From the NCBI RefSeq assembly GCF_002379085.1, contig NZ_NBZW01000017.1, forward strand, positions 1-64,000: DNA of 64,000 bases, in the 5' to 3' direction. The position numbers and the translations under genes are program-made. This DNA is from Polaromonas sp. AET17H-212 (GTDB taxonomy: Bacteria; Pseudomonadota; Gammaproteobacteria; Burkholderiales; Burkholderiaceae_C). Below, in pieces: positions 1 through 64,000 of this stretch; the first letter of the stretch is position 1; every line of letters begins with the position of its first letter. Below the pieces are notes generated by a model. That model saw only the letters and a list, made by a program, of their open reading frames with translations, had not been told where the DNA came from and did not search any database.

Positions 1-147
1 GTACGCATACCTGAAGGACATCCTCGAGCGGCTGCCCACGCAGCCGGCCAGTCGCGTCCAAGAGCTGCTGCCGCATCGCTGGCAGGCCCCTCTCTCCACT
101 ACTTGACCCTGTCGGCCGTCGTCAAGACGGGATCACCGCGCGCTTAC
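1..147 (+). mobile_element. IS66-family element, 3' end
   Basis: The window opens inside an IS66-like element. After the transposase stop about 40 bases run to CGCTTAC at 141-147, the reverse complement of the GTAAGCG terminus typical of IS66 elements. From 148 the sequence reads as the coding strand (minus) of an IS701-type transposase, so the element end is near 147. The other end lies outside the window, so the expected 8-bp target duplication cannot be checked. Confidence 0.75.
2..106 (+). CDS. tnpC: IS66 transposase (TnpC), C-terminal fragment
   Basis: Thirty-four codons in one open frame end at a TGA at 104-106. The peptide contains YLKDILERLPTQ and ELLPHRW, the conserved C-terminal tail of IS66-family DDE transposases (TnpC). 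Only this tail is visible because the window cuts the gene. It belongs to the element that interrupts the neighbouring IS701-like transposase. Family recognition is by eye from the tail motif. Confidence 0.8.
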   Translation, partial: YAYLKDILERLPTQPASRVQELLPHRWQAPLSTT

Positions 148-955
148 GGGACATCGCCAGCGCCCTGACGCTCATCGGCTGAAGCGCTGGCGTGCGTCTG
201 GGCATCACGGGCGGGCGGCCCATACCGCTGTAGGGCTCGGGTGGCAGTGGCTTGACCCCGGGGGGCCAGACCACGACGGCGGACGTGACCCCCACCGCAT
301 AGAGCAAGCCCATGTCGCTGAGGGCCTGACGGAATGCGTTGTCCACGCCGTAGCCGGCATCAGCCAGCACGCAGTGGCGCGGCGCGCCTTCGGCCAGCAA
401 AGTGCGCAGCCGCTCAAGGGCGATCTGCGTCTTCGTGGCGAAGCGCACCTCATCGGGCACGCCGGCCTTGGCGCGGCGTTCAGTATCGGCAGCCCAGTCT
501 TCGGGCAGATACAGCTGCCAGGCCACGGGCAGGCTGCCCTGGGTGCTTGCCAAAGAGATGCTGACGGCCACCTGGCAGTTGTCCTGCTTGCCCAGCATCC
601 CGCAGTACTGGCGGGCTACACCGACCGAATGGCGGCCCTTCTTCGGGAATCCGGTGTCGTCGATGATCCACCAGCCGCCCTGGCTGCAGTCCATCTTCGG
701 TATCACCCACTGGCACACCCGCCGAAGCATCTCTTCATGGGACCACTCGGCTTTGGCCACAAAGTGGTGCAGCGCTTGGTGTCGGGCGCTCGCGTGCATC
801 GGGTCCACCCGCGCGGCCATCGGCTCCACGCTCTTGCGCGACAGCGGGAGCATCAGGCCCGTGCAGTAACCACGAAGGCCGGCGTGCCGGTCCGCGTGAC
901 CCAAGCCTTTACTCAGGTGGTCAAGGTAGAGATCAAAGCGCTCGGCTGTATTCAT
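122..955 (-). pseudogene. IS701-family transposase, truncated by IS66
   Basis: The 277-residue frame begins like an IS701-family DDE_5 transposase. It has the first catalytic aspartate block (IDDTGFPKKG, followed by VGVARQYCG) and the second (LADAGYGVDNAFR). Family members are usually around 400 residues or more. Here homology stops near residue 270, where the IS66 end begins, and the last residues (KRAVIPS) are read from the IS66 terminus. The C-terminal catalytic glutamate region is lost, so the protein should be inactive. The IS701 start side ends near 1010, next to a TTAA at 1013-1016 that overlaps the stop codon of the GST gene. That could be the insertion target, but this is inference. 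Confidence 0.8.
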
Positions 956-1012
956 CGATCCTCCGGCACGAAGTCGAGAGGATCACATCGTAACATTTAT
1001 GACACAGTAAGA

Positions 1013-1654
1013 TTAACGTTGGGCGAATTGGGCCTTGACCTCGGCTTCGAAACCCAGCAGTTTTTGAACGCTGGGACGCATTTCCACTCGCTGCATGTGA
1101 GCTATGCAATGGGTGAATCGCGACAAATCGGGCTTGAGAAAGCCGCTACGACGCATGACCCAGTAGAAATACACATCAGCGCAACTGAATTGGTCCAGGA
1201 ACCACTCGCGTCCGGCAAGCATGTCATCGGCAATCGCCAGCATTTCAAACAGCGACTCGGACCCCAACGCCTTGACATTGTCGGCCGTACCTTCAATCGA
1301 ACAATATCGCTCCGGACGTGCCTGCTGAGTAATCTTGGGATGCAAGCCAGCTGCACACCACGACATGATTGAAATGGCCTTGGCCTGCTCGAGCGGGTCT
1401 TGTGGTAGCAATCCAGCCTGCGGGAACGTGCGGGAAATCCAGATCTGGATGGCCACGTTTTCAGTCAACGGATAACCGTCGATGATTAACGTAGGCACCT
1501 TTCCCTTGGGGTTGAGGCGCAAATACTCTGGGCTGTGGTGCTCGTCACGACTCATGTCGATATTGAGGGTATCGAACTCGGCACCGGCTTCGGTGAGTAG
1601 GACGTAGGGGACCAGGGAGCAGACGACGGGACTGAAGGCGAGAGTGAGTTTCAT
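1013..1654 (-). CDS. Glutathione S-transferase family protein
   Basis: This 213-residue protein has the two-domain GST layout. The N-terminal thioredoxin-fold half has a beta-alpha-beta start (KLTLAFSPVVCSLVP), the cis-proline block GKVPTLIIDG near residue 50, and the glutathione-binding YPLTENVAIQIWI that follows. The C-terminal half is helical (FLDQFSCADVYFYWV). The residue after the first strand is serine/proline-rich, as in beta-class GSTs. AAGGAA precedes the ATG at 1654. It is last in the minus-strand run after the molybdenum hydroxylase genes, which suggests glutathione-dependent handling of a catabolic intermediate. An isomerase role is possible; the substrate is unknown. Confidence 0.85.
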   Translation of the reverse strand: MKLTLAFSPVVCSLVPYVLLTEAGAEFDTLNIDMSRDEHHSPEYLRLNPKGKVPTLIIDGYPLTENVAIQIWISRTFPQAGLLPQDPLEQAKAISIMSWCAAGLHPKITQQARPERYCSIEGTADNVKALGSESLFEMLAIADDMLAGREWFLDQFSCADVYFYWVMRRSGFLKPDLSRFTHCIAHMQRVEMRPSVQKLLGFEAEVKAQFAQR

Positions 1655-1774
1655 GGCGTTCCTTACAAGTTGCGAAAAAGAAAAATTAATTCAGTACACC
1701 CAAGCTGCGGCTTGCAAGTGTCGTTATCCGGGCCGCCGCGCAGAGTAAATTGCGATGATGAGGTTGACTGAGCT

Positions 1775-4219
1775 TCAATCCACCTTTCCTAAAGCACGCA
1801 GCACCTTTTCTGGCGTGATGGGTTGGGACCAGACGTGCGCATCAAAAGGTGCAATAGCATCGTTGATTGCATTCATCACTGCGGCTGGAGCACCAGCGGT
1901 GCCAGCTTCTCCAGCGCCTTTCGCACCGAGCTGACTGCTTTGCGTTGGCGTTTGTACGTGGGCCACTTCGATGTCGGGCATCTCGGCGCTCATCGGCACC
2001 AGGTAGTCGGCCATACTGGCATTGCGCATCAGGCCTTCGTCGTCGTAGAGGCACTCTTCAAGCAATGCGCCACCAATGCCCTGAACGATGGCACCGCGGA
2101 TCTGCTCGTCCACCAGCTTGGGGTTGATGACACGACCACAGTCCTCAACCGCCCAATGCTTGAGCAGCTTGACAAAGCCCGTCTCAGGATCGACCTCGAC
2201 ATAGGACGCCTGCACGCCGTTGGTAAAAATGAACGGGTAAGCGCGTTGGGCATAGTGACGGGTGACCACCAACTCCGGCGTGAACTCTGGTGGCAGCAGA
2301 TCAGAGCGGTAATAGGCAATGCGTCCAAGTTCGGCCAGCGACAGCAGGCTGGCCTTGCTGCTCGCATCGATCACTTCGCCGCGACGTACGTCCAGTTCAA
2401 TCGCGTCGCGCTTGAGAATAACGGCTGCCACCTTCAGGATGTTTGCGCGCAGGGCCTTGCCAGACTGCAGCACAGCCTCGCCACCAATGCCCGCGCCGCG
2501 TGATGCCCAAGTGCCACCGCCGTAGGGCGTAACATCCGTGTCGCCCGTGACCACACGAACCTTGGTCAGGTCCACGCCGACCGCGTCTGCCGTAACCTGC
2601 CGGTAAATGCCTTCGGTGCCTTGCCCCTGTTCTCCGACGCTCACCAGCACCGTTACGGTGCCGGACGGATCAAGGCGCGTGGTCGCCCCGTCCTGCGAAG
2701 CAATACGTGCGCCACCAACACCATAAAAAGACGCGCTGGGGTTGGTCAACTCGATCAGCGTCGCAAAGCCGATGCCGCGGTAGATTCCGCGCTCGCGCAA
2801 AGCGGCCTGTTCGGCCCGCAGCGCCGGGTAGTCCATCAGCGATTCAATTTTGTCGAGACAGGCCTGATGCGACAGCACTTCCATCCGGATACCGCTGGCG
2901 CCCGTGGCCGGAAATGCATCATCAGGAATCACGTTCCGACGGCGAAATGCCAGCGGGTCCATGCCAATGCGCTGCGCCGCCAGGTCCACCAGCCCCTCAG
3001 TCACAGCACAGGCGATCGGATGACCCACACCACGGTACTGACAGGTCGGCGTCTTGTTCTGGAACACCACATCCAGCTTGGCGCGGTAGTGCTGATGCTT
3101 GTAAGGGCCGCCTACCAGATTGACGACCTGATTGCCTTCAATCGCACTGGTACGCGGGAACATCGAATAGGGGCCGACCCCTGTCAGGTCTTCCATGTCG
3201 AACGCCAGAATATCCCCATCACGCGTGGCGGCCAGACGAGCCTTGACGCGATGATGGCGCGCATGGATATCGCTGGTAAACGACTCCAGGCGGTCAGCAA
3301 CAAATTTCACGGGCCTGCGGCACATCATCGAAAGAGCCACGGTTGCAAAATCATCCGGATAGGCATGCACCTTAATGCCGAACGAACCGCCGACATCCTT
3401 GCACAGCACGCGCACCGCGGTCTCGGACAAGGAGAACTGCCGGGCATACAGGTCCTGCATCATGTGCGGAGCCTGGCAGGAGTGGTAGACGGTCAGACGC
3501 TGGTCCGCACTGTTCCAATCGGCGATCTGACTGCGTGGCTCCAGGGTCACACCAGTATGACGCCCGAACTCGAAGGTGATGTCCACCACCTCGTCTGCCC
3601 GCGCGAAGGCTTCATCCACGCCGCCGGTGTCCAGGCTGCGCGAAAAACACAGGTTATCCCCCAACTCGTCATGAATCAGCGGCTCATCCGGCCTCAGGGC
3701 TGTCTCGATGTTGACCACGGGCGGCAGGCGCTCGAAGTCGACCATCACGAACTGCAATGCGTCTTCGGCCTGCTCACGCGTCTCGGCGACGATGGCCACG
3801 ACCGCTTCGCCCTGCCAGCAAGCGCGTTCAATCGCCAGTGGGTACTGCGGCGCGGATTTCATGCCTTTCAGATGTTCCAGGGTAGCCACCCAGGGCTTGC
3901 AGACTTTGGCAATGTCATTGCCATCGGCCACCATGATCACGCCGGGCATGGATTTGGCCGCCTCGGCATCGATGGAGAGTATGCGGCAGTGCGCCACCGG
4001 ACTGCGCCAGAACACCACGTGGGCCATGCGGGGTAGCACGATGTCATCGACATAGGTCCCCTGCCCCTGAACCAGGCGGCGAATGCCAGGACGCTCGGAG
4101 CTCGCACCGATGTAGCGTTGATCAGTGGTCACCGGGCGGAGAAGATCAGCCACTTTGGTGGGACGTTCGCGGGTCTCGACGGCGTTGACAGCCTGCGGAT
4201 GGATGGTCGTCGTGCTCAT
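1775..4219 (-). CDS. Molybdenum hydroxylase, molybdopterin-binding large subunit
   Basis: This 814-residue protein is the xanthine oxidase/CO dehydrogenase-type large subunit that carries the molybdopterin cytosine dinucleotide cofactor. Its N-terminal ab-hammerhead region includes RPGIRRLVQGQGTYVDDI and is followed by the two molybdopterin-binding domains (KDVGGSFGIK, EQGQGTEGIYRQ, GAKGAGEAGTAG). The active-site loop reads CQYRGVGHP. It lacks the AYxCSFR loop of true (form I) CO dehydrogenase, so it more likely hydroxylates an aromatic or heterocyclic carbon using water. The start overlaps the stop of the [2Fe-2S] gene by ATGA, with GGGAG upstream. It acts with the next two genes as an LMS heterotrimer. 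The substrate is not identifiable here. Confidence 0.88.
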   Translation of the reverse strand: MSTTTIHPQAVNAVETRERPTKVADLLRPVTTDQRYIGASSERPGIRRLVQGQGTYVDDIVLPRMAHVVFWRSPVAHCRILSIDAEAAKSMPGVIMVADGNDIAKVCKPWVATLEHLKGMKSAPQYPLAIERACWQGEAVVAIVAETREQAEDALQFVMVDFERLPPVVNIETALRPDEPLIHDELGDNLCFSRSLDTGGVDEAFARADEVVDITFEFGRHTGVTLEPRSQIADWNSADQRLTVYHSCQAPHMMQDLYARQFSLSETAVRVLCKDVGGSFGIKVHAYPDDFATVALSMMCRRPVKFVADRLESFTSDIHARHHRVKARLAATRDGDILAFDMEDLTGVGPYSMFPRTSAIEGNQVVNLVGGPYKHQHYRAKLDVVFQNKTPTCQYRGVGHPIACAVTEGLVDLAAQRIGMDPLAFRRRNVIPDDAFPATGASGIRMEVLSHQACLDKIESLMDYPALRAEQAALRERGIYRGIGFATLIELTNPSASFYGVGGARIASQDGATTRLDPSGTVTVLVSVGEQGQGTEGIYRQVTADAVGVDLTKVRVVTGDTDVTPYGGGTWASRGAGIGGEAVLQSGKALRANILKVAAVILKRDAIELDVRRGEVIDASSKASLLSLAELGRIAYYRSDLLPPEFTPELVVTRHYAQRAYPFIFTNGVQASYVEVDPETGFVKLLKHWAVEDCGRVINPKLVDEQIRGAIVQGIGGALLEECLYDDEGLMRNASMADYLVPMSAEMPDIEVAHVQTPTQSSQLGAKGAGEAGTAGAPAAVMNAINDAIAPFDAHVWSQPITPEKVLRALGKVD

Positions 4220-4716
4220 GCGACGCTCCCTGCGGTCACACGACCGGCTCGGATGGCAAGCGTTTCACAAATGGCATCCACTATGGAGTGGTAACCCGTA
4301 CAACGGCAATAGTTGCCGCTGATCCACTCGCGCACTTCAGACCGTGTGGCATCAGGCTTGCTCTCCAGCAGCTCTTTGGCGGCCATGACCATGCCTGATG
4401 TGCAAAAACCGCACTGCAAGGCGTTGTGCCGCACAAAGGCCTCTTGCAGGTCCTGCACGTCACCGTCCTGGCTCAGGCCTTCAATGGTTCTGACCTTGCA
4501 ACCGTTGGCCTGTACCGCCAGGGTCAGGCAACCGCGCACGATCTTCCCTTCGACCTCAACAGTGCAGGCACCGCAAACCCCGTGCTCACAGCCCAGGTGC
4601 GACCCCTTGAGTCCGAGTTCATTGCGCACGAAGTCAACCAGATGCTGGCGCGGTTGGACACTGCACCTGTGGGCCTGGCCATTCACGGTCAGGTCAATCG
4701 TCTGAAGATCAGCCAT
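4216..4716 (-). CDS. Molybdenum hydroxylase, [2Fe-2S] small subunit
   Basis: This 166-residue protein is the electron-transfer subunit of the xanthine oxidase family. The N-terminal plant-type ferredoxin cluster is bound by CEHGVCGACTV and a following Cys (GCL). The C-terminal four-helix domain binds the second cluster through QCGFCTSG and NYCRCTGYH. Length and motif order are normal for CoxS/NdhS/HcrC-like subunits. It overlaps the large-subunit gene by four bases and follows the FAD subunit gene by about 32 bases, so the three are co-transcribed. Electrons should pass from the molybdenum centre through its two clusters to FAD. Confidence 0.92.
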   Translation of the reverse strand: MADLQTIDLTVNGQAHRCSVQPRQHLVDFVRNELGLKGSHLGCEHGVCGACTVEVEGKIVRGCLTLAVQANGCKVRTIEGLSQDGDVQDLQEAFVRHNALQCGFCTSGMVMAAKELLESKPDATRSEVREWISGNYCRCTGYHSIVDAICETLAIRAGRVTAGSVA

Positions 4717-4748
4717 GGGAGTTTCCTAAAGTCTGTGGTGTGTGTGGA

Positions 4749-5624
4749 TCAGGCGCGGAGCGCCATGCGACTGTGGTGAGCGGCCGTAAGCAGCCGGGTG
4801 ACCAGCACGGTGGCAAGGTGCAGCTTGGTGCCACCCTCGTTGTGCAGATCAGCCATCGGATCCAGCTCTTGCTTGAGCGAAACGACAACCGAAGCCAGCG
4901 CGGCGTCGTTAAGTTGCCCACCCTCAAGCAAGGCCTCGGTCGCAGGAGCACGCAACGGGGTAGCGCCGAGACCCAGAAAGCTCAGGCGAATTCGCGTCAG
5001 GGTGCTGCCGTCGAAGCGGGCCGCGATGGCCAGGCCTGCGATGGCGTAATCACCGTGTCGACGCGCCAGTTCGTCAAACCCGAACCAGTCGGCGGTACTC
5101 GTGACAGGCACATCCGCGCTGACAATGATTTCGTCGGGCTGAAGATCGGTGGTGTACAAATCCCTGAAAAAATCCTTCGCTCCGATGCGCCGCTGGCCCT
5201 TGGGTCCCTGCACCACCACCACACCGTCGAGCGCAACCAGGCAACAGGGCCATTCCGCTGCGGGGTCACCATAAGCAATGGAGCCGCCCCACGTACCGGC
5301 GTTGCGGATCGCCCGGTGAGCGATGTGTGGCGCGGCAGCGCTCAGCATGGGCGCATGCTCGGCCACGAGGTCCGACGACTCGATGCTGCTGTGGGTGACC
5401 AGCGCACCGATATGCAAACGGTCACCACGCACCTCGATACGACGCAGCGCATCAATGCCGGCGATGTCAATCAGAAGGGTCGGCTCTGACAAACGCATGT
5501 TGAGCGTCGCCAGCAAGGTCTGGCCACCGGCCAGAATGCGGGCATCGTCGCCATGCTCGCCTAGCAGCGCCAGGGCGGCAGCGACACTGTCCACCTTCAC
5601 ATAGTCAAATTGAGCAGATTTCAT
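4749..5624 (-). CDS. Molybdenum hydroxylase, FAD-binding medium subunit
   Basis: This 291-residue FAD subunit belongs to the xanthine oxidase/CO dehydrogenase medium-chain family. The typical start (KSAQFDYVKVDSVAAALALL) leads to the FAD pyrophosphate-binding loop ILAGGQTLLATLNMR near residues 31-45. A second block (AHRAIRNAGTWGGSIAYGDPAAEWP) sits near residues 104-128, followed by the CO_deh_flav_C domain. AAGGAC precedes the start at 5624. The order FAD, Fe-S, Mo (M-S-L) matches cox/ndh-type operons. It should pass electrons from the Fe-S subunit to an external acceptor. Confidence 0.9.
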   Translation of the reverse strand: MKSAQFDYVKVDSVAAALALLGEHGDDARILAGGQTLLATLNMRLSEPTLLIDIAGIDALRRIEVRGDRLHIGALVTHSSIESSDLVAEHAPMLSAAAPHIAHRAIRNAGTWGGSIAYGDPAAEWPCCLVALDGVVVVQGPKGQRRIGAKDFFRDLYTTDLQPDEIIVSADVPVTSTADWFGFDELARRHGDYAIAGLAIAARFDGSTLTRIRLSFLGLGATPLRAPATEALLEGGQLNDAALASVVVSLKQELDPMADLHNEGGTKLHLATVLVTRLLTAAHHSRMALRA

Positions 5625-5660
5625 GGAGTCCTTGCGGGTCTGATGTGGGGTGAACCGGGA

Positions 5661-6317
5661 TTAAAAGAGCCGGGCGCCAAGCCACACGCCCAGAGAGGTG
5701 GAGGCGCAGCCCAATGCGAACCACAGCACCCGGCTGAACTCGCCAAATCCGGACGTGGGGGCCAGTGGGACCGGCGAAGCCCGGTTCACTGCCACGGCAG
5801 GCTTGGATGCGGTGGCCGCGGCCGCGCCGTCAACCGCGCTATCTGTGCAAACTGGCGCCTCGGCAACCGGTTCAGCCTGCGGCTCCAGTTGAAGTCGCAA
5901 AGCGCCAAAAAACTGATCCGCCAGCTGCTTGGCGGAGGCGTCCATCATGCGTCCACCGATCTGACCGAGCTTGCCACCCACAGAAGCCTTGACGGTGTAG
6001 GTCAGATGGGTGCCATCCGGCGACTCCAGCAAGGCAATCTGGGAACGACCGGACGCCATGCCAGCAGCACCACCAGAGCCCTCAAAGCTCATGACGCAGC
6101 CTTCGTTGGGCACGACCTCTGACAGGGTGACCTTGCCGCTGAAACGAGCGCGAACTGGGCCCACTTTGATCATGACCCGGGCCTTGCGAACCGTGTCGGA
6201 CTCTTCGATGACCTCCTCGCAGCCCGGGACACAGGCTTGGAGCACTTGCGCATCGTTGAGGGCGGACCAGACTCGCTCTCGCGAGGCGTTAATTGCAACT
6301 TCTCCAGCTAATTCCAT
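5661..6317 (-). CDS. coxG: CoxG-like SRPBCC protein with C-terminal membrane anchor
   Basis: The protein starts MELAGEVAINASRERVW, the usual CoxG beginning, so I place the start at 6317 rather than at 6332. Its SRPBCC (START-like) domain spans about residues 1-150 and contains LQACVPGCEEVIEESDT and SVGGKLGQIGGRMMDA. A low-complexity Ala/Pro linker then leads to a C-terminal hydrophobic segment ending WLGARLF, a likely inner-membrane anchor. CoxG recruits or helps assemble CO dehydrogenase at the membrane in Oligotropha-type systems. A similar role for this hydroxylase is inferred. It is first in the coxG-M-S-L-gst run, just downstream of the shared operator region. Confidence 0.85.
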   Translation of the reverse strand: MELAGEVAINASRERVWSALNDAQVLQACVPGCEEVIEESDTVRKARVMIKVGPVRARFSGKVTLSEVVPNEGCVMSFEGSGGAAGMASGRSQIALLESPDGTHLTYTVKASVGGKLGQIGGRMMDASAKQLADQFFGALRLQLEPQAEPVAEAPVCTDSAVDGAAAATASKPAVAVNRASPVPLAPTSGFGEFSRVLWFALGCASTSLGVWLGARLF

Positions 6318-6380
6318 GGGATGCCTGCACAATCTGTGTATAAAAACTGGCCCGCTTGCGGGTTTGCACTGATGGCCGTA

Positions 6381-6427
6381 TTAACCAACCGTTAAACAAT
6401 GATATCCATGATTGACAATTTGGTAAA
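6381..6427. promoter_or_regulatory. Paired TetR-type operator, copy 1
   Basis: Two inverted copies of TTWACC-N6-TMAA lie between coxG and tetR: TTAACC-AACCGT-TAAA on plus at 6381-6396, and TTTACC-AAATTG-TCAA on minus at 6412-6427. They start 31 bases apart. The same pair, in the same orientation and with the same 31-base spacing, occurs upstream of dctQ. The second copy lies inside the first annotated codons of tetR, which supports a later tetR start. Binding by this TetR protein is inferred. Confidence 0.6.
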
Positions 6428-7148
6428 TAGAAAAAGCACCCGTGGTAACCCTGAAACCGCGACAGATTTGAGCGATGTGGCCGCCAATGAGGTCCCTGCG
6501 CCTGCCAAAAGGCGGCGAATGTCGGTGGAAGATCGCGAGCGCCACATCGTGGACGGCGCCATCACCTTCTTCTCTGAACATGGCTTTGACGCGCAGATGC
6601 GCGAGCTGGCCACGGCCATCGGCGTGACCCACACGCTGGTCTACCACTACTTTCCGACCAAACAGGCCCTGATCGACCGGGTTTATATTGAAGTGTTCGT
6701 CGGTCGCTGGAAGCCCGAGTGGGAGGACCTGCTGAACGCCAAGAGCCTGAGCGCCGAGGAAAAGCTGATCCAGTTCTACGTCGACTACGCGCGCACGGTG
6801 CTGGCGCGGGAGTTCGTCCGCATCCTGATTTTTTCGGGCCTGACCGACCGCAGCATCACCGACCGCTTTTTTAAGATGCTGGGCGACAAGCTGTTTCCCC
6901 GCATCATTCGCGAGACCCGACGCCATCGCGGCTGCAAGAGTCGCAGCAAGACCACGGTGCGTGAACACGAACTGCTGATGGGGCTGCACGGCGGCATTTT
7001 CTACGGCGGTTTGCGCCGGTTCGTCTATGGCCAGGCCATGCACGACGACAGTCCGGCGATGGACGACGAAACCATCATTACCGACCGTGTGCGCAGCTAT
7101 CTGCAAGCGAGTCTTGAACTCGAACCCCGCGCAAGCGAAGACACCTGA
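6399..7148 (+). CDS. TetR/AcrR-family transcriptional regulator
   Basis: The N-terminal helix-turn-helix of the TetR family is clear: RERHIVDGAITFFSEHGFD, then MRELATAIGVTHTLVYHYFPTKQAL. The ligand-binding half is helical and unassigned. The longest frame starts at 6399 without a Shine-Dalgarno and covers an operator copy. ATG at 6519 has AAAAGGCGG upstream and starts just before the HTH, so it may be the real start. It is divergent from coxG and followed by the VOC and monooxygenase genes. It probably represses the cluster from the two paired operators and responds to a substrate or intermediate. Confidence 0.85.
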   Translation: MISMIDNLVNRKSTRGNPETATDLSDVAANEVPAPAKRRRMSVEDRERHIVDGAITFFSEHGFDAQMRELATAIGVTHTLVYHYFPTKQALIDRVYIEVFVGRWKPEWEDLLNAKSLSAEEKLIQFYVDYARTVLAREFVRILIFSGLTDRSITDRFFKMLGDKLFPRIIRETRRHRGCKSRSKTTVREHELLMGLHGGIFYGGLRRFVYGQAMHDDSPAMDDETIITDRVRSYLQASLELEPRASEDT

Positions 7149-7164
7149 CACCACCACCACCCCT

Positions 7165-7611
7165 ATGAACCTGGCCATCAACCACTTTTCCATTCGCACA
7201 ACCGACCTGCAGGCCACACAGCAGTTCTATGAGCAGGTGCTGAGCCTGACTGTCGGACCACGACCTGAGTTCCCGTTTCCCGGGGTGTGGATGTACAGCG
7301 GCGACCATGGCGACATCGCCAATGCGGTAGTGCACGTCATTGGCATCGATCCCTCAGACACAGCGGGGCTTGCCAATTACCTGGGCGACCGGAACAGTTC
7401 GACCCTGCACGGCACGGGCTGCATCGATCACGTGGCATTCAGCGCCACCGGGCTGGACGTCATGCTCAAACACCTCGCACACCTGGACATTGAAGTGCGT
7501 GAACGCACTGTTCCCAGCCTGGGACTGCACCAGGTATTCCTGGACGACCCCAATGGCGTCGTGGTAGAGCTTAACTACCCGGCCAGCGAAAAACTCAGCG
7601 CTGCAGCCTGA
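7165..7611 (+). CDS. VOC-family (glyoxalase/extradiol dioxygenase fold) protein
   Basis: This 148-residue single-unit VOC protein begins MNLAINHFSIRTTDL and has paired beta-alpha-beta-beta-beta modules. Candidate metal ligands are His7 (NHFSIRT), the histidine in IDHVAFSAT and the glutamate in VVVELNYP. The length fits glyoxalase-like enzymes rather than two-domain catechol dioxygenases. It lies 16 bases after tetR and 10 bases before the monooxygenase gene. It may therefore process the hydroxylated product, for example in ring opening, isomerisation or decarboxylation. The reaction cannot be named from sequence alone. Confidence 0.8.
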   Translation: MNLAINHFSIRTTDLQATQQFYEQVLSLTVGPRPEFPFPGVWMYSGDHGDIANAVVHVIGIDPSDTAGLANYLGDRNSSTLHGTGCIDHVAFSATGLDVMLKHLAHLDIEVRERTVPSLGLHQVFLDDPNGVVVELNYPASEKLSAAA

Positions 7612-7620
7612 ACGCGCTGC

Positions 7621-8838
7621 ATGGCACACGTTCTCATTGCAGGCGGGTCCCTCGGCGGACTCATGTGCGCCAACCTGCTCGCGCGAGCCGGACACCAGGT
7701 CTCGGTGTTTGAAAAGGCCGCCAGCGCGCTGGATGGTCGGGGCGCCGGCATCGTCACCCACAGCGCGCTGATCCAGGGACTGTATCGGTGCGGCATGCCT
7801 GTGGGCACCGAGTTAGGCGTCTCTGTCCCGTCGCGCATCACCCTCGGGCAGCAGGGCGATGTTCTGGGCGAGCTGAATATGCCGCAGGTGTTGACCTCCT
7901 GGAGCCGGCTCTACCAGATCCTGCACGGGCTCTTGCATGAAGCGCCCAGGGCCACGCTGCATCGCGGGGTTGTCGTCTACGGATTCACTGAGACCGGCAC
8001 GGGCGTCAATCTGCAAACCAGCACCGGCGACAGCACCGGCGACCTGCTGATCGGTTGCGATGGCCTGCGCTCGTCGATCCGGCGACAACTCTGGCCTGCA
8101 AGCTCGCCAGTCTATGCGGGCTACGTGGCCTGGCGTGGTGTGTGCCCCGAGAGCTTGTTGTCACACGAGTGCCTGAATACCGTGTTTGAGCGGTTCGGTT
8201 TTTGCCTGCCAGCCGGTGAACAGCTGATTGGCTATCCGGTTGCAGGACCGGGCAACCAATGTGCCGCGGGTCAGCGCGCCTGGAACTTTGTCTGGTACCG
8301 CGCAGCCGCAACCGGCCGTCAGTTGGAGACGCTGCTGACCGACGACAACGGCCAGCACCATCCCGAGGGCATCGCGCCGCACAAGGTGTCCCGCCAGCAA
8401 GTCGAGCGGATGCGAAATGACGCAAGGAACCTGCTTGCACCTGTGTTCGCAGAGATTGTTGAGAAGACCCTGGAACCCTTTTTGCAACCCATCAGTGATC
8501 TGGCAACGCCGCAGATGGTTCAGGGTCGCGTGGCCCTGCTGGGTGACGCCGCTTACGTGGCAAGGCCCCATGTTGGCATGGGCGTCACCAAGGCGATGCA
8601 GGATGCGCTTGCGCTGGAAGCCGCTTTCAGCGAGCACGGCGCAACGTCAGCAGCGTTAGTCGCCTATTCCGAAGCGAGGACTTCGATCAATCGCCAACTC
8701 GTGGATCGCGGCCGTCACCTTGGCGCCTACATGCAAAGCTCAGCGCTTGAAGGATCAACGTTGCCTCCTCGCGCAGCTGCCAAAGTGATGTCAGAGACTG
8801 CCATCGACCTCGATTTTCCTGCTGCCACAATGGTTTGA
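7621..8838 (+). CDS. FAD-dependent aromatic monooxygenase (2,6-dihydroxypyridine hydroxylase-like)
   Basis: This 405-residue flavoprotein monooxygenase of the p-hydroxybenzoate hydroxylase superfamily has all three usual motifs: a dinucleotide-binding start (LIAGGSLGGLMCANLLARAG), the DG motif (LLIGCDGLRSSIRR) and the GD motif (VALLGDAAYVARPHVGMG). The GGS-x-GG variant and the overall layout recall 2,6-dihydroxypyridine 3-hydroxylase and related heterocycle hydroxylases. It would insert one oxygen into an activated aromatic ring using NAD(P)H and O2. With the molybdenum hydroxylase it suggests sequential hydroxylation of an N-heterocycle; that pathway is inference. Confidence 0.82.
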   Translation: MAHVLIAGGSLGGLMCANLLARAGHQVSVFEKAASALDGRGAGIVTHSALIQGLYRCGMPVGTELGVSVPSRITLGQQGDVLGELNMPQVLTSWSRLYQILHGLLHEAPRATLHRGVVVYGFTETGTGVNLQTSTGDSTGDLLIGCDGLRSSIRRQLWPASSPVYAGYVAWRGVCPESLLSHECLNTVFERFGFCLPAGEQLIGYPVAGPGNQCAAGQRAWNFVWYRAAATGRQLETLLTDDNGQHHPEGIAPHKVSRQQVERMRNDARNLLAPVFAEIVEKTLEPFLQPISDLATPQMVQGRVALLGDAAYVARPHVGMGVTKAMQDALALEAAFSEHGATSAALVAYSEARTSINRQLVDRGRHLGAYMQSSALEGSTLPPRAAAKVMSETAIDLDFPAATMV

Positions 8839-8898
8839 ACCAAAAAAAATGGACGGTGAATGCGCTGTCGCATTCACCGCCCCGTGGCCATCATCCCA

Positions 8899-10092
8899 TC
8901 AGGACAGCGGCTGACCGTTGTAAGTCACCTGCACCACCGGTGGCAGCGCCGCCTTCAGCGCGGCATGCAAGTAGCACGTCTGAGCACCCATCACCAGCAG
9001 GCGTTGCATCACCTCGTCCGGTTCGTCGCCGTTGAGGAACAGGTGCGTGTCAGCAGGTGCCGCCATGCCCACCGTGGCGCCTTGCGCATCATGGCGAACG
9101 CCAAACGGGTTGTACTGCACCATGCGAATTGACCGCACCTTGTACTTAAGGTATTCGGCATAACGCAGCAACTGCGTCATGTAGCAAAACGATACGCCCG
9201 CCGACAGCAGCGCAAGACCAGATGGGGCGCTGGCGCCCGTCATGCTCAGCTCGTCGGTCTGAAAGCCAAAGTGGCTTCCGGCCGGCGCCTTCAACCAGGT
9301 CTGCACATCGACCAGTCCCCTGGCGATGTCGCTCAGTCGTGACTGTCCCATCACCCGCAGGTCGAATTTGGCACCGGCCGACGGCATGACCTCGGTCTCG
9401 ACGGGTGGCTGAGGCACCTTGGTGATGATGCCCGCCCGGTCTGCGCCATCAGCCAATGGCGCTGGTGCGCAGCTGTAGGCTTTGAGCGGATCACGGGCAT
9501 AGGCGACCGATGGCAGAGCCTGGAGCACGTCGCGCCGGATGCCATTGACATACAGCGCAAAGGTGCAGTCCAGCGGCGTCGTCATGGCCGCCAGGGCTGG
9601 CGACGCTTGAACGGCCTGCTTGACCAGCGATGCGACTTCAGCAGCCGGCGCATCGCCATTGAGCGTCAGGCGAACCTGTGCCGACTCGGCGCTTCCCTTG
9701 CCGTCGCCCTTGAAGAAGGAGCCGCTGAAAGAAAACACATTGTCCAGTTCAAGATCCACCGAAGCAATCCGCGTGCCCTGACGGTTGGCGAGCCGGCTGA
9801 TCTGACCGAGCAGATCGGCCTGCAGGCCCGCATTGAAGAACCCCAGCGGAAATGGTGCCATGTCGCTGCCCTTGAGGTAAGGGCCTTCGTCGCTGACCAG
9901 GCGCCAGGCCTGGCCGTTGCCCGACTCATGGACGAGCGCCTCCTTTTGATGGGCCCCCATCGCCCTGGCATCCACTCGCAAGGTAGCCTGACCGGCCTGC
10001 GCGTCAAATATTCCGGGACGCTGGCCTTGGCGGTCAAAACAAAAACCCAGTGGCAGGCCGGAGCCTTCAATGCTGTCGAGAGTCTCAATCAT
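8899..10092 (-). CDS. Tandem OsmC-like protein
   Basis: The frame encodes about 397 residues with two OsmC-like halves. The first half has GKGSAESAQVRLTLNGDAP and a cysteine in TTPLDCTFALYVNG. The second has HFGFQTDELSMTGASAPSGLALLSAGVSFCYMTQLL and a helix with MGAQTCYLHAAL. Single OsmC proteins are about 140 residues with two redox cysteines that reduce organic peroxides. Here the halves share a chain and the classical pair is not obvious in each half. I chose ATG 10092 over the upstream TTG at 10101. It lies between the TRAP genes and the convergent monooxygenase, so it probably serves the same pathway; a hydrolytic or peroxidase role is open. Confidence 0.65.
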   Translation of the reverse strand: MIETLDSIEGSGLPLGFCFDRQGQRPGIFDAQAGQATLRVDARAMGAHQKEALVHESGNGQAWRLVSDEGPYLKGSDMAPFPLGFFNAGLQADLLGQISRLANRQGTRIASVDLELDNVFSFSGSFFKGDGKGSAESAQVRLTLNGDAPAAEVASLVKQAVQASPALAAMTTPLDCTFALYVNGIRRDVLQALPSVAYARDPLKAYSCAPAPLADGADRAGIITKVPQPPVETEVMPSAGAKFDLRVMGQSRLSDIARGLVDVQTWLKAPAGSHFGFQTDELSMTGASAPSGLALLSAGVSFCYMTQLLRYAEYLKYKVRSIRMVQYNPFGVRHDAQGATVGMAAPADTHLFLNGDEPDEVMQRLLVMGAQTCYLHAALKAALPPVVQVTYNGQPLS

Positions 10093-10131
10093 GCGCGGCA
10101 ACTTTCCTTATGGGTATAGAGCGATGAATAC

Positions 10132-11205
10132 TTATTGAACGGCATACTCGACCGGTGGCACCCAACCCTCGGCCTTCAGGTGCTTGATGTAAGCCTTGAG
10201 CACGTTGGACGCTGGCAGACCCGTCTTGTCCATGTCCTTGGCTACCTTGTTCGGCCAGTCCTTGATGCCAGTGGCCCAGTCCTTGCGGGCAGCCGGTGTA
10301 ATTTCAGTGATCTTGGCGCCGGCGGCCTTGAGCTTTTCCAGGCCCTGGGAGTTGCTCACGTCGAGTGACTTGGCCACTCGTAGTTCGTACTCGCGACCCA
10401 CGTCAACGACGATCTTTTGCACGTCCTTCGGCAGCTTGTTCAGGCTCCGCGTGTTGACGGTCATCATCATCACCGCCACCGCACCGAGGTCAATCTTCTT
10501 GTAGTTAGGTGCCGGCTCATAGAACTTGAAACCGTTGTAGGCCGAAGGAAACATCAGGAAGCCTTCGAAAATGCCCGACTTCAACGCGTTGTAAGCCTCA
10601 GGCAGCGTTGTGGACACACCCACTGCACCCGAGCCCTGCAGCCACGGCAGGTTCGGACCAGCGGCACCCACTTTGCGACCTTTGAGGTCCGACAGCTTCT
10701 CCCACTCGAAGGTGGATCCGATGTGGTAGTTGTCAAAACCCGCCAGACCCAGCAGCTTCTGGCTGTGCTTTCTCTCCAGGTTGTCGGTCAGCTGCGGAAA
10801 CTCGTCATACACCTTGCGTGCAGCGCGAATCGCCACCTCGGCCTTGGCCGGACCGAAGGGAGCCCAGTAGGGGAAGTTATTCAGCGGAACTCGGGATAAC
10901 TCAAAGCACACGCACCAGATGCCGATGTCCAGCAATCCGGTCTCGACCGCGGCCAGCGTTTCGTTGGGCTTGGCCACGCTGCCCCCATAGGCTTCGGTGA
11001 ACGTGATCGTGTGTCCCGTCTTCTCCTTGACCTGCTTGATGACTTCAGGAACGAAGAATTTTTCGGCTTCAAACACATAAGGTGACGGCGCGCTGGGAAA
11101 GCCGCTGCCGATCCGCAGATTGAACGTGTCAGCGCTGGCGCTGCCATGGATGGCGAAGAGCGTCGCACCAACGCACAATGCGCTCAAAGTTTTCTTGTAG
11201 AACAT
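10132..11205 (-). CDS. dctP: TRAP transporter substrate-binding protein (DctP family)
   Basis: The start at 11205 follows GAGGAG and gives a signal peptide (MFYKKTLSALCVGATLFAIH, cleaved after ASA). The mature protein is a periplasmic DctP-family receptor, with LRIGSGFPSAPSPYVFEAEKF at the start and KVGAAGPNLPWLQGSG and SGIFEGFLMFPSAYNGFKF in the ligand-binding lobes. The total of about 357 residues is normal. It should bind an organic acid and deliver it to the DctQM permease encoded just upstream on the same strand. The ligand is probably the substrate of the adjoining catabolic genes. Confidence 0.9.
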   Translation of the reverse strand: MFYKKTLSALCVGATLFAIHGSASADTFNLRIGSGFPSAPSPYVFEAEKFFVPEVIKQVKEKTGHTITFTEAYGGSVAKPNETLAAVETGLLDIGIWCVCFELSRVPLNNFPYWAPFGPAKAEVAIRAARKVYDEFPQLTDNLERKHSQKLLGLAGFDNYHIGSTFEWEKLSDLKGRKVGAAGPNLPWLQGSGAVGVSTTLPEAYNALKSGIFEGFLMFPSAYNGFKFYEPAPNYKKIDLGAVAVMMMTVNTRSLNKLPKDVQKIVVDVGREYELRVAKSLDVSNSQGLEKLKAAGAKITEITPAARKDWATGIKDWPNKVAKDMDKTGLPASNVLKAYIKHLKAEGWVPPVEYAVQ

Positions 11206-11233
11206 GATTTGTCTCCTCAGTAAGAGTTGAAGT

Positions 11234-12577
11234 TCAGAGAATCGCAGGAAGCAAGGTGGCAAGAGGCGGCACGAAATACACGATGAGAGCCAGCACGAGC
11301 AGCATCATCCAGTAGGGTGATGCGCCCCAAAAAATCTGACCCAAGGTCACCGCAGGATCATTGACGCACCCCTTGACGGTGAACACCACGAGCCCGAAAG
11401 GCGGTGTGATGATGCCCGCCTCGATCGACAGAATTCCGATCAACGCAAAGGCATAAGGGTCAATCCCGAAGGAGTTGGCCAGTGGCACAAAAATCGGCAC
11501 CGTCAGCAAAATGATCGACACCGAGTCAATGAACATGCCCAGCACAAACCAGACGAGGACCATCGCCAGCAGCACCATGCCAGGGTCCATGTTCAGACCT
11601 GTTACAAAGGTCTGAACCGTGCCCCCCACGCCGCTGAGGGCCAGCAGTCGAGAATACATCTGGGCAAAGATCAAGAGACACATGATGGGCGCTGCCGCCT
11701 TGCCGGTCTCGCGAATGACCTCGACAAATCCTTCCCAGCGTACGCCTTTGATGAGCGCCAGAACCAGGGCCAGCAACGCACCAATGCCGGCACCTTCAGT
11801 CGGCGTAAACATCCCCGACCAGATGCCGCCCAGCACCAGGGCAATCATCACCAGACAGCCGCCGGTGCCGATCAGTTCTGATTTCGACAGCGGCGGCAAG
11901 TCGGCATCCCTGGACGCTGTCCCTGCATCTGCACCTGCAAGTTCAGGCTTGCGGCCAAAGGCCTCGGGTTTGATGATTGCGTAGACAATGCAAAACAGCG
12001 CAAACATCAGAGCCAGGGCAATGCCGGGCAACACCCCTGCCAGAAAAAGCTTGCTGATGGATTGCTGGGTCAGCACCCCCCACACAATCATCAGAATGGA
12101 CGGCGGAATCAGCATGCCCAGCGAGGCACTGCCGGCGATACAACCCAGGGACACTGACTTGTCGTAGCCTGCCTTGCACATGGCCGGGTAGGCAATGCGA
12201 CTGAAGGCAGCCGCAGACGCCACACTGACGCCGACGATGGCGCCGAAAACGGCATTGCCCAGCACCGTGGCCACCGCCAGGCGCCCGGGCACACGGCGCA
12301 TCAACCGGTTGATCGAGTTGTACAGGTCCAGCGCCGCGCCAGATCGGGCCACGAACTCGCCCATCAGGATGAACAGGGGAATCACGGCGAACACGTAGTC
12401 CCGCAGTGCTTCGAAGGCGGTGGACGACAAAATGGAGATCGCCACGTCCGAGCTACCCGTGAGCAGGCCGACGCCAAGCACGCTGGTCAGACCGAGCGAC
12501 ACCACCACCGGCACACCCAGGGTGAGCAGCAGCATCAGCACACCAAAACCAAACAGAATCAAAGTAGTGTTAGCCAT
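11234..12577 (-). CDS. dctM: TRAP transporter large permease (DctM)
   Basis: This protein of about 447 residues has the 12-segment DctM pattern. Characteristic pieces are LTLGVPVVVSLGLTSVLG, AIPLFILMGEFVARSG, LGMLIPPSILMIVWG, FTPTEGAGIGALLALVLAL and GIITPPFGLVVFTVKG. It forms the sodium-driven channel subunit of a TRAP transporter in the inner membrane. ATG 12577 overlaps the end of dctQ by 8 bases; another ATG at 12586 is possible. dctP follows after 28 bases, so dctQMP is one unit. Confidence 0.93.
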   Translation of the reverse strand: MANTTLILFGFGVLMLLLTLGVPVVVSLGLTSVLGVGLLTGSSDVAISILSSTAFEALRDYVFAVIPLFILMGEFVARSGAALDLYNSINRLMRRVPGRLAVATVLGNAVFGAIVGVSVASAAAFSRIAYPAMCKAGYDKSVSLGCIAGSASLGMLIPPSILMIVWGVLTQQSISKLFLAGVLPGIALALMFALFCIVYAIIKPEAFGRKPELAGADAGTASRDADLPPLSKSELIGTGGCLVMIALVLGGIWSGMFTPTEGAGIGALLALVLALIKGVRWEGFVEVIRETGKAAAPIMCLLIFAQMYSRLLALSGVGGTVQTFVTGLNMDPGMVLLAMVLVWFVLGMFIDSVSIILLTVPIFVPLANSFGIDPYAFALIGILSIEAGIITPPFGLVVFTVKGCVNDPAVTLGQIFWGASPYWMMLLVLALIVYFVPPLATLLPAIL

Positions 12578-13091
12578 GTGCGACATCCCCGCGAGCCAGA
12601 TTGAAGTTACTGGCGCTCATGAACAGAAAGTTCACCGCCGCGATGATGCTCATGGCCACCAGCAAGGTACGAATGGGCGCCAGAGGAATTTCGATGGTGG
12701 ACACATTGCCCGCGAATTCGGAAATGGTCCATGCCTCAATCATTGGTCCCCATGCGCTGTACGCGACAGCCAGGAAGAGCACCGCGCCAAGAATGCAGGC
12801 AAAAGCCTGAAGTCGATCAATGGAACGGCGGGACAGGTAGATATCCAGGATCTCAGCGCGCAACATGCCGCCATTGCGAATTGCGGAGGGCAACTGAAGA
12901 AACACGATCGAGACCACCGAATTGGCAACGATCTCGGCCGTTCCGGAAAACGGCGCATTGAGCAATGCCCTTGAGCAGACGTCCAGCGCAATGAGAACCG
13001 CTATCGCAAACAACCAGAACGCGGCCGTCATGTGCGCCATATAGTTGAACGACACCAGACCTCGGTCCAGCGACTTGAAGGCATCACGCAT
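12570..13091 (-). CDS. dctQ: TRAP transporter small permease (DctQ)
   Basis: The protein of about 173 residues has four hydrophobic segments in the DctQ pattern (AAFWLFAIAVLIALDVCSRALLN, the VVSIVFLQLPSAIRNGG loop, FACILGAVLFLAVAYSAWG and TLLVAMSIIAAVNFLF). I prefer ATG 13091 to the frame start at 13118. It is first in the dctQMP operon. The operon promoter region holds the second copy of the paired operator about 180 bases upstream, so TetR control of transport is likely. Confidence 0.88.
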   Translation of the reverse strand: MRDAFKSLDRGLVSFNYMAHMTAAFWLFAIAVLIALDVCSRALLNAPFSGTAEIVANSVVSIVFLQLPSAIRNGGMLRAEILDIYLSRRSIDRLQAFACILGAVLFLAVAYSAWGPMIEAWTISEFAGNVSTIEIPLAPIRTLLVAMSIIAAVNFLFMSASNFNLARGDVAHG

Positions 13092-13118
13092 GGCTCGACA
13101 TCTCTGACATGAGGACAT

Positions 13119-13414
13119 CCAAAGCCCAGCTCAACGAAGGGCACTTTACTTTGATCGCTCGCTCTTCAACCATCTGTGGCAAAACGCTTCTCCTTCGAGA
13201 ACAAAAGACTCTTGATAAAGACATCATCAAAGCCGAACCAAGCTTCACAAAGCTTGATTGCAAGATATTATTTACCAATATGTAAACCGATTTTTGAATT
13301 GTTGAACAAGCGGTAAACAATAACATCCGGACAAACCCTTGGGGCCCGCCAGAAAAGCCTGGCCATCAAAAAGCCATGGAAAATACGTGCGCCTGTGTGT
13401 AGGGATATGTGATT
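13119..13414. other. Intergenic region upstream of dctQ
   Basis: No convincing gene lies here. The AT-rich stretch around 13260-13330 contrasts with the flanks and contains the second paired operator at 13271-13317, so the dctQ promoter probably sits here. Beyond about 13400 the sequence is phage-terminase debris. Confidence 0.55.
13271..13317. promoter_or_regulatory. Paired TetR-type operator, copy 2
   Basis: TTTACC-AATATG-TAAA on plus at 13271-13286 (also a TTTAC-N6-GTAAA palindrome) and TTTACC-GCTTGT-TCAA on minus at 13302-13317 repeat the motif found between coxG and tetR. Both start-to-start spacing (31 bases) and relative orientation are identical at the two loci. The bases that follow, AAACAATAACATCC, also resemble AAACAATGATATCC at the other locus. 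This points to one regulator controlling both ends of the cluster. Confidence 0.6.
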
Positions 13415-13904
13415 GTGGGAAGTCGCGTGACGGCGGCGATGTGGGCGGCTGGTGTGGTCGCAGCTCATCATGGGCTAGTAGCAATCGATGCTCGGCCAGG
13501 AGAGTGAGTTTCTTTCAGCCGATGAAGGGGTACTCATGGCCGTGGTACTTCCAGTAGTCGTCAGCGGCGTTGAAGGTGCGAAACAGCAACTCCTCGCCGC
13601 CCGGCCAGAACCAGTTCATGGCGCCTTGGCCGGATAAATAGCACGGACAAAACTGCGGCGTGAGCTGGTTGAACCAGCGCTTGGACTTGTTGATCATGTC
13701 GTCCAGATGCTTGTACTCGCGGCGAAAGATCACGCCGGGCCAGAACACCCAGTAGTCGATGTTGCAGTGATGGGCAAAGGCTACGAGTATGGCGTCGGTC
13801 TTGCCTGGCCCGCGCGTACCCGAGTAGCAGACCTCCCTGTACCTGCGGCTCAGTCGCATCGATCGGGCCAAATACGCCGCTGCCATCTTCAAGCTGCTGG
13901 TCAC
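13415..13904 (-). pseudogene. Phage terminase large subunit, decayed fragment
   Basis: The open part (13515-13904) encodes a terminase ATPase fragment with a Walker A-like YSGTRGPGKTDAIL and the downstream HGHEYPFIG. Functional relatives usually continue FIGWEEL; here the frame reads FIG, stop, KKLTLLAE, as if TGG had become TGA. Farther on MMSCDHTSRP appears in another frame where relatives have an MMSC-type segment, so there is also a frameshift. Both ends are missing. This is a prophage relic with no other phage genes beside it. Confidence 0.65.
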
Positions 13905-13933
13905 GCGGCCGCGCCAGCGACTCGGGCTTTTGC

Positions 13934-14035
13934 AGGCAACGCATCATCAACTATTGCGAGCGGGCCGGGGTGCACCATATCGTGGGCCAGGCGCGCAATG
14001 CGCGGCTTGAGCAGATTGTTGCCGCCGACCGAAAA
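13934..14035 (+). pseudogene. IS1380-type transposase fragment
   Basis: A short plus-strand frame reads RQRIINYCERAGVHHIVGQARNARLEQIVAADRK. It resembles the internal IxYCERAGVxYIxGLARNARL segment of IS1380-family DDE transposases. Nothing of the transposase continues on either side, and the terminase relic abuts it. It is a tiny scar; family assignment rests on this one segment. Confidence 0.45.
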
Positions 14036-14282
14036 CTGATCCACTGGGTCAGGCTTCAGCGCAACTCAACACCCCGGCCGCAGCCGCCGCCGTAATTCTT
14101 TCGCAAACGGGTGCGAAGACCGAGGACAGGGCATCCTAAATCCCCAAATGACCGAGCTTGCGCGTTTCCTGGGTCGGATGAGCGGCTTTTATGAGCAGGC
14201 TGCGCGGTCCGCTTCCTCGCTGTCCTAACCAGCCCACAGGCTTAGGCGCATGACCCCTGCCCATTGGAGGGCAGGCTCAGGT
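14036..14282. other. Intergenic region after IS/phage relics
   Basis: About 250 bases with no supported gene. One short plus-strand frame of 26 codons starts at 14148 (MTELARFLGRMSG); it has no recognisable relative, and I do not call it a gene. Confidence 0.4.
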
Positions 14283-15224
14283 CTAGATCGGGAAGCCGTT
14301 AGTGAAGCTTACCCGAAGGTGCTGGACGAGCAAGGTGACGGCGCGGGATACATGCAGCGAATACGGGCGGATCGCGAATATCCTGTCCGCAAACGTGCCC
14401 ACGGGTCGCCAGCCCGGGAGGACTTCGACCAGGCTGCCGTCCCCAATGGCGCCCTGCACACTGAAGTCCGGCAGCAAGGCGATGCCCAATCCCGCCTGGG
14501 AGGCTTCACGCAAAGCCTCGCTGTTGTTGGCACCGAACGGCCCGCTGGTCGGCACCGTGACCCTCCCGTGGGACTTCACACGTCCGGACCTAGGCTCCAT
14601 GGACCAGACGTTAGACTCCTGGCCCCTGGGATAGTGCAGGCAGTCGTGCCCGGTAAGTGACTCGGGACGGACGGGCATGCCTTTTCGTTGGAGATAGGCG
14701 GGACTGGCGACCAGCAGTGACTGAGTTTTGCACAAGAGCCAAGCAACGTGGGTCTCTGGCGGTGAGGCGGTATGCCGGATGGCTAGGTCAAATCCTTCAA
14801 TAGAGAGCGAGCTGAGCCGGTCAGAAAACTCCATTTCGACCCGAACCGAAGGATGCTTCAGCAGGAAGGCGGCGATTCGGTGAACGAGTTGCTGACGCCC
14901 CAGGGCCACTGGCGCAGTCAGCCGAATCAGCCCGCCCGGTTCTCCCGCGATGTCGCGCGCGCTGTTGAAGCTTGTTGCAATTTGTTCAAACGCGCCGCGG
15001 GTCTCGTCGACGAGTTGCTGGCCGGCTTCGGTCAAACGCATGCTTCGTGTCGTGCGTCGCACCAAGGGGACCCCGACGGCCTTCTCCAGTTCGGAAATGT
15101 GCTGACTCATGGCGGCTTTGCTCACGCCCAGCCGCTTCGCCGCGGCGGTGTAGCTACCGTTTTCAGCCAGCACCGTCAGCCCATGGAGATGGGACCACAT
15201 AGATTCAACTTTTTTGGAAATCAT
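14283..15224 (-). CDS. LysR-family transcriptional regulator
   Basis: The regulator of about 313 residues starts at 15224 (MISKKVESMWSHLHGL), well inside a much longer open frame. The winged HTH is LTVLAENGSYTAAAKRLGVSKAAMSQHISELEKAVGV, followed by VRRTTRSMRLTEAGQ, as in LysR proteins. The remainder is a type 2 periplasmic-binding-like effector domain (GLGIALLPDFSVQGAIGDGSL). It is divergent from mmsA with about 118 bases between, so it probably controls mmsA. The inducer is unknown. Confidence 0.92.
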   Translation of the reverse strand: MISKKVESMWSHLHGLTVLAENGSYTAAAKRLGVSKAAMSQHISELEKAVGVPLVRRTTRSMRLTEAGQQLVDETRGAFEQIATSFNSARDIAGEPGGLIRLTAPVALGRQQLVHRIAAFLLKHPSVRVEMEFSDRLSSLSIEGFDLAIRHTASPPETHVAWLLCKTQSLLVASPAYLQRKGMPVRPESLTGHDCLHYPRGQESNVWSMEPRSGRVKSHGRVTVPTSGPFGANNSEALREASQAGLGIALLPDFSVQGAIGDGSLVEVLPGWRPVGTFADRIFAIRPYSLHVSRAVTLLVQHLRVSFTNGFPI

Positions 15225-15342
15225 CTGTCTATTGTTCACCAAAATGAACAAACAATTCAGCGCCCGGGCGTAGCCAAGCCTCGCACTCCTTCCTAAACTG
15301 GCTCCAAGCCGCCATTCTCTTTGACTATCCACTGGACCACAC

Positions 15343-16869
15343 ATGAATTTCCCAACCCCAGCCATCCCCGAAATTGGGCACCACATCGGCGGCAGAAATG
15401 CCCCGAGCCGATCCGCACGCAGCCAGGACGTCTTCAACCCCGCCACCGGCGCCGTGACCGGCCGCGTGGCGCTGGCCAATGCCGCCGAGGTGGACGCTGC
15501 TGTCAGCGCGGCCCAGGCGGCCTTCCCGGCCTGGGCCGACACGCCGCCGATACGCCGGGCCCGCGTGATGTTCAAGTTCCTCGAACTGCTGAACCAGAAC
15601 AAGGACAAACTGGCGCACATGATCACGGCCGAACACGGCAAGGTGTTCACCGACGCCCGGGGCGAGGTCTCGCGCGGCATCGACATTGTCGAGTTCGCCT
15701 GCGGCATCCCGCAGCTGCTCAAGGGCGACTTCACCGACCAGGTCAGCACCGGCATCGACAACTGGACGCTGCGCCAGCCACTGGGCGTGGTCGCCGGCAT
15801 CACGCCCTTCAACTTCCCGGTGATGGTGCCGATGTGGATGTTCCCGGTGGCGATTGCCGCCGGCAACTGTTTTGTGCTCAAGCCCAGCCCAATCGACCCG
15901 AGCGCCAGCCTGTACATGGCCGATCTGTTCCGGCAGGCCGGCCTGCCCGACGGTGTGTTCAACGTGGTGCAGGGTGACAAGGAGGCGGTCGATGCGCTGC
16001 TGGTCCATCCGGACGTCAAGGCGGTGTCCTTCGTGGGCTCCACGCCGATTGCCAACTACATCTACGAGACTGGCGCGCGACATGGCAAACGCGTGCAGGC
16101 CCTGGGCGGGGCCAAGAACCACATGGTGGTGATGCCCGATGCCGACTTGGAGCAGGCCGTGGATGCATTGATCGGTGCCGGCTACGGCTCGGCCGGCGAG
16201 CGTTGCATGGCGATCTCGGTGGCGGTGCTGGTGGGCAATGTCGCGGACAAGCTCGTTCCCATGCTGGAAGCCCGCGCCAAAACCCTGGTCATCAAGAACG
16301 GTGTCGAGCTTGATGCGGAGATGGGTCCTATCGTGACAGCGGCGGCGCACAGCCGCATCACCGGCTACATCGACCACGGCGTCAAAGAAGGCGCCAAGCT
16401 GCTGGTCGATGGCCGCAGCTTCACCGGCAAGAATGCCGGCAGTGGCTGCGACAACGGTTTCTGGATGGGCGGCACGCTGTTTGACCATGTGACGCCGGAG
16501 ATGAAGATCTACAGGGAAGAGATCTTCGGGCCGGTGCTGGGCTGCGTGCGGGTGAAAGACTTTGCTGAAGCGGTGGAACTGATCAATGCGCACGAGTTCG
16601 GCAATGGCGTGAGCTGCTTCACGCGGGACGGCCATGTGGCGCGTGAATTTTCACGGCGCATCCAGGTGGGCATGGTGGGCATCAATGTGCCCATCCCGGT
16701 GCCCATGGCCTGGCATGGCTTTGGCGGCTGGAAGAAGAGCCTGTTCGGGGACATGCATGCTTATGGCGAAGAAGGCGTGCGTTTCTACACCAAGCAGAAG
16801 TCCATCATGCAGCGCTGGCCCGAGAGCATTGGCAAGGGTGCGGAGTTTGTCATGCCGACGGCGAAGTAG
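15343..16869 (+). CDS. mmsA: Methylmalonate-semialdehyde dehydrogenase (CoA-acylating)
   Basis: This 508-residue aldehyde dehydrogenase is of the MmsA type. The N-terminal signature is [24 protein letters not shown]. The Rossmann part has [21 protein letters not shown], and catalytic Cys lies in [15 protein letters not shown]. The C-terminus carries [23 protein letters not shown]. MmsA oxidises methylmalonate or malonate semialdehyde with CoA and NAD to propionyl- or acetyl-CoA, as in valine, inositol or beta-alanine breakdown. The divergent LysR gene is the likely regulator. It is a single-gene unit; no mmsB or bkd genes are nearby. Confidence 0.94.
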
Positions 16870-17048
16870 TCAGAATTGGGTGCGGAAACGCCGATCCCAA
16901 GCGGGTCCGTGGCACATATACTGGTAAAGGATCGCCACCGTAAGGGCCAGTAACAGATATCTCCCAAGACGTATGGCGCGAGGACTGGCGTCCCGGTAAG
17001 ACCGTACTGAACTTGCCAGAGCCACCACGAATACTGTTTCATCGGCAT
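16870..17048 (-). pseudogene. Small membrane peptide gene, probably frameshifted
   Basis: ATG 17048 has AGGAGG upstream and opens MPMKQYSWWLWQVQYGLTG. In this frame the ORF runs on through the 3' end of mmsA. In the adjacent frame, from about 16965, the sequence reads YLLLALTVAILYQYM and ends at a TGA at 16870-16872, one base after the mmsA stop. A Trp-rich start plus a hydrophobic segment would make one small membrane protein of about 59 residues if a single base shift is assumed. I do not recognise the family; the call is tentative. Confidence 0.3.
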
Positions 17049-17130
17049 GTAACGCTCCAGCCTCCTCTGTCGTGGACCTTAATCAGCATTGCCTTAAGTC
17101 GAGGTCGCTACTGATCCACTTCAGCGCTCG

Positions 17131-17772
17131 CTACCAGCGCAGTAACAAACGTCCTAATACAGCACCAGCAAGCACCGGCACCGTCATGCCGATGACATAC
17201 CAAACAGCAAGAAACGGAAAAGTGAGTTCCACGCAGTACAGCGCATAGATCGCGGCCCCCACGCCACCGGCCAGCGCACCGGCAGCCGCGCCGGCGAGTG
17301 TCTGCCGGGTGGGAGCGAGATCCCTGAGCGCCAGCAGCGTTGCCACAAAAACCGGCAAGGCCAGGAGGCCGATACTGAGCGCACAGGTGCGCCAGGACTG
17401 CCCCAGCAACGATGGCAGGCGCTCCTCCATCGGCATTCCGAACCATGCCACGGCGGCCATCGTCCAGACCAACAGCACGGGCACCACCATGCCCATCCAG
17501 GCGCGCCGTACCTCGACGCCCGGTCGTGCCAGACGCAATACGGTGACAAAGGCCGAGACGGCAATGGACAGCGGGAACAACAGCTTGGCCCAGAACATCG
17601 GCAATGAAATGACCAGCCTCAAGTCGTCACGTAATCCATAACCTGCGAAGAAGATCGCCAGAGACACCGGAACACCGACCAGCAGCGCCCGTCTGATGCG
17701 CCGGCCGGCCGCGTTTTGCGGAACGGCAGTCGCCCCATTGGCAAGCATCGCCACAAAATCGTCAGTTTTCAC
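17131..17772 (-). CDS. nrsF: NrsF-family membrane anti-sigma factor (DUF1109)
   Basis: This 213-residue inner-membrane protein has six hydrophobic segments in the NrsF/DUF1109 pattern: a short cytosolic N-terminus ([17 protein letters not shown]), segments such as [19 protein letters not shown] and [16 protein letters not shown], and a C-terminus [16 protein letters not shown]. In Caulobacter NrsF holds SigF at the membrane and releases it on heavy-metal stress. It overlaps the sigma gene by four bases, giving a coupled sigF-nrsF pair. It should repress the bufferin promoter located next to sigF. Confidence 0.88.
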
Positions 17773-18317
17773 AGGGTGCTCCTGAATCTGGCTGCCAAGG
17801 CCTTGAGGCCGCGATGAATGCCAATCTTCACGGCCGACTCCGACATGCCGGTCAGACTTGCTGTCTCGGCCACCGACAGACCCTCTATTTTCACGTGGAC
17901 AATAGGCAGCCGCTGACGTTCGGGCAGGGTCTCAAGCAGACCAACCAAGTCGCGCCTCGCGTCGCTGGCTTCCGTGGCCGACTCGGCGAACACCGCCAAG
18001 TCGTCGTCCAGCGGGTCATGCAGATCCTCGCGGATCGACTTGGCCCGCAGCAGATCGATCATCTTATAGCGCGCGATCGCATGCACCCAAGCCGTCAGCG
18101 GCTGGTCGCTCTGGTAGGTGTGGCGCTGATTGTGCATGGCGAGCAGGCATTCCTGGACAAGGTCTTCCACTTCATCGGGCCAGCCGAAGAGGCGTTTGCG
18201 CAAAAAAGCACGCAAATAGGTACTGAGCTTTTGGAGGAAGGCGCGGTAGGCGGCGGTATCTCCATTGAGGCCGCGCATGAACAAGTCATGCAGCACCTGT
18301 TCCGCCTCGCTTCTCAC
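17769..18317 (-). CDS. sigF: ECF sigma factor SigF
   Basis: The sigma-70 family ECF protein has region 2 ([25 protein letters not shown]) and region 4 ([40 protein letters not shown]). The longest frame starts at ATG 18338, but that codon overlaps the -10 element CGAA of the putative autoregulated promoter. GTG 18317 has AAGGAG seven bases upstream, so I start there. It is coupled to nrsF and divergent from bufA1. Both promoters match the Caulobacter SigF consensus, which supports SigF identity and metal-stress control. Confidence 0.88.
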
Positions 18318-18337
18318 CACAACACTCCTTCTTGTCA

Positions 18338-18363
18338 TTCGATCTTTCGGCTTGTTTGGTTAC
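18338..18363 (-). promoter_or_regulatory. SigF-type promoter for sigF-nrsF
   Basis: On the minus strand GTAACC (18363-18358), a 16-base spacer and CGAA (18341-18338) match the GTAACC-N16-CGAA consensus described for Caulobacter SigF. The -10 element touches ATG 18338, so transcription would start downstream of it and translation would use GTG 18317. This implies autoregulation. Confidence 0.75.
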
Positions 18364-18401
18364 AAAAAGTGCAAAAAACTTGCCCGATTGTGCCTTGCGC
18401 T

Positions 18402-18427
18402 GTAACCGCAGCGATGCGGGCTACGAA
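18402..18427 (+). promoter_or_regulatory. SigF-type promoter for the bufferin operon
   Basis: GTAACC at 18402-18407, a spacer of exactly 16 bases and CGAA at 18424-18427 give a perfect GTAACC-N16-CGAA. The bufA1 ATG lies 60 bases further, preceded by TTTAGGAG. Together with the divergent minus-strand copy this explains the 150-base sigF-bufA1 gap. Confidence 0.8.
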
Positions 18428-18486
18428 GTACCAGATAACTACGCATTCGGCGTGGTTACGCTTCAAACATCTTTAGGAGTTTATTC

Positions 18487-18774
18487 ATGACTAACCGTCC
18501 CCTCGTCATTTCCGCCCTCGTCCTTGGTGCGCTCACCGCCGGCGCTGCCTTGGCCCAGGACAAACCAATGACCGACAAAATGGCCAAGATGGAAAAATGT
18601 TACGGCGTCTCGATGGCCGGGAAGAACGACTGCGCCGCCGGCCCCGGCACAACCTGCGCCGGTACGTCCAAAGTCGATTACCAGGGCAACGCCTGGAAGA
18701 ACGTGCCAGCCGGCACTTGCATCACGATCAAAACACCCAAGGGAACCGGCTCACTGCAACCGATTAAGTCCTGA
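18487..18774 (+). CDS. bufA1: Bufferin precursor BufA1 (DUF2282)
   Basis: This 95-residue precursor has a signal peptide (residues 1-23, cleaved after ALA). The mature part carries four cysteines at 38, 49, 57 and 78 ([31 protein letters not shown]). This is the DUF2282/BufA1 layout of bufferins, periplasmic RiPPs whose cysteines are modified by a DUF692/MNIO enzyme to bind copper. bufB and bufC follow at once, completing the known operon. The SigF promoter upstream indicates induction by metal stress. Peptide modification itself cannot be read from DNA. Confidence 0.9.
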
Positions 18775-18802
18775 CCCGGTCACAAGTCGTTATCCCGCTG
18801 CC

Positions 18803-19645
18803 ATGATTGATGTCCTCACGGCTGGCCTCAGCCTCAAGCCTGAGCACTTCGAGCCTGCGCTCTCAGCACAGGCCGATGGCCTGTGGTTTGAGGTGCACCC
18901 CGAAAACTATATGGCGGCGGGCGGCCCGCGGGTGGGATGGCTGGACGCCATCCGCGCCCGTCATCCAGTGTCCCTGCACGGCGTGTCCCTGTCGCTCGCA
19001 GGCGACGCGGAGCCGGATGCCACTCACCTTCAACGGCTGGCGGCGCTGGCCCGGCGTATCCAGCCGTCGCTGATTTCCGAGCATCTGGCATGGTCCCAAT
19101 GGAACGGCCAGTATTTTCCCGATTTGCTGCCTTTTCCACGCACGACCTCAGCGCTACAACGCATCGCTGCCAATATTGCGCGCACTCAGGACGCGCTGAA
19201 TACGGTGATCGCCATCGAAAACCCCTCGCATTACCTGCGTCTTGACAGGCATGAATGGGACGAAATAGATTTCCTGAGTGAGCTGGCGCGGCGTACCGGC
19301 TGCTCGCTGCTGATCGACATCAACAACGTGCATGTTTCAGCGCGCAACCTCGGCTTCTGCGCTGAGGACTGGCTGGACCGCTTTCCGCAAGCGCTGGTCA
19401 GCGAAATTCATCTTGCGGGCCATACCGCCGATCCGAGCCTGGGCGAAGGCCTTTTGATCGATTCGCATGACACGCCCGTCGCGCCTGAGGTCTGGCGCCT
19501 CTATCGCCGCTTCATTGAGCGCTCTGGTGCGCGGCCCACGCTGATCGAGCGCGACGGCAACGTGCCGGCTTTTGACGAACTGATGGCTGAGCGAGATCAG
19601 GCCTTGCTTGAGCTCGAACGCGGCACGCAGGAGAGCATTGCATGA
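18803..19645 (+). CDS. bufB: MNIO-family bufferin maturase BufB (DUF692)
   Basis: This 280-residue TIM-barrel enzyme of the multinuclear non-heme iron oxidative (DUF692) family has the expected His/Asp/Glu/Asn ligands spread over [42 protein letters not shown] and DSHDTPV. The family converts precursor cysteines to thiooxazole or oxazolone-thioamide groups using iron and O2. It lies directly after bufA1 and overlaps bufC by ATGA. It is the only MNIO gene in the window, so any second precursor, such as the cysteine-rich peptides near 42.6-43.1 kb, would need it in trans. Confidence 0.92.
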
Positions 19646-20418
19646 GCACGCCGCTGCCGCTGGGGCAATTCCAGCAGGCCTTTGCGCAGGCGTTGTTCGC
19701 GCAGCCCGCGGCCGTCGGCCCTGAGATGCAACTGCTCGCCACGCAACCTGCTTTTGCGGTGTACCGCAACACGGTGATGAAGGCCTGCATCGACGCACTG
19801 GAGGCGAACTTTCCAGCGGTCGCACGCTTGGTGGGGGCCGAGTGGTTTCGTGCCGCCGCTGCGCTTTATGTGGCGGCCGAAGCGCCCAAAGACGCACGCC
19901 TTCTGTACTACGGCAGCGGTTTTTCCGACTTCCTGCGTGGCTTTGAACCGGCGGCCGAACTTGTCTACCTGCCCGGCGTGGCGCAGCTCGACACCTTCTG
20001 GCGCGAGGCCCATGTCGCACCCGACGCCCCCGCCGTTGATGCCGCATGGGTCGCCGGCCACACGCCGGAGCAGATGGCCATCCTGGTGCTAAGTCCCCAT
20101 CCGGCGGCACGCTGGGCCTGGTTCGACGAACACCCGGTTTACAGCATCTGGGAGCGCAATCGCAGAAACAACGAGCTCAACGAACTCAAGGAAGATCTGA
20201 CCTGGCGGGGCGAAGGCGCGCTGCTGACGCGGCCTCGCGATGCGGTGGTCTGGCATGAAATCACGAAAGCCGGTTGCGTTTTCCTCGATGCCTGCGCTGA
20301 TGGCCGAACACTTGCTGATGCGACGGCACACGCGCTGGCGGCCGAACCGAAGGCAGACCTCGCAACCACCTTTGCGAGCCTGCTGCGCTCCGGCGCTTTT
20401 GCGGGCACTTCGACTTAA
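19642..20418 (+). CDS. bufC: Bufferin maturation partner BufC (DUF2063)
   Basis: This 258-residue protein has the HvfC/BufC-like N-terminal helical domain ([14 protein letters not shown], then [32 protein letters not shown]). A second mixed domain follows, with [18 protein letters not shown]. Partner proteins of this kind bind the precursor leader and deliver it to the MNIO enzyme. It is translationally coupled to bufB through ATGA and is followed 19 bases later by doxX. The length is typical. Confidence 0.88.
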
Positions 20419-20437
20419 TCCCCTGCGAAGGAACACC

Positions 20438-20923
20438 ATGAGCACCCATGTTGAAGTTTCCCAAACTATTTCAGGCGCCGGCGACAGTGGTCTTCGCGCT
20501 CGCTTGAACTCGATCGCCGCTTGGCTTTCGCGCATGGTGACTCACGATCTGCTGGCGCTGGCCACGCGTTTGGGCATTGCTGCGATTTTTTTCTATTCCG
20601 GGCGCACCAAAGTCGCGGGCTTCCTGACGCTGACCGACAGCACCTATGAACTGTTTCGCGCCGAGTACAGGCTGCCGCTCTTGCCGCCAGAGATTGCGGC
20701 GCACTTGGCGACCTATGCCGAGCATCTGTTCCCGCTCTTGTTGGTGTTGGGCTTGTTTACACGCTATTCGGCGCTCGCTCTGTTGGGCATGACGTTGGTG
20801 ATTCAGGTCTTTGTGTATCCGGACGCGTGGCCAACGCACCTGTCATGGGCGGCCCTGCTGCTTTATCTGGTCGGCCGGGGCGCCGGACGTCTTTCGGTTG
20901 ACCGGGCGTTGGGCATTCACTGA
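20438..20923 (+). CDS. DoxX-family membrane protein (HvfX-like)
   Basis: This 161-residue protein starts at 20438 after GAAGGA. It has four hydrophobic segments ([47 protein letters not shown] and [14 protein letters not shown]) in the DoxX pattern. DoxX genes commonly close bufferin and Hvf operons; a redox or quinone-linked role has been suggested but is unproven. Its closest visible relative is the DoxX protein at 43.3-43.8 kb, sharing EYRLPL-PPE and [18 protein letters not shown]. The two operons therefore have a common origin in part. Confidence 0.88.
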
Positions 20924-21041
20924 GTGGATGTCCACCCAACCTACGGAGTAGCACGCCTTGCGAAAATCGAATCTTGTCACTCAGGCCGTCTGATAGGCTT
21001 CAACCATTGATCCCATCAACCTCCATTTTCAGGCGCTCGCT

Positions 21042-23139
<2,098 letters not shown>

Positions 23140-23167
23140 GCTGGTTCGCCAGAGTTGACGGGGTGGC

Positions 23168-23443
23168 TCAGCGCTTGACGCTGGATGGGTAGCCGGCGTC
23201 CTCGGTCGCCTTGGTGAGCTTCTGCACGCTGGTCCGGCCATCGTCGAAGCTGACAACGGCTTGCCGTTTCTCGTAGCTTACTTCGACCCTCTGCACGCCA
23301 TCGACTTTGGAAATTGCCTGCTTGACGGTGATCGGACAAGCGGCGCAAGTCATGCCCGGTATGGCCAGCGTGACGGTCTGGGTAGCGGCCCACACGGGCG
23401 CAACGACGGCAGCCAGGGCAAGGGCGGAAAACAACTTCTTCAT
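23168..23443 (-). CDS. merP: Periplasmic mercury-binding protein MerP
   Basis: The 91-residue protein has a signal peptide (cleaved after VWA) and one HMA domain. The metal site is IPGMTCAACPITVKQAIS, followed by the usual KVDGVQRVEVSYEKRQAVVSF. MerP takes periplasmic Hg(II) and hands it to MerT. It sits 15 bases after merT. Confidence 0.96.
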   Translation of the reverse strand: MKKLFSALALAAVVAPVWAATQTVTLAIPGMTCAACPITVKQAISKVDGVQRVEVSYEKRQAVVSFDDGRTSVQKLTKATEDAGYPSSVKR

Positions 23444-23458
23444 GGTGGGCTCCTGTGG

Positions 23459-23809
23459 TCAATAAAAAAGTGGTGCGATGTACGGGAATCCGAACGCGAC
23501 CAGCACCAACGCGGCCACGACCCAAAAGAGGAACTTGTAGATCGCTCGTATCTGGGGAATCGCGCACACGTCTCCCGGTTTACAGGCTTGCGCCGGACGG
23601 AAGATGCGCCGCCAGGCAAAAAACATGGCCACCAGTGCCACGCCAATGAAAACGGGGCTGTAGGGTTCCAGCACTGTCAGGTTGCCGATCCACGCCCCGC
23701 TGAATCCCAAGGTGATCAGCACCAGCGGCCCGAGGCAGCAGGTGGACGCGAGGATGGCGGCCAGCCCTCCGGTGAAGAGCGCCCCGCGCCCATTTTGCGG
23801 TTCAGCCAT
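23459..23809 (-). CDS. merT: Mercuric ion transporter MerT
   Basis: The 116-residue inner-membrane protein has three hydrophobic segments. Cysteine pairs are in LASTCCLGPLVL (first segment) and RPAQACKPGDVCAIP (cytosolic loop), both needed for Hg(II) passage. It is first in the merTPCA operon, transcribed from the merR-merT overlap region. Confidence 0.95.
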   Translation of the reverse strand: MAEPQNGRGALFTGGLAAILASTCCLGPLVLITLGFSGAWIGNLTVLEPYSPVFIGVALVAMFFAWRRIFRPAQACKPGDVCAIPQIRAIYKFLFWVVAALVLVAFGFPYIAPLFY

Positions 23810-23844
23810 GTGCGTTTCCTTTCAAATCTGAATGCGATGGCGTA

Positions 23845-23875
23845 AGCTTACTTCCGTAGTCATGTACGGAGTCAA
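23845..23875 (-). promoter_or_regulatory. mer promoter/operator
   Basis: On the minus strand TTGACT (23875-23870) and TAAGCT (23850-23845) are separated by 19 bases, the over-long spacer typical of MerR-controlled promoters. The spacer contains the dyad CCGTAC-N4-CTACGG (23869-23854). MerR with Hg(II) would untwist this spacer to start merTPCA. Confidence 0.9.
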
Positions 23876-23880
23876 GCGAT

Positions 23881-24333
23881 ATGAAAAGCGAGTTGGAGAA
23901 TCTGACCATCGGCGTTTTTGCCAAGGCGGCCGGGGTCAACGTGGAGACCATCCGGTTCTATCAGCGCAAGGGGTTGTTGCCAGAGCCGGACAAGCCTTAT
24001 GGCAGCATCCGCCGCTATGGCGAGGCGGATGTCACGCGGGTGCGGTTCGTGAAATCAGCCCAGCGGCTGGGTTTCAGCCTGGATGAAATTGCCGAACTGC
24101 TGCGATTGGAGGATGGCACCCATTGCTCGGAAGCCAGTAGCCTGGCCGAGCACAAGCTCAAGGATGTGCGCGAGAGAATGACCGACTTGGCACGCATGGA
24201 GGCCGTGCTGTCTGAGTTGGTATGTGCTTGTCATGCGCGCAAAGGGAACGTTTCCTGCCCGCTGATTGCGTCGCTGCAAGGTGTTGCGCCTTTTGGCGTT
24301 TTTTATTCTCCAAATTCCGGGGCGACCCCGTGA
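23881..24333 (+). CDS. merR: Mercury-responsive regulator MerR
   Basis: This 150-residue MerR has the winged HTH ([26 protein letters not shown], then [30 protein letters not shown]). The three Hg-binding cysteines are in [16 protein letters not shown] and VSCPLIAS. The coding region begins five bases from the merT -35 element, so it represses and activates the divergent mer promoter. Confidence 0.96.
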
Positions 24334-24380
24334 ACAACGGGGCATCTTCGACAATCTCCTATTACCCAATGCTAATTTAG

Positions 24381-24548
24381 GAAAAATCAGCGCAGGAGCG
24401 CATTGCAGCCGAAGAGCGCCATCGGTGTGAGCAGTGCCACGCGGTACTGAATCCAAAAGCGAGGGACTGCTGCGTGTTTTGTTCCTCCGGAACGATGCCT
24501 TCTCCACCCATCCGGAACCGAAGCCTTTTGTTGAATAGCTGCAGCTGA
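24381..24548 (+). pseudogene. GDCCVxC-type heavy-metal chaperone, decayed fragment
   Basis: A 55-codon frame without a usable start reads HRCEQCHAVLNPKARDCCVF, then CSSGTMPSPPI. It resembles the small proteins annotated as GDCCVxC-domain heavy-metal chaperones (CxxCH, then a GDCCVFCSYGTVPCPP-like core) that accompany mer and cus loci. The conserved glycine is replaced by arginine and the second PCPP cysteine by serine. The N-terminal Cys pair is missing. I read it as a relic. Confidence 0.5.
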
Positions 24549-24594
24549 GAACTTTTTTCAATGCTATGGGTCACATCTCCACTAGACTCAGCCC

Positions 24595-24993
24595 ATGACC
24601 CGAAACCGTCGCCACCGCCTGATCACAGTGTTTTTCGCACTGGTCAACCTGCTGTTCATGCAGCTGGCGGTGGCAGGCTACATCTGTCCCGGCTCTGAAT
24701 CAAAAATCGCCGAGGCGGCCACCATGGCCGAAGCCGGAACGCCCTGCGCCGAAGCCATGCCGCTCAACATGGACGCTCAGCAACCCAACCTGTGCCAGGC
24801 ACATTGCCAAGTGGGTCATCAGTCAGCCGACAAGCATCAGCTGTCCTCTCCCGTCGCCATCAGCGCTTTTCCTGCCGATTTCAGTTTGAAGATCGCCCTC
24901 CCGGTATTTTCTGAGGCGCCGCTGCAGGCGCCTCATCTGCAGCGCACCACCGCGCCCCCTGTCGCCATCCGGAACTGCTGCTTCCGCCTCTGA
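24595..24993 (+). CDS. Secreted Cys-containing protein upstream of cusCBA
   Basis: The 132-residue protein has an N-terminal hydrophobic segment (ITVFFALVNLLFMQLAVAG), likely a signal peptide. The mature part has scattered cysteines (GYICPGS, TPCAEAMPLNMD, LCQAHCQVGH) with nearby Met and His residues, and ends RNCCFRL. No family is recognised, but Cys/His/Met-rich leader genes often open cus/czc operons and could bind metal in the periplasm. It lies 76 bases before cusC, so co-transcription is likely. Confidence 0.6.
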   Translation: MTRNRRHRLITVFFALVNLLFMQLAVAGYICPGSESKIAEAATMAEAGTPCAEAMPLNMDAQQPNLCQAHCQVGHQSADKHQLSSPVAISAFPADFSLKIALPVFSEAPLQAPHLQRTTAPPVAIRNCCFRL

Positions 24994-25069
24994 CCTCCCA
25001 GACCACCTAGCTCCTGTCTGATGCATTTTGCGTGCATCGGCAGGTCGTTATTCGTGTTCTGGAGGTTTT

Positions 25070-26356
25070 ATGTCTATTTCCTTTCCGATTTATCGGATCA
25101 CGGCTGCCGCCTGGATGGTGGCCATGGCGTCTGCATCGTGGGCCGCTGATCCTTTGACCCTGATCGAGGCGCAGCGCATTGCCGTTGGCCGGTCCCAGCA
25201 ATTGGTCGCCCAAGGGGCGCTCACAGCCGCTGCTCGAGAACAGGCCGTGGCGGCTGGCCAGCTCCCGGATCCGGTGCTCAAGTTCGGCATCGACAACCTG
25301 CCGGCCGACGGCCCGGACCGCGGCAGCCTGACGCGTGACTTCATGACGCAGCGCCGTATTGGCGTCATGCAGGAAATTCCGCGCGCCGAAAAACGCCAAC
25401 TCAGGGCGGAAAAGTTTGAACGCGACGCCGAGCGAGTGAAGGCGCAGCGTCAACTGACGCTGGCCAACGTGCAGCGCGACACGGCGTTGGCCTGGCTGGA
25501 TCGCTATTACGCTCAAGCCCAGCGTGAATTGTTGCAGCAACAAATTGAGGAAGCCCGACTGCAGGTTCAAGCCGCCGACAGCGCCTTTCGCATTAACCGG
25601 GGCAGCCAGGCTGACGTGCTCGCAGCCCGCGCCGCAGTGATCATGCTGCAAGACCGCCTCAGCCAAATTGATCGCCAGTCCCGCAGCGCTGCCCTGATGC
25701 TGGCCCGGTGGGTGGGCGCTTCTGCTGCGGAACGACCCACTTCAGGATCGCCCCCATGGCAAAGCACGCCGCTACAGGGCGATATTTCGAGCGAACCCCT
25801 TAAGCGGCATCCTGATCTGCTGATAATAAGCGCCGAGATTGATTCCGCTGAAACTGAAGTCCGGCTGGCCCAGGCTAATAAGAAGCCAGACATCAGTGTG
25901 GAGGCGAGCTACGCTCAGCGCGGCCCGACTTACTCCAACATGATCTCCATCGGCGTCTCCATCCCATTGCAGTGGGATCAGAAGAACCGCCAGAACCGCG
26001 AGCTGGCCGCCAAGTTGGCCCTGGTCGACGAAGCCAAGGCCCGTTACGAAGAAGCGCTGCGCAACCATGAGGCCGAGGTCCGTGGCTGGCTGAACGACTG
26101 GCAAACAGGCAAGGATCGGTTAGCCCGGTACCGCAATGAGTTGATCCCCACAGCCCGGCAGCGCACCGAGGCCGCACTGACCAGCTACCGCACGGGCAAA
26201 AGCGACCTGGCAGTGGCATTGACCGCGCGCCGCGATGAGCTCGACACCCGTATGCAGGCCCTGACGCTAGAGATGGATACCGCGCGCTCCTGGGCCCAGC
26301 TCAACTTCCTCATCCCCGAACACAGCATGCCGGCACAAGCCAAGGAACAGCCATGA
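25070..26356 (+). CDS. cusC: CusC/CzcC-like outer-membrane efflux protein (TolC family)
   Basis: This protein of about 428 residues starts at 25070 after GGAGG and has a signal peptide (cleaved after SWA). Two OEP repeats are visible, the first starting with LTLIEAQRIAVGRSQQLVAQ and the second with LIISAEIDSAETEVRLAQANKKPDISVEA. It should form the outer-membrane channel of the tripartite HME-RND pump with the next two genes. It overlaps cusB by ATGA. Confidence 0.88.
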   Translation: MSISFPIYRITAAAWMVAMASASWAADPLTLIEAQRIAVGRSQQLVAQGALTAAAREQAVAAGQLPDPVLKFGIDNLPADGPDRGSLTRDFMTQRRIGVMQEIPRAEKRQLRAEKFERDAERVKAQRQLTLANVQRDTALAWLDRYYAQAQRELLQQQIEEARLQVQAADSAFRINRGSQADVLAARAAVIMLQDRLSQIDRQSRSAALMLARWVGASAAERPTSGSPPWQSTPLQGDISSEPLKRHPDLLIISAEIDSAETEVRLAQANKKPDISVEASYAQRGPTYSNMISIGVSIPLQWDQKNRQNRELAAKLALVDEAKARYEEALRNHEAEVRGWLNDWQTGKDRLARYRNELIPTARQRTEAALTSYRTGKSDLAVALTARRDELDTRMQALTLEMDTARSWAQLNFLIPEHSMPAQAKEQP

Positions 26357-28020
26357 ACAAGAAACACCTGATTGCCGCGCTGATCGCCGCCGCCGTACTG
26401 GGCGCCGCAGGCTATGGCCTGTACGCCCTAGGCATGAAAAACGGCAGCAACATGGCTGCAGTCGCCCCGCCGGGTGGAGCGCCGCCAACTCCAGCGGCCG
26501 CGGCCACCGCCGGGCCCCAAAACATCGCCGAGGGCGAAGAAGCTACCCGTCGCCACATCAGCACTGGCCTCAAGGCGGGCGATACCGATCCGGTCAGTGG
26601 CCGCAAGATCCTGTACTACCAGGATCCCATGGTGCCCGGCAACAAGTTCGACAAACCCGCCAAGTCCCCGTTCATGGACATGATGCTGGTGCCGGTTTAT
26701 GCCGACAGCGATTCCGACCAGGGCAAGGTCACCGTCAGTCCGCGGGTTCAGCAGAACCTGGGCGTGCGCACCGCAGTGGTCACCGAAGGGACGCTGTCGC
26801 CTCAAGTCTCGGCGGTGGGCAACATTGCGTTCAACGAACGCGACCAGGCCACGGTGCAGGCCCGGGCGATCGGCTATGTCGAGCGCGTGCATGTGCGCGC
26901 CACGCTGGATCCGGTGGCCAAAGGTCAGCCTTTGGTGGACCTGTATGTTCCAGACTGGGTGGCGGCTCAGGAAGAGTTTCTGGCCCTCAAGCGCATGCAG
27001 GGCAATGATCTGGGTTCGCTGGTCGACGGTGCCCGCCAGCGCATGCGCCAGGTCGGCATGAGCGACGAGCAAATCCGCCAGATGGAGACCAGCGGCAAGA
27101 CACAGGCCCGGACGACGATCACGGCGCCATTGGGCGGCGTGGTGGTGGAGCTGCTGGCACGCGAGGGCATGACGGTGTCGGCGGGGATGACCCTGTTTCG
27201 CATCAATGGGCTTTCCACGGTCTGGGCCAACGCCGAGGTACCCGAGAGCCAGGCGGCGCTGCTGCGCCCGGGCGCCAAGGTGCAAGCCCGCAGTCCGGCC
27301 GTGCCAGGCACGACCTTCGAAGGCCAAGTACAAGCCATCTTGCCGGACGTCAATGCCGCGACGCGCACGCTCAAAGCTCGATTGGAATTGGCGAACCCGG
27401 GATCTCGCCTCGTACCAGGCATGTTCGTGACCATGCAGTTCATGGACATGCGGGCGGAGAAGTCCTTGCTGATCCCTACAGAAGCTGTCATCCAGACCGG
27501 CAAACGCACGGTCGTGATGTTGGCCGAGGAGAACGGCCGCTTCCGGCCCGTCAATGTCCAAGCCGGCATTGAAAGCGGCGGCCAGACGGAAATCAAAAGC
27601 GGCCTGCAGGCGGGCCAGCGCGTGGTGGTTTCCTCGCAGTTCCTGATCGACTCGGAAGCCAGCCTCAAGGGCGTGGAGACTCGGCTTAATAGCGAGCCCG
27701 CCCCGCCATTGGCCCGGCACCCCGATGAAGCGCAGGTGATTGCCATCGACAAAGACAGCGCCCAGCTGGCCCATGGCCCGCTGCGCACAGCCGGCATGGG
27801 CGCCATGACCATGGAGTTCAGGGCGCCGGCCGGCGGCATGCCGCGCAATGTCGCCAAAGGAGATAGGGTCCAGTTCGAGTTTGTGATGCCCAAGGACGGC
27901 GAGCCGACCCTGACCTCGATCACGCCTGTGCCACCTGTTCCCCCAGTTGCCCCTGTTCCGCCACAGCCTGGCTCGCCGGCGCCGAAGCCTAAAACCCCGT
28001 CGTCGGGAGTTCAGCGATGA
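26353..28020 (+). CDS. cusB: CusB-like periplasmic adaptor with fused CusF-like domain
   Basis: This 555-residue membrane-fusion protein starts with a membrane anchor (residues 5-27). A heavy-metal-binding domain follows at about residues 78-118 ([12 protein letters not shown], then [13 protein letters not shown]). The lipoyl/barrel adaptor core follows. Residues about 460-523 form a CusF-like domain ([20 protein letters not shown], then [12 protein letters not shown]). Free CusF binds Cu(I)/Ag(I) by His, two Met and a Trp; here His and the MTM pair remain, but the Trp position appears to be Met. A Pro-rich tail ends the chain. It overlaps cusA by ATGA. Confidence 0.9.
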
Positions 28021-31000
28021 TCGCCCGCCTGATTCGCTGGTCCATAGTCAACCGCTTCCTGGTGCTACTGGCCACGCTGATGATCGCAGCCTGGGGCGTG
28101 TACTCGGTGATGAGAACGCCGCTGGACGCCCTGCCCGACCTGTCGGATGTACAGGTCATCATCCGCACCACCTACCCGGGGCAGGCACCGCGCATTGTTG
28201 AAAACCAGGTCACCTACCCGTTGACCACGACCATGCTGTCGGTACCGGGGGCCAAGACAGTGCGCGGGTATTCCTTCTTTGGCGACTCCTACGTCTACGT
28301 GCTGTTCGAGGATGGGACCGACCTCTATTGGGCACGCTCCCGCGTGCTGGAGTACCTGAACCAGGTCCAGTCGCGCCTGCCGGCGGCGGCCAAGGCGTCG
28401 CTGGGACCGGACGCCACCGGCGTGGGCTGGATCTACCAGTACGCCCTGATTGACCGCAGCGGCACCCAGGACGCCGGGCAACTGCGTGCCCTGCAGGACT
28501 GGTTCCTCAAGTACGAGCTTAAAACTGTGCCCAATGTGGCCGAGGTGGCCTCGGTCGGCGGCATGGTGCGCCAGTACCAGGTCGTGCTGGACCCGGACAA
28601 GCTGGCCGCCTATGCGATTCCGCATACCAAGGTGATCGAAGCCATCCAGAAAGCCAACCAGGAAGCCGGCGGGTCGGTGCTGGAACTTGGAGAGGCCGAA
28701 TACATGGTGCGGGCCTCGGGCTACCTGCAGAGTCTGGAGGATTTCCGCTCCGTTCCGCTAATGACGTCGGCAGCAGGCGTCCCAGTGCGCCTGGGTGATG
28801 TGGCGCGCATCCAGATCGGCCCCGAAATGCGCCGCGGCATTGGCGAACTGGACGGTGAAGGTGAAGCCGCCGGCGGCGTGATCATCATGCGCTCCGGCAA
28901 GAACGCCTTGGAGACCATCGCGGCTGTCAAGGCCAAGCTCCAGACTCTGCAGACCAGCCTGCCCAAAGGGGTTGAAATCGTGCCGGTTTATGACCGATCT
29001 GGCCTGATCAATCGCGCCGTGGACAACCTGACCTTCAAGCTGCTGGAGGAGTTTTTGGTGGTTGCCGTGGTATGTTTCATCTTCCTGTTCCACCTGCGCT
29101 CGGCCTTCGTTGCGATCATCTCGCTGCCGCTGGGGATCCTGGCCGCCTTCATCGTGATGCACTACCAGGGCGTCAACGCCAACATCATGTCGCTGGGCGG
29201 CATCGCGATAGCCATCGGTGCCATGGTGGACGCTGCCGTGGTGATGATCGAAAACGCCCACAAACACCTTGAGCATTGGGGCCGCGATCATCCAGGCGGG
29301 CCGTTGGAAGGCGAGGCGCGCTGGCGGGTTATTGGCGACGCGGCGGCTGAAGTCGGGCCGGCGCTGTTCTTCTCGCTGCTAATCATCACCTTGTCGTTTA
29401 TTCCGGTGTTCACGCTGGAGGCCCAGGAAGGACGGCTGTTCTCCCCTCTGGCGTTCACCAAGACCTATGCCATGGCGGCGGCGGCCGGGCTGTCGGTGAC
29501 CTTGATTCCCGTGCTGATGGGCTACCTGATCCGCGGCCGCATTCCCGACGAAAAGTCCAACCCCCTGAACCGCCTGCTGATTGCCATCTACCGGCCAATG
29601 CTGGAGGTGGTACTTCGCGCGCCCAAGCTCACCTTGCTGGCGGCAGGCATCGTTTTGGTCATCAGCCTCTGGCCGCTGCAGCATATCGGCGGCGAATTCA
29701 TGCCGAGGCTGGACGAAGGCGACTTGCTCTACATGCCATCGGCACTGCCAGGCCTGTCGGCCGGCAAGGCCAGTGAGTTGCTGCAGCAGACCGATCGGCT
29801 GATCAAGACCGTGCCCGAAGTCGCCAGCGTGTACGGCAAGGCCGGGCGCGCCGAAACCGCGACCGACCCGGCGCCCATGGAGATGTTTGAGACCACCATC
29901 CAGTTCAAGCCCCGCGACCAATGGCGAACTGGCATGACGCAGGACAAACTGGTGGAGGAACTGGACCGCATCGTCAAGGTGCCGGGCCTGTCCAATATCT
30001 GGGTACCACCGATCCGCAACCGCATCGACATGCTGGCCACGGGGATCAAGAGTCCGGTGGGGGTCAAGGTGGCGGGGACCGACCTGATCACGATAGACCG
30101 CCTGACCGGCGAGATCGAGCGGGCGCTCAAGGACGTTCCCGGCGTCACCAGTGCCCTGGCCGAGCGCCTGACCGGCGGTCGCTACATCGACGTCAATATC
30201 AGGCGCGATGCGGCATCACGGTTCGGGCTGAACATTGCCGACGTGCAATCGGTTATCAGCACAGCCGTAGGCGGCGAGAACATTGGTGAGACGGTCGAAG
30301 GCCTGCAGCGCTTCCCGATCAATATGCGCTATCCCCGCGAAATCCGGGATTCGCTGGAAAAGCTGCGCAGCCTGCCCTTTGTAACCGAACGCGGCCAGCG
30401 CCTGGTCCTGTCCGATGTGGCGGAGATCCGCATCACCGACGGTCCACCCATGCTGCGCAGCGAAAACGCCCGCCTGTCTGGCTGGGTCTATGTGGACATT
30501 CGAGGCCGGGACCTGCGCTCGGCCGTTCAGGATATGCAAAAGGCCGTCAATGAGAAGGTCAAGCTGCCGCCGGGCTACTCCATCTCCTGGTCCGGCCAGT
30601 TCGAATTTCTGGAACGTGCCACGGCCAAGCTCAAGGTGGTGGTGCCATTCACGCTGCTGATCATCTTTGTGCTGCTTTACCTGACGTTCAAGCGCTTCGA
30701 TGAAGCTTTGCTGATCATGGCGACCCTGCCGTTTGCCCTGGTGGGCGGTATCTGGTTGTTGTATTTGCTGAGCTACAACCTGTCGGTGGCCGGCGCCGTC
30801 GGGTTCATCGCCTTGGCCGGGGTTTCCGCCGAGTTCGGCGTGATCATGCTGCTGTACCTGAAATCGGCCTGGGAGGACCGCCTCGATCAGGGCAAGACCA
30901 CGGCGGCCGACTTGCTCGATGCGATTCAGGAAGGCGCGGTACTGCGTGTGCGGCCCAAGGCGATGACGGTGGCCGTCATTCTGGCCGGCCTGTTCCCCAT

Positions 31001-31145
31001 CATGTGGGGCGCGGGGACAGGTTCCGAGGTCATGCAGCGGATCGCTGCGCCCATGGTGGGGGGCATGATCACCGCGCCGCTGCTGTCCATGTTCGTGATC
31101 CCGGCGGTCTACCTGCTCATTCGGCAGAAGGCGGCTGCAAAATGA
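28017..31145 (+). CDS. cusA: CusA/CzcA heavy-metal RND efflux pump
   Basis: This 1042-residue inner-membrane RND transporter of the HME family starts [22 protein letters not shown]. It has the [26 protein letters not shown] porter block and TM4 with [24 protein letters not shown]. The second half repeats the fold ([20 protein letters not shown], then [25 protein letters not shown]). Proton-driven export of Cu(I)/Ag(I) is likely given the CusF-like domain in its adaptor. It is the last gene of the cus operon. Confidence 0.92.
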
Positions 31146-31449
31146 GTAATATGCAGGCCGCCACCGACGTTTTCAGAAAGCGGTGAGCGGGCTGGTCAAG
31201 GGTCGAGACCATGACATACGCGGGGAGCGCGAGGGCTGGCCCGGCCACATCTTGGGAGCTAACAATTACAACGAGCGGCTCAAGGGCTGGCCACCGGCAA
31301 CGGCAACCCTATTAGCCGCGTTGGCGCCGCCGCGATCGTCGGGCTTTGGCTCGCGCTGACAGCAATGCCGTGGATATCGTACGGTCAGCGCTGGTTCTAG
31401 CCCTCCACGCTGGACTGAGGTCAACACGAAGCGTGGCTTGCGGTTCCGT
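31146..31449 (+). other. Region after cusA with a membrane-protein relic
   Basis: No complete gene is visible. A frame at 31263-31400 reads RVGAAAIVGLWLALTAMPWI and ends YGQRWF, which looks like the C-terminal membrane segment of a lost protein. It has no start and no recognised family. Confidence 0.35.
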
Positions 31450-31917
31450 TCAATGACTACAGCTCGCTCGAGTTCGGCGGAGCACCCACCATAAAGCAAT
31501 TACTGGAATGACTATCCACTGCACAACGGGAGAAAGACCAATGCCAAAAAGCGTTGGCATCGCTGGCGAATACGCCCAACTTAGAGTGACCGTCGTGTTG
31601 TGCCACTCGCTGTAGATGGTATAACCCAGACCCATCAGGAAGGTCGCTGCTGCAACTTGACGAAATTTTCCGTTAGGCCAGTCCATGGCCCACAGTATCA
31701 GCACAGACACCGTGAGACTGACGGCTGCAATCAAGGCATCACCGATAGTGCAATGAAGAACAGCAAATGCAATCTCACTTGGGGTCCCGGTCGTCCAAAG
31801 CGTGTAAAGCGGCAATTGGAGGACTTCCCACACCAGATGCAAGGCCATGCTCACAAACGTGTATCTGGCGACTGCCGAACTCAGGTCAATAAAACGGGAC
31901 CTGCTTGAATTTTGCAT
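31450..31917 (-). CDS. Four-to-five-segment integral membrane protein, unknown function
   Basis: Starting at 31917 the protein of about 155 residues begins MQNSSRSRFIDLSSAVARYT. It has hydrophobic segments around VSMALHLVWEVLQLPLYTLW, ALIAAVSLTVSVLILWAMDW, VAAATFLMGLGYTIYSEW and LSPVVQWIVIPVIALWWVL. Conserved-looking polar spots are the His in MALHLVWE and the YSEWHNT loop. I do not recognise a characterised family. It stands alone between the cus operon and an AraC gene and is transcribed toward cusA. Confidence 0.6.
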   Translation of the reverse strand: MQNSSRSRFIDLSSAVARYTFVSMALHLVWEVLQLPLYTLWTTGTPSEIAFAVLHCTIGDALIAAVSLTVSVLILWAMDWPNGKFRQVAAATFLMGLGYTIYSEWHNTTVTLSWAYSPAMPTLFGIGLSPVVQWIVIPVIALWWVLRRTRASCSH

Positions 31918-32216
31918 GGTGTATAGCCTAACCGACAGTGCATCGGCGAAAGCACTATTTCGCAGATGGTGCGGATCGCAGTTGGTCTTCCGTTTTCCGG
32001 CAAACGTCGCCAGCGGACAGGCCTGCACCTCCAGCCCGCTTGCGGAAACCGGGAATGCTCCGGGCGAACTGCAGGCATCTCAGTCGGGGTGGTCATTTAC
32101 TCAAGGCCTTGCTGCTGCTGCCCCCGCCATGCCGTCAATCCGTCAATCCGTCTGACAGGAGAAAATGGAACGTATGGAATGATTTTTAATCTATTCTTTA
32201 CCGAAAATATCAAATC

Positions 32217-33059
32217 ATGGACCGACTTTCCCTGCTTCTCCACCGCTTTTCGCTGAGCGCCGGCGTCTTTTACACCGGGCAACTTTGCGGTATCCACAAC
32301 TTCGAGCGGGATACCCAGCGCGGCCATGTGCACCTCATCAAGCGCGGCCCGGTGAAACTGACCGGTGGCCGTCGCGCCGGACTCATGATTACTGAACCCA
32401 CGCTGTTGTTCATGCCAAGGCCTGACGCCCACCGGCTGATCGCCGATGACCGGGATGGCGCCGACGTGGTCTGCGCCTCGATACAGTTCGGCGGCGGCGG
32501 ACATAACCCGATCACCGATTCGCTACCGCCGCTGGTTCTGGTGCCGCTGGCCGAGTTGCCGGGGGCGAATGCCCTGCTGGAGCTACTGAACGAAGAGGCC
32601 TTTGTAGAGCAGTGCGGCCGCCAGGCCGCATTGGACCGGTTGTGCGAATTGCTGATGATCAAGCTGCTCAGGTACTGCATGGACCACGGCCTGACCAGCG
32701 GCGGAACGCTGGCCGGCCTGGCGGATCCGAGACTCGCCAAGACCCTGGTCGCGCTGCATGAGGCCCCCGGGCGAGCATGGGAGCTGCCCGAAATGGCCCT
32801 TCTGGCAGGAATGTCGCGCTCACGCTTCGCAGTGCATTTTCGGGAGACAACCGGGGAAACACCGTCCGACTACTTGGCCTCTTGGCGCATCAAGCTGGCG
32901 CAAGGAATGTTGCGCGCAGGCCGACCCCTGAAGCATGTGGCAATCGAGGTTGGCTACGGCAGCGCAAGTGCTCTGACACGGGCTTTCATCAGAAAGATCG
33001 GTCAGCCACCGACGCACTGGCTGCGAATGGCAGAAAAAGACTCCTTGTCCGCCACGTAG
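32217..33059 (+). CDS. AraC-family transcriptional regulator
   Basis: This 280-residue protein has an N-terminal cupin-like ligand domain (CGIHNFERDTQRGHVHLIKRG, then LLFMPRPDAHRLIADD) and a C-terminal AraC DNA-binding domain. Its two HTH units are WELPEMALLAGMSRSRFAVHF and HVAIEVGYGSASALTRAFIRKIGQPP. This fits AraC regulators of the cupin_6 group that often control small oxidoreductases. The adjacent AhpD-like gene, 214 bases downstream, is the likely target. The ligand is unknown. Confidence 0.9.
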   Translation: MDRLSLLLHRFSLSAGVFYTGQLCGIHNFERDTQRGHVHLIKRGPVKLTGGRRAGLMITEPTLLFMPRPDAHRLIADDRDGADVVCASIQFGGGGHNPITDSLPPLVLVPLAELPGANALLELLNEEAFVEQCGRQAALDRLCELLMIKLLRYCMDHGLTSGGTLAGLADPRLAKTLVALHEAPGRAWELPEMALLAGMSRSRFAVHFRETTGETPSDYLASWRIKLAQGMLRAGRPLKHVAIEVGYGSASALTRAFIRKIGQPPTHWLRMAEKDSLSAT

Positions 33060-33272
33060 AAGTCTGCGCGGCGGACGGAGCGCCGGGCGCCTCCCTGCGG
33101 GGCGCTCTCGCCACTGACATCTCCCTCTTTGAGACGCACGGACATCAAAGTGCGACGGACAGTATCCATGAATACTGTGCTGCGACATAGCATGGAAGCT
33201 TCGCTGAACCAGACCGGTGTCAACCAGAACATCCGCGCCGGTACCAGTCAACCATTGCAAGGACCCCATCAA

Positions 33273-33842
33273 ATGGCCGCAACCCCCCTCCTCCACACCC
33301 TCCACACGATTGACCCCGCAACCGCAGACCAAGCACAAAGGGAAATTCTCGACAAAGCCATAAAGCAGGTTGGCTTTCTGCCCAACATGTACGCCAACAT
33401 GGTCAACGCACCGGCGGTGCTAAGCACCTACCTGCACGGCTATGCGCTGTTCCGGTCGGAGTCGGGGTTGAAGCCCGCCGAACAGGAAGTTGTTTTTCTG
33501 GCTGTGAGCCAGGTCAACGGTTGCACCTACTGCACCGCGGCACACAGCATGATTGCTGACAAAAAATCGGGCGTCCCCGCGGATGTCCTGCAGGCCATCC
33601 GCGCCGGGCAGCCCATAGCCGATGTCCGGCTTTCGGCGTTGTATGCGTTGACTGCGGAGATGGTGAGAACCCAGGGTCGCCCAACCGCAGAGATCTTGCA
33701 AGCCTTCCTCGCCGCGGGATTTCACGAAAAGGATGTGCTCTACATCATCCTGGCCATTGCCGTGAAGACTCTCAGCAACTACAGCAACCACGCGTTCGCC
33801 ACCGAAGTTGATCCGGTATTCTCCGCCTACCGTGTCGATTGA
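33273..33842 (+). CDS. AhpD-like carboxymuconolactone decarboxylase-family protein
   Basis: This protein of about 189 residues starts at 33273 after AAGGA (an upstream ATG at 33129 is unlikely). It carries the AhpD-type redox motif in NGCTYCTAAHSMIADKKSG (CxxC followed by H). The helical core KQVGFLPNMYANMVNAPAVL is typical of CMD-fold alkylhydroperoxidases. It probably reduces a peroxide or acts as a thiol oxidoreductase. It follows the AraC gene and ends at a strong hairpin. A second, distant AhpD-like gene lies downstream. Confidence 0.86.
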   Translation: MAATPLLHTLHTIDPATADQAQREILDKAIKQVGFLPNMYANMVNAPAVLSTYLHGYALFRSESGLKPAEQEVVFLAVSQVNGCTYCTAAHSMIADKKSGVPADVLQAIRAGQPIADVRLSALYALTAEMVRTQGRPTAEILQAFLAAGFHEKDVLYIILAIAVKTLSNYSNHAFATEVDPVFSAYRVD

Positions 33843-34174
33843 GACGTGCCACCCCGGTCAAGCCTGCGCTCTCCCGAGCGCAGGCTTGGAGACGGTTTGT
33901 GTCACTGAATGCCGTGCTGGATTCACACGCAAAGCAGCACGTCACCAACTTTGACAGGCATGGCTCGAATGGACACCCACGCCTCGCACCCCGTGCTCTT
34001 CAATGCGGGGATTCGGCGACACAATGGATCCGCAGTCAGGTTTAGGCGTGTGCCGAGTACCAGAGTCGCGGGCTTTAATGCACGCCCGGTGAACCGCCGA
34101 ATCAATCAACCGAGGTGCGTGTAACGCCACCGGAAACGGGATTGAGCACGCCATAGACGAACCACGAGATCGAC
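33843..34174. other. Intergenic region between two AhpD-like genes
   Basis: Apart from the hairpin at 33860-33887 I see no gene here. Short frames in several phases lack start signals and family likeness. Confidence 0.5.
33860..33887 (+). terminator. Hairpin terminator after AhpD-like gene
   Basis: AAGCCTGCGCTC and GAGCGCAGGCTT form a perfect 12-bp stem with a four-base loop, 17 bases after the stop codon. There is no clear T-run behind it, so it may be a weak or factor-assisted terminator. Confidence 0.65.
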
Positions 34175-34732
34175 ATGACCTTTTTCACTTCTTTGCCAGA
34201 AGACGCTGGTGTCCGCCATATCCTGGCACTCAATTCCGGCGCTGGCCGCGCTTTGCTAGAGCTTCACAGTGCGGCGCTGCGCATTGACTCTCAACTGACA
34301 AGCAAGGAAAAGGAATTGATTGCCGCTTTTGTGTCTGGGCTCAATGCATGCCAGTACTGTTACGGCGTGCACGCGGAAACGGCACAGGCCTTTGGCGTCT
34401 CCGAATCACTCATCAAGGCCTTGATCACCGACTTTAATAACGCCCCTGTGGACCCAAAGCTCAGGCCCGTTCTGGACTACGCGCGCGTGCTGACACTGAC
34501 GCCAACAAAAACCACGCAGCGGCTGGTCGATTCGGTTTTCGCAGCCGGCTGGACAGAGCGCGACCTGCATGATGCAATTCTGACGGTCTGCCTCTTCAAC
34601 TTTATGAACCGCCTTGTCGAGGGGCACGGGGTCAAAGGCTCGCCTGGGATCTTCGTGGAGCGCGGCAAGGCGCTCTGGAGTCAGGGCTATTCACCGCTGC
34701 TCGCCATGCTTGATCCACCAGGAAATTCATAG
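34175..34732 (+). CDS. Second AhpD-like peroxidase-related protein
   Basis: The 185-residue protein belongs to the peroxidase-related CMD/AhpD group. It has LNSGAGRALLELHSAALRID, then the redox motif LNACQYCYGVHAETAQAFGVS (CxxC with a following H). The family name uncharacterised peroxidase-related enzyme would fit. It faces the convergent zf-HC2/ECF operon and is separated from the first AhpD gene by 330 bases. Likely role is peroxide or thiol stress defence. Confidence 0.85.
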   Translation: MTFFTSLPEDAGVRHILALNSGAGRALLELHSAALRIDSQLTSKEKELIAAFVSGLNACQYCYGVHAETAQAFGVSESLIKALITDFNNAPVDPKLRPVLDYARVLTLTPTKTTQRLVDSVFAAGWTERDLHDAILTVCLFNFMNRLVEGHGVKGSPGIFVERGKALWSQGYSPLLAMLDPPGNS

Positions 34733-34815
34733 CCGACTGTAAAGTAATCGACTCAAAAGACGATTCCGGCAGGATGCCCACCTTGGTCAATAACGACGCA
34801 CGTGCGCAGAGGCAA

Positions 34816-35028
34816 TCATGCTGCCAAATCCTGATCCGGGTCGATGTTCACAGCTCTACCATCGGCATAGGCTTTCGAAAAACGTCGCAGAAGACTCATC
34901 TGCTTGCGATAGTTCGTGCAACCTGTGCACATCATCAGGTGCATCCGGAGCGAAATTTTTTCCCCTAGCTCCAGCGGGAGTTCAAGTTCACGGGAACAAA
35001 CCTCCGTGACTTCTTTGCAGCTCAGCAT
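34816..35028 (-). CDS. zf-HC2 anti-sigma factor-like protein
   Basis: This 70-residue protein starts at 35028 after AAAGGA (MLSCKEVTEVCSRELE). It has the zinc-binding anti-sigma pattern Cys-x(n)-His-x3-Cys-x2-Cys in LRMHLMMCTGCTNYRKQ. It overlaps the ECF gene by seven bases and is expected to bind and inhibit that sigma factor, releasing it on oxidation or metal exchange at the zinc site. A paralogue lies at 51636-51890 beside the second ECF gene. There is no membrane segment. Confidence 0.85.
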   Translation of the reverse strand: MLSCKEVTEVCSRELELPLELGEKISLRMHLMMCTGCTNYRKQMSLLRRFSKAYADGRAVNIDPDQDLAA

Positions 35029-35651
35029 AATGATCCTTTCGGTCGTGCCCAACCAGCGTCCATGCACCCCCGAAGCTTCAGCCGGGCTCTATGCAAAATA
35101 ACATGACAATTGCTCGTTGAAATTCCCAGTTGAGAGCAAATCTCGACAGACTCGAACCCCAGGAACTCGCGCATCATAAATACGCGACCGGTATTCGCGG
35201 GAAGGTGCTCGAGGCAGGCTTCGAACACCTTCCAGAACTGCCGCGTCTCCATCGACTCCTCAGGGGTCGGCCAGGTAATCGGCCTGGGGCCATCACGCCA
35301 GCCCCCGCGTTCGTTGAATAGAGTTTCCAGACGTTCTTGCCAGTCCTCCCCGTCTTCGACCAGCGTGGACATGGCAACCGTCCGTCCAGCCTGCCGAAGG
35401 TGATCAATGATGCGATTGCGAAGGATCGCAAATACCCAAGTCTTTAGCGTAGATTGGCCAGCGAATGAATCCGAGTGCCGAAGGGCCGCTTCAATCGATT
35501 CCTGAACCAAGTCCTCGGCGCTCTCTGAATTGCGTAATTGGAGGTGCGCAAAACGCATCATGTCAGCACGTAACTTCAGCAACTCATCTGCGCCGATAGA
35601 ACGCACAGATCCGGATGTCTGTATGGATGTGATTGCCGCGCTAGGGATCAT
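35022..35651 (-). CDS. ECF sigma factor (copy 1)
   Basis: This 209-residue sigma-70 ECF factor has region 2 (MMRFAHLQLRNSESAEDLVQESIEAAL, then STLKTWVFAILRNRIIDHLR) and region 4 (GRVFMMREFLGFESVEICSQLGISTSNCHVILHRARLKLRGCM). The preceding gene's stop abuts its ATG (TGAATG), and the zf-HC2 gene follows with overlap. The operon promoter carries TGTAAG-N18-GTCTAA, shared with arsS and other operons, so it likely autoregulates. It is paralogous to the ECF at 51001-51639, sharing FMMRE-LGFE, EIC and ILHRAR. Confidence 0.9.
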   Translation of the reverse strand: MIPSAAITSIQTSGSVRSIGADELLKLRADMMRFAHLQLRNSESAEDLVQESIEAALRHSDSFAGQSTLKTWVFAILRNRIIDHLRQAGRTVAMSTLVEDGEDWQERLETLFNERGGWRDGPRPITWPTPEESMETRQFWKVFEACLEHLPANTGRVFMMREFLGFESVEICSQLGISTSNCHVILHRARLKLRGCMDAGWARPKGSLC

Positions 35652-35930
35652 TCAATCGCCTCGCTGACGTCGCGACTCATTGCGGGCCGCGCTATAGCTT
35701 GACACACAGAAGGGCACCACAAAATTCAACCCCACCTGCCACAGGTTGATACTGTGCTGGTTCCAGAGCTGCGCACCATTGTTGATCAAGTTGAGGATGC
35801 CCCCCACGACCAGAGCGACCTTCAGCGCGGGAACGATAATTCTCCGCCGCGACAACAATCGCACCAGTGGGGTACGCGATGGTCCAGGATCTGTGGACTC
35901 AGGAGCGATGGTAGGTTGGCTAATGGACAT
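35652..35930 (-). CDS. nrtS: NrtS-like small membrane protein
   Basis: The protein of about 92 residues has two hydrophobic segments: VPALKVALVVGGILNLINNGAQLW, with the NLINxG motif, and WQVGLNFVVPFCVSSYSAA. This is the pattern of NrtS, a two-segment protein described as a nitrate/nitrite transporter in cyanobacteria. Start choice is uncertain: ATG 35930, or a TTG at 35945 overlapping the upstream stop. It is embedded in the ECF operon, directly before the sigma gene. Whether it transports nitrate here or serves envelope signalling is open. Confidence 0.75.
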   Translation of the reverse strand: MSISQPTIAPESTDPGPSRTPLVRLLSRRRIIVPALKVALVVGGILNLINNGAQLWNQHSINLWQVGLNFVVPFCVSSYSAARNESRRQRGD

Positions 35931-35941
35931 GTCGGAAATTA

Positions 35942-36403
35942 TCAACTGAAATATGCGCGCAGCGCCTTGATCGCGGCGCTATGTGAATCGCCCGGTTGCA
36001 GGTCCTCCTTGCGTAGGACCAGAAAGCTCGATGATCTGGTAGAAGCGCTCACAGCACGGTAGTCTCGCGGACTTGAGATTGTCGGCGCAGATACGAGGCC
36101 ATGAACCGCTCGTTCTGTGATCACCTTCATTGTGTCGAAGCTTGCCATCCCCGCGAAAACCACCGGCAGGTGAGGATGCGCTTGGCGGATCAATCTGAAA
36201 ACTGTCGCTACGTCAGCATCCACGGACGACGTGACCGCTGTGGAAAGAATGGCGCCATTCAGAGAGCCTCGCAACTCCTGACTGAGTTGCGAGAGACTTT
36301 CCACCCGTACAGGTGAATAACCCGTTTCGACCAGAAATGGGCGCATCTCACTGACAATAAATGCATGAGGGCGAGCCAGCAATATGCGCTTTTCGAGAGC
36401 CAT
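35942..36403 (-). CDS. Receiver-like protein of unknown function, first gene of ECF operon
   Basis: The protein of about 153 residues starts at 36403 after AGGAGA (MALEKRILLARPHAFIVSEM); the longer frame to 36526 would cross the promoter. The first 120 residues show an alternating beta-alpha pattern like a CheY-type receiver (RILLARPHAFIVSEMRPFLV, then HPHLPVVFAGMA), but no clear phospho-acceptor aspartate. It may be a degenerate response-regulator or ligand domain. As first gene of the ECF operon it could be a sensor input. Function is unassigned. Confidence 0.6.
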   Translation of the reverse strand: MALEKRILLARPHAFIVSEMRPFLVETGYSPVRVESLSQLSQELRGSLNGAILSTAVTSSVDADVATVFRLIRQAHPHLPVVFAGMASFDTMKVITERAVHGLVSAPTISSPRDYRAVSASTRSSSFLVLRKEDLQPGDSHSAAIKALRAYFS

Positions 36404-36510
36404 GGGAACGAATCTCCTGATGAACTTAAGTATTCCAAACGTCACGAAAATTTCATCTGTGATCTTCAGTTTCGTGGGGCCGGCGTGCCGTAATACCAGC
36501 CCTAATAAAA

Positions 36511-36540
36511 TTAGACGTGGCGACATATCAATTTCTTACA
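36511..36540 (-). promoter_or_regulatory. ECF-type promoter for receiver-nrtS-ECF-zfHC2 operon
   Basis: On the minus strand TGTAAG (36540-36535), 18 bases and GTCTAA (36516-36511) match four other promoters in the window. It lies about 110 bases upstream of ATG 36403. The -35 elements of this and the divergent arsS promoter stand back to back (CTTACA-N9-TGTAAG). Autoregulation by the ECF factor is inferred. Confidence 0.65.
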
Positions 36541-36549
36541 GGGATCGGC

Positions 36550-36578
36550 TGTAAGAATTTCAATCGAAGTCTGTCTAA
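36550..36578 (+). promoter_or_regulatory. ECF-type promoter for arsS operon
   Basis: TGTAAG at 36550-36555, 17 bases and GTCTAA at 36573-36578 precede the arsS ATG by 26 bases. Downstream, GTCTAACAA-N5-CCATAC is shared exactly with the promoter before the second ECF gene at 50939, strengthening the match. Confidence 0.68.
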
Positions 36579-36604
36579 CAACATAGCCATACCACGGACC
36601 CCCC

Positions 36605-37618
36605 ATGCACGCCACCCTTCCGCTTCTCATCCGCACCAGTTTCCCCGCGCTAAAGCGCCACGTCGTTGAAACTGTCCAAGTCAACCTGGGGTACCGCTGC
36701 AACCAGAGTTGTCTGCATTGCCACGTCAACGCCGGTCCAAACCGTACCGAGGAAATGTCGATCGAGAACATTAACGCCGTCCTCGCTTTTCTGAAGGCAA
36801 ACCCGGAGATCCGGACCTTGGATTTGACTGGCGGGGCGCCGGAGCTGAATCGCCACTTTCGCGCATTGATTGTTGCTGCCCACGCTCAAGGCGTGCGGAT
36901 CATCGATCGCTGCAACCTGACGATTCTCGAAGAGCCCGGACAGGAAGGGCTGGCAGAGTTTTTGGCCGACCACGGTGTAGAAGTCGTGGCTTCGATGCCG
37001 TGTTATCTTGAAGACAATGTCGATCGCCAGCGGGGCAAAGGGACCTTCGACGCCAGCATCCGGGGCTTGCAGCGGCTCAATGCCCTGGGTTACGGCCGGA
37101 TCGACACCGGTCTGACGTTGAACCTCGTCTACAACCCGCAAGGCGCCAGCCTGCCGCCTGACCAGGAGACGCTGGAGCGGGACTACAAGCTGCATTTCGC
37201 CAAGCATTTCGACGTCGTCTTCAACCACTTGTTCACTCTGGCCAACATGCCGATCCAGCGCTTTGGTTCAACGCTGGTATCCAAAGGCTTGTTCAACAGC
37301 TATATGACTCTCCTGCGCAACGCGCATCGTGAAGACAACCTCGACCAGGTGATGTGCCGCAGCCTTGTCAGCGTGGATTGGGAAGGCCATCTATATGACT
37401 GCGACTTCAACCAGCAGCTTGGCTTGCCTATCCGCAACGCCGGAAAATCCCGCCTGCACTTGAGCGAGATCACCGCTGACCGGCTGAAAGGCCAGTCCAT
37501 CCGGGTCGCGGATCACTGTTTCGGCTGTACTGCCGGCCAAGGGTCCAGTTGCGGTGGGTCCCTGGATGCGGCCAAGACGCTGGAACTTGACTACAGCAAC
37601 CAAATATCTTCAATTTAA
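36605..37618 (+). CDS. arsS: ArsS-like radical SAM/Cys-rich domain protein
   Basis: This 337-residue radical SAM enzyme binds its 4Fe-4S cluster with CNQSCLHCHV near residues 31-40. The TGGAPELN block follows. The C-terminal Cys-rich half has VMCRSLVSVDW, LYDCDFNQQLG and HCFGCTAGQGSSCGG. This is the architecture of the ArsS / rSAM-selenodomain family, known in arsenosugar synthesis. No arsM methyltransferase is in the window. Because it shares its promoter type with an operon for Cys-rich peptides, a peptide- or thiol-modifying role is also conceivable. It opens a five-gene run. Confidence 0.85.
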   Translation: MHATLPLLIRTSFPALKRHVVETVQVNLGYRCNQSCLHCHVNAGPNRTEEMSIENINAVLAFLKANPEIRTLDLTGGAPELNRHFRALIVAAHAQGVRIIDRCNLTILEEPGQEGLAEFLADHGVEVVASMPCYLEDNVDRQRGKGTFDASIRGLQRLNALGYGRIDTGLTLNLVYNPQGASLPPDQETLERDYKLHFAKHFDVVFNHLFTLANMPIQRFGSTLVSKGLFNSYMTLLRNAHREDNLDQVMCRSLVSVDWEGHLYDCDFNQQLGLPIRNAGKSRLHLSEITADRLKGQSIRVADHCFGCTAGQGSSCGGSLDAAKTLELDYSNQISSI

Positions 37619-37632
37619 TCGAGGGCGCCGAC

Positions 37633-39030
37633 GTGACAGGACTGCAAGGATTTTTCTTCTGGGGATTTTTGCTGGCATTCGGCATCGTGATGTACATGGT
37701 CGTACCGCGTTCGAAGGACGAAGCCGGCTTTTTCAGCGGCCATGATGCGAATGGCCGTCCCGCATCCGAATGGGCGTTGATGATGAGCATCTTCATCAGC
37801 TGGATCTTCGCCAAATCGGTCACCAATGCAGCCAATCTGGGCGCTACCTATGGCATCGTCGGGGGATTGGCCTATGCCGCCTACTGGCTGTCAATTCCGG
37901 TTGCGGGCGTCGTCATTTACCGTATGCGTACCCGTCAGGGTGCGACAGGCATGGTGCCCTTCCTCATCAGTAAATACGGACGCGGTGCTGCGCTGGCATT
38001 TTCGCTGGCCATCCTGATACGGCTGTTCAATGAAGTCTGGAGCAATACAGCCGTGGTGGGCGGCTATTATGGCGAGAGCGGCTCGGCCGGCTTCATCGGC
38101 TCGGCGCTGTTGTTCACCGCGGCGGTGTTGTTCTACAGCCTCAAGGGCGGGTTGCGCAGCTCGATCTTCAGCGACGTGATCCAGGCGGTCGTGTTCATGC
38201 TGTTTCTCGGCGTTGTTCTGGCCTATGTTCTGCCTTCTCACGCGCCGAGCGATCTACTGTCCCAAGGGACATTTGCGCTGGACTCCGGCGTAGACCTGTT
38301 GCTGGTGGCGCTGCTACAAGCACTGTCCTATCCGTTTCACGACCCGGTTCTGACGGACCGTGGTTTCATCACGCGCGAGAAAACCATGCTCCGGGCATTT
38401 ATCGTGGCAGGTGTACTAGGCTTCCTTGCCATCTTCGCGTTCAGCCTCGTTGGTGTGCACGCGCGCCTGGAAGGTCTCTCTCCAAGCGGAAATGTGCCAG
38501 CGGCGGTCGCTCGCGGCTTGGGCATGGCAGGTTTTTTCGCGATGATCGTGGTGATGGTGACTTCGGCCGGATCGACACTTGACTCCACCTTCACCTCGCT
38601 ATCCAAGCTGGTGGCACGTGAACTCCCTCTGGTGGCCGGGCGCTTGCCCTCGCCCAAGGCGATGACTATCGGTTCGTTGACGATGGTGAGCTTTACATTT
38701 CTCGGAAACCTGCCCATGATCGCGGGAACGGACATTCTCAAAGCCACCACCATCAGCGGCACCATGGTCATCGGACTGGCACCGATCTTCCTGTTTTCAG
38801 GGCGCGTTGGCTATTCGCCCCTGTCGTTTCACCTGTCCTTCTGGATCGGTATCGGCCTTGGCGTGCTTCAAGTACTGGACCTGATTCCACCGACCTGGGC
38901 CATCGGTAGCGGAAAGTATGGCGTATTGCTGGGAACCAATCTCTATGGTTTGGTGCTCTGCACGGTCGCCTTCTTTTTGCCTCTCGCTATCTCACGTTAT
39001 CGTCTTGGCCGCGCTGGAGTCGCAGTATGA
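37633..39030 (+). CDS. Sodium:solute symporter family protein
   Basis: This 465-residue SSS-family transporter uses GTG at 37633. It shows about 13 hydrophobic segments, including WALMMSIFISWIFAKSVTNA and AAYWLSIPVAGVVIYRMRTR; VTSAGSTLDSTFTSLSKL is the family's TM8-like sodium-site region. It lies 15 bases after arsS and overlaps the phosphoesterase gene by ATGA, so it is in the same operon. Symporters of this kind recur in rSAM/selenodomain clusters; the solute is unknown. Confidence 0.85.
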   Translation: MTGLQGFFFWGFLLAFGIVMYMVVPRSKDEAGFFSGHDANGRPASEWALMMSIFISWIFAKSVTNAANLGATYGIVGGLAYAAYWLSIPVAGVVIYRMRTRQGATGMVPFLISKYGRGAALAFSLAILIRLFNEVWSNTAVVGGYYGESGSAGFIGSALLFTAAVLFYSLKGGLRSSIFSDVIQAVVFMLFLGVVLAYVLPSHAPSDLLSQGTFALDSGVDLLLVALLQALSYPFHDPVLTDRGFITREKTMLRAFIVAGVLGFLAIFAFSLVGVHARLEGLSPSGNVPAAVARGLGMAGFFAMIVVMVTSAGSTLDSTFTSLSKLVARELPLVAGRLPSPKAMTIGSLTMVSFTFLGNLPMIAGTDILKATTISGTMVIGLAPIFLFSGRVGYSPLSFHLSFWIGIGLGVLQVLDLIPPTWAIGSGKYGVLLGTNLYGLVLCTVAFFLPLAISRYRLGRAGVAV

Positions 39031-40007
39031 GCGAACCCGGCCGCATCTGCCCGCTGCGGTATCGCTATGGCGCCGATGCCATCGCTCGAGCCGAACCACG
39101 CAAGGCACAAACTCTTTACATCATTGGCGGACTGTATGGCAACATTCCAGCGCTTGATGCCATTGAGGCAATGACAGCAACGGAGACCTCGGCACCCACC
39201 CTGTGCTTCAACGGTGACTTCAACTGGTTCAACGTTGCTAATCGCGATTTCTCCGAGATTAATCTGCGCGTGCTGGCCAACGATGCCATTCTGGGCAATG
39301 TGGAGGCCGAACTGGACGCCTTGCTTGACGACGCTGGCTGTGGCTGCGCCTATCCATCTAGCGTGGACGCTGGGATCGTCGAACGGTCAAACCAGATCCA
39401 CCGCCAACTGAAGACGACGGCAGGACGCCATAAATCGTTGCTCAAGCGCATTTCACAATTGCCGATGTACCTGCGCTACCAGGTAGCTGACTGCCGTATT
39501 GGCATCGTCCACGGTGATGCCGACTCACTCGCGGGCTGGCGATTTGACATCAATGCGCTGGACGAACCGAACGCCTCACCATGGATTCGATCAGCTTTCG
39601 AAAGTGCCGACGTTGACTTGTTCGCGAGCACACATACCTGCTTGCCGGCTATGCGGCATTTCGATATAGCTTCAAACCGCGAGGGCTGGGTGGTCAACAA
39701 TGGCTCCGCCGGCATGCCGAACTTTGCCGGCGATCTGACAGGCCTGTGCACGCGGATATCCACCACGCCATCACCGCATCCGGTTCTGCATGAGATCGAA
39801 ATTGCCGGTGCGTTTGTGGCACTGCTACCCGTGCGTTTCGATGCGGAACGCTGGATCAGCGAATTCCTCATGCAATGGCCGCCTGGCTCGCCAGCCTGGC
39901 TTTCCTATTTTGAGCGCATGACAAAGGGACCGAGCTTCTCCCCCTGTCGGGCAATCGCTCCGACACAACGAGCCACATCCGCCCATAGCCCTGCAAGGAA
40001 CATATGA
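39027..40007 (+). CDS. Calcineurin-like metallophosphoesterase family protein
   Basis: This 326-residue protein resembles the metallophosphoesterase fold: LYIIGGLYGNIPALDAIEAM near residue 30, NGDFNWFN, LGNVEAELD, VHGDADSLAGW and ASTHTCLPAMRHF, then NNGSAGMPNF. These match the DxHGN, GD, GNHE, H and GH-type motifs in altered form. The first motif, GGLYGN, lacks the usual Asp and His, so metal binding may differ. It overlaps both neighbours by four bases, so it is tightly coupled. The substrate is unknown. Confidence 0.75.
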   Translation: MSEPGRICPLRYRYGADAIARAEPRKAQTLYIIGGLYGNIPALDAIEAMTATETSAPTLCFNGDFNWFNVANRDFSEINLRVLANDAILGNVEAELDALLDDAGCGCAYPSSVDAGIVERSNQIHRQLKTTAGRHKSLLKRISQLPMYLRYQVADCRIGIVHGDADSLAGWRFDINALDEPNASPWIRSAFESADVDLFASTHTCLPAMRHFDIASNREGWVVNNGSAGMPNFAGDLTGLCTRISTTPSPHPVLHEIEIAGAFVALLPVRFDAERWISEFLMQWPPGSPAWLSYFERMTKGPSFSPCRAIAPTQRATSAHSPARNI

Positions 40008-40708
40008 TGAATATCAAGGCACTGGCCTTCGACACTGGTGGCACCGTGCTGGACTGGCATGGTGGACTGGTCGCAGCCTTATCTCGCCTCGGCGCGAGCC
40101 ACAACGTGAATCTGGACTGGCATACCATTGTTAATGACTGGCGCCGCCGCGCCATGAAAAGCATCACCGGGCAGACCCAGCCAACGTTCAATATGGACGA
40201 TATTCATCGCCGCACACTGGACGAAACTTTGGCGCATTTCGGTTTGCAGGCCTTCACACAGGCCCAGCGTGATCAGCTTTGGCGAACGTGGCATGAACTA
40301 GATACATGGCCCGACTTTCCGGGGGCGCAGGCAGCGTTGCGAAAATCGTTTCCCGTAGTCTCTTTCACGATGCTCCCGACATCGTTAGTGGTTGATGTGT
40401 CGCGTCGCAACGGTATCGTCTGGGACGCAGTGATCTCCTGCGAAATGATCGGCATCTACAAACCGCATGCACAGGCTTATGCCACGGCTGCGCGTTGGAT
40501 GGCACTTGAACCCGCGCAGATACTGATGGTTGCTTGCCACAATTTCGATCTAAATGCGGCGCACAAAGCCGGGTTTCGTACCGCCTTCGTTCGACGACCC
40601 GACGAATGGGGTCCCAAGGGACCACCCGATCCAGAGCCGAATATGGCCTATGACTTCGTCGAAGACGGGTTCGAAGCGCTGCAGCGCAGCGTGCTCACCA
40701 GTTCATAG
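40004..40708 (+). CDS. Haloacid dehalogenase-like hydrolase
   Basis: This 234-residue HAD protein is close to type II haloacid dehalogenases. Motif I is LAFDTGGTVLDW with the nucleophile Asp. A Thr/Ser motif II lies in FPVVSFTMLPTS, and the cap and core motif EMIGIYKPHAQAYATAA carries the catalytic Lys. Motif III is MVACHNFDLNAAHKAGF. It starts at the stop of the phosphoesterase (ATGATGA). Dehalogenase, phosphatase or phosphonatase activity is possible, and the operon context does not decide between them. Confidence 0.82.
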   Translation: MMNIKALAFDTGGTVLDWHGGLVAALSRLGASHNVNLDWHTIVNDWRRRAMKSITGQTQPTFNMDDIHRRTLDETLAHFGLQAFTQAQRDQLWRTWHELDTWPDFPGAQAALRKSFPVVSFTMLPTSLVVDVSRRNGIVWDAVISCEMIGIYKPHAQAYATAARWMALEPAQILMVACHNFDLNAAHKAGFRTAFVRRPDEWGPKGPPDPEPNMAYDFVEDGFEALQRSVLTSS

Positions 40709-40830
40709 AGAGGCCCCGTCGATCGCATGGGAAAAGCGACTATGCCACCGGTTCGCGTCGGCTCAGGGCGAAAAAATGTTGCCGACGTATACCGCCTAGC
40801 TCACCGGCATCCCCGTGGGCATTCCGGCCG

Positions 40831-41193
40831 ATGACATCGCAAACCATCCATCTCGCCTGCCTCTGCGCGGCGTGGTGCCGCCTGTGCGAAGCCTATGCGC
40901 TCGTTCTAGAGCGTGAGGTAGCCGATCTCGCTTCAAAAGGCACGGCGCTGCGGATGCACTGGATCGACATCGAAGACGAAGTCGAACTCGTCGGAGATGT
41001 TGATGTTGAAACGTTTCCAACAATCATCATTGCGGACCAAGACAATGTGCGTTTTGCCGGTCCGCTGACTCCACATCCTGAGGCCATGCGAAGTTTGTTG
41101 CGCGCCACGATACTCAACGCACCGCCAGACGCACGCTGGCCCGCAGCAGGCCCCGCGATAGACGCGTTCGCGGAGCGGCTACGAACCTGCTGA
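40831..41193 (+). CDS. Thioredoxin-fold protein
   Basis: This 120-residue thioredoxin-like protein has the redox site LCAAWCRLCEAY (CRLC, not CGPC) and the cis-proline block VDVETFPTIIIADQD. There is no signal peptide, so it is cytosolic. It lies 122 bases after the HAD gene and ends the plus-strand arsS run. It may reduce the Cys-rich domain of the radical SAM protein or metal-thiol intermediates; that role is inferred. Confidence 0.8.
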   Translation: MTSQTIHLACLCAAWCRLCEAYALVLEREVADLASKGTALRMHWIDIEDEVELVGDVDVETFPTIIIADQDNVRFAGPLTPHPEAMRSLLRATILNAPPDARWPAAGPAIDAFAERLRTC

Positions 41194-41334
41194 CGAAGCA
41201 TCAAGATTTTCGGATGCCGCAGGCACAGAATGTGCAAAGCCTGGGCAGCCCCTACGCCATTCAGCTATTCCGAAACCTAGGCTGCTGCCCGTGAAGCGAC
41301 TTGACCGCCTCTTCGATTATCTGGCGAAACGGAC

Positions 41335-41733
41335 TCACGGTGCCACAGCAGCTTGGGCCATGCTCTGCAAGGCTTTCGCCAGGTTCCCTGCCGCGGCACA
41401 CGTTGCCACGCCGTGCCGCTTGGCGATATAAGCTGAATCGTTGTAGCCGAGCCAAACCTGCGCCGAGGCGTCTTGCCATACGAGCGCTTTCAGAGGCAGG
41501 TCAATGCCGACGGATTGCGCACATTCGATGAATCGTGTTCCGTCTTGGGGATTTCCGAAAATTAACAGTTCCGTCGATCGCAGGGTCTTCCCGACCTTCG
41601 ACGCGCCCCTTGAGTGATCAATACGGGCAAACACGCTTAAGCCCTTTTGTTTCGCAATCCGCCCATCAGCGGCTACGGCGATCAATGGAGCGAACAGTCA
41701 CGCCAGCACAACGGGTAGGGAGCGAAGCCTCAT
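41335..41733 (-). pseudogene. Exported DUF302 protein with in-frame stop in its signal peptide
   Basis: ATG 41733 opens MRLRSLPVVLA, then TGA at 41700-41698, then LFAPLIAVAADGRIAKQKGL in the same frame. Together they make a normal signal peptide interrupted where a Trp (TGG) would fit. The remaining 115 residues are a DUF302 domain (KTLRSTELLIFGNPQDGTRF, then LPLKALVWQDASAQVWLGYN). Translation from a TTG at 41685 would lack export. It is probably a recent nonsense pseudogene. It lies between the arsS operon and the Cys-rich peptide operon and faces the former. Confidence 0.65.
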
Positions 41734-41861
41734 GGTGCAGCTTTTGTGTGAAACGTTATAAATGATGATGCCGGAAGCAAGCTTTGACTACTTGCCACGC
41801 TTACGTGGCGTGGGCTCAGATGACCAAAAACTGCGCAAATCTGAGCACCCCACAATGCGTG

Positions 41862-42569
41862 TCAGAGACCGCGCACAAACGCCTCGGCTTCCAGGGTATC
41901 GAGATCGGCCGCCCAGTCAATAGGCGTCAGACTCAACACTTCAATCTGATGGTCGTTGAGGGCTTTTTCAAGGTCCGATCGACGGGCAAGCCGCCGATCC
42001 CGCCTGACGAGCAAGTCCTCAATCAGCGGCAGGTACATTCGCACGAACCCCGTCAACCAACGACACGACTGCTCATGCCCGTCAACAGCCTCTGCCACGA
42101 AGCGGTTCACGAACGACATCATGGTCGGCGCGTCCAACCAGTGTCCGTCGGTGACCCAGCGATTGACGGTGAGCAGTCCCACCGGCAGACCGCGCGCGTC
42201 AAGCGAGATGGCAAAAAGGTGGGTCGGTGCGGTGCGGGTCCAGCGGGATTGCCCGGGCCGGAAATACCGGCGCCGTCCTGATGCGGTCGCATGACAGAAC
42301 AGGTGCAGATGGCCATGCTCACGGTCACCGTCGCGATGGGCATGATAGTAGAACTGCGACCCATGCCGCAGGTCAACCACGTCATCTGGTGGGTAGTGGT
42401 CAAATTCGACAACTTCGCGCCCCCCAATCCAGCTTTGAAGCAGGGACCCCGACGCCGACGTGACCTCTGCGAACGCCGATACGCTGTCACGCGCGCTGTT
42501 TAATGCGTTGACGAACTGGGTATCCGAAGCGCCGCTCCAATGGCGCTGGAATGACACGAATGCTTTCAT
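41862..42569 (-). CDS. DUF6969-like protein
   Basis: From ATG 42569 (MKAFVSFQRHWSGASDTQF) the protein has about 235 residues. The core has a His-rich strand pair FYYHAHRDGDREHGHLHLFCH and then HLFAISLDARGLPVGLLTVNRW, with a helical C-terminus (RWLTGFVRMYLPLIEDLLVRRD). This looks like the DUF6969 family, of unknown role; the histidines suggest metal binding. It is last in the doxX/Cys-rich peptide operon, 58 bases after the second peptide gene. It could be a metal-dependent enzyme or chaperone for these peptides. The family call is from memory. Confidence 0.6.
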   Translation of the reverse strand: MKAFVSFQRHWSGASDTQFVNALNSARDSVSAFAEVTSASGSLLQSWIGGREVVEFDHYPPDDVVDLRHGSQFYYHAHRDGDREHGHLHLFCHATASGRRRYFRPGQSRWTRTAPTHLFAISLDARGLPVGLLTVNRWVTDGHWLDAPTMMSFVNRFVAEAVDGHEQSCRWLTGFVRMYLPLIEDLLVRRDRRLARRSDLEKALNDHQIEVLSLTPIDWAADLDTLEAEAFVRGL

Positions 42570-42627
42570 AGGGGAACGCCGGGTATCGCTGCCCTCGCAA
42601 GCGGGAATATGAGGCGACAACAGTCAA

Positions 42628-42822
42628 CTACTTCTTGACTGCACAGGCCCCACATTTGGCCTTGCAAGCGCCGCACTTGCCTTTGCAGGCCCCGCACTTC
42701 TGCATCATTCCGCCGGCGCCGCACTTCTTCGCTCCGCATGTCATCGCACAGCCACCCAGGGCGGCAGCAGTCACCACTGCTGTTGCAAGGGTTCGAGTCA
42801 ATGTCGAAGAAAGAGATTTCAT
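42628..42822 (-). CDS. Cysteine-rich exported peptide with KCGAC repeats (copy 2)
   Basis: The 64-residue peptide starts at 42822 six bases after AGGAGC. The N-terminus (MKSLSSTLTRTLATAVVTAA) and ALGGC form a signal peptide with a possible lipobox (LGGC, Cys25). The mature part has nine cysteines (25, 29, 34, 43, 46, 50, 53, 57, 60) and three near-perfect KCGAC units spaced by two residues, ending AVKK. The pattern recalls HvfA/bufferin-type metallophore precursors with repeated KCG motifs. No MNIO gene is adjacent. Its sister gene lies 34 bases upstream. Metal binding is inferred. Confidence 0.78.
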   Translation of the reverse strand: MKSLSSTLTRTLATAVVTAAALGGCAMTCGAKKCGAGGMMQKCGACKGKCGACKAKCGACAVKK

Positions 42823-42856
42823 GGTTAGCTCCTATACGTGTAGTGTTGAAAGTTGC

Positions 42857-43108
42857 TTATTTTTTTGCCGCGCAGGCGCCGCACTTTGCTTTGCATGCAC
42901 CGCACTTCGCCTTGGCTTTGGCTTTGGCTTTGGTCGTCGCCTTGGTTTTATCTCCGCTTGCCTTGCAGGCGCCGCACTTCGTGGCTGATTGCTTCGGCCC
43001 ACACTTGGCGCCGGCGCACGTAGCGGCGATGACGTTGCCGCCCATGGCTGCGGCCGTTACGACGGCCGAGGCCAAGACTTTGCCAAGGGTGGATGAAAGA
43101 TTGCTCAT
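42857..43108 (-). CDS. Cysteine-rich exported peptide with KCGAC repeats (copy 1)
   Basis: The 83-residue peptide starts at 43108 after CGGAGAT. Its signal peptide (MSNLSSTLGKVLASAVVTAA to about VIAA) is nearly the same as in the sister peptide. The mature part has eight cysteines (31, 36, 45, 48, 69, 72, 76, 79), three KCGAC units and a Lys/Ala linker (KAKAKAKAK). Both genes look like a duplication with a diverged middle. The second gene of the doxX operon. HvfA-like precursors are modified by DUF692 enzymes; here the enzyme is missing locally. A metal- or electrophile-trapping role is inferred. Confidence 0.8.
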   Translation of the reverse strand: MSNLSSTLGKVLASAVVTAAAMGGNVIAATCAGAKCGPKQSATKCGACKASGDKTKATTKAKAKAKAKCGACKAKCGACAAKK

Positions 43109-43271
43109 GGATATCTCCGGTGGGTTGATGGAAAACGTGTCAGAACTGCCACCGAGCGAGTGCAGCGGTGCGGGTAAGCTCGGCTCATGCAGAGCACGAT
43201 CCGAGGCTTGGTTGGGGAGCAGCCATGCGGGTATGCACAGCCACGGAACAGCAGTGCGCGATGCGCCGCCA

Positions 43272-43820
43272 TCAATGGGCCTGCGCCCGGCGAGACGCCA
43301 GCCAGTGGTCCAGGGAAAGCGCGCCTGGACCACGCGCTATCAGATAAAGAAGCACCGCGGCCCAGGTCCCGTGAGTCGCATAGGCACCGGGGTAGACAAA
43401 GACCTGAATCACCAGCGTCATACCCAGCAACGCCAGGGCAGAAAAACGCGTACCCAGACCGACCAGAATCAGCAGCGGAAGCAGGTGTTCTGCGAAAGCT
43501 GCCATGGGTGCAGCGAGTTCGGGCGGAACGAGTGGCAACCTGTATTCGTCCTGGAACAACGCCACGGCCGAATCCGATAGTCGAGGCCAGCCAATGGAGA
43601 ACTCACCGGTGACGAGGTTGATCACAAGCCCTTCAATCTTGGTCTGCCCCGAATTCCAGAACACCGCGGCAATCGAAAATCGAGCGATGAAAGCGACAAA
43701 GGTATTCGGGATGCGTTCGAATACGCTTGTCGCGGTATCAACGATACGCGTCAGAGAGGAGGCATTGATTTGTGCAGCGCCCGCCGATGCCGAGGTCGCG
43801 CGTGAAGCGGTGGTGTTCAT
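43272..43820 (-). CDS. DoxX-family membrane protein (copy 2)
   Basis: This 182-residue protein has a soluble N-terminus of about 38 residues and four hydrophobic segments ([51 protein letters not shown] and WAAVLLYLIARGPG). It is clearly paralogous to the DoxX closing the bufferin operon, including EYRLPLVPPELAA and [18 protein letters not shown]. It is first in the operon with the two Cys-rich peptides and the DUF6969-like gene. The ECF-type promoter lies about 200 bases upstream. HvfX-type function in metallophore systems is suggested but unproven. Confidence 0.88.
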   Translation of the reverse strand: MNTTASRATSASAGAAQINASSLTRIVDTATSVFERIPNTFVAFIARFSIAAVFWNSGQTKIEGLVINLVTGEFSIGWPRLSDSAVALFQDEYRLPLVPPELAAPMAAFAEHLLPLLILVGLGTRFSALALLGMTLVIQVFVYPGAYATHGTWAAVLLYLIARGPGALSLDHWLASRRAQAH

Positions 43821-44016
43821 GAGGACAGTCTCCGGGGTAGATGAAGTAACTACGAGAAACCGAGTAGATCGCGACTCTCGTGGCTAATAGACGATGGCTG
43901 CGGCCGCGGCCTTACAGGTCAGTCGAACAATTCCCTTCGGAATCAATGAAATCGGAAAATCAGGTAGCCCGATACGTATTTGGGCTTCCTGGATTCGCCG
44001 AGGTTTACACGTCGAT
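43821..44016 (-). other. Long leader of the doxX/Cys-rich peptide operon
   Basis: About 190 bases separate the predicted -10 element from the doxX ATG on the minus strand. I see no convincing small gene in it. It may be an untranslated leader; no known riboswitch is recognised. Confidence 0.4.
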
Positions 44017-44045
44017 TTAGACGGGTGACCGCAGGGTTCCTTACA
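44017..44045 (-). promoter_or_regulatory. ECF-type promoter for doxX/Cys-rich peptide operon
   Basis: On the minus strand TGTAAG (44045-44040), 17 bases and GTCTAA (44022-44017) match the promoters of both ECF operons and arsS. It is divergent from a plus-strand copy 22 bases away; together they form an apparent foldback. Confidence 0.65.
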
Positions 44046-44066
44046 GGAACTACCGTCGTTACTACG

Positions 44067-44095
44067 TGTAAGAAATCCCCCCGAAATACGTCTAT
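44067..44095 (+). promoter_or_regulatory. ECF-type promoter for TVP38-reductase operon
   Basis: TGTAAG at 44067-44072, 17 bases and GTCTAT at 44090-44095 precede ATG 44145 by 50 bases. The last -10 base differs (T instead of A) from the other four copies. Confidence 0.6.
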
Positions 44096-44144
44096 ACATT
44101 GGCAAATAGGCGATTGTCTTGCCGCAAAAAAAAAGGCTCTTGAG

Positions 44145-46292
44145 ATGCGTCCAAACAAGCGTTGGTGGTTACTGGTGGTTTTGGCCTTGCTGCTGAGCCT
44201 ATTTTTTGCGTTCGACCTCGAACGCTTTCTCAGCCTGAGCACCATCAAGGCCAGCCAATCGGATCTGCAGTCCTGGAGAGCCGGACAGCCATTGCTGGCC
44301 GCGGTCTTGTTCTTTGTGGCTTATGTGACTGCTGCGGCGCTGTCGCTGCCTGGGGCTGCGGTGATGACACTGGCTGCTGGGGCATTGTTCGGCCTCGGCT
44401 GGGGCGCATTAATTGTTTCCTTTGCCTCCACGATTGGCGCGACGCTAGCCTTCCTGGCTTCGCGCTGGCTGCTGGGCTGCTGGGTACAGTCGCGCTTCGG
44501 CGAACGCCTTGCCGCGCTCAATGCAGGAATCGCCAAAGATGGCGGCTTCTATCTGTTCACGCTGCGCCTGGTGCCAGTTTTGCCGTTTTTTGTGATCAAC
44601 CTGGCCATGGGCGTTACAGCCCTGCGCACCTGGACCTTCTACTGGGTCAGCCAGGTCGGCATGCTTGCCGGTACGCTGGTTTACGTCAACGCCGGCACAC
44701 AGTTGGCACGCGTCGAATCGCTTTCGGGCGTCGTCTCGCCCGGTGTGCTTGGCTCGTTGGCATTGTTGGGGATTTTCCCAATCGTCGCAAAAAAACTGAC
44801 CGACATCTTTCAGGCTCGAAAAGTCTATGCCCATTGGCCACGGCCTAAGAGCTTTGACCGCAACCTGGTGGTTATCGGAGGAGGCTCGGCAGGCCTTGTC
44901 ACGGCTTACATCGCCGCAGCAATCAAGGCTAAAGTTACCCTGGTCGAAAAGCACGCTATGGGCGGCGACTGTTTGAATACCGGTTGTGTCCCGTCCAAGG
45001 CGCTAATCCGATCTGCCAAGTTTCTGTCCCACGTTCAGCGCGCCCGGGAGTTCGGCATGCGCTCAGCCATCGCCGACTTCGACTTCCGCGAGGTCATGGA
45101 GCGCGTGCAGCGCGTGATCAAGGAGATCGAACCACACGACTCGGTGGAGCGTTACACCAATCTCGGCGTGGATGTGGCCCAAGGGTCGGCGCAAATCATT
45201 TCGCCCTGGGAGGTGGAAATCACCCACCTTGACGGTCGAAGGCAGCGTCTGACCACGCGCGCGATTGTTATCGCGGCCGGCGCCCGGCCGTTTGTGCCGC
45301 AGATCCCCGGCATTGACCTGGTCGAAGTGTTGACCTCCGACAACGTCTGGAATCTGCGCCAGCTTCCCGAACGGCTGGTCGTTCTGGGAGGCGGTCCGAT
45401 CGGCAGCGAGCTGACACAGACGTTCGCTCGCCTCGGTTCCAAAGTGACGCAAGTTGAGATGGCAGCGCGCATCCTGCTTCGCGAGGACCCGGAAGTGTCG
45501 GATCTGGTTACCGCCCGTTTCCACGCGGAAGGCATCAATGTGCTGGTCGAACACAAGGCAGAACGGGTCGAAGTGCTTAACGGCGAGAAACAACTTGTCG
45601 CGACATACCGCGGCGAGGAAATTCGTATTCCCTTTGACAGCCTGCTGGTGGCTGTGGGTCGCGTGGCCAACCTCGAAGGCTATGGGCTGAAGGAGCTCGG
45701 CGTCACGACCGGACGCACAGTGGAGGTCAATGGCTACCTGCAGACAAATTTCCCCAACATCTATGCCGCCGGCGACGTGGCTGGTCCCTACCAGTTCACC
45801 CACACCGCCGCCCATCAGGCATGGTACGCAGCCGTCAACGCCCTGTTCGATCCGTTCAAGAAATTTCGGGCTGACTACCGCGTTATTCCGTGGGCTACCT
45901 TTGTCGAACCCGAAGTGGCTCGCGTCGGCCTCAATGAACTCGAGGCCAAGGAAAAAGGCGTGGCATATGAGGTCACGATTTATGGCCTGGATGATCTTGA
46001 TCGAGCCATTGCAGACAATGAGGCGCACGGCTTTGTGAAAGTTCTGACCGTGCCCGGCAAAGACCGCATACTCGGCGTCACCATAGCCGGTGCGCATGCT
46101 GGCGACCTGCTGGCCGAGTGGGTACTGGCCATGAAGCATGGCATTGGTCTGAACAAGATCCTCGGCACCATCCATACCTACCCGACGTTGGCCGAGGCCA
46201 ACAAGTATGTTGCCGGCAACTGGAAGCGCGCCCACGCGCCGCGAAAGTTGCTGGCTTGGGTCGAGCGCTTCCATGCCTGGCGACGTACCTGA
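44145..46292 (+). CDS. TVP38/TMEM64 membrane domain fused to FAD disulfide reductase
   Basis: Starting at 44145 (MRPNKRWWLLVVLALLLSLFF, AAAGG upstream) the chain has about 715 residues. Residues 1 to about 220 are a TVP38/TMEM64 (SNARE-associated) membrane domain with AAALSLPGAAVMTLAAGALF and GGFYLFTLRLVPVLPFFVIN. From about 230 on follows a mercuric-reductase-like flavoprotein: VVIGGGSAGLVTAYIAAAIK, the redox pair GGDCLNTGCVPSKALIRSA, VVLGGGPIGSELTQTFARLG and IHTYPTLAEANKYV. It would put a dithiol reductase at the inner face of the membrane. It lacks the HMA and C-terminal CC of MerA. It opens the second ECF-promoted operon. Confidence 0.88.
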   Translation: MRPNKRWWLLVVLALLLSLFFAFDLERFLSLSTIKASQSDLQSWRAGQPLLAAVLFFVAYVTAAALSLPGAAVMTLAAGALFGLGWGALIVSFASTIGATLAFLASRWLLGCWVQSRFGERLAALNAGIAKDGGFYLFTLRLVPVLPFFVINLAMGVTALRTWTFYWVSQVGMLAGTLVYVNAGTQLARVESLSGVVSPGVLGSLALLGIFPIVAKKLTDIFQARKVYAHWPRPKSFDRNLVVIGGGSAGLVTAYIAAAIKAKVTLVEKHAMGGDCLNTGCVPSKALIRSAKFLSHVQRAREFGMRSAIADFDFREVMERVQRVIKEIEPHDSVERYTNLGVDVAQGSAQIISPWEVEITHLDGRRQRLTTRAIVIAAGARPFVPQIPGIDLVEVLTSDNVWNLRQLPERLVVLGGGPIGSELTQTFARLGSKVTQVEMAARILLREDPEVSDLVTARFHAEGINVLVEHKAERVEVLNGEKQLVATYRGEEIRIPFDSLLVAVGRVANLEGYGLKELGVTTGRTVEVNGYLQTNFPNIYAAGDVAGPYQFTHTAAHQAWYAAVNALFDPFKKFRADYRVIPWATFVEPEVARVGLNELEAKEKGVAYEVTIYGLDDLDRAIADNEAHGFVKVLTVPGKDRILGVTIAGAHAGDLLAEWVLAMKHGIGLNKILGTIHTYPTLAEANKYVAGNWKRAHAPRKLLAWVERFHAWRRT

Positions 46293-46301
46293 AGACACAT
46301 C

Positions 46302-47372
46302 ATGATCCGTACCTCAAACCCCACCGTCTATCTTGACCTGCCGCCCGGCGCAGGACACAGTGCGCTACGAACCGCCCTGATGGCCATGCGGGTGGTTCCG
46401 CTCGCATTTCCGAAGGGAAAGGACGAGTACGTTGCCGCACTCCACAGCCTAGCTGACCTGCCCGCCATGGTGGCCTTCGTCGATATTTCGCATACGGATG
46501 AATCGCAATCGCACACACTGCCCCAATTGGAGGCCTTGCTTCCGGCCACCCTAGCCCGTCAGCAAATTTTTCTCACGCGGCTAGCTGGCGGCCACGTGAG
46601 CGAAGGCGACGTCCGATGGGCGAAAGCACTCGGTTTTGCTGATCTTCTGTGCGATCTGGAGGTGCAAAACGGCAAAGGTTCACTGCGCAAAGCCGTCGAT
46701 GCCGTTGCGAACGTATTCTCACTGCCTCGTATATCATCAGGTGAACTGGTGATATACGCGCGACCGATGATCGAGGTCACAAGTGTTCCTACACCGCGCG
46801 CCGTTATTCGGTCCCTCACGGGTTTGGGCGCCGAGCATGTGGCAACACTGCTTGGCGAGTCGCTGAATATCGTTGATCGGACCTACCATCTAAAGACATA
46901 CTCACATTGTTTTGTCGGATCTGACGCAGTCATCTGGCTAGGTGAAAAATTCAAGCGATCACGCAAAGAGGCACTGGCGATTGGCCAGGCACTCCTGGCT
47001 TTGGGATTGATCGCCCATGTCACGGGTGACCACCCTTTTCTCGATGATCGCCTGTTTTATCACCTCGCTGTTTCTGAGCTGGCGGATCAATTGCATCTGG
47101 GCCTGATCTTCGACGGGTTGCGTGGGCCCCGTGGTGTTCCAGTGGCCGACAGAAGTTATTTGGGCAAAACTTATCACCGTTGCTGGATCGGAGCCGAAGC
47201 GGCAGATCTTCTGGTGAAACAACATGGCGTCACAAGACATGATGCGTGGATACTGCTGCATCGTCTGATGCAGTTCGGCCTCATCGAGCACGTCACCCGC
47301 TCAAGACCTTTGATAGACGGGGCATTTTTTTACCGTTTCATCGGTTTTCCCATCAAAAGGGAGCAATCGTGA
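46302..47372 (+). CDS. Protein with receiver-like domain and two DEP domains
   Basis: In this 356-residue protein residues 1 to about 150 look like a receiver-type alpha/beta domain (LADLPAMVAFVDISHTDE, then QQIFLTRLAGGHVSEGDVRWAKALGFADLL). Two DEP domains follow, near 190-250 (YSHCFVGSDAVIWLGEKFKR, then EALAIGQALLALGLIAHVTG) and 285-350 (YHRCWIGAEAADLLVKQHGV, then AWILLHRLMQFGLIEHV). DEP domains mostly mediate membrane or receptor contacts in eukaryotic signalling. It lies nine bases after the reductase and overlaps the DUF547 gene. A signalling or membrane-docking role is inferred. Confidence 0.8.
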   Translation: MIRTSNPTVYLDLPPGAGHSALRTALMAMRVVPLAFPKGKDEYVAALHSLADLPAMVAFVDISHTDESQSHTLPQLEALLPATLARQQIFLTRLAGGHVSEGDVRWAKALGFADLLCDLEVQNGKGSLRKAVDAVANVFSLPRISSGELVIYARPMIEVTSVPTPRAVIRSLTGLGAEHVATLLGESLNIVDRTYHLKTYSHCFVGSDAVIWLGEKFKRSRKEALAIGQALLALGLIAHVTGDHPFLDDRLFYHLAVSELADQLHLGLIFDGLRGPRGVPVADRSYLGKTYHRCWIGAEAADLLVKQHGVTRHDAWILLHRLMQFGLIEHVTRSRPLIDGAFFYRFIGFPIKREQS

Positions 47373-48211
47373 CCAAGCGATTGAACGTACCGGGGCGACG
47401 TGCCCTGCTCACCGCTCTGCCTCTGCTTCTGCTGGCTGGTTTCCATGCTCCGGCAGTCCATGCTGCGTTCGACCACGGCCACCGGGACTGGGACGCCTTG
47501 CTCAAGCAGCATGTTGTGGTGGCGCCCGGCGGAAACGCATCAACCCTGAGGTATGCCGGCCTGCAAGCCCGACGCAATGAGCTACGTGCTTACTTGGCCA
47601 GCCTTTCTGCCGTATCGACCCGGGAATATGGTGCTTGGACTGGTCCCCAACAACTGGCATTTCTGGCCAATGCCTACAACGCCTACACCGTCGAACTGGT
47701 TCTCACGCGGTATCCAGACCTTCAATCGATCAGGGATTTGGGTGGTCTGCTGCAGAGCCCCTGGAAGAAGAAGTTTTTCCGCTTGTTGGAACAGGAGCGA
47801 TCACTCGATGAGCTCGAGCATGGGATGATTCGCGCGCCAGGCATTTTTGACGACCCGCGCATTCACGCGGCCATGGTCTGCGCCTCGATCGGCTGCCCGA
47901 TGCTGCGCAATGAGGCGTTTGTGGCCGAACGGCTTGACGCCCAGCTTGACGATGCCTTGCGGCGCTTTCTGTCCGATCGTTCCCGCAACCGCTTCGATGG
48001 TACCACCGGCACGCTCGCTGTTTCGAAGATCTTCGACTGGTACCGCAGGGATTTCGAGCAGGGACACAAGGGTTACGATTCACTGCAGGCGGTGTTCGCC
48101 CGGCACGCTGATTCACTGGCCAACACACCGCAAACACAGGGCGACGTTCGCGCGGGCCGCTATAAGCTGGCCTTTCTAAACTACGACTGGGCGCTCAATG
48201 ATGTTCGCTGA
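47369..48211 (+). CDS. DUF547 exported protein
   Basis: GTG 47369 follows AAGGGAG and overlaps the upstream stop (GTGA). The protein of about 280 residues has a signal peptide (RRALLTALPLLLLAGFHAPAVHAA) and a DUF547 domain: QQLAFLANAYNAYTVELVLTRYP, then HGMIRAPGIFDDPRIHAAMVCASIGCPML and KIFDWYRRDF. The Cys-His pattern (Cys in CASIGCP, conserved His) gives DUF547 proteins a papain-like look, but activity is unproven. DUF547 genes recur beside rSAM/selenodomain genes. Confidence 0.88.
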   Translation: MTKRLNVPGRRALLTALPLLLLAGFHAPAVHAAFDHGHRDWDALLKQHVVVAPGGNASTLRYAGLQARRNELRAYLASLSAVSTREYGAWTGPQQLAFLANAYNAYTVELVLTRYPDLQSIRDLGGLLQSPWKKKFFRLLEQERSLDELEHGMIRAPGIFDDPRIHAAMVCASIGCPMLRNEAFVAERLDAQLDDALRRFLSDRSRNRFDGTTGTLAVSKIFDWYRRDFEQGHKGYDSLQAVFARHADSLANTPQTQGDVRAGRYKLAFLNYDWALNDVR

Positions 48212-48232
48212 GCGTAAACGGAACGAACACCC

Positions 48233-49024
48233 ATGACAGCCATCATCGACAGCATTTTCGGGTGGATCGGCGACCGGCTAAGTCGCTACCTGAGCCAAAC
48301 CCATCCTACGCGAAGCTTGGCCGTGCCTACAGATCCGGTCATGCTGATGGCCTGCCTGAAACCAGGTGACGTTGTGCTGATCGAAGGGCAGACCCGCGTC
48401 AGCGTTGCGATCAAGTACCTGACCCAGTCGACTTGGTCGCACGCCGCACTGTACGTAGGCAACGCCAGCGGGCTCGTCGATGGACTGGGTCAGCCTCGCT
48501 GCTTTCTGGAGGCGGACATCCGCGAAGGTGTGCGGGTCGTCAGCGTGGCGGAATTCACAGGTTTGCATTGCCGTGTGTGCCGGCCAATTGGACTGAATGA
48601 CGTTGAGATCAATGCCTTGATTCACTTCGTGCTGGCTCGCCTGGGCCACCGCTACGATCTGAAGAATGTGTTTGACTTGGCGCGCTATCTCTTGCCGACG
48701 CCGCCCGTTCCGGTGCGATGGCGCCGCCGCATGCTGGCACTTGGCAGCGGGGATCCCACTCGGGCCATCTGCTCTACTCTGATTGCCCAAGCCTTCCAGT
48801 CCGTGCGCTACCCCATTCTGCCGCTCATCGAAACCGTGCCGTCCAAAGATCCGACGTGCCTCGGCTGCATGGACGAAATCCTGTGGGTACGCCACCACAG
48901 CCTGTTCGTGCCGCGTGATTTCGACGTCTCGCCATACTTCTGCGTGATCAAGCCCATGCTGGCGATGAATTTTGATCATCGTCAGCTGACGTGGAACGAA
49001 GACGCGAACAAGGAGTTCGCATGA
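48233..49024 (+). CDS. YiiX/YebB-like permuted papain-fold hydrolase
   Basis: This 263-residue protein has no signal peptide but an amphipathic start (MTAIIDSIFGWIGDRLSRYL). The NlpC/P60-like permuted core has LKPGDVVLIEGQTRVSVAIKYL, the His-containing STWSHAALYVG and the Cys-containing RAICSTLIAQAFQSV. This order (His before Cys) is that of YiiX/YebB-type circularly permuted enzymes acting on lipid or acyl bonds. It overlaps the glycosyltransferase remnant by four bases. The substrate is unknown. Confidence 0.82.
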   Translation: MTAIIDSIFGWIGDRLSRYLSQTHPTRSLAVPTDPVMLMACLKPGDVVLIEGQTRVSVAIKYLTQSTWSHAALYVGNASGLVDGLGQPRCFLEADIREGVRVVSVAEFTGLHCRVCRPIGLNDVEINALIHFVLARLGHRYDLKNVFDLARYLLPTPPVPVRWRRRMLALGSGDPTRAICSTLIAQAFQSVRYPILPLIETVPSKDPTCLGCMDEILWVRHHSLFVPRDFDVSPYFCVIKPMLAMNFDHRQLTWNEDANKEFA

Positions 49025-49203
49025 GACTGACGCTTTGCATCATCGTATCGGTGCTCGATGAAGCCGAATCGCCAACCCGGCGTTTGCATAACCGGGGCGC
49101 ACTTCAGACAATTGTGAATGGCGGCAACCAGGCATTGTGGGGGGTGGATGCATCTGCCGATCTGGCACGCTTGGGCGCCATCGAGCCAGGTACGTCCGTA
49201 TGA
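49021..49203 (+). pseudogene. rSAM/selenodomain-associated glycosyltransferase, remnant
   Basis: A 60-codon frame reads MRLTLCIIVSVLDEAESPTR and then loses likeness, ending at TGA 49201-49203. The first 17 residues match the start of family-2 transferases of the TIGR04283 type that accompany rSAM/selenodomain genes (MxLSIIVPVLNEA). The remaining catalytic region, about 200 residues, is deleted. The ends overlap both neighbours (ATGA at each side), so the remnant still keeps the operon translationally linked. Confidence 0.55.
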
Positions 49204-50315
49204 AGCGGCTCGTGTTGCTCGGTGGTGGACACGCACATGTCAAGGTGCTGGCCGAACTGGCTAGGCGGCCACTGGTCGGATGGGATGTCCACCTTGTGTC
49301 ACCGTATCGGCGCCAGATCTACTCGGGCATGCTACCGGGCTGGGTGGCGGGACACTACCCGATCGAGTCATGTGCTATCAATCTCAACACCCTCGCGGCA
49401 GATGCTCGCGTCGCGTTTCACGAAACCACCGGAGCGGGAGTCTCCCCAGCCATCAACGAAATCTCGTGCTCAGATGGCACCCGCCTGCGTTTCGATCTGC
49501 TGTCCATCGACACCGGTTCGCTGCCGGCCATCGACCAGTTGCCAGGCAGCCTCGAACATGCGCTGCCGATTCGGCCTATCGAGGAATTCGTGTCGGCCTG
49601 GCCAGGTATCGTGGACCGAATGCTCAGCCGTTGCCGACGTTTCGATCTTGTGATCCTGGGTGCAGGTGCTGCTGGTGTGGAACTGGCATTCGCCATTCAG
49701 TATCGCGCCATGGTTGACGGATGGTCACATCTGCGTATCACCCTCGTCGGCTCGGGAGCGCTTCCGTTGGACGGGGGGCCAGTGCGGCAGCGTCAACAGG
49801 CGGCCAACTTGCTTATGCAACGTGGCGTGGCATGGCAAGCGGAGCGTCGGGCAGTAGAAATCTCCACTGACCATATCAACTTCGAACAAGGGCTCCCGCT
49901 TGGCTTCGATGCTTGCTTTGTCGTTACCGGCGCCGCTGCACCCACCTGGGTTCGCGCTAGCGGCCTGGCCACCAATGAGCGTGGGTTCATCCGTGTTGGG
50001 CCCACTCTGCAAAGCGTGTCCCACCCGCAGATCTTTGCCGCGGGCGACGTGGCAGCCTATGCGGACAACAGGCCGAAGTCCGGGGTGTTCGCGGTCAAGG
50101 CGGGCCCGGTGCTGGCCGACAACCTGAGAGCGGTTTGCGAAGGGCGGTTACCCCGCCGCTGGACACCTCAAACACGGGCGCTCTATCTCATCAGCACAGG
50201 GAATCGATATGCCATCGCCTCGTGGGGTCCTTGGGCTTGGGGTGGTGCGTGGGTCTGGTACTGGAAAGACCGAATTGACCGGGGCTTTATGCGCCGCTTT
50301 GGTACGGACGCCTGA
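49200..50315 (+). CDS. NDH2-like pyridine nucleotide-disulfide oxidoreductase (selenide-dikinase-associated type)
   Basis: Starting at 49200 (MKRLVLLGGGHAHVKVLAEL) the flavoprotein has about 371 residues. It has FAD motif LGGGHAHV, the YRRQIYSGMLPGWVAGHY block, NAD motif LVILGAGAAGVELAFAIQYR and FAAGDVAAYADNRPKSGVFA. This is the family often fused or adjacent to selenophosphate synthase (TIGR03169-like). There is no redox-active CxxC, so it probably transfers electrons to a quinone or partner protein. It overlaps the glycosyltransferase remnant by ATGA and ends the operon. Confidence 0.85.
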   Translation: MKRLVLLGGGHAHVKVLAELARRPLVGWDVHLVSPYRRQIYSGMLPGWVAGHYPIESCAINLNTLAADARVAFHETTGAGVSPAINEISCSDGTRLRFDLLSIDTGSLPAIDQLPGSLEHALPIRPIEEFVSAWPGIVDRMLSRCRRFDLVILGAGAAGVELAFAIQYRAMVDGWSHLRITLVGSGALPLDGGPVRQRQQAANLLMQRGVAWQAERRAVEISTDHINFEQGLPLGFDACFVVTGAAAPTWVRASGLATNERGFIRVGPTLQSVSHPQIFAAGDVAAYADNRPKSGVFAVKAGPVLADNLRAVCEGRLPRRWTPQTRALYLISTGNRYAIASWGPWAWGGAWVWYWKDRIDRGFMRRFGTDA

Positions 50316-50404
50316 ACATGGCGAAGTACGCGTCAACGAAAAGGTGACGCTTTCGCGCTAATAGGACCAGGACCGAAGCACCGGACGCCTAGCCGATTTT
50401 GTCA

Positions 50405-50431
50405 GCGACACACTCGAACGGAGTGTGTCGC
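50405..50431. terminator. Convergent hairpin between the oxidoreductase and DUF4148-like genes
   Basis: GCGACACACTC and GAGTGTGTCGC form a perfect 11-bp stem with a five-base loop, between two convergent genes. Neither strand has a clear T-run after it, so termination strength is uncertain. Confidence 0.55.
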
Positions 50432-50452
50432 CAACATTGGGTGCCATTGCGC

Positions 50453-50743
50453 TTAGATCGCGCTGGCTTCACCGGACGGGATTTGGCCAAGGCGAAGGGC
50501 TTGGGCGGTTTGCGCTCGCACAGCTGCACGGTCCAGACTTGAACGGATCGGCGACACGCGGGATCCAGCCGGCTCATTGCTGCGCTTGCGCATCGCTTGA
50601 GCAGCCTCGGCCACGACTTCAGCGCGCACCCGGCTGCTCTGGAATGCCTTGGTGTATTCAGGCGCTACGGCATCGTCTGCCTGGACCCCGGCTGAGAAGA
50701 GGACCGCCAATGCAGCGACTGCAAAGATGCGATTTGATTTCAT
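50453..50743 (-). CDS. Small exported DUF4148-like protein
   Basis: This 96-residue protein starts at 50743 after AAAGGA. The signal peptide is MKSNRIFAVAALAVLFSAGV, cleaved after VQA. The mature part is charged and helical (SSRVRAEVVAEAAQAMRKRSN, then RAAVRAQTAQALRLGQIPSGE), the look of DUF4148 proteins common in Burkholderiales and of unknown function. It is divergent from the second ECF operon and shares its intergenic region. No ECF-type promoter is visible on its strand. Confidence 0.72.
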   Translation of the reverse strand: MKSNRIFAVAALAVLFSAGVQADDAVAPEYTKAFQSSRVRAEVVAEAAQAMRKRSNEPAGSRVSPIRSSLDRAAVRAQTAQALRLGQIPSGEASAI

Positions 50744-50914
50744 GATGATTTCCTTTGTGAGGTTGAACTGAAGATTTAAATGAACTGCAGCGCTCATAGC
50801 GTCACAGTCACAACCTTGGTCGGACCAAATCAGGAAAACGTGACAAGACCAGACAAAAACCTTTAAAACAACAGGGGATTTCAGGAAACTTCAGAAGAAG
50901 ATCCTGTCGGCGGA

Positions 50915-50944
50915 TGTAAGGCAAGGTGGAGGTTTGTCGTCTAA
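50915..50944 (+). promoter_or_regulatory. ECF-type promoter for second ECF operon
   Basis: TGTAAG at 50915-50920, 18 bases and GTCTAA at 50939-50944 precede ATG 51001 by 56 bases. GTCTAACAA-N5-CCATAC is identical in layout to the arsS promoter. Confidence 0.66.
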
Positions 50945-51000
50945 CAAACAGACCATACAGCGTTCGTAACATCAACAGCGCCTTGACGCAGGAGATAAAG

Positions 51001-51639
51001 ATGGCTCGACTAAAAGAAGAGATGGTTGCCCGGGCGCCCACACACCCAGGAATTCCCGCACCTGACGCCGATGTGGATCTGGAGACACAACTGCCAGTCC
51101 TGCGACAGCGCCTCTTGCGCCATGCTCGTTTCGCATTGCATGACGCCAGCTTGGCAGAGGACCTGGTGCAGGACACTTTGATGGCCGTCGTCGAACAGCA
51201 CGCCAGTCATCGGGGAGTTGCCTCCCTCATCACCTGGGCGACGGCAATCCTGAAAAACAAGGTTGCCGACTGGTATCGATCACCCAATCGGCGCCGCATG
51301 GTGCAATTTACATCTGACGATGGCGAGCTCGAACGCTCTGTCGATGCCATCTATGACCAAAATGAGTCCTATGCCGATCCGGTCCCGGCCTGGCAACAGC
51401 CAGAAAATCAGCTTGAGCAGCGCCAGATGATGACCGTGCTCGAAAGCTGTGTGAGCTACCTGCCACGTCAGACTGGCCATGTTTTCATGATGCGCGAATG
51501 GCTTGGCTTTGAGAACTCTGAAATTTGTGACCGGACCGGCATCAGCGCAGAAAATTGCAGGAAGATTCTGCACCGGGCGCGCATGGCACTCCGCGACTGC
51601 ATGCAGCGCGATTGGATTGGGAAAAGGACGGCAGTATGA
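51001..51639 (+). CDS. ECF sigma factor (copy 2)
   Basis: From ATG 51001 (GGAGATAAAG upstream) the ECF factor has 212 residues. Region 2 is ALHDASLAEDLVQDTLMAVVEQ, then SLITWATAILKNKVADWYR. Region 4 is GHVFMMREWLGFENSEICDRTGISAENCRKILHRARMALRDCM. It closely resembles the ECF at 35.0-35.7 kb, especially in region 4, so both may recognise TGTAAG-type promoters. It overlaps its zf-HC2 gene by ATGA. A promoter of the shared type lies before it. Confidence 0.9.
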   Translation: MARLKEEMVARAPTHPGIPAPDADVDLETQLPVLRQRLLRHARFALHDASLAEDLVQDTLMAVVEQHASHRGVASLITWATAILKNKVADWYRSPNRRRMVQFTSDDGELERSVDAIYDQNESYADPVPAWQQPENQLEQRQMMTVLESCVSYLPRQTGHVFMMREWLGFENSEICDRTGISAENCRKILHRARMALRDCMQRDWIGKRTAV

Positions 51640-51890
51640 ACGGAATGTATTCTTGCAAAAAGGTGGCAGAACTTCTGTCCCAGCGCTTGGACGAACCTCT
51701 TGGATTGGTTGACCGTCTTCGTCTGCGTGCACATCTCTCCATGTGCAACAACTGCCGCCATATAGATAACCAGTTGACGGCAGTCCATTCACTCATTGCC
51801 GATCTCTTCTCATCAAGTCAAGCTTCTGGAAACGCTCCGGAAGAAGATAAAGATCTTGCCGGAAGGCCTCGGGGTTCCGAAACGCAATAG
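51636..51890 (+). CDS. zf-HC2 anti-sigma factor-like protein (copy 2)
   Basis: This 84-residue protein starts at 51636, overlapping the sigma stop. It begins MNGMYSCKKVAELLSQRLDE and carries the zinc motif LRLRAHLSMCNNCRHIDNQL (His-x3-Cys-x2-Cys, with the early Cys in YSCKK). It should hold the adjacent ECF factor inactive. It parallels the copy at 34.8 kb but has a longer acidic/polar tail. There is no membrane segment, so it is a cytosolic redox- or metal-sensing anti-sigma candidate. Confidence 0.85.
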   Translation: MNGMYSCKKVAELLSQRLDEPLGLVDRLRLRAHLSMCNNCRHIDNQLTAVHSLIADLFSSSQASGNAPEEDKDLAGRPRGSETQ

Positions 51891-52077
51891 AGTTCAATCC
51901 ACGGCAAGCGTCCCAAGAAAGCCACTCTTCAAATGGCGTTCATCGTCGCGTTGGCATCGATGTTCGTGAACACGTCAAAGGCCCTGCCTTGAATGCATCA
52001 GCGGTTTGATTCAAGATAGCTGTGGAGCCATCGTGTTGAGTTCCATCGAAATTTGACCCAACGCAACGCGCAGCAAG
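51891..52077. other. Decayed sequence before the ISL3 remnant
   Basis: About 190 bases with several stop codons in all frames. It is probably the interior of the same ISL3 element, but I cannot align it with confidence. Confidence 0.35.
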
Positions 52078-52290
52078 TTGGAGCCGGTCAAAAAGGTCGT
52101 CAAGATGCTCCGGAGCCACGGGGAAGGCCTGCTGACCTATAGCCAACATGGAGTCAGCAAAGCCTGTGCAGAAGGTTTCAACAGCGCCATCCAACTCATT
52201 AAGGCCAATGTGCGCGGACTTCGCAACTTCACCAACTACCGGGCAAGGATTCTGTCTCATTGTGGAAAGTTGAACTTGGCTATGGCCTAG
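52078..52290 (+). pseudogene. ISL3-family transposase, C-terminal remnant
   Basis: The 70-residue frame reads VVKMLRSHGEGLLTYSQHGV, then EGFNSAIQLIKANVRGLRNF and YRARILSHCGKLNL. This is the C-terminal part of ISL3-family DDE transposases (NxxAEGFNxxIQxIKxxARGFRxFxNYRxRIL). Most of the transposase is missing or decayed upstream. No inverted repeats were identified. Confidence 0.75.
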
Positions 52291-52385
52291 AAAATCACAG
52301 TAAATTCAACGAAGCTCCCAAATAGATGGATAGCGCTCAGCCCCATCACGCTGCCAATAGAAGGGCCGCAAAAGCTGCTCCTGTT

Positions 52386-52730
52386 TCAAGCGTAGACCCC
52401 ATAACGCATGCGTGACAAAAGTTGAGTAACCTGCGCGATGCCATCTATCGTTTTCATGAGATCAACGGGCCTACGCTGGTCCAGGCCCATCGCGGGGGCC
52501 ATCAACCACTGCTCGGCAGCCGCGATGCTTCCGAGCTCTTCAACAGCCAGGGCGCGTACTTTGAAATCCAGCTGCATCAAGCGGCCGTAGTCTGGGCTTC
52601 CGAATTCGCGATCAACTGGAGCGATTTTTAACCATGCTTGCTCCTCAGAAGACCGCCGGAAAAATCTGGAGTGATGAAACCTTGAGTGGAAAAGTTGGCC
52701 CAAGATACGTTTTCTTTTTCTGCTACTCAC
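52386..52730 (-). CDS. Xre/MbcA/ParS-type antitoxin toxin-binding domain protein
   Basis: This 114-residue frame has a GTG start at 52730 overlapping the upstream stop. The C-terminal half has VRALAVEELGSIAAAEQWLM, then AMGLDQRRPVDLMKTIDGIAQVTQLLSRM, the DUF2384 (MbcA/ParS/Xre toxin-binding) domain. The N-terminal HTH usual in Xre antitoxins is absent or degraded. No RES-domain toxin gene follows on the minus strand, so it is probably an orphan or a truncated antitoxin. It is the last of the HAD-containing run. Confidence 0.62.
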   Translation of the reverse strand: MSSRKRKRILGQLFHSRFHHSRFFRRSSEEQAWLKIAPVDREFGSPDYGRLMQLDFKVRALAVEELGSIAAAEQWLMAPAMGLDQRRPVDLMKTIDGIAQVTQLLSRMRYGVYA

Positions 52731-53065
52731 TTCTGGTCTCCTTCGAATATTTTTCTCGGGCCATCGTATTCTTCTGCGCGCTGCGTGTTAGAGATCAATG
52801 CCGTCCGGAGCCTGATTTCGATCCTGGCCCTTGTGATTTGGCGTGAGTCCCATGATGGGCTCGGCGATATCAGTCGAAAATGATGTTTCTGGGTGTCGCC
52901 TGTGGCGTCCATCGGGTTGCGCAGACGCCAGGTTGTGGAAAGCACGATGTCCACCTGCGGAAATTCGCGCAGAATTCCTTCGATCGGGTTGCACAGGCAA
53001 AACTTGAACTGGACGACGCAGGGATGAGGATGGAGCGCACCATCGAAGTCAAGAAAAAGAGTCAT
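52727..53065 (-). pseudogene. HAD-domain protein, frameshifted copy
   Basis: The start MTLFLDFDGALHPHPC and VDIVLSTTWRLRNPM match the upstream HAD protein (FLDFDGVLHAEPS, VDIVISSTWRLDW). After DTQKHH the frame loses likeness, while the next frame reads FSTDIAEPIMGLTPN, matching HFSPDIAPRVVGVTPF of the sister. One missing base in a short T/A run near 52880 explains the shift. The shifted frame ends soon after, so the C-terminal motifs are lost. The start overlaps the upstream gene by ATGA. Confidence 0.7.
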
Positions 53066-53568
53066 TCAGTTTTCCCGATATTCGGTCGCCCCGTCGTCAT
53101 GCGCGTCAGGTGTTGGCGGAACAAATCTTCGTCGGAAGGCATGAAGCCATCGCCACCGTCCACCTTCATGAGGTTTGGGCAACCGGGCAAGAACCATTCA
53201 TCCCGATCATCCAGAGCCAGCCAGGGCGTGTGGGGCGGTCGGTTCGACCTGAGCCAGGCGCAGCATTCGAGCTCGCGCGTGTAAGGAAGAGCATCAAGCC
53301 CATTTTCCTGAAGACGCCCTAAAAATGGTGTTACGCCAACAACTCGCGGAGCAATGTCCGGAGAAAAATGGCGCCGCAGTTGCGCTACCGCGACCGCGTC
53401 GGCGTCTCCCATCCAGTCCAGGCGCCAGGTGGAAGAAATGACAATATCTACAGCGGGGAAATCCCGAAGGACGGCTTCAATAAGCGGCAATTGAGTGAAG
53501 GCCTCCTTGGGCAAGGAAGGCTCGGCGTGCAGCACGCCATCGAAGTCAAGGAAGAGAACCGGGTTCAT
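53062..53568 (-). CDS. HAD-domain protein of the RNA-repair-associated type
   Basis: Starting at 53568 (MNPVLFLDFDGVLHAEPS) the protein has about 168 residues. It has HAD motif I (LDFDG), a Ser/Thr motif in DIVISSTWRLDW, and motif IV-like WLALDDRDEWFLPGCPNLMKVD. This is the HAD family annotated as associated with Swiss-army-knife RNA repair proteins. Expected activity is phosphate removal. A frameshifted duplicate follows, overlapping by four bases. Confidence 0.8.
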   Translation of the reverse strand: MNPVLFLDFDGVLHAEPSLPKEAFTQLPLIEAVLRDFPAVDIVISSTWRLDWMGDADAVAVAQLRRHFSPDIAPRVVGVTPFLGRLQENGLDALPYTRELECCAWLRSNRPPHTPWLALDDRDEWFLPGCPNLMKVDGGDGFMPSDEDLFRQHLTRMTTGRPNIGKTE

Positions 53569-53747
53569 GGCGCTACATCCTTTAACCAAGCTTTGGGAAT
53601 TTGCCTGAGCGGGCCTTGCGGATCACCGCACAAAAGAATGAGGTCGTCGGTTTTCATATGGACTGATGCTCGTGGAGGTTTTCGTACAAATAATTGAATG
53701 TTCTGATGTTTGCTCTGCATTTCTTGCCCTGCTTCTAATTGATCGCT

Positions 53748-55259
53748 TCAGTGCAACAAAGTCAGTGGCGTTGCCAATGCTTCGTCTGCCAGCAGGACGT
53801 CTCGCGGCAAGTCCATCACGTCCACGCTGCGCCCTCCCCGCCTGACGGCCGATGCCGCCGCCGATGCGGTGGCCTGATATATCTCCCGCGCACTGAGGTG
53901 CGCCACTGCCGCGATGAAGCGCCGGTCTGGTGGTGTTCTCCAGGCGCTTCCCGAATCTTTCATCGCCTGTGCCACCACCGAAATGGCCACCAGCATCGCC
54001 TGCTCCGCCGTGGGCATGGTGATCAGGAACTCCTTCATCCGGGATCTGAGCGTGGGAGCTATCAGCCAGGGGTAGTTGGCGGTGGCAATCCAGGTAATGA
54101 AGCTGGCGTCGAGTTCGATGTCCACACTGAGGTCGCGCACCCCGACCGCTGAAACCGGTTCCAGCAAGGAGTGCAGCACCGCAGTGGGGGAAGCCATACT
54201 TCCGCTGGAGCCTTGACCCCGGCTGGCTTTGTCTAGTTCGTCCAGAATCACAACCGGATTGGCGTAATCCCCCATCGCCAGGAGCTCGAACACCAGCCCG
54301 TAGCGGGTGTTGCTCCAAGTAATTTCGGATCCCAGCAACGCCGAGGAGGTTTCTGCCTGGTCCATGGGATGTCGGCGCACCGGAACATGAAGCACGGAGG
54401 CCAAGGCCTCGCAAAAATGTGTTTTCCCAACGCCCGGGGGGCCGAACAGCATCATGGGCGGGATGCGCACGGGGCGGCGGCTGGCTTTCTGCAGGGAGAT
54501 GCGGTCGGCCACGAACTGGATCACCTCCGAGAAGTGCGGGTGAGATTGTTCCAGCGCAAGTACGTCGTCGATGCTGCGAGCCAGCCCCATCCGCCGCAAG
54601 GCCCCCTTGGGTTCGAGCTGGGCGAAGAGTTTTTCGTTGCGCTTCGTCACGTCTGAGTCCGTGGCCGCCCCACCCTTTTCCAGCTTTTTGATGGCCTCGC
54701 GGCTGTAGACGGCCAATCGCCCCTTCTTGGGGAGTTCTGCGACCTGCTTGCAGAATCCCGGCGGGCTCATGATGCTCGTGGTGAGTGCACCCCGGCGCGT
54801 TGGCTGGGCTGGCTTGCCCGCAGGCGTGTCTGATCCTTGCGCGTCTTGCTCCTTTGTATCTTCCCCCGGCGGCTTTTGTTCGGATGACTGAAGGATTGAA
54901 GGCGGCGCCCGTCGATGGGTGAATCTGCCATGCTCACCTCTATGGATATTTCCCAGGTCCTCAAGTTCGTCCTTCAGCTCCACTGGTATCAGTATCCTGG
55001 GTTGGTCGGTGTAATCCAGGATGTTCCTCAAGCGCAAGTACACCGGAGATTCGAAGCGCCGGCGGCCAGGACGAGGTGGCGTTGTAAAACTCGGCGGCTT
55101 CCGCTCCTGAGATGCCTCCACAGGCTTGTCGTTGCTGGCATCGGGCGAAGCCTCCTGCTCCGACAACCGAGCGTCGGCACTTCCGCCGCCCTGGTCCGCC
55201 TGGCCCTCGCCACCGCCACCGCCACCGATCGGCAGATTGTCTTTTCTGGAATAGTTCAT
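53748..55259 (-). CDS. AAA+ ATPase with long disordered N-terminus
   Basis: Starting at 55259 (AAGGAG upstream) the protein has about 503 residues. Residues 1-165 are low-complexity and Gly/Pro-rich. The AAA+ module has Walker A GPPGVGKT (273-280), Walker B VVILDE (336-341), sensor 1 IATAN (391-395) and arginine residues in LRSRM (405-409). The module resembles Lon-type AAA domains, but there is no protease domain. It is coded 11 bases after the LAGLIDADG fusion gene, so the two probably act together. No known conjugation or defence family is recognised. Confidence 0.75.
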   Translation of the reverse strand: MNYSRKDNLPIGGGGGGEGQADQGGGSADARLSEQEASPDASNDKPVEASQERKPPSFTTPPRPGRRRFESPVYLRLRNILDYTDQPRILIPVELKDELEDLGNIHRGEHGRFTHRRAPPSILQSSEQKPPGEDTKEQDAQGSDTPAGKPAQPTRRGALTTSIMSPPGFCKQVAELPKKGRLAVYSREAIKKLEKGGAATDSDVTKRNEKLFAQLEPKGALRRMGLARSIDDVLALEQSHPHFSEVIQFVADRISLQKASRRPVRIPPMMLFGPPGVGKTHFCEALASVLHVPVRRHPMDQAETSSALLGSEITWSNTRYGLVFELLAMGDYANPVVILDELDKASRGQGSSGSMASPTAVLHSLLEPVSAVGVRDLSVDIELDASFITWIATANYPWLIAPTLRSRMKEFLITMPTAEQAMLVAISVVAQAMKDSGSAWRTPPDRRFIAAVAHLSAREIYQATASAAASAVRRGGRSVDVMDLPRDVLLADEALATPLTLLH

Positions 55260-55270
55260 CGTGCACTCCT

Positions 55271-57094
55271 TCACTTCAAGGCGCGCAGCTTGAGGTAGTG
55301 CGCCACGCGCACCGCTTCCACGTCAGTCGGCACACCGCGCGGTCCAAAGCGGCGACTGATCTGGCCGTTCAAGCAGAACGAGATCGCCACCAGGGCCTCC
55401 GGGCGTTTCCTGACCAGCAGGGTACGCAGGCGCCGGATGAGGAGCAAGGCCTTGGGTCCCGAGTAGTTCAGGGTGTAGATCTGCTTGTTGTGCTCGAGCT
55501 TGCGCTTGACCGCATAGATCACCCCATCGACGCCCACACAGCGGCGGAAGTGTTCCAGGGTCTGCAGGCAGTTCTGGCATACGGAGACAGTGAGTCGGTA
55601 GATGGGCCTACGGTTTGCAAAAGGCTGCTTGATGATGGCAATGCAGCCGTCGCCATCGAGCATGCCGGCGGCCCACGCCAGGCTCGGGCGAGGTGCACCG
55701 GCCCCCTCATCAAATTCGTCGAGGTCTAAGCGCAGGTCGTCCGGGCTAAGGGCAATTGACGCCAACGGGATCACAGCAACGTCACCTGATTCCGCGCCGC
55801 TCTCCTTGCCCGAAGAGTCCTCACTGCCAGTCCCAAGTTTGTTCTCGATGCGGTTCTCGATACCTGCACCCGCCGCCGGCCAGTTCTGATAATTCGAGAT
55901 CGCGCCCTTGATGGGGTCTCGCTCCCCAGCGTCCTCGCCGCCAAGCTGTACCGATGCGCTCTGCGCCCGGGCGCCCTGGCTTCGCATTTCATTTAACAAG
56001 TTCGACCGGGTCTGCGACAGCGCATCGCCCATCGCACAACCCATGCGGGCCAGCACCGGGTCCACCGGGCGATCACTGAATGGACCCCCTTGTTTGCTTC
56101 CGATGCGAAAGGGGCGATGTGCCTCGGTTCCCAGCAGCCCCTCCAGATAGGCAGCGTCCTCGGGCTCCAGTTCCGCGAAGCGGCTGAGCAAAGATCTCAA
56201 GAAGGCGGCGGTGCGCGGATGCGCTTGGCGGGCGTCAGCCGGCTGGATTCCATGGCCAGGGCCAGGACGGTCGGCCCCCTTCAGACCGGCCGACACTCCC
56301 GTCGCTTGCAAGGCACCCAGATCGCTGATCAGGCAAGCCAGGCGGGCCAACGATGCTTCATCGCCGTTCAGGTCCAGCGCGCAAAGCGCCATGGCCGCGC
56401 GAACACCACAGCTCAAGGTGTGCGGGCCCAGCACAATAGCCAGTTCGCCCGTGTCATCAACAATGGGTGTGAGCTTGTGCTCAATGTCCGGCCTGCTGAT
56501 TGCAGCTATACAAACCGCCTGGTGCACCGGCTTCATGCTGGCCAGCACCCTGTGCAGCTCGAGTAGCAGCTGCTCAGGCAGACCCAGGTGGTCGAGCCCC
56601 CAAGGGGTGATCGCTTGACCTTTGCGAGCTACGCTCAAGCGGTGAACCGTGAGGGCGTCGTCCGGGGTGCCGGGAACGCGGCGCCTCATCAGTTTCATCT
56701 CGTACACGCCGGCCTTTGGCAGCCAGCCGGCGGCATAGGCCGTGGGGAACACCACAGTCTGGTCACCCGAACCCAGGCGGGCGAAGGACATGAAGGAATC
56801 GCAGGCATCTGAAAACTCGCCTTGGGCGGTCAGGCTCGGGTCCCTGCCGTAGGCCTGTGCGGCGCCCACATAGGCGATGACGCGCACCACCGACCAGGGA
56901 TCGGCCAGGTGGCCTAAAGCGTTGACGCATTCGTCAAGCGGATCGGAGATGTAGAAGCGCGGCCCGGCGCCGGGCGAAACGGATTGCCCGAATGCATTTC
57001 CTGACGCTGCGGTAAAGCTGGCAGCGCGTGCTTTCAGCTTTTCGTTGAAGGCGCTGACGTCGGTTTCAAAAGTGTCGAAGTTGGTGAAGTTCAT
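55271..57094 (-). CDS. Large protein with C-terminal LAGLIDADG endonuclease domain
   Basis: Starting at 57094 the chain has about 607 residues. Residues 1 to about 400 form an unrecognised helical domain. Residues about 470-580 look like a LAGLIDADG homing-endonuclease unit: WAAGMLDGDGCIAII (474-487) keeps the AG-x2-D-x-D-G core with Asp482 as candidate catalytic acid, then YRLTVSVCQN and IYTLNYSGPKALLLIRRLRTLL. One motif suggests dimeric action. It lies between the integrase and AAA+ genes, all on one strand. It is not in an intron or intein, so a free-standing role in the element is likely. Confidence 0.65.
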   Translation of the reverse strand: MNFTNFDTFETDVSAFNEKLKARAASFTAASGNAFGQSVSPGAGPRFYISDPLDECVNALGHLADPWSVVRVIAYVGAAQAYGRDPSLTAQGEFSDACDSFMSFARLGSGDQTVVFPTAYAAGWLPKAGVYEMKLMRRRVPGTPDDALTVHRLSVARKGQAITPWGLDHLGLPEQLLLELHRVLASMKPVHQAVCIAAISRPDIEHKLTPIVDDTGELAIVLGPHTLSCGVRAAMALCALDLNGDEASLARLACLISDLGALQATGVSAGLKGADRPGPGHGIQPADARQAHPRTAAFLRSLLSRFAELEPEDAAYLEGLLGTEAHRPFRIGSKQGGPFSDRPVDPVLARMGCAMGDALSQTRSNLLNEMRSQGARAQSASVQLGGEDAGERDPIKGAISNYQNWPAAGAGIENRIENKLGTGSEDSSGKESGAESGDVAVIPLASIALSPDDLRLDLDEFDEGAGAPRPSLAWAAGMLDGDGCIAIIKQPFANRRPIYRLTVSVCQNCLQTLEHFRRCVGVDGVIYAVKRKLEHNKQIYTLNYSGPKALLLIRRLRTLLVRKRPEALVAISFCLNGQISRRFGPRGVPTDVEAVRVAHYLKLRALK

Positions 57095-57258
57095 GGTGGT
57101 TCCGGTGTAGTGAGTTGAAGTGAATGGGCTGGGACAGGTCTGCTGTTTGCAGCTCTTCCTGGAATGGCTTTTTCGTTCGGACAAAGCTCCGCCTACCTGG
57201 CTGGTCGGGCACCTTTGCCCTGCCGGCCAGTGGATTGGGTGTATCTGTGAGGTGGCGG

Positions 57259-58752
57259 TTAGTCCTGTTTCAAGAACGCCGGGAGCTCCGGTCTCTTGAT
57301 GAGCGACATCAGGGACGTTGAGTCGTCAGGCGCACGCCGTCGACGCAGGTCAGCCGCCGATGAGCGGGTGATCGCCTCGTCATCCGGGCCCAGTTCGTCC
57401 AGCGCGCGGATACCCTCGCCGTTGCCGGCATCCGATGCGCACGCCAGATCGACGGCGCTTGTCGAAGACGCCTTATCTGTGGGCGCCCCACTCCCTTTGG
57501 CTGTAATTGCCGGGCGTTCCTCTGGCAGCTGCACCACAATCCCGCGCACCGGCGTCACCGAGATGTGCTGCTTGAGCAAGCGCTCCATAGCCGAGCCGTC
57601 TCGTCGTGTCAGGTTAGGCACATAGCGGCTGTACACACGAAACAGCATCTCGGTGCTGGTGTGGCCGAGCTGGCGCGCAATCCACTCCGGCGCTTCGCCC
57701 GACGCCAGCCACAGCGTGGCCGCAGTGTGGCGCATCTGGTAGGCTCGACGGTGCGGTATGTCGAGGTGGCGAAGCAGCGGCGACCATACCCGGTTCAGAA
57801 AATTCTGGTTGTCGATGGGCGTCCCATTGCGGTTGCAGAAGACGAACTCCGACGTCTTGCCCGTCACCTTGAACTGCGCCTGCAGCGCATCAAAAACAAG
57901 GTCGTTCATCTGGATGTCGCGAACGCTGCCGTCGGTCTTGAGCTCGTCCTCCTCTTTAAGTACGATGGCCTCGCGCACCAGGATCAATCGGCGCTCGAAG
58001 TCGATGTACTTCCACTTCAAGCCGTGGACCTCGCCCGTGCGCATGCCGGTGAAGAAACGCACGGTGAAGTACTCGCGGTAGTCCGCCCGCGCCGTCGTGA
58101 GGATCTGCTGCACCTCTTCCAGGGTAAATGGCATCACGTCGCTGCGCTTCATCTTCAATGGCTTGATGTTGCGAAATGCCGAAGTAAACTCGAGGCGGTC
58201 GGCCGCTTCGTTGAGGATCTGCCGCAGCGGCTTCATCACGGAGTTGATGCGACGGTTGGACAATGTGTTTTGGGATTTTCGGGTGGTTACTTTGGCGAGT
58301 GTTGCCCGAAATGCCAGTACGTCTGCCTTGTTGATCTGGCCGACCTCCTTTTCTCCGAAGTAGGGATTGAGGTATTGGTCGATCGACCCGCGCTGCGTGA
58401 CCTTGTAGCTGCGCCGCCACGAGACTTCCGACTCAGAGAACCACATGTCAGCGAATACCTTGAAGGTAGGTGTGCCTGTACGGGATGACGGTTGCCGTTG
58501 CAGTTCAGGCGTGGTTTCTCCTGCAACGTCTTCGACCACCGGTTGGCTTGAAGGCAGAGGTTTACCGAAGGTTTTCTGATACTCGAAGGTGCCGAGGGCG
58601 ATTTCTGTCTCAACGCGGTCAAGAGCCTTTTGAAGGCGCTTGCGGTTGACCGGGGTGTCTGGCAGGGCCGTCTGCTCACGCAAGCGTTGTCCTTGAAAAC
58701 CGAAGTCCAGGAACAGGAGCCCTGATTCAGTGCGGCGTCGAATGCTACCCAT
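57259..58752 (-). CDS. int: Tyrosine-recombinase integrase
   Basis: Starting at 58752 the protein has about 497 residues. It has an Arm-binding domain (MGSIRRRTESGLLFLDFGFQ, DUF3596-like), a SAM-like core-binding domain and the catalytic domain. The catalytic Arg is R238 (GMRTGEVHGLKW). Box II is YQMRHTAATLW (R341, the usual first His is Tyr338). The following His is H364 (QLGHTS) and the nucleophile probably Y374 (VYSRY). The C-terminal 120 residues are an unusual Ser/Ala/Asp-rich extension. It overlaps the AlpA-like gene by eight bases and leads the element's operon. Confidence 0.9.
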   Translation of the reverse strand: MGSIRRRTESGLLFLDFGFQGQRLREQTALPDTPVNRKRLQKALDRVETEIALGTFEYQKTFGKPLPSSQPVVEDVAGETTPELQRQPSSRTGTPTFKVFADMWFSESEVSWRRSYKVTQRGSIDQYLNPYFGEKEVGQINKADVLAFRATLAKVTTRKSQNTLSNRRINSVMKPLRQILNEAADRLEFTSAFRNIKPLKMKRSDVMPFTLEEVQQILTTARADYREYFTVRFFTGMRTGEVHGLKWKYIDFERRLILVREAIVLKEEDELKTDGSVRDIQMNDLVFDALQAQFKVTGKTSEFVFCNRNGTPIDNQNFLNRVWSPLLRHLDIPHRRAYQMRHTAATLWLASGEAPEWIARQLGHTSTEMLFRVYSRYVPNLTRRDGSAMERLLKQHISVTPVRGIVVQLPEERPAITAKGSGAPTDKASSTSAVDLACASDAGNGEGIRALDELGPDDEAITRSSAADLRRRRAPDDSTSLMSLIKRPELPAFLKQD

Positions 58753-59005
58753 GGAGCGCTCCTCCATTGATCAGCGGAATGGGCGAGCTAGACATATGGG
58801 AATGGCGAGCCATGTCTTCCTGAATGTGCTCCCAGATATAAAGGGTCTTTCGACCGCCGAATGGACGGATGTAGTGACGCCCTTCGATAAGAACACTGTC
58901 CTTCAGGCGATCACGAATCGTCCTAGAGTCGTACTTGATTAACGCCGATAACTCAGCCGTTGTTAAGTAGGTTTGAGGGGTCGCCTCAGGTATAGATACT
59001 TGCAT
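58745..59005 (-). CDS. Small DNA-binding (excisionase/AlpA-like) protein
   Basis: The 86-residue protein starts at 59005 after AAGGA (MQVSIPEATPQTYLTTAELS). It has a winged-helix-like segment YLTTAELSALIKYDSRTIRDRLKD, then YIRPFGGRKTLYIWEHIQ, typical of MerR/AlpA-type excisionase proteins next to integrases. It overlaps the integrase start by eight bases. The two likely control excision together. The two direct repeats upstream are its possible operators. Confidence 0.72.
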   Translation of the reverse strand: MQVSIPEATPQTYLTTAELSALIKYDSRTIRDRLKDSVLIEGRHYIRPFGGRKTLYIWEHIQEDMARHSHMSSSPIPLINGGALHG

Positions 59006-59059
59006 TGGTTCCTTCAATAGACGAGTTACACTTGGGAGAGCAAGTTGCTTAATTTCGGA

Positions 59060-59136
59060 TCTTTTTGATCTCTTGTAGATCAATATATCCGATATTTGAC
59101 TAATTGCAAGTCTTTTTAATCTCCAGAAGATCAATT
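59060..59136. promoter_or_regulatory. Two direct-repeat operators in the integrase/XRE divergent region
   Basis: TCTTTTTGATCTCTTGTAGA (59060-59079) continues TCAATAT and recurs as TCTTTTTAATCTCCAGAAGA (59111-59130) plus TCAATTT. Each contains ATCTC-N4-AGATCAAT as a short inverted pair. They are 51 bases apart, close to five helical turns. The region sits between the divergent AlpA-like and XRE genes. Confidence 0.6.
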
Positions 59137-59152
59137 TTTACAAAACAACGTC

Positions 59153-59374
59153 ATGATTCGCTGCCACTTCGCCCGGCTTCTCGGGGAACGAAAGCTCAAG
59201 ATTGCCGATGTGGCGAGAGACACGGGAATCAACCGCGGAACATTGACTCGGCTGTACTACGAGACAGCGGAGCGGATAGAGATGGATGTGTTGGACAAAC
59301 TATGCGACTACTTCGGCATCGACTTACCTGAATTGCTCCAACGCACGACAAGCTCAGAGCCTCACGAAAAATGA
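59153..59374 (+). CDS. XRE-family helix-turn-helix regulator
   Basis: The 73-residue protein is a Cro/CI-type HTH: MIRCHFARLLGERKLKIADVA, then RDTGINRGTLTRLYYETAER and LDKLCDYFGIDLPELLQ. This length and form is typical of element regulators beside integrases. It is divergent from the AlpA-like/integrase operon and should bind the tandem repeats between them. Confidence 0.88.
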   Translation: MIRCHFARLLGERKLKIADVARDTGINRGTLTRLYYETAERIEMDVLDKLCDYFGIDLPELLQRTTSSEPHEK

Positions 59375-59419
59375 AATGAAGGCCGCATATGCGTTCAGTC
59401 GAAATACTCATTTCAAATG

Positions 59420-59660
59420 AGAACCGCACGACCTTGAATGAGCTGACTTCGCGCCTCGTCTCCTTTCTCTTGCCGGCGTACTCGGCGTCCGCGAAACTGA
59501 TCTGCACCTGATGCAAAACTGGTGTGCGGTGAGAGAAGGCGATGGAAGAAGCCCCGTACGAGATCGCCTCGCTTCGCAGCTTCTCCCGCCTGAGCCTCAC
59601 ACAGATCCGTCGCCGTCAGCTCAGGAAAAACATCTGCCGTGACGGTATCCAGCATGAATT
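59420..59660. pseudogene. IS5-family transposase, scrambled remnant
   Basis: On the minus strand QISFADAEYAGKRKETRREV matches the start of IS5-type transposases (MKQxSFADAEYAGKRKxTRRE). Immediately next to it, on the plus strand, are LHLMQNW and MEEAPYEIASLRSFSRLSLT, which match a downstream part (HLMQNW, AMEEALYEIASLRxFAxLSL). The N-terminal segment is therefore inverted relative to the rest, with frameshifts. No functional gene remains. Confidence 0.6.
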
Positions 59661-59755
59661 TGCTTCACAGATGGCTTTGCCAACGGCCATGGCTATCACG
59701 GTGTTGCCAACCCGTGTAGGGTGCGTGAACTGGTAGCGGGTGGCTTATAACCGTG

Positions 59756-60052
59756 TCAGACCACCTCGTTGCCGGAAACAAGCGCCAAGGCTTTACCTGC
59801 GGTGTTGGCGAGAACAGCCTGAGCCTTACTTACCGCGTCCTCCTCTCCCGGGGTCGCTTTGCGGTAGACCGGTTCCCGGGGCTTTGGCGAAGGCGACGCC
59901 TTGTAATACCAAGCGGGCCCTGGATCAAAAAACAAAGCGTCCGGCGCAGATGGCGAGGTCTCCTGGGTCGGCAATATCTGGGCGTAGGCGCTTCCTGCAA
60001 GCGCCAGCAGCAGAAATGCCAAGGCGCGTGATTTTCTGTTGCGCTCCTTCAT
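59756..60052 (-). CDS. Small exported protein, unknown function
   Basis: The 98-residue protein starts at 60052 with a strong GGGAGGA five bases upstream. The signal peptide (SRALAFLLLALAGSAYAQ) is cleaved after AYA. The mature part is Pro/Ala-rich with ALFFDPGPAWYYKASPSPKP and no cysteines. I do not recognise a family. It stands alone between IS debris and the DUF2971 gene. Confidence 0.65.
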   Translation of the reverse strand: MKERNRKSRALAFLLLALAGSAYAQILPTQETSPSAPDALFFDPGPAWYYKASPSPKPREPVYRKATPGEEDAVSKAQAVLANTAGKALALVSGNEVV

Positions 60053-60184
60053 TTAATCCTCCCTTCTGCGGAGCGTCTGAGCGTTCACAAGGCACGCGCC
60101 CCGTTTTGTTCAACGCTGTCCACCGACGTCGCATGGTGATAGGCTGGCTGTTCTAAAAAAAGCGTCACGCATCGTGCCACCTGT

Positions 60185-61636
60185 ATGCCCGACCATTACT
60201 ACCGCCTTCGACCCATTGAAAGCCTCCTTGGCGTTCACAAGGAGCTGGAAACGCAAACGATCTACTTCGCATCGCCGGAGGAGCTCAACGACCCCATGGA
60301 AGGCTTCAAGGACCTGTTCTGGATGGGGGACGAGATTCTATGGACCAATCTCTTCAAGCACTACCTGCGCTGCGTAAGCGTGACTTTCACCCTCATCCTC
60401 TTGCTCGGCAAGGAGCCCGTGACATGGACAGACATTCCAGTCGAAGAGCCAAGCCACGCCAACGGACCGGGGGCCGATGAATTGGATGAGAAGATATTCG
60501 CGGCGTTCTTCGCGCAGCCATCCGTCGCGGAGTTCGTCAGGGGCCTGGCCCAATCGGGACACCCCATCAGGCGCGACGAGCTCTCGTCATATATACGGTT
60601 GATGCATCCCTTCGCGTCCTTGGTCGCGCAAAAGGTTTTTGCGGAGAACATGGGCGGGCCTCCTCTCGATGCTCCACCGGAAGTATGGACGGCGGTCATC
60701 GACGCTTTAGGCAACTTGCCTCTCGCGCTTCGCGAGATGGCGAAGGCGGAGAAGGATATTGGCAGCTCCCCGGAGTCTGTGGATCTTCGAGCGACGATAT
60801 TCGCGATTGGTCGCAACACCGCGCGGCAAATGGATCTCATCAACCAATACAACCGCCACGAAGCTCCCGACGCGCGTGACACGCCCAACAAGACTTTTTT
60901 CTATTTTCAGTTCCCGGATGGATACGTCGATCAGCTCAGCCGACTGACGTATTCAAAGTGGCATGCCGCCTGCTTTATGTCTGACATCGGAAATTCGTCG
61001 CTTTGGGGAAGCTATGGCGACGGCCACAAAGGCGTCGCGTTGAAATTCAAAGCGCGGACCGGAGCCAGGCATCCCACCTTGGGGCTCCACGGCGTCAATG
61101 GGTGGAGCCACCAAGGGCCGCTTCGCGGGCTCATCCAACATGAATTTTTGCCCGTGACCTATGGTAATTCCCACGTGCCCATCGACTTCTTCGCATCCTT
61201 GGGAAACATGTCCATGGATAAGCTCAATCGCTATTGGTATCAGGACGCCTCGGGAGCGCGGAGCGCGCGGCCTGAAAAAATCTTCGCCGATCAGCCTGCT
61301 TGGCGAAAACAGTATTGGGACAACTACACCAGGATCATCAGCACAAAGCTGGACGACTGGAAACACGAGAAGGAACACCGGCTCATCTTCTCCAGCTCCC
61401 TGGTCGATCCGGCCAACTCAAAAGCCGAGAGGGCGTTGAAATACAACTTCGAGGATCTCTTGGGCATAGTCTTCGGGATCAAGACGAGCGAAGAGCACAA
61501 GATGGCAATCATGAAGATCATCGAGACAAAATGCAGGGCCGAAAGCAGGTTCGATTTCCTCTTCTATCAATCTCATTTTTTGCGAGATACCGGCGCCATA
61601 ATCCACTCCCCGCTGTCCTTGTTGCAATTCAAGTGA
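60185..61636 (+). CDS. DUF2971 domain protein
   Basis: This 483-residue protein belongs to DUF2971, a family frequent in defence islands and mobile elements but with unknown activity. The start YYRLRPIESLLGVHKELETQ and IYFASPEELNDPMEGFKDLF match the family's FxSPxxFNDPFD. The core has GNSSLWGSYGDGHKGVALKFK, and the end KLDDWKHEKEHRLIF (the E-R/H-L-I motif). The middle carries a large helical insertion (about residues 90-240). Whether it is an antiphage effector is speculation. Confidence 0.75.
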   Translation: MPDHYYRLRPIESLLGVHKELETQTIYFASPEELNDPMEGFKDLFWMGDEILWTNLFKHYLRCVSVTFTLILLLGKEPVTWTDIPVEEPSHANGPGADELDEKIFAAFFAQPSVAEFVRGLAQSGHPIRRDELSSYIRLMHPFASLVAQKVFAENMGGPPLDAPPEVWTAVIDALGNLPLALREMAKAEKDIGSSPESVDLRATIFAIGRNTARQMDLINQYNRHEAPDARDTPNKTFFYFQFPDGYVDQLSRLTYSKWHAACFMSDIGNSSLWGSYGDGHKGVALKFKARTGARHPTLGLHGVNGWSHQGPLRGLIQHEFLPVTYGNSHVPIDFFASLGNMSMDKLNRYWYQDASGARSARPEKIFADQPAWRKQYWDNYTRIISTKLDDWKHEKEHRLIFSSSLVDPANSKAERALKYNFEDLLGIVFGIKTSEEHKMAIMKIIETKCRAESRFDFLFYQSHFLRDTGAIIHSPLSLLQFK

Positions 61637-61778
61637 GAAAGTGGCAGGCCTCCGCCGACGTTTAGTTGATCTTGCCAAATAGCCTGCCCTACCGCGAACG
61701 TCGGCGTCGAGCGCTTGAGCGACCTAGGGTCGGCGAAGACGGCGCGCGCGCCAGACACGCTCGCCGCCTTGCTCTCGA

Positions 61779-62543
61779 TCAGCGAAGCTCCACCTCAGCA
61801 TCCTCGTCGTCGTCCATATCGTCGCTGTCCATGATCGGGCCGAGAAGCGAGTCCCGACCAGGAGAATAGCGGAAACCGTCGGCCTTCATCTTCAAGACCT
61901 TTTCCTCGCTCCAGCCCTTCTTGACCATCTGGGCAACCACTTCGGCCGTGATCTCCACCGCGTCTACTTGGCCGATGACCGCTGCCATCTTCGACAGTGT
62001 TGACTGGGCCTTGTCCAGCATTTTTCTGACCTCTTCCAACGGATAGCCACCAATCGCGCGGTCGCCGATCTTAGGGTTGTTCGTTTCGAGGCGAAAGAAG
62101 TCGCCCAGAAGCTCGTAGGACCCGTCCCAAGCCACCTCGATGCGGGAGGGATCTTCCGAAATACCGATCTCCTCGCGCGCGCCCTGCCATACGAGGCACA
62201 TGGCCAACTGTTCGTCAGGCTCGAGCAGCCAAGCGTCGCCAACACCCGTCGAGAAGAGCACGAATGGCGGACAGGCGACACCGGCCTGGGTCATCACGAT
62301 CTTCACAACGCCTCGCTGCTCCGCGGCGATGATGGCCTCGCACTCCTCGCGGATCGAGCGCATCTGGGTCGCCGCCTTGGCGTTTTCGTTGCACTGGACG
62401 GCGTGGTGCCAGTGATCGTAGCCTGCGGCCTTGGAGACCTTGTTGAGCAAGTCGGTGTGTTTGCCTCCGCCGCTTCGTTGTAACTTCTTGGCTTGCTTGC
62501 GCAAGCGCTCGACGACGGCGTCGGACGTGGGGATGTAACGCAT
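61779..62543 (-). CDS. Hypothetical protein with acidic C-terminus
   Basis: This 254-residue protein starts MRYIPTSDAVVERLRKQAKK. An N-terminal helical part has SGGGKHTDLLNKVSKAAGYDHWHHAVQC, similar to small domains at the start of mobile-element proteins. The middle is mixed alpha/beta (PPFVLFSTGVGDAWLLEPDE, then GDFFRLETNN). The tail is strongly acidic (DSDDMDDDEDAEVE). No family is recognised. It is convergent with the DUF2971 gene. Confidence 0.6.
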   Translation of the reverse strand: MRYIPTSDAVVERLRKQAKKLQRSGGGKHTDLLNKVSKAAGYDHWHHAVQCNENAKAATQMRSIREECEAIIAAEQRGVVKIVMTQAGVACPPFVLFSTGVGDAWLLEPDEQLAMCLVWQGAREEIGISEDPSRIEVAWDGSYELLGDFFRLETNNPKIGDRAIGGYPLEEVRKMLDKAQSTLSKMAAVIGQVDAVEITAEVVAQMVKKGWSEEKVLKMKADGFRYSPGRDSLLGPIMDSDDMDDDEDAEVELR

Positions 62544-62931
62544 GACAGATTCCTTCCGTATGCGAATCGCGGGTGCTCACTGCCAGTGACTCGCCTACAA
62601 AGGGAATCAGGATTGAAGATTGTGATGAAAGTCGTCCCGCGAGGGTTTGCCATGGTGAGCAGCAGGCGTCGACATGCGCCCAGCGCAAAATATAGCGCAA
62701 CCCTCCCCCTGGTGTCAAATAGACTGCTTGCCATTTAATTTGTCGACGTTAAAAATTGGGAGCTGTCGTTCGGGGGCTGCCATCCCGGCCTTAAGGGAAC
62801 GCCCCGCTACACGGAGCCTGAGCCCAATTGGAGGAAGCGGCGGTTGTCATCTGGAACGAGGCCGACCTCCGCGCTTTGCCGCCCGACGAGGCGGCCGCGC
62901 GATGGCTGAGCCCCATCACCACTCCCCTGCA
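62544..62931. other. Intergenic region before umuD relic
   Basis: Nearly 390 bases with no supported gene. A short plus frame around 62835-62930 reads VVIWNEADLRALPPDEAAAR and may be the tail of a lost gene, but I cannot name it. Confidence 0.35.
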
Positions 62932-63206
62932 ATGACGCGCCCGCGCAAGCTCGCCATGGACGCCTATGCATTGCCCCAGCTTTTGGACGTGTCGCCGTTT
63001 GGCTTCAAGAGCTGGCCGCCAAGGTCAAGGCTGGGTTTCCGTCGTTAGTCGAGGACCTTGGCGCGACGCGCATCGATGTGCTGGAGAAGCTCATCCTGCA
63101 TCCCGCGGCGACCTACGTCATGCGGGCGTCGGGCGAGTCGATGGTGGAATACGGCATCTTCGACGGCGACACCCTCCTTGTGGACCGGGCGATCAATGAG
63201 CTCTAA
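62932..63206 (+). pseudogene. umuD-like (S24 peptidase) gene, frameshifted and truncated
   Basis: ATG 62932 opens MTRPRKLAMDAYALPQLLDV, the usual start of short UmuD proteins. After about 26 codons the likeness moves to another frame: LQELAAKVKAGFPSLVEDLG, then LEKLILHPAATYVMRASGES and MVEYGIFDGDTLLVDRAINEL, ending at TAA 63204-63206. The nucleophile Ser (ASGESM) is present. The chain stops well before the catalytic Lys region. UmuD is a DNA-damage polymerase subunit; umuC is not present. Confidence 0.75.
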
Positions 63207-63889
63207 GCCTTGATCAGAGGCGGCAAGCAGTCGGCGAATCGCGGCTGAATCTTGGACATCGGCGAGATAATCTCGGGGTCGCCCGTGAGGGCGGCGAGGT
63301 GCATGGCCGTCATGGTGAAGATCGCGTTCGAATCTTTCAAGAAGCGGACCATCAAGTTCTCGTCGTAGCCGGCGCTTCGCAGCTTCAACGGATGAAATCC
63401 TGAATGCACAAAGGAGTTCAGGGTCGGCAGGATCATTGCCCGGAATCCGTCGAGCATCTCAAAGCACCCCGGCGGACCAACATTCCTCATTGCTTTGATC
63501 ATGGTGGTCAGACCTGGCAGCGCCTTGCCAGCGGCCAGCTCCGCGTCCAACGACACTTCGGCGTCGAGCGCCAACAAATGCTTTTCCTCGGCGGCCCATG
63601 CCAGCCAGATTGATCTCACCAGCGCCTCGAACTGGAGCCGCAACAACGACGCGGCCGACGGGTCGAAGCCTTTGGCCACCAGAGTCCGAATCGCTCGCGC
63701 GTGTTGGATGCCCAGTTCGCCAGCGCTGAAACTAAGAACCGTGTCGAGAGCCTCTTCTTGCAATTCGTAGGATTCTGGCCGCAGGAAGTCGAGCGCCGCC
63801 AAGTCGAGCTCCACTGAACGCCGGAGCATTCCTTCCAAATCCAAGGTGCGCGGATAGCTGGGCGAAAACTCGGGGGAACTCATGGGCAT
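63203..63889 (-). CDS. Hypothetical helical protein (DUF6988/DUF5677-like)
   Basis: The protein of about 228 residues starts at ATG 63889 or 63883. It is almost all helical: DLEGMLRRSVELDLAALDFL, then SASLLRLQFEALVRSIWLAWAA and FVHSGFHPLKLRSAGYDENL. The ARAIRTLVAKGFDPSAASLLRLQFEA pattern recalls families such as DUF6988/DUF5677, of unknown role, often in accessory regions. Its end overlaps the umuD relic. Confidence 0.55.
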   Translation of the reverse strand: MPMSSPEFSPSYPRTLDLEGMLRRSVELDLAALDFLRPESYELQEEALDTVLSFSAGELGIQHARAIRTLVAKGFDPSAASLLRLQFEALVRSIWLAWAAEEKHLLALDAEVSLDAELAAGKALPGLTTMIKAMRNVGPPGCFEMLDGFRAMILPTLNSFVHSGFHPLKLRSAGYDENLMVRFLKDSNAIFTMTAMHLAALTGDPEIISPMSKIQPRFADCLPPLIKA

Positions 63890-63904
63890 CAAGCATATCC
63901 TCGA

Positions 63905-64000
63905 ATGAGCGGTTATAAGCCTTGCGCTAGCTGTGGCAGTGCCCGTGCTAAATTGGCGACGAGTAATGAAGTCAAAGCTGTCGAACTCAGCATCTTCTTC
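63905..64000 (+). CDS. Partial ORF with a CxxC motif, cut by the window end
   Basis: An open frame of 32 codons starts MSGYKPCASCGSARAKLATS and runs to the window edge without a stop. CASC suggests a small zinc ribbon. No clear Shine-Dalgarno is visible, so this is a weak call. It is divergent from the neighbouring helical protein gene. Confidence 0.3.
   Translation, partial: MSGYKPCASCGSARAKLATSNEVKAVELSIFF

Follow-up and report, generated by a model that had tools for sequence, protein, structure and literature searches.

We found six copies of the motif TGTAAG-N17/18-GTCTAW on scanning both strands of a 64,000-nt stretch of the genome of Polaromonas sp. AET17H-212 (hereafter, the window). 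Judged from sequence comparison, the six sites are very likely promoters of TIGR02943-type ECF sigma factors, and the products of the operons behind them would form one thiol/metal defence, probably borne on an island. This type of sigma factor has been studied mainly in Neisseria and Haemophilus, where the direct regulons are small, and the present case would extend it to another lineage, with about 20 genes gathered on an island.

Six promoter-like sites in one segment of the genome

The initial annotation had listed five copies of the motif. All five were real and lay at the coordinates and on the strands that it gave, but a sixth, at 43916-43887 (-), had been missed. P1 (36511..36540, - strand, TGTAAG-N18-GTCTAA) stands upstream of an operon of receiver-like, nrtS, ECF1, and anti-sigma genes, and the divergent P2 (36550..36578, +, TGTAAG-N17-GTCTAA) is upstream of arsS. 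P3 (44017..44045, -) and P4 (43887..43916, -, TGTAAG-N18-GTCTAT), the additional site, both precede doxX, while P5 (44067..44095, +), divergent from P3, precedes the TVP38-reductase operon and P6 (50915..50944, +) the ECF2/anti-sigma operon. Because of P4, two copies end in GTCTAT, not the single one claimed previously, and the doxX sites are a tandem with P3 distal and P4 proximal. All six copies point toward an operon start in the direction of the gene. Counted from the -10 element to the ATG taken as the start, the distances for P1 to P6 are 107 (ATG 36403), 26 (36605), 196 (43820), 66 (43820), 49 (44145), and 56 nt (51001), in agreement with the earlier view that each site is sensibly placed. 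With operon extents inferred from gene spacing, the estimate of about 18 genes is corrected to 19 or 20.

In the whole-genome scan that had been suggested at the outset, the 4,646,864-base genome contained TGTAAG-GTCTAW (gaps 16-19 searched) at the same six sites only, all within one 14.5 kb segment of the window and none at random places, and the reversed-pattern control gave 0. The relaxed pattern TGTAA-N17-19-GTCTA again returned only these six genome-wide (control, 7), and TGTAAG-N17/18-GTCTAW had no match in 100 shuffled versions of the window with dinucleotide composition preserved. The six sites share both hexamers and the 17/18 spacing, but their spacers are unrelated in sequence. CGTCTA occurs at five of the six (P2 has TGTCTA) and CGTCTAA at three. 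The element GTCTAACAA-N5-CCATAC, said to be shared by two copies, is indeed present at the arsS (P2) and ECF2 (P6) sites.

Two sigma factors with ZAS-type anti-sigma factors

ECF1 (35022..35651, -) and ECF2 (51001..51639, +) scored 245.1 and 186.4 bits, respectively, against TIGR02943 (cut-off 162.2). Directly downstream of each lies a gene for a short zinc (ZAS-type) anti-sigma factor of the zf-HC2/antisigmaE kind: anti-sigma 1 (34816..35028, -; NF052368, 67.2 bits, cut-off 50) has Cys4/His30/Cys34/Cys37, and anti-sigma 2 (51636..51890, +; NF052368, 55.6 bits, cut-off 50) keeps the Hx3Cx2C and Cys4 positions if its start is the second Met. Neither fits the NrsF-type membrane anti-sigma of the sigma-F copper system, and the NrsF pair of the window is a separate locus at 17131-18338. 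In the ECF1 operon, the first protein (35942..36403, -; likely start MALEKRI) had been named a receiver, a name without Pfam or NCBIfam support; its homologues adjoin FAD/nrtS/ECF genes in loci L121, L133, and L135. It is followed by an NrtS-like small membrane protein (35652..35945, -; NF038050, 29.1 bits, cut-off 25).

A motif site precedes both ECF operons, and control of the six sites by ECF1 and/or ECF2 may be inferred. It is possible, though we consider it the lesser chance, that one ECF reads all six sites alone or that the sites are split between the two, giving two regulons. ECF1 shares only 41 percent identity with ECF2, each has its own anti-sigma factor, and CAA-N5-CCATAC lies downstream of P2 and P6 and is missing at the other four sites; yet the same cores and spacing recur at all six, including the sites of both ECF operons. 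A third ECF of the same clade is encoded on contig C29 and could cross-talk.

The motif and its module in related genomes

A comparison with relatives possessing the ECF, also suggested initially, bore out the reading as an ECF-type promoter, with the motif tracking ECF1-like sigma factors. TGTAAG-N16/17-CGACTAA was present in 41 of 300 genomes of the order; 130 of the 300 have an ECF1-like sigma factor, and these account for 39 of the 41, the other 170 for 2 (p 6e-14; genome lists copied by eye, ECF-positive meaning E up to 1.3e-20). The reversed control had no link to the ECF (28 of 63 matched genomes ECF-positive, p 0.89), and raw forward and reversed match numbers over the 300 genomes were similar by eye. 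We also examined 41 loci picked by ECF homology alone, of which 40 are distinct (L122 and L222 overlap); L235-L291 (E 3e-34 or worse) fell outside this count. In the 40 loci, TGTAAG-CG[AT]CTA had 25 matches at the gaps 16 and 17 (17 and 8, respectively), against 2 matches across the twelve other gaps from 10 to 23; the reversed control had 0. Module genes near the ECF gene were those for the anti-sigma factor (38 loci), DoxX (14), MNIO (14), TVP38-reductase (12), and arsS, C92, FAD, and nrtS (8 each). At 10 of the 25 sites no recognised module gene could be placed downstream, and 4 sites lie inside the ECF gene itself.

We regard it as highly improbable that the motif is bound by a different regulator or belongs to a dispersed repeat. 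P1 and P2, and likewise P3 and P5, diverge from a shared intergenic region, an arrangement common among operators, but hexamers and spacing are fixed between unrelated spacers, 25 of the 27 matches in relatives are at gap 16 or 17, orientation agrees with the gene at every site, and core and spacing equal the published sigma-E consensus.

The third -10 position in relatives is mostly A, not T, and the order mainly has CGACTA. No ECF residue among 16 sequences separated the 5 T-users from the 11 A-users. CGTCTA also failed as an order-wide marker of the regulon (26 of 300 genomes, at or below the control by eye), a partial test because only gaps 17-18 were searched and the gap-16 form lay outside them. 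Among 86 congeners, four, counted by eye, have one CGTCTA match each, with no cluster. TGTAAG-N16/17-CG[AT]CTA is offered as a one-line motif for reading the regulon in other genomes.

The genes probably came into the genome together, as an island. The ECFs of the 86 congeners reach at most 49 percent identity to ECF1. The GC content falls from ~0.61 to 0.58 from 32 kb onward, and a phage-type integrase is encoded at 57259-58767. These features would also suit unused remnants on a transferred island, with the contig C29 ECF as the native system of the host; however, the six cores and the frames of both sigma and both anti-sigma factors are intact, and the module is kept in a same-family genome (L314), making disuse very unlikely. 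In L314, the module is compact and its arsS site reads TGTAAG-N16-CGTCAAA.

Comparison with sigma-E of Neisseria and RpoE2 of Haemophilus

We take the Neisseria and Haemophilus sigma factors to be members of TIGR02943. Neisseria sigma-E (NMB2144) and its anti-sigma factor MseR (NMB2145) belong to the operon NMB2140-2145 (PMC2893595, PMC3240639), and the published promoter consists of -35 GTMAGBWTT, 12-13 nt, and -10 CGTCTAAH (PMC2893595). According to the cited passages, this system shares with ours an ECF with a short ZAS anti-sigma factor carrying Cys4, His30, Cys34, and Cys37, the -35 core GTAAG and -10 CGTCTAA at the same spacing, and an autoregulated operon with a DoxX-like protein, its direct regulon being very small. 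The GTAAG core and 17/18 spacing hold at all six Polaromonas sites, and the BWTT extension of the -35 is partly matched. Neisseria, as described there, has one such sigma factor directly targeting msrAB and one operon, whereas Polaromonas has two sigma factors, six sites, 19-20 genes, and no msrAB site. msrAB is a direct target in both Neisseria, where it is the best-known one, and Haemophilus; the genome-wide scan, which was for the motif and not for the msrAB gene, left no msrAB promoter of this type, because the genome holds no seventh site. The genes added relative to Neisseria are arsS, TVP38-reductase, DEP, DUF547, C92, FAD oxidoreductase, and DUF6969. Taken together, the sequences support an enlarged regulon of the sigma-E/MseR type with a duplicated sigma factor.

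RpoE2/HrsE of Haemophilus influenzae likewise has a ZAS anti-sigma factor (67 aa), is induced by HOCl and H2O2, and controls a DoxX/periplasmic peptide/UPF0276/DUF2063 cluster, similar to the DoxX and peptide genes here. In the cited passages, its control of its own gene is very limited, and ArsS, TVP38-reductase, and DUF6969 are not mentioned (PMC7907618).

We propose that oxidant, thiol-reactive metal, or hypochlorous-acid stress would oxidise the anti-sigma factor at its Cys/His zinc site and thereby release the sigma factor. The sigma factor would then transcribe its own operon, in a positive feedback loop, as well as the remaining operons. Together, the products of these operons would make up a single thiol/metal defence comprising secreted Cys-rich peptides, which DoxX and DUF6969 would help to mature or load, a membrane-anchored disulfide reductase, small redox proteins, ArsS, and the FAD oxidoreductase.

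The arsS and TVP38-reductase operons

The arsS operon encodes an ArsS-type radical SAM protein (36605..37618, +; TIGR04167, 449.7 bits, cut-off 300), a sodium:solute symporter-like protein (37633..39030, +; PF00474, 18.6 bits, under the cut-off of 22.8), a protein matching no Pfam or NCBIfam family (39027..40007, +; phosphoesterase-like by eye only), whose homologue adjoins arsS in L314, and a haloacid dehalogenase type II-like protein (40004..40708, +; TIGR01428, 129.7 bits, cut-off 125.4). A thioredoxin-like protein (40831..41193, +; PF00085, E 1.6e-5) is a possible extra member. The TVP38-reductase operon encodes a TVP38/VTT domain fused to a MerA-like disulfide oxidoreductase (44145..46292, +), a double DEP-domain protein (46302..47372, +), a DUF547 protein (47369..48211, +), a C92 papain-like peptidase (48233..49024, +), and an FAD oxidoreductase of the Nterm_to_SelD type (49200..50315, +; TIGR03169, 368.6 bits, cut-off 310). 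Our reading places ArsS, TVP38-reductase, and DUF6969 in one stress response with Cys peptides of the copper- and HOCl-linked kind, which makes several unknown families candidates that can be tested for a role in the periplasmic handling of thiols, sulfur, or copper.

The doxX operon and DUF6969

The initial annotation recognised doxX and a Cys-rich peptide in this operon, which also encodes a second such peptide and DUF6969. The HvfX-like DoxX (43272..43820, -) matched PF07681 and scored 45.8 bits against NF050144, under the HvfX equivalog cut-off of 80. Cys-rich peptides A (KCGACKAKCGAC; 42857..43108, -) and B (42628..42822, -), predicted from their N-termini to be secreted, matched no NCBIfam model. 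The last protein (41862..42569, -) is DUF6969 (PF22308, E 9.4e-56), with an invariant YHxH...EHGHxHxF in an alignment of 14 sequences.

Secreted Cys peptides with DoxX are likewise found in bufferin/EGKCG MNIO metallophore clusters, but the doxX operon lacks MNIO and DUF2063 and has DUF6969; the MNIO landscape paper does not contain the word DUF6969 in its main text (PMC12452194, PMC13097082). A genome-wide PF05114 search found MNIO only at 18821-19603 of the window and on contig C29, the nearest being 22-24 kb from the doxX operon in a sigma-F/NrsF-type cluster. Because MNIO and its partner are missing from the operon, we do not class it as an MNIO peptide cluster. Presumably, GigPABT of Cupriavidus corresponds to DUF2282/MNIO/DUF2063/DoxX. 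This Cu- and Au-induced, bufferin-kind operon resembles ours in lying beside an ECF gene, rpoQ, although RsqA is predicted to be membrane bound and control of gig by RpoQ is assumed in the cited passages (PMC10304878).

DUF6969 is an uncharacterised family that recurs beside Cys-rich secreted peptides across many bacteria. A gene for a secreted Cys-repeat peptide was beside DUF6969 in 29 of 41 loci vs 30 of 980 random anchors, a descriptive count because the rule was written after both locus sets were seen. Under the first peptide rule, written after the first locus set and before the second, the numbers in the second were 9 of 20 new DUF6969 loci vs 19 of 1720 anchors, the loci being partly related (L309-L311 are one genus) and the anchors having been drawn at random from other loci without matching by gene. 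Literature searches found no mention of DUF6969 by name and no match for NPCAAKNPC-type repeats. A single-sequence structure model had a mean pLDDT of 36.4, and the DUF6969 profile matched solved structures only at an E of 4.2 or worse.

From these sequences, DUF6969 may be a maturation or loading factor for Cys-repeat peptides. We somewhat favour the fuller view in which it is a metalloprotein, so far unrecognised, that partners a broad class of secreted peptides with NPCAAK, SPCGL, KCGAC, GCC, or CAAC repeats as their maturase or sulfur loader and that is under sigma-E-type control here. MNIO would be optional, being alongside in some clusters and absent in most, and rhodanese and YeeE-type sulfur import would be linked in many. 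Rhodanese or YeeE-type genes were indeed often near DUF6969 and the peptide, and L314 has the gene row DUF2282 peptide-MNIO-DUF2063-DoxX-Cys peptide-DUF6969.

Probable promoter motif and predicted operons

A pattern search for TGTAAG-N17/18-GTCTAW recovered six copies in the window, namely P1 (36511–36540, minus strand), P2 (36550–36578, plus), P3 (44017–44045, minus), P4 (43887–43916, minus), P5 (44067–44095, plus), and P6 (50915–50944, plus). The initial annotation had placed five of these correctly but left out P4, and thus slightly understated the number. No match occurred in 100 shuffles. With gaps of 16–19 nt, exactly six sites were found genome-wide (4,646,864 bases, 86 contigs), against none for the reversed control; the genome scan proposed earlier therefore added nothing to the six in the window. 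A looser pattern, TGTAA-N17-19-GTCTA, returned the same six sites genome-wide (control, seven), and a simple base-composition estimate put the expected number of matches at 0.78 for the genome and 0.01 for the window.

Every site is oriented towards an operon start. In the divergent pair P1/P2, the sites lie 107 nt upstream of a receiver-like gene (start MALEKRI) and 26 nt upstream of arsS, respectively; in the pair P3/P5, they lie 196 nt upstream of doxX and 49 nt upstream of the TVP38-reductase gene. P4 is located 66 nt upstream of doxX and P6 56 nt upstream of the sigma factor gene ECF2. After doxX, the minus-strand operon continues with the genes of two Cys-rich peptides, whose N-termini resemble signal sequences, and of a DUF6969 protein (41862–42569). 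Judging operon extents from spacing, the six sites would join 19 genes, or 20 including a thioredoxin-like gene at 40831. The approximately 100 nt between the tandem sites P3 and P4 (43917–44016) hold no convincing gene. Because a small RNA is linked to Neisseria sigma-E (PMC3240639), P3 might, by analogy, transcribe one.

Sigma factors and anti-sigma factors

ECF1 (35022–35651, minus) and ECF2 (51001–51639, plus) both scored above the TIGR02943 family cut-off, and the proteins encoded downstream, anti-sigma 1 (34816–35028, minus) and anti-sigma 2 (51636–51890, plus), exceeded that of NF052368 (antisigmaE). Anti-sigma 1 (MLSCKE...MHLMMCTGC) shares Cys4, His30, Cys34, and Cys37 with the positions reported for meningococcal MseR (PMC2893595), as does anti-sigma 2, provided that its second Met is the start. 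In the Neisseria sigma-E promoter described in the same paper, GTMAGBWTT is followed after 12–13 nt by CGTCTAAH; the window sites share the GTAAG core, the −10 element, and the spacing, although they match the BWTT extension only partly. The other studied relative, Haemophilus RpoE2 with HrsE, is HOCl-responsive and controls a DoxX cluster (PMC7907618). A third ECF of this clade adjoins an MNIO gene on another contig (C29) of the same genome.

Conservation of the motif

TGTAAG-N16/17-CGACTAA was found in 41 of 300 genomes of the order: 39 of the 130 with an ECF1-like sigma (counted as present up to E = 1.3e-20) vs 2 of the 170 others (p 6e-14). In this comparison with relatives having the same ECF, which had been called for earlier, the motif tracks the ECF. 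Of the 63 genomes in which the reversed control occurred, 28 carried an ECF1-like sigma (p 0.89). Since raw totals of forward and control matches looked alike by eye, we took the ECF association, not the raw count, as evidence. The CGTCTA form, searched at gaps 17–18 only, was present in 26 of the 300 genomes, not above control by eye.

We also analyzed 41 loci chosen by ECF homology with the motif ignored (18 from the same order and the best 23 of 80 named loci, with the weaker L235–L291 excluded); one place was present twice, leaving 40 distinct loci. Here, TGTAAG-CG[AT]CTA occurred 25 times at gaps 16 (n = 17) and 17 (n = 8), whereas the other twelve gap lengths in the 10–23 range together yielded two matches and the reversed control none. 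The −10 form was CGACTA in 22 of the 25 sites and CGTCTA in three. T forms were present upstream of the ECF of a Marinomonas and, with no assigned gene, in a Rodentibacter locus; no sigma residue separating users of the two forms was found. Eleven of the 25 sites lie upstream of a recognized module gene, four lie within the ECF gene, and ten have no assignable target. Five of 57 clade ECF genes (L094, L096, L101, L110, and L220; one gene counted twice) carry TGTAAG-N16/17-CG[AT]CTA inside the region 4.2 codons, where synonymous shuffling, ignoring kinship, gave 0.06 expected and a maximum of 2 in 2000. These could be internal promoters reading into the anti-sigma gene.

Conserved neighbourhoods, proposed mechanism, and probable origin

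In the 40 distinct loci, the ECF is accompanied by an anti-sigma in 38, DoxX in 14, MNIO in 14, the TVP38-reductase in 12, arsS, C92, FAD, and nrtS in eight each, receiver-like and HAD genes in three each, and DUF547 in two. Genes linked in the window by the motif alone are physical neighbours elsewhere. In L314, a locus from a genome of the same family, one stretch carries, as confirmed with Pfam, C92, a PNP_UDP_1 phosphorylase, a DUF2282 peptide, MNIO, DUF2063, DoxX, a KCGAC-type peptide, DUF6969, a counterpart of the window protein that belongs to no known family (39027–40007), arsS, nrtS, an ECF (61% identical to ECF1), and its anti-sigma, with TGTAAG-N16-CGTCAAA upstream of arsS. Because the motif-linked genes adjoin in other loci, including L314, gene order strongly supports the module genes being one functional set.

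The motif, its uniqueness, the family memberships, and the conserved neighbourhood are directly established. The initial annotation's proposal of an ECF regulon is supported, with details corrected. Sequence comparison supports a regulon of the sigma-E/MseR type, apparently enlarged and with its sigma duplicated. Oxidation of the anti-sigma zinc sites would release the sigmas, which would drive their own operons in positive autoregulation, and the regulon products would act as a coordinated thiol/metal defence.

No ECF in 86 congeners exceeds 49% identity to ECF1. At 32 kb, GC content falls from about 0.61 to 0.58, and positions 57259–58767 encode an integrase; the motif region is probably an acquired island. 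Its far side (53748–58767) encodes an AAA ATPase, a 637-aa protein with no Pfam match, and the phage-type integrase with Arm-DNA-bind_2. Apart from the regulon, a cluster at 17131–20418 comprises NrsF, a sigma-F-type ECF, a Buf1-type peptide identified by eye (18487–18774), MNIO, and DUF2063.

DUF6969 and Cys-repeat peptides

The link between DUF6969 and the peptides most deserves follow-up. DUF6969 was detected in 20 of the 185 genomes searched from the class and in 20 of the 398 from the phylum; both counts include the present genome, which has two copies. The second (L115; G000:C1:393798-394370) stands between an NPCAA-repeat peptide of the secreted type, encoded upstream, and a rhodanese encoded downstream. 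Across an alignment of 14 sequences, YHxH, EHGHxHxF, a His beyond them, and NxWV are invariant, suggesting a metal site. In 29 of 41 DUF6969 loci, a secreted-type Cys-repeat ORF shares the strand and lies no more than 900 bp away (upstream in 28 of the 29), vs 30 of 980 random anchors under the same rule, which was made post hoc, once the data were known; with an earlier rule, 9 of 20 loci in a second DUF6969 set had such an ORF, vs 19 of 1720 random anchors. Among the 12 misses, the Cys-repeat gene is about 1 kb away in L135, failed the N-terminus rule in L302, and lies 1.3 kb away on the opposite strand in L296 (in L317), and L137 and L301 are close to contig ends. The literature searched contained no mention of DUF6969 and no paper joining at least three of ArsS, TVP38, a sigma factor, and DoxX. 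We infer a candidate role for DUF6969 as a partner of Cys-repeat peptides, in their maturation or in loading them with sulfur.

Among 45 DUF6969 stretches (five places duplicated), a two-domain rhodanese occurs in 15, a Sulf_transp protein in 10, NPC repeats fused to a SoxA/TsdA-like cytochrome in eight (seven places), an ECF1-like sigma (47–61% identity) in three, a distant ECF in one, and MNIO in two. In L136, CGACTA sites lie upstream of the second peptide gene, which DUF6969 follows, and of the MNIO gene. L144–L151 and L312 show a recurrent row of Sulf_transp, short peptide, DUF6969, and rhodanese, in which the short peptide (not found in L146) combines [IV]DHT[RS]H with SPC/NPC repeats.
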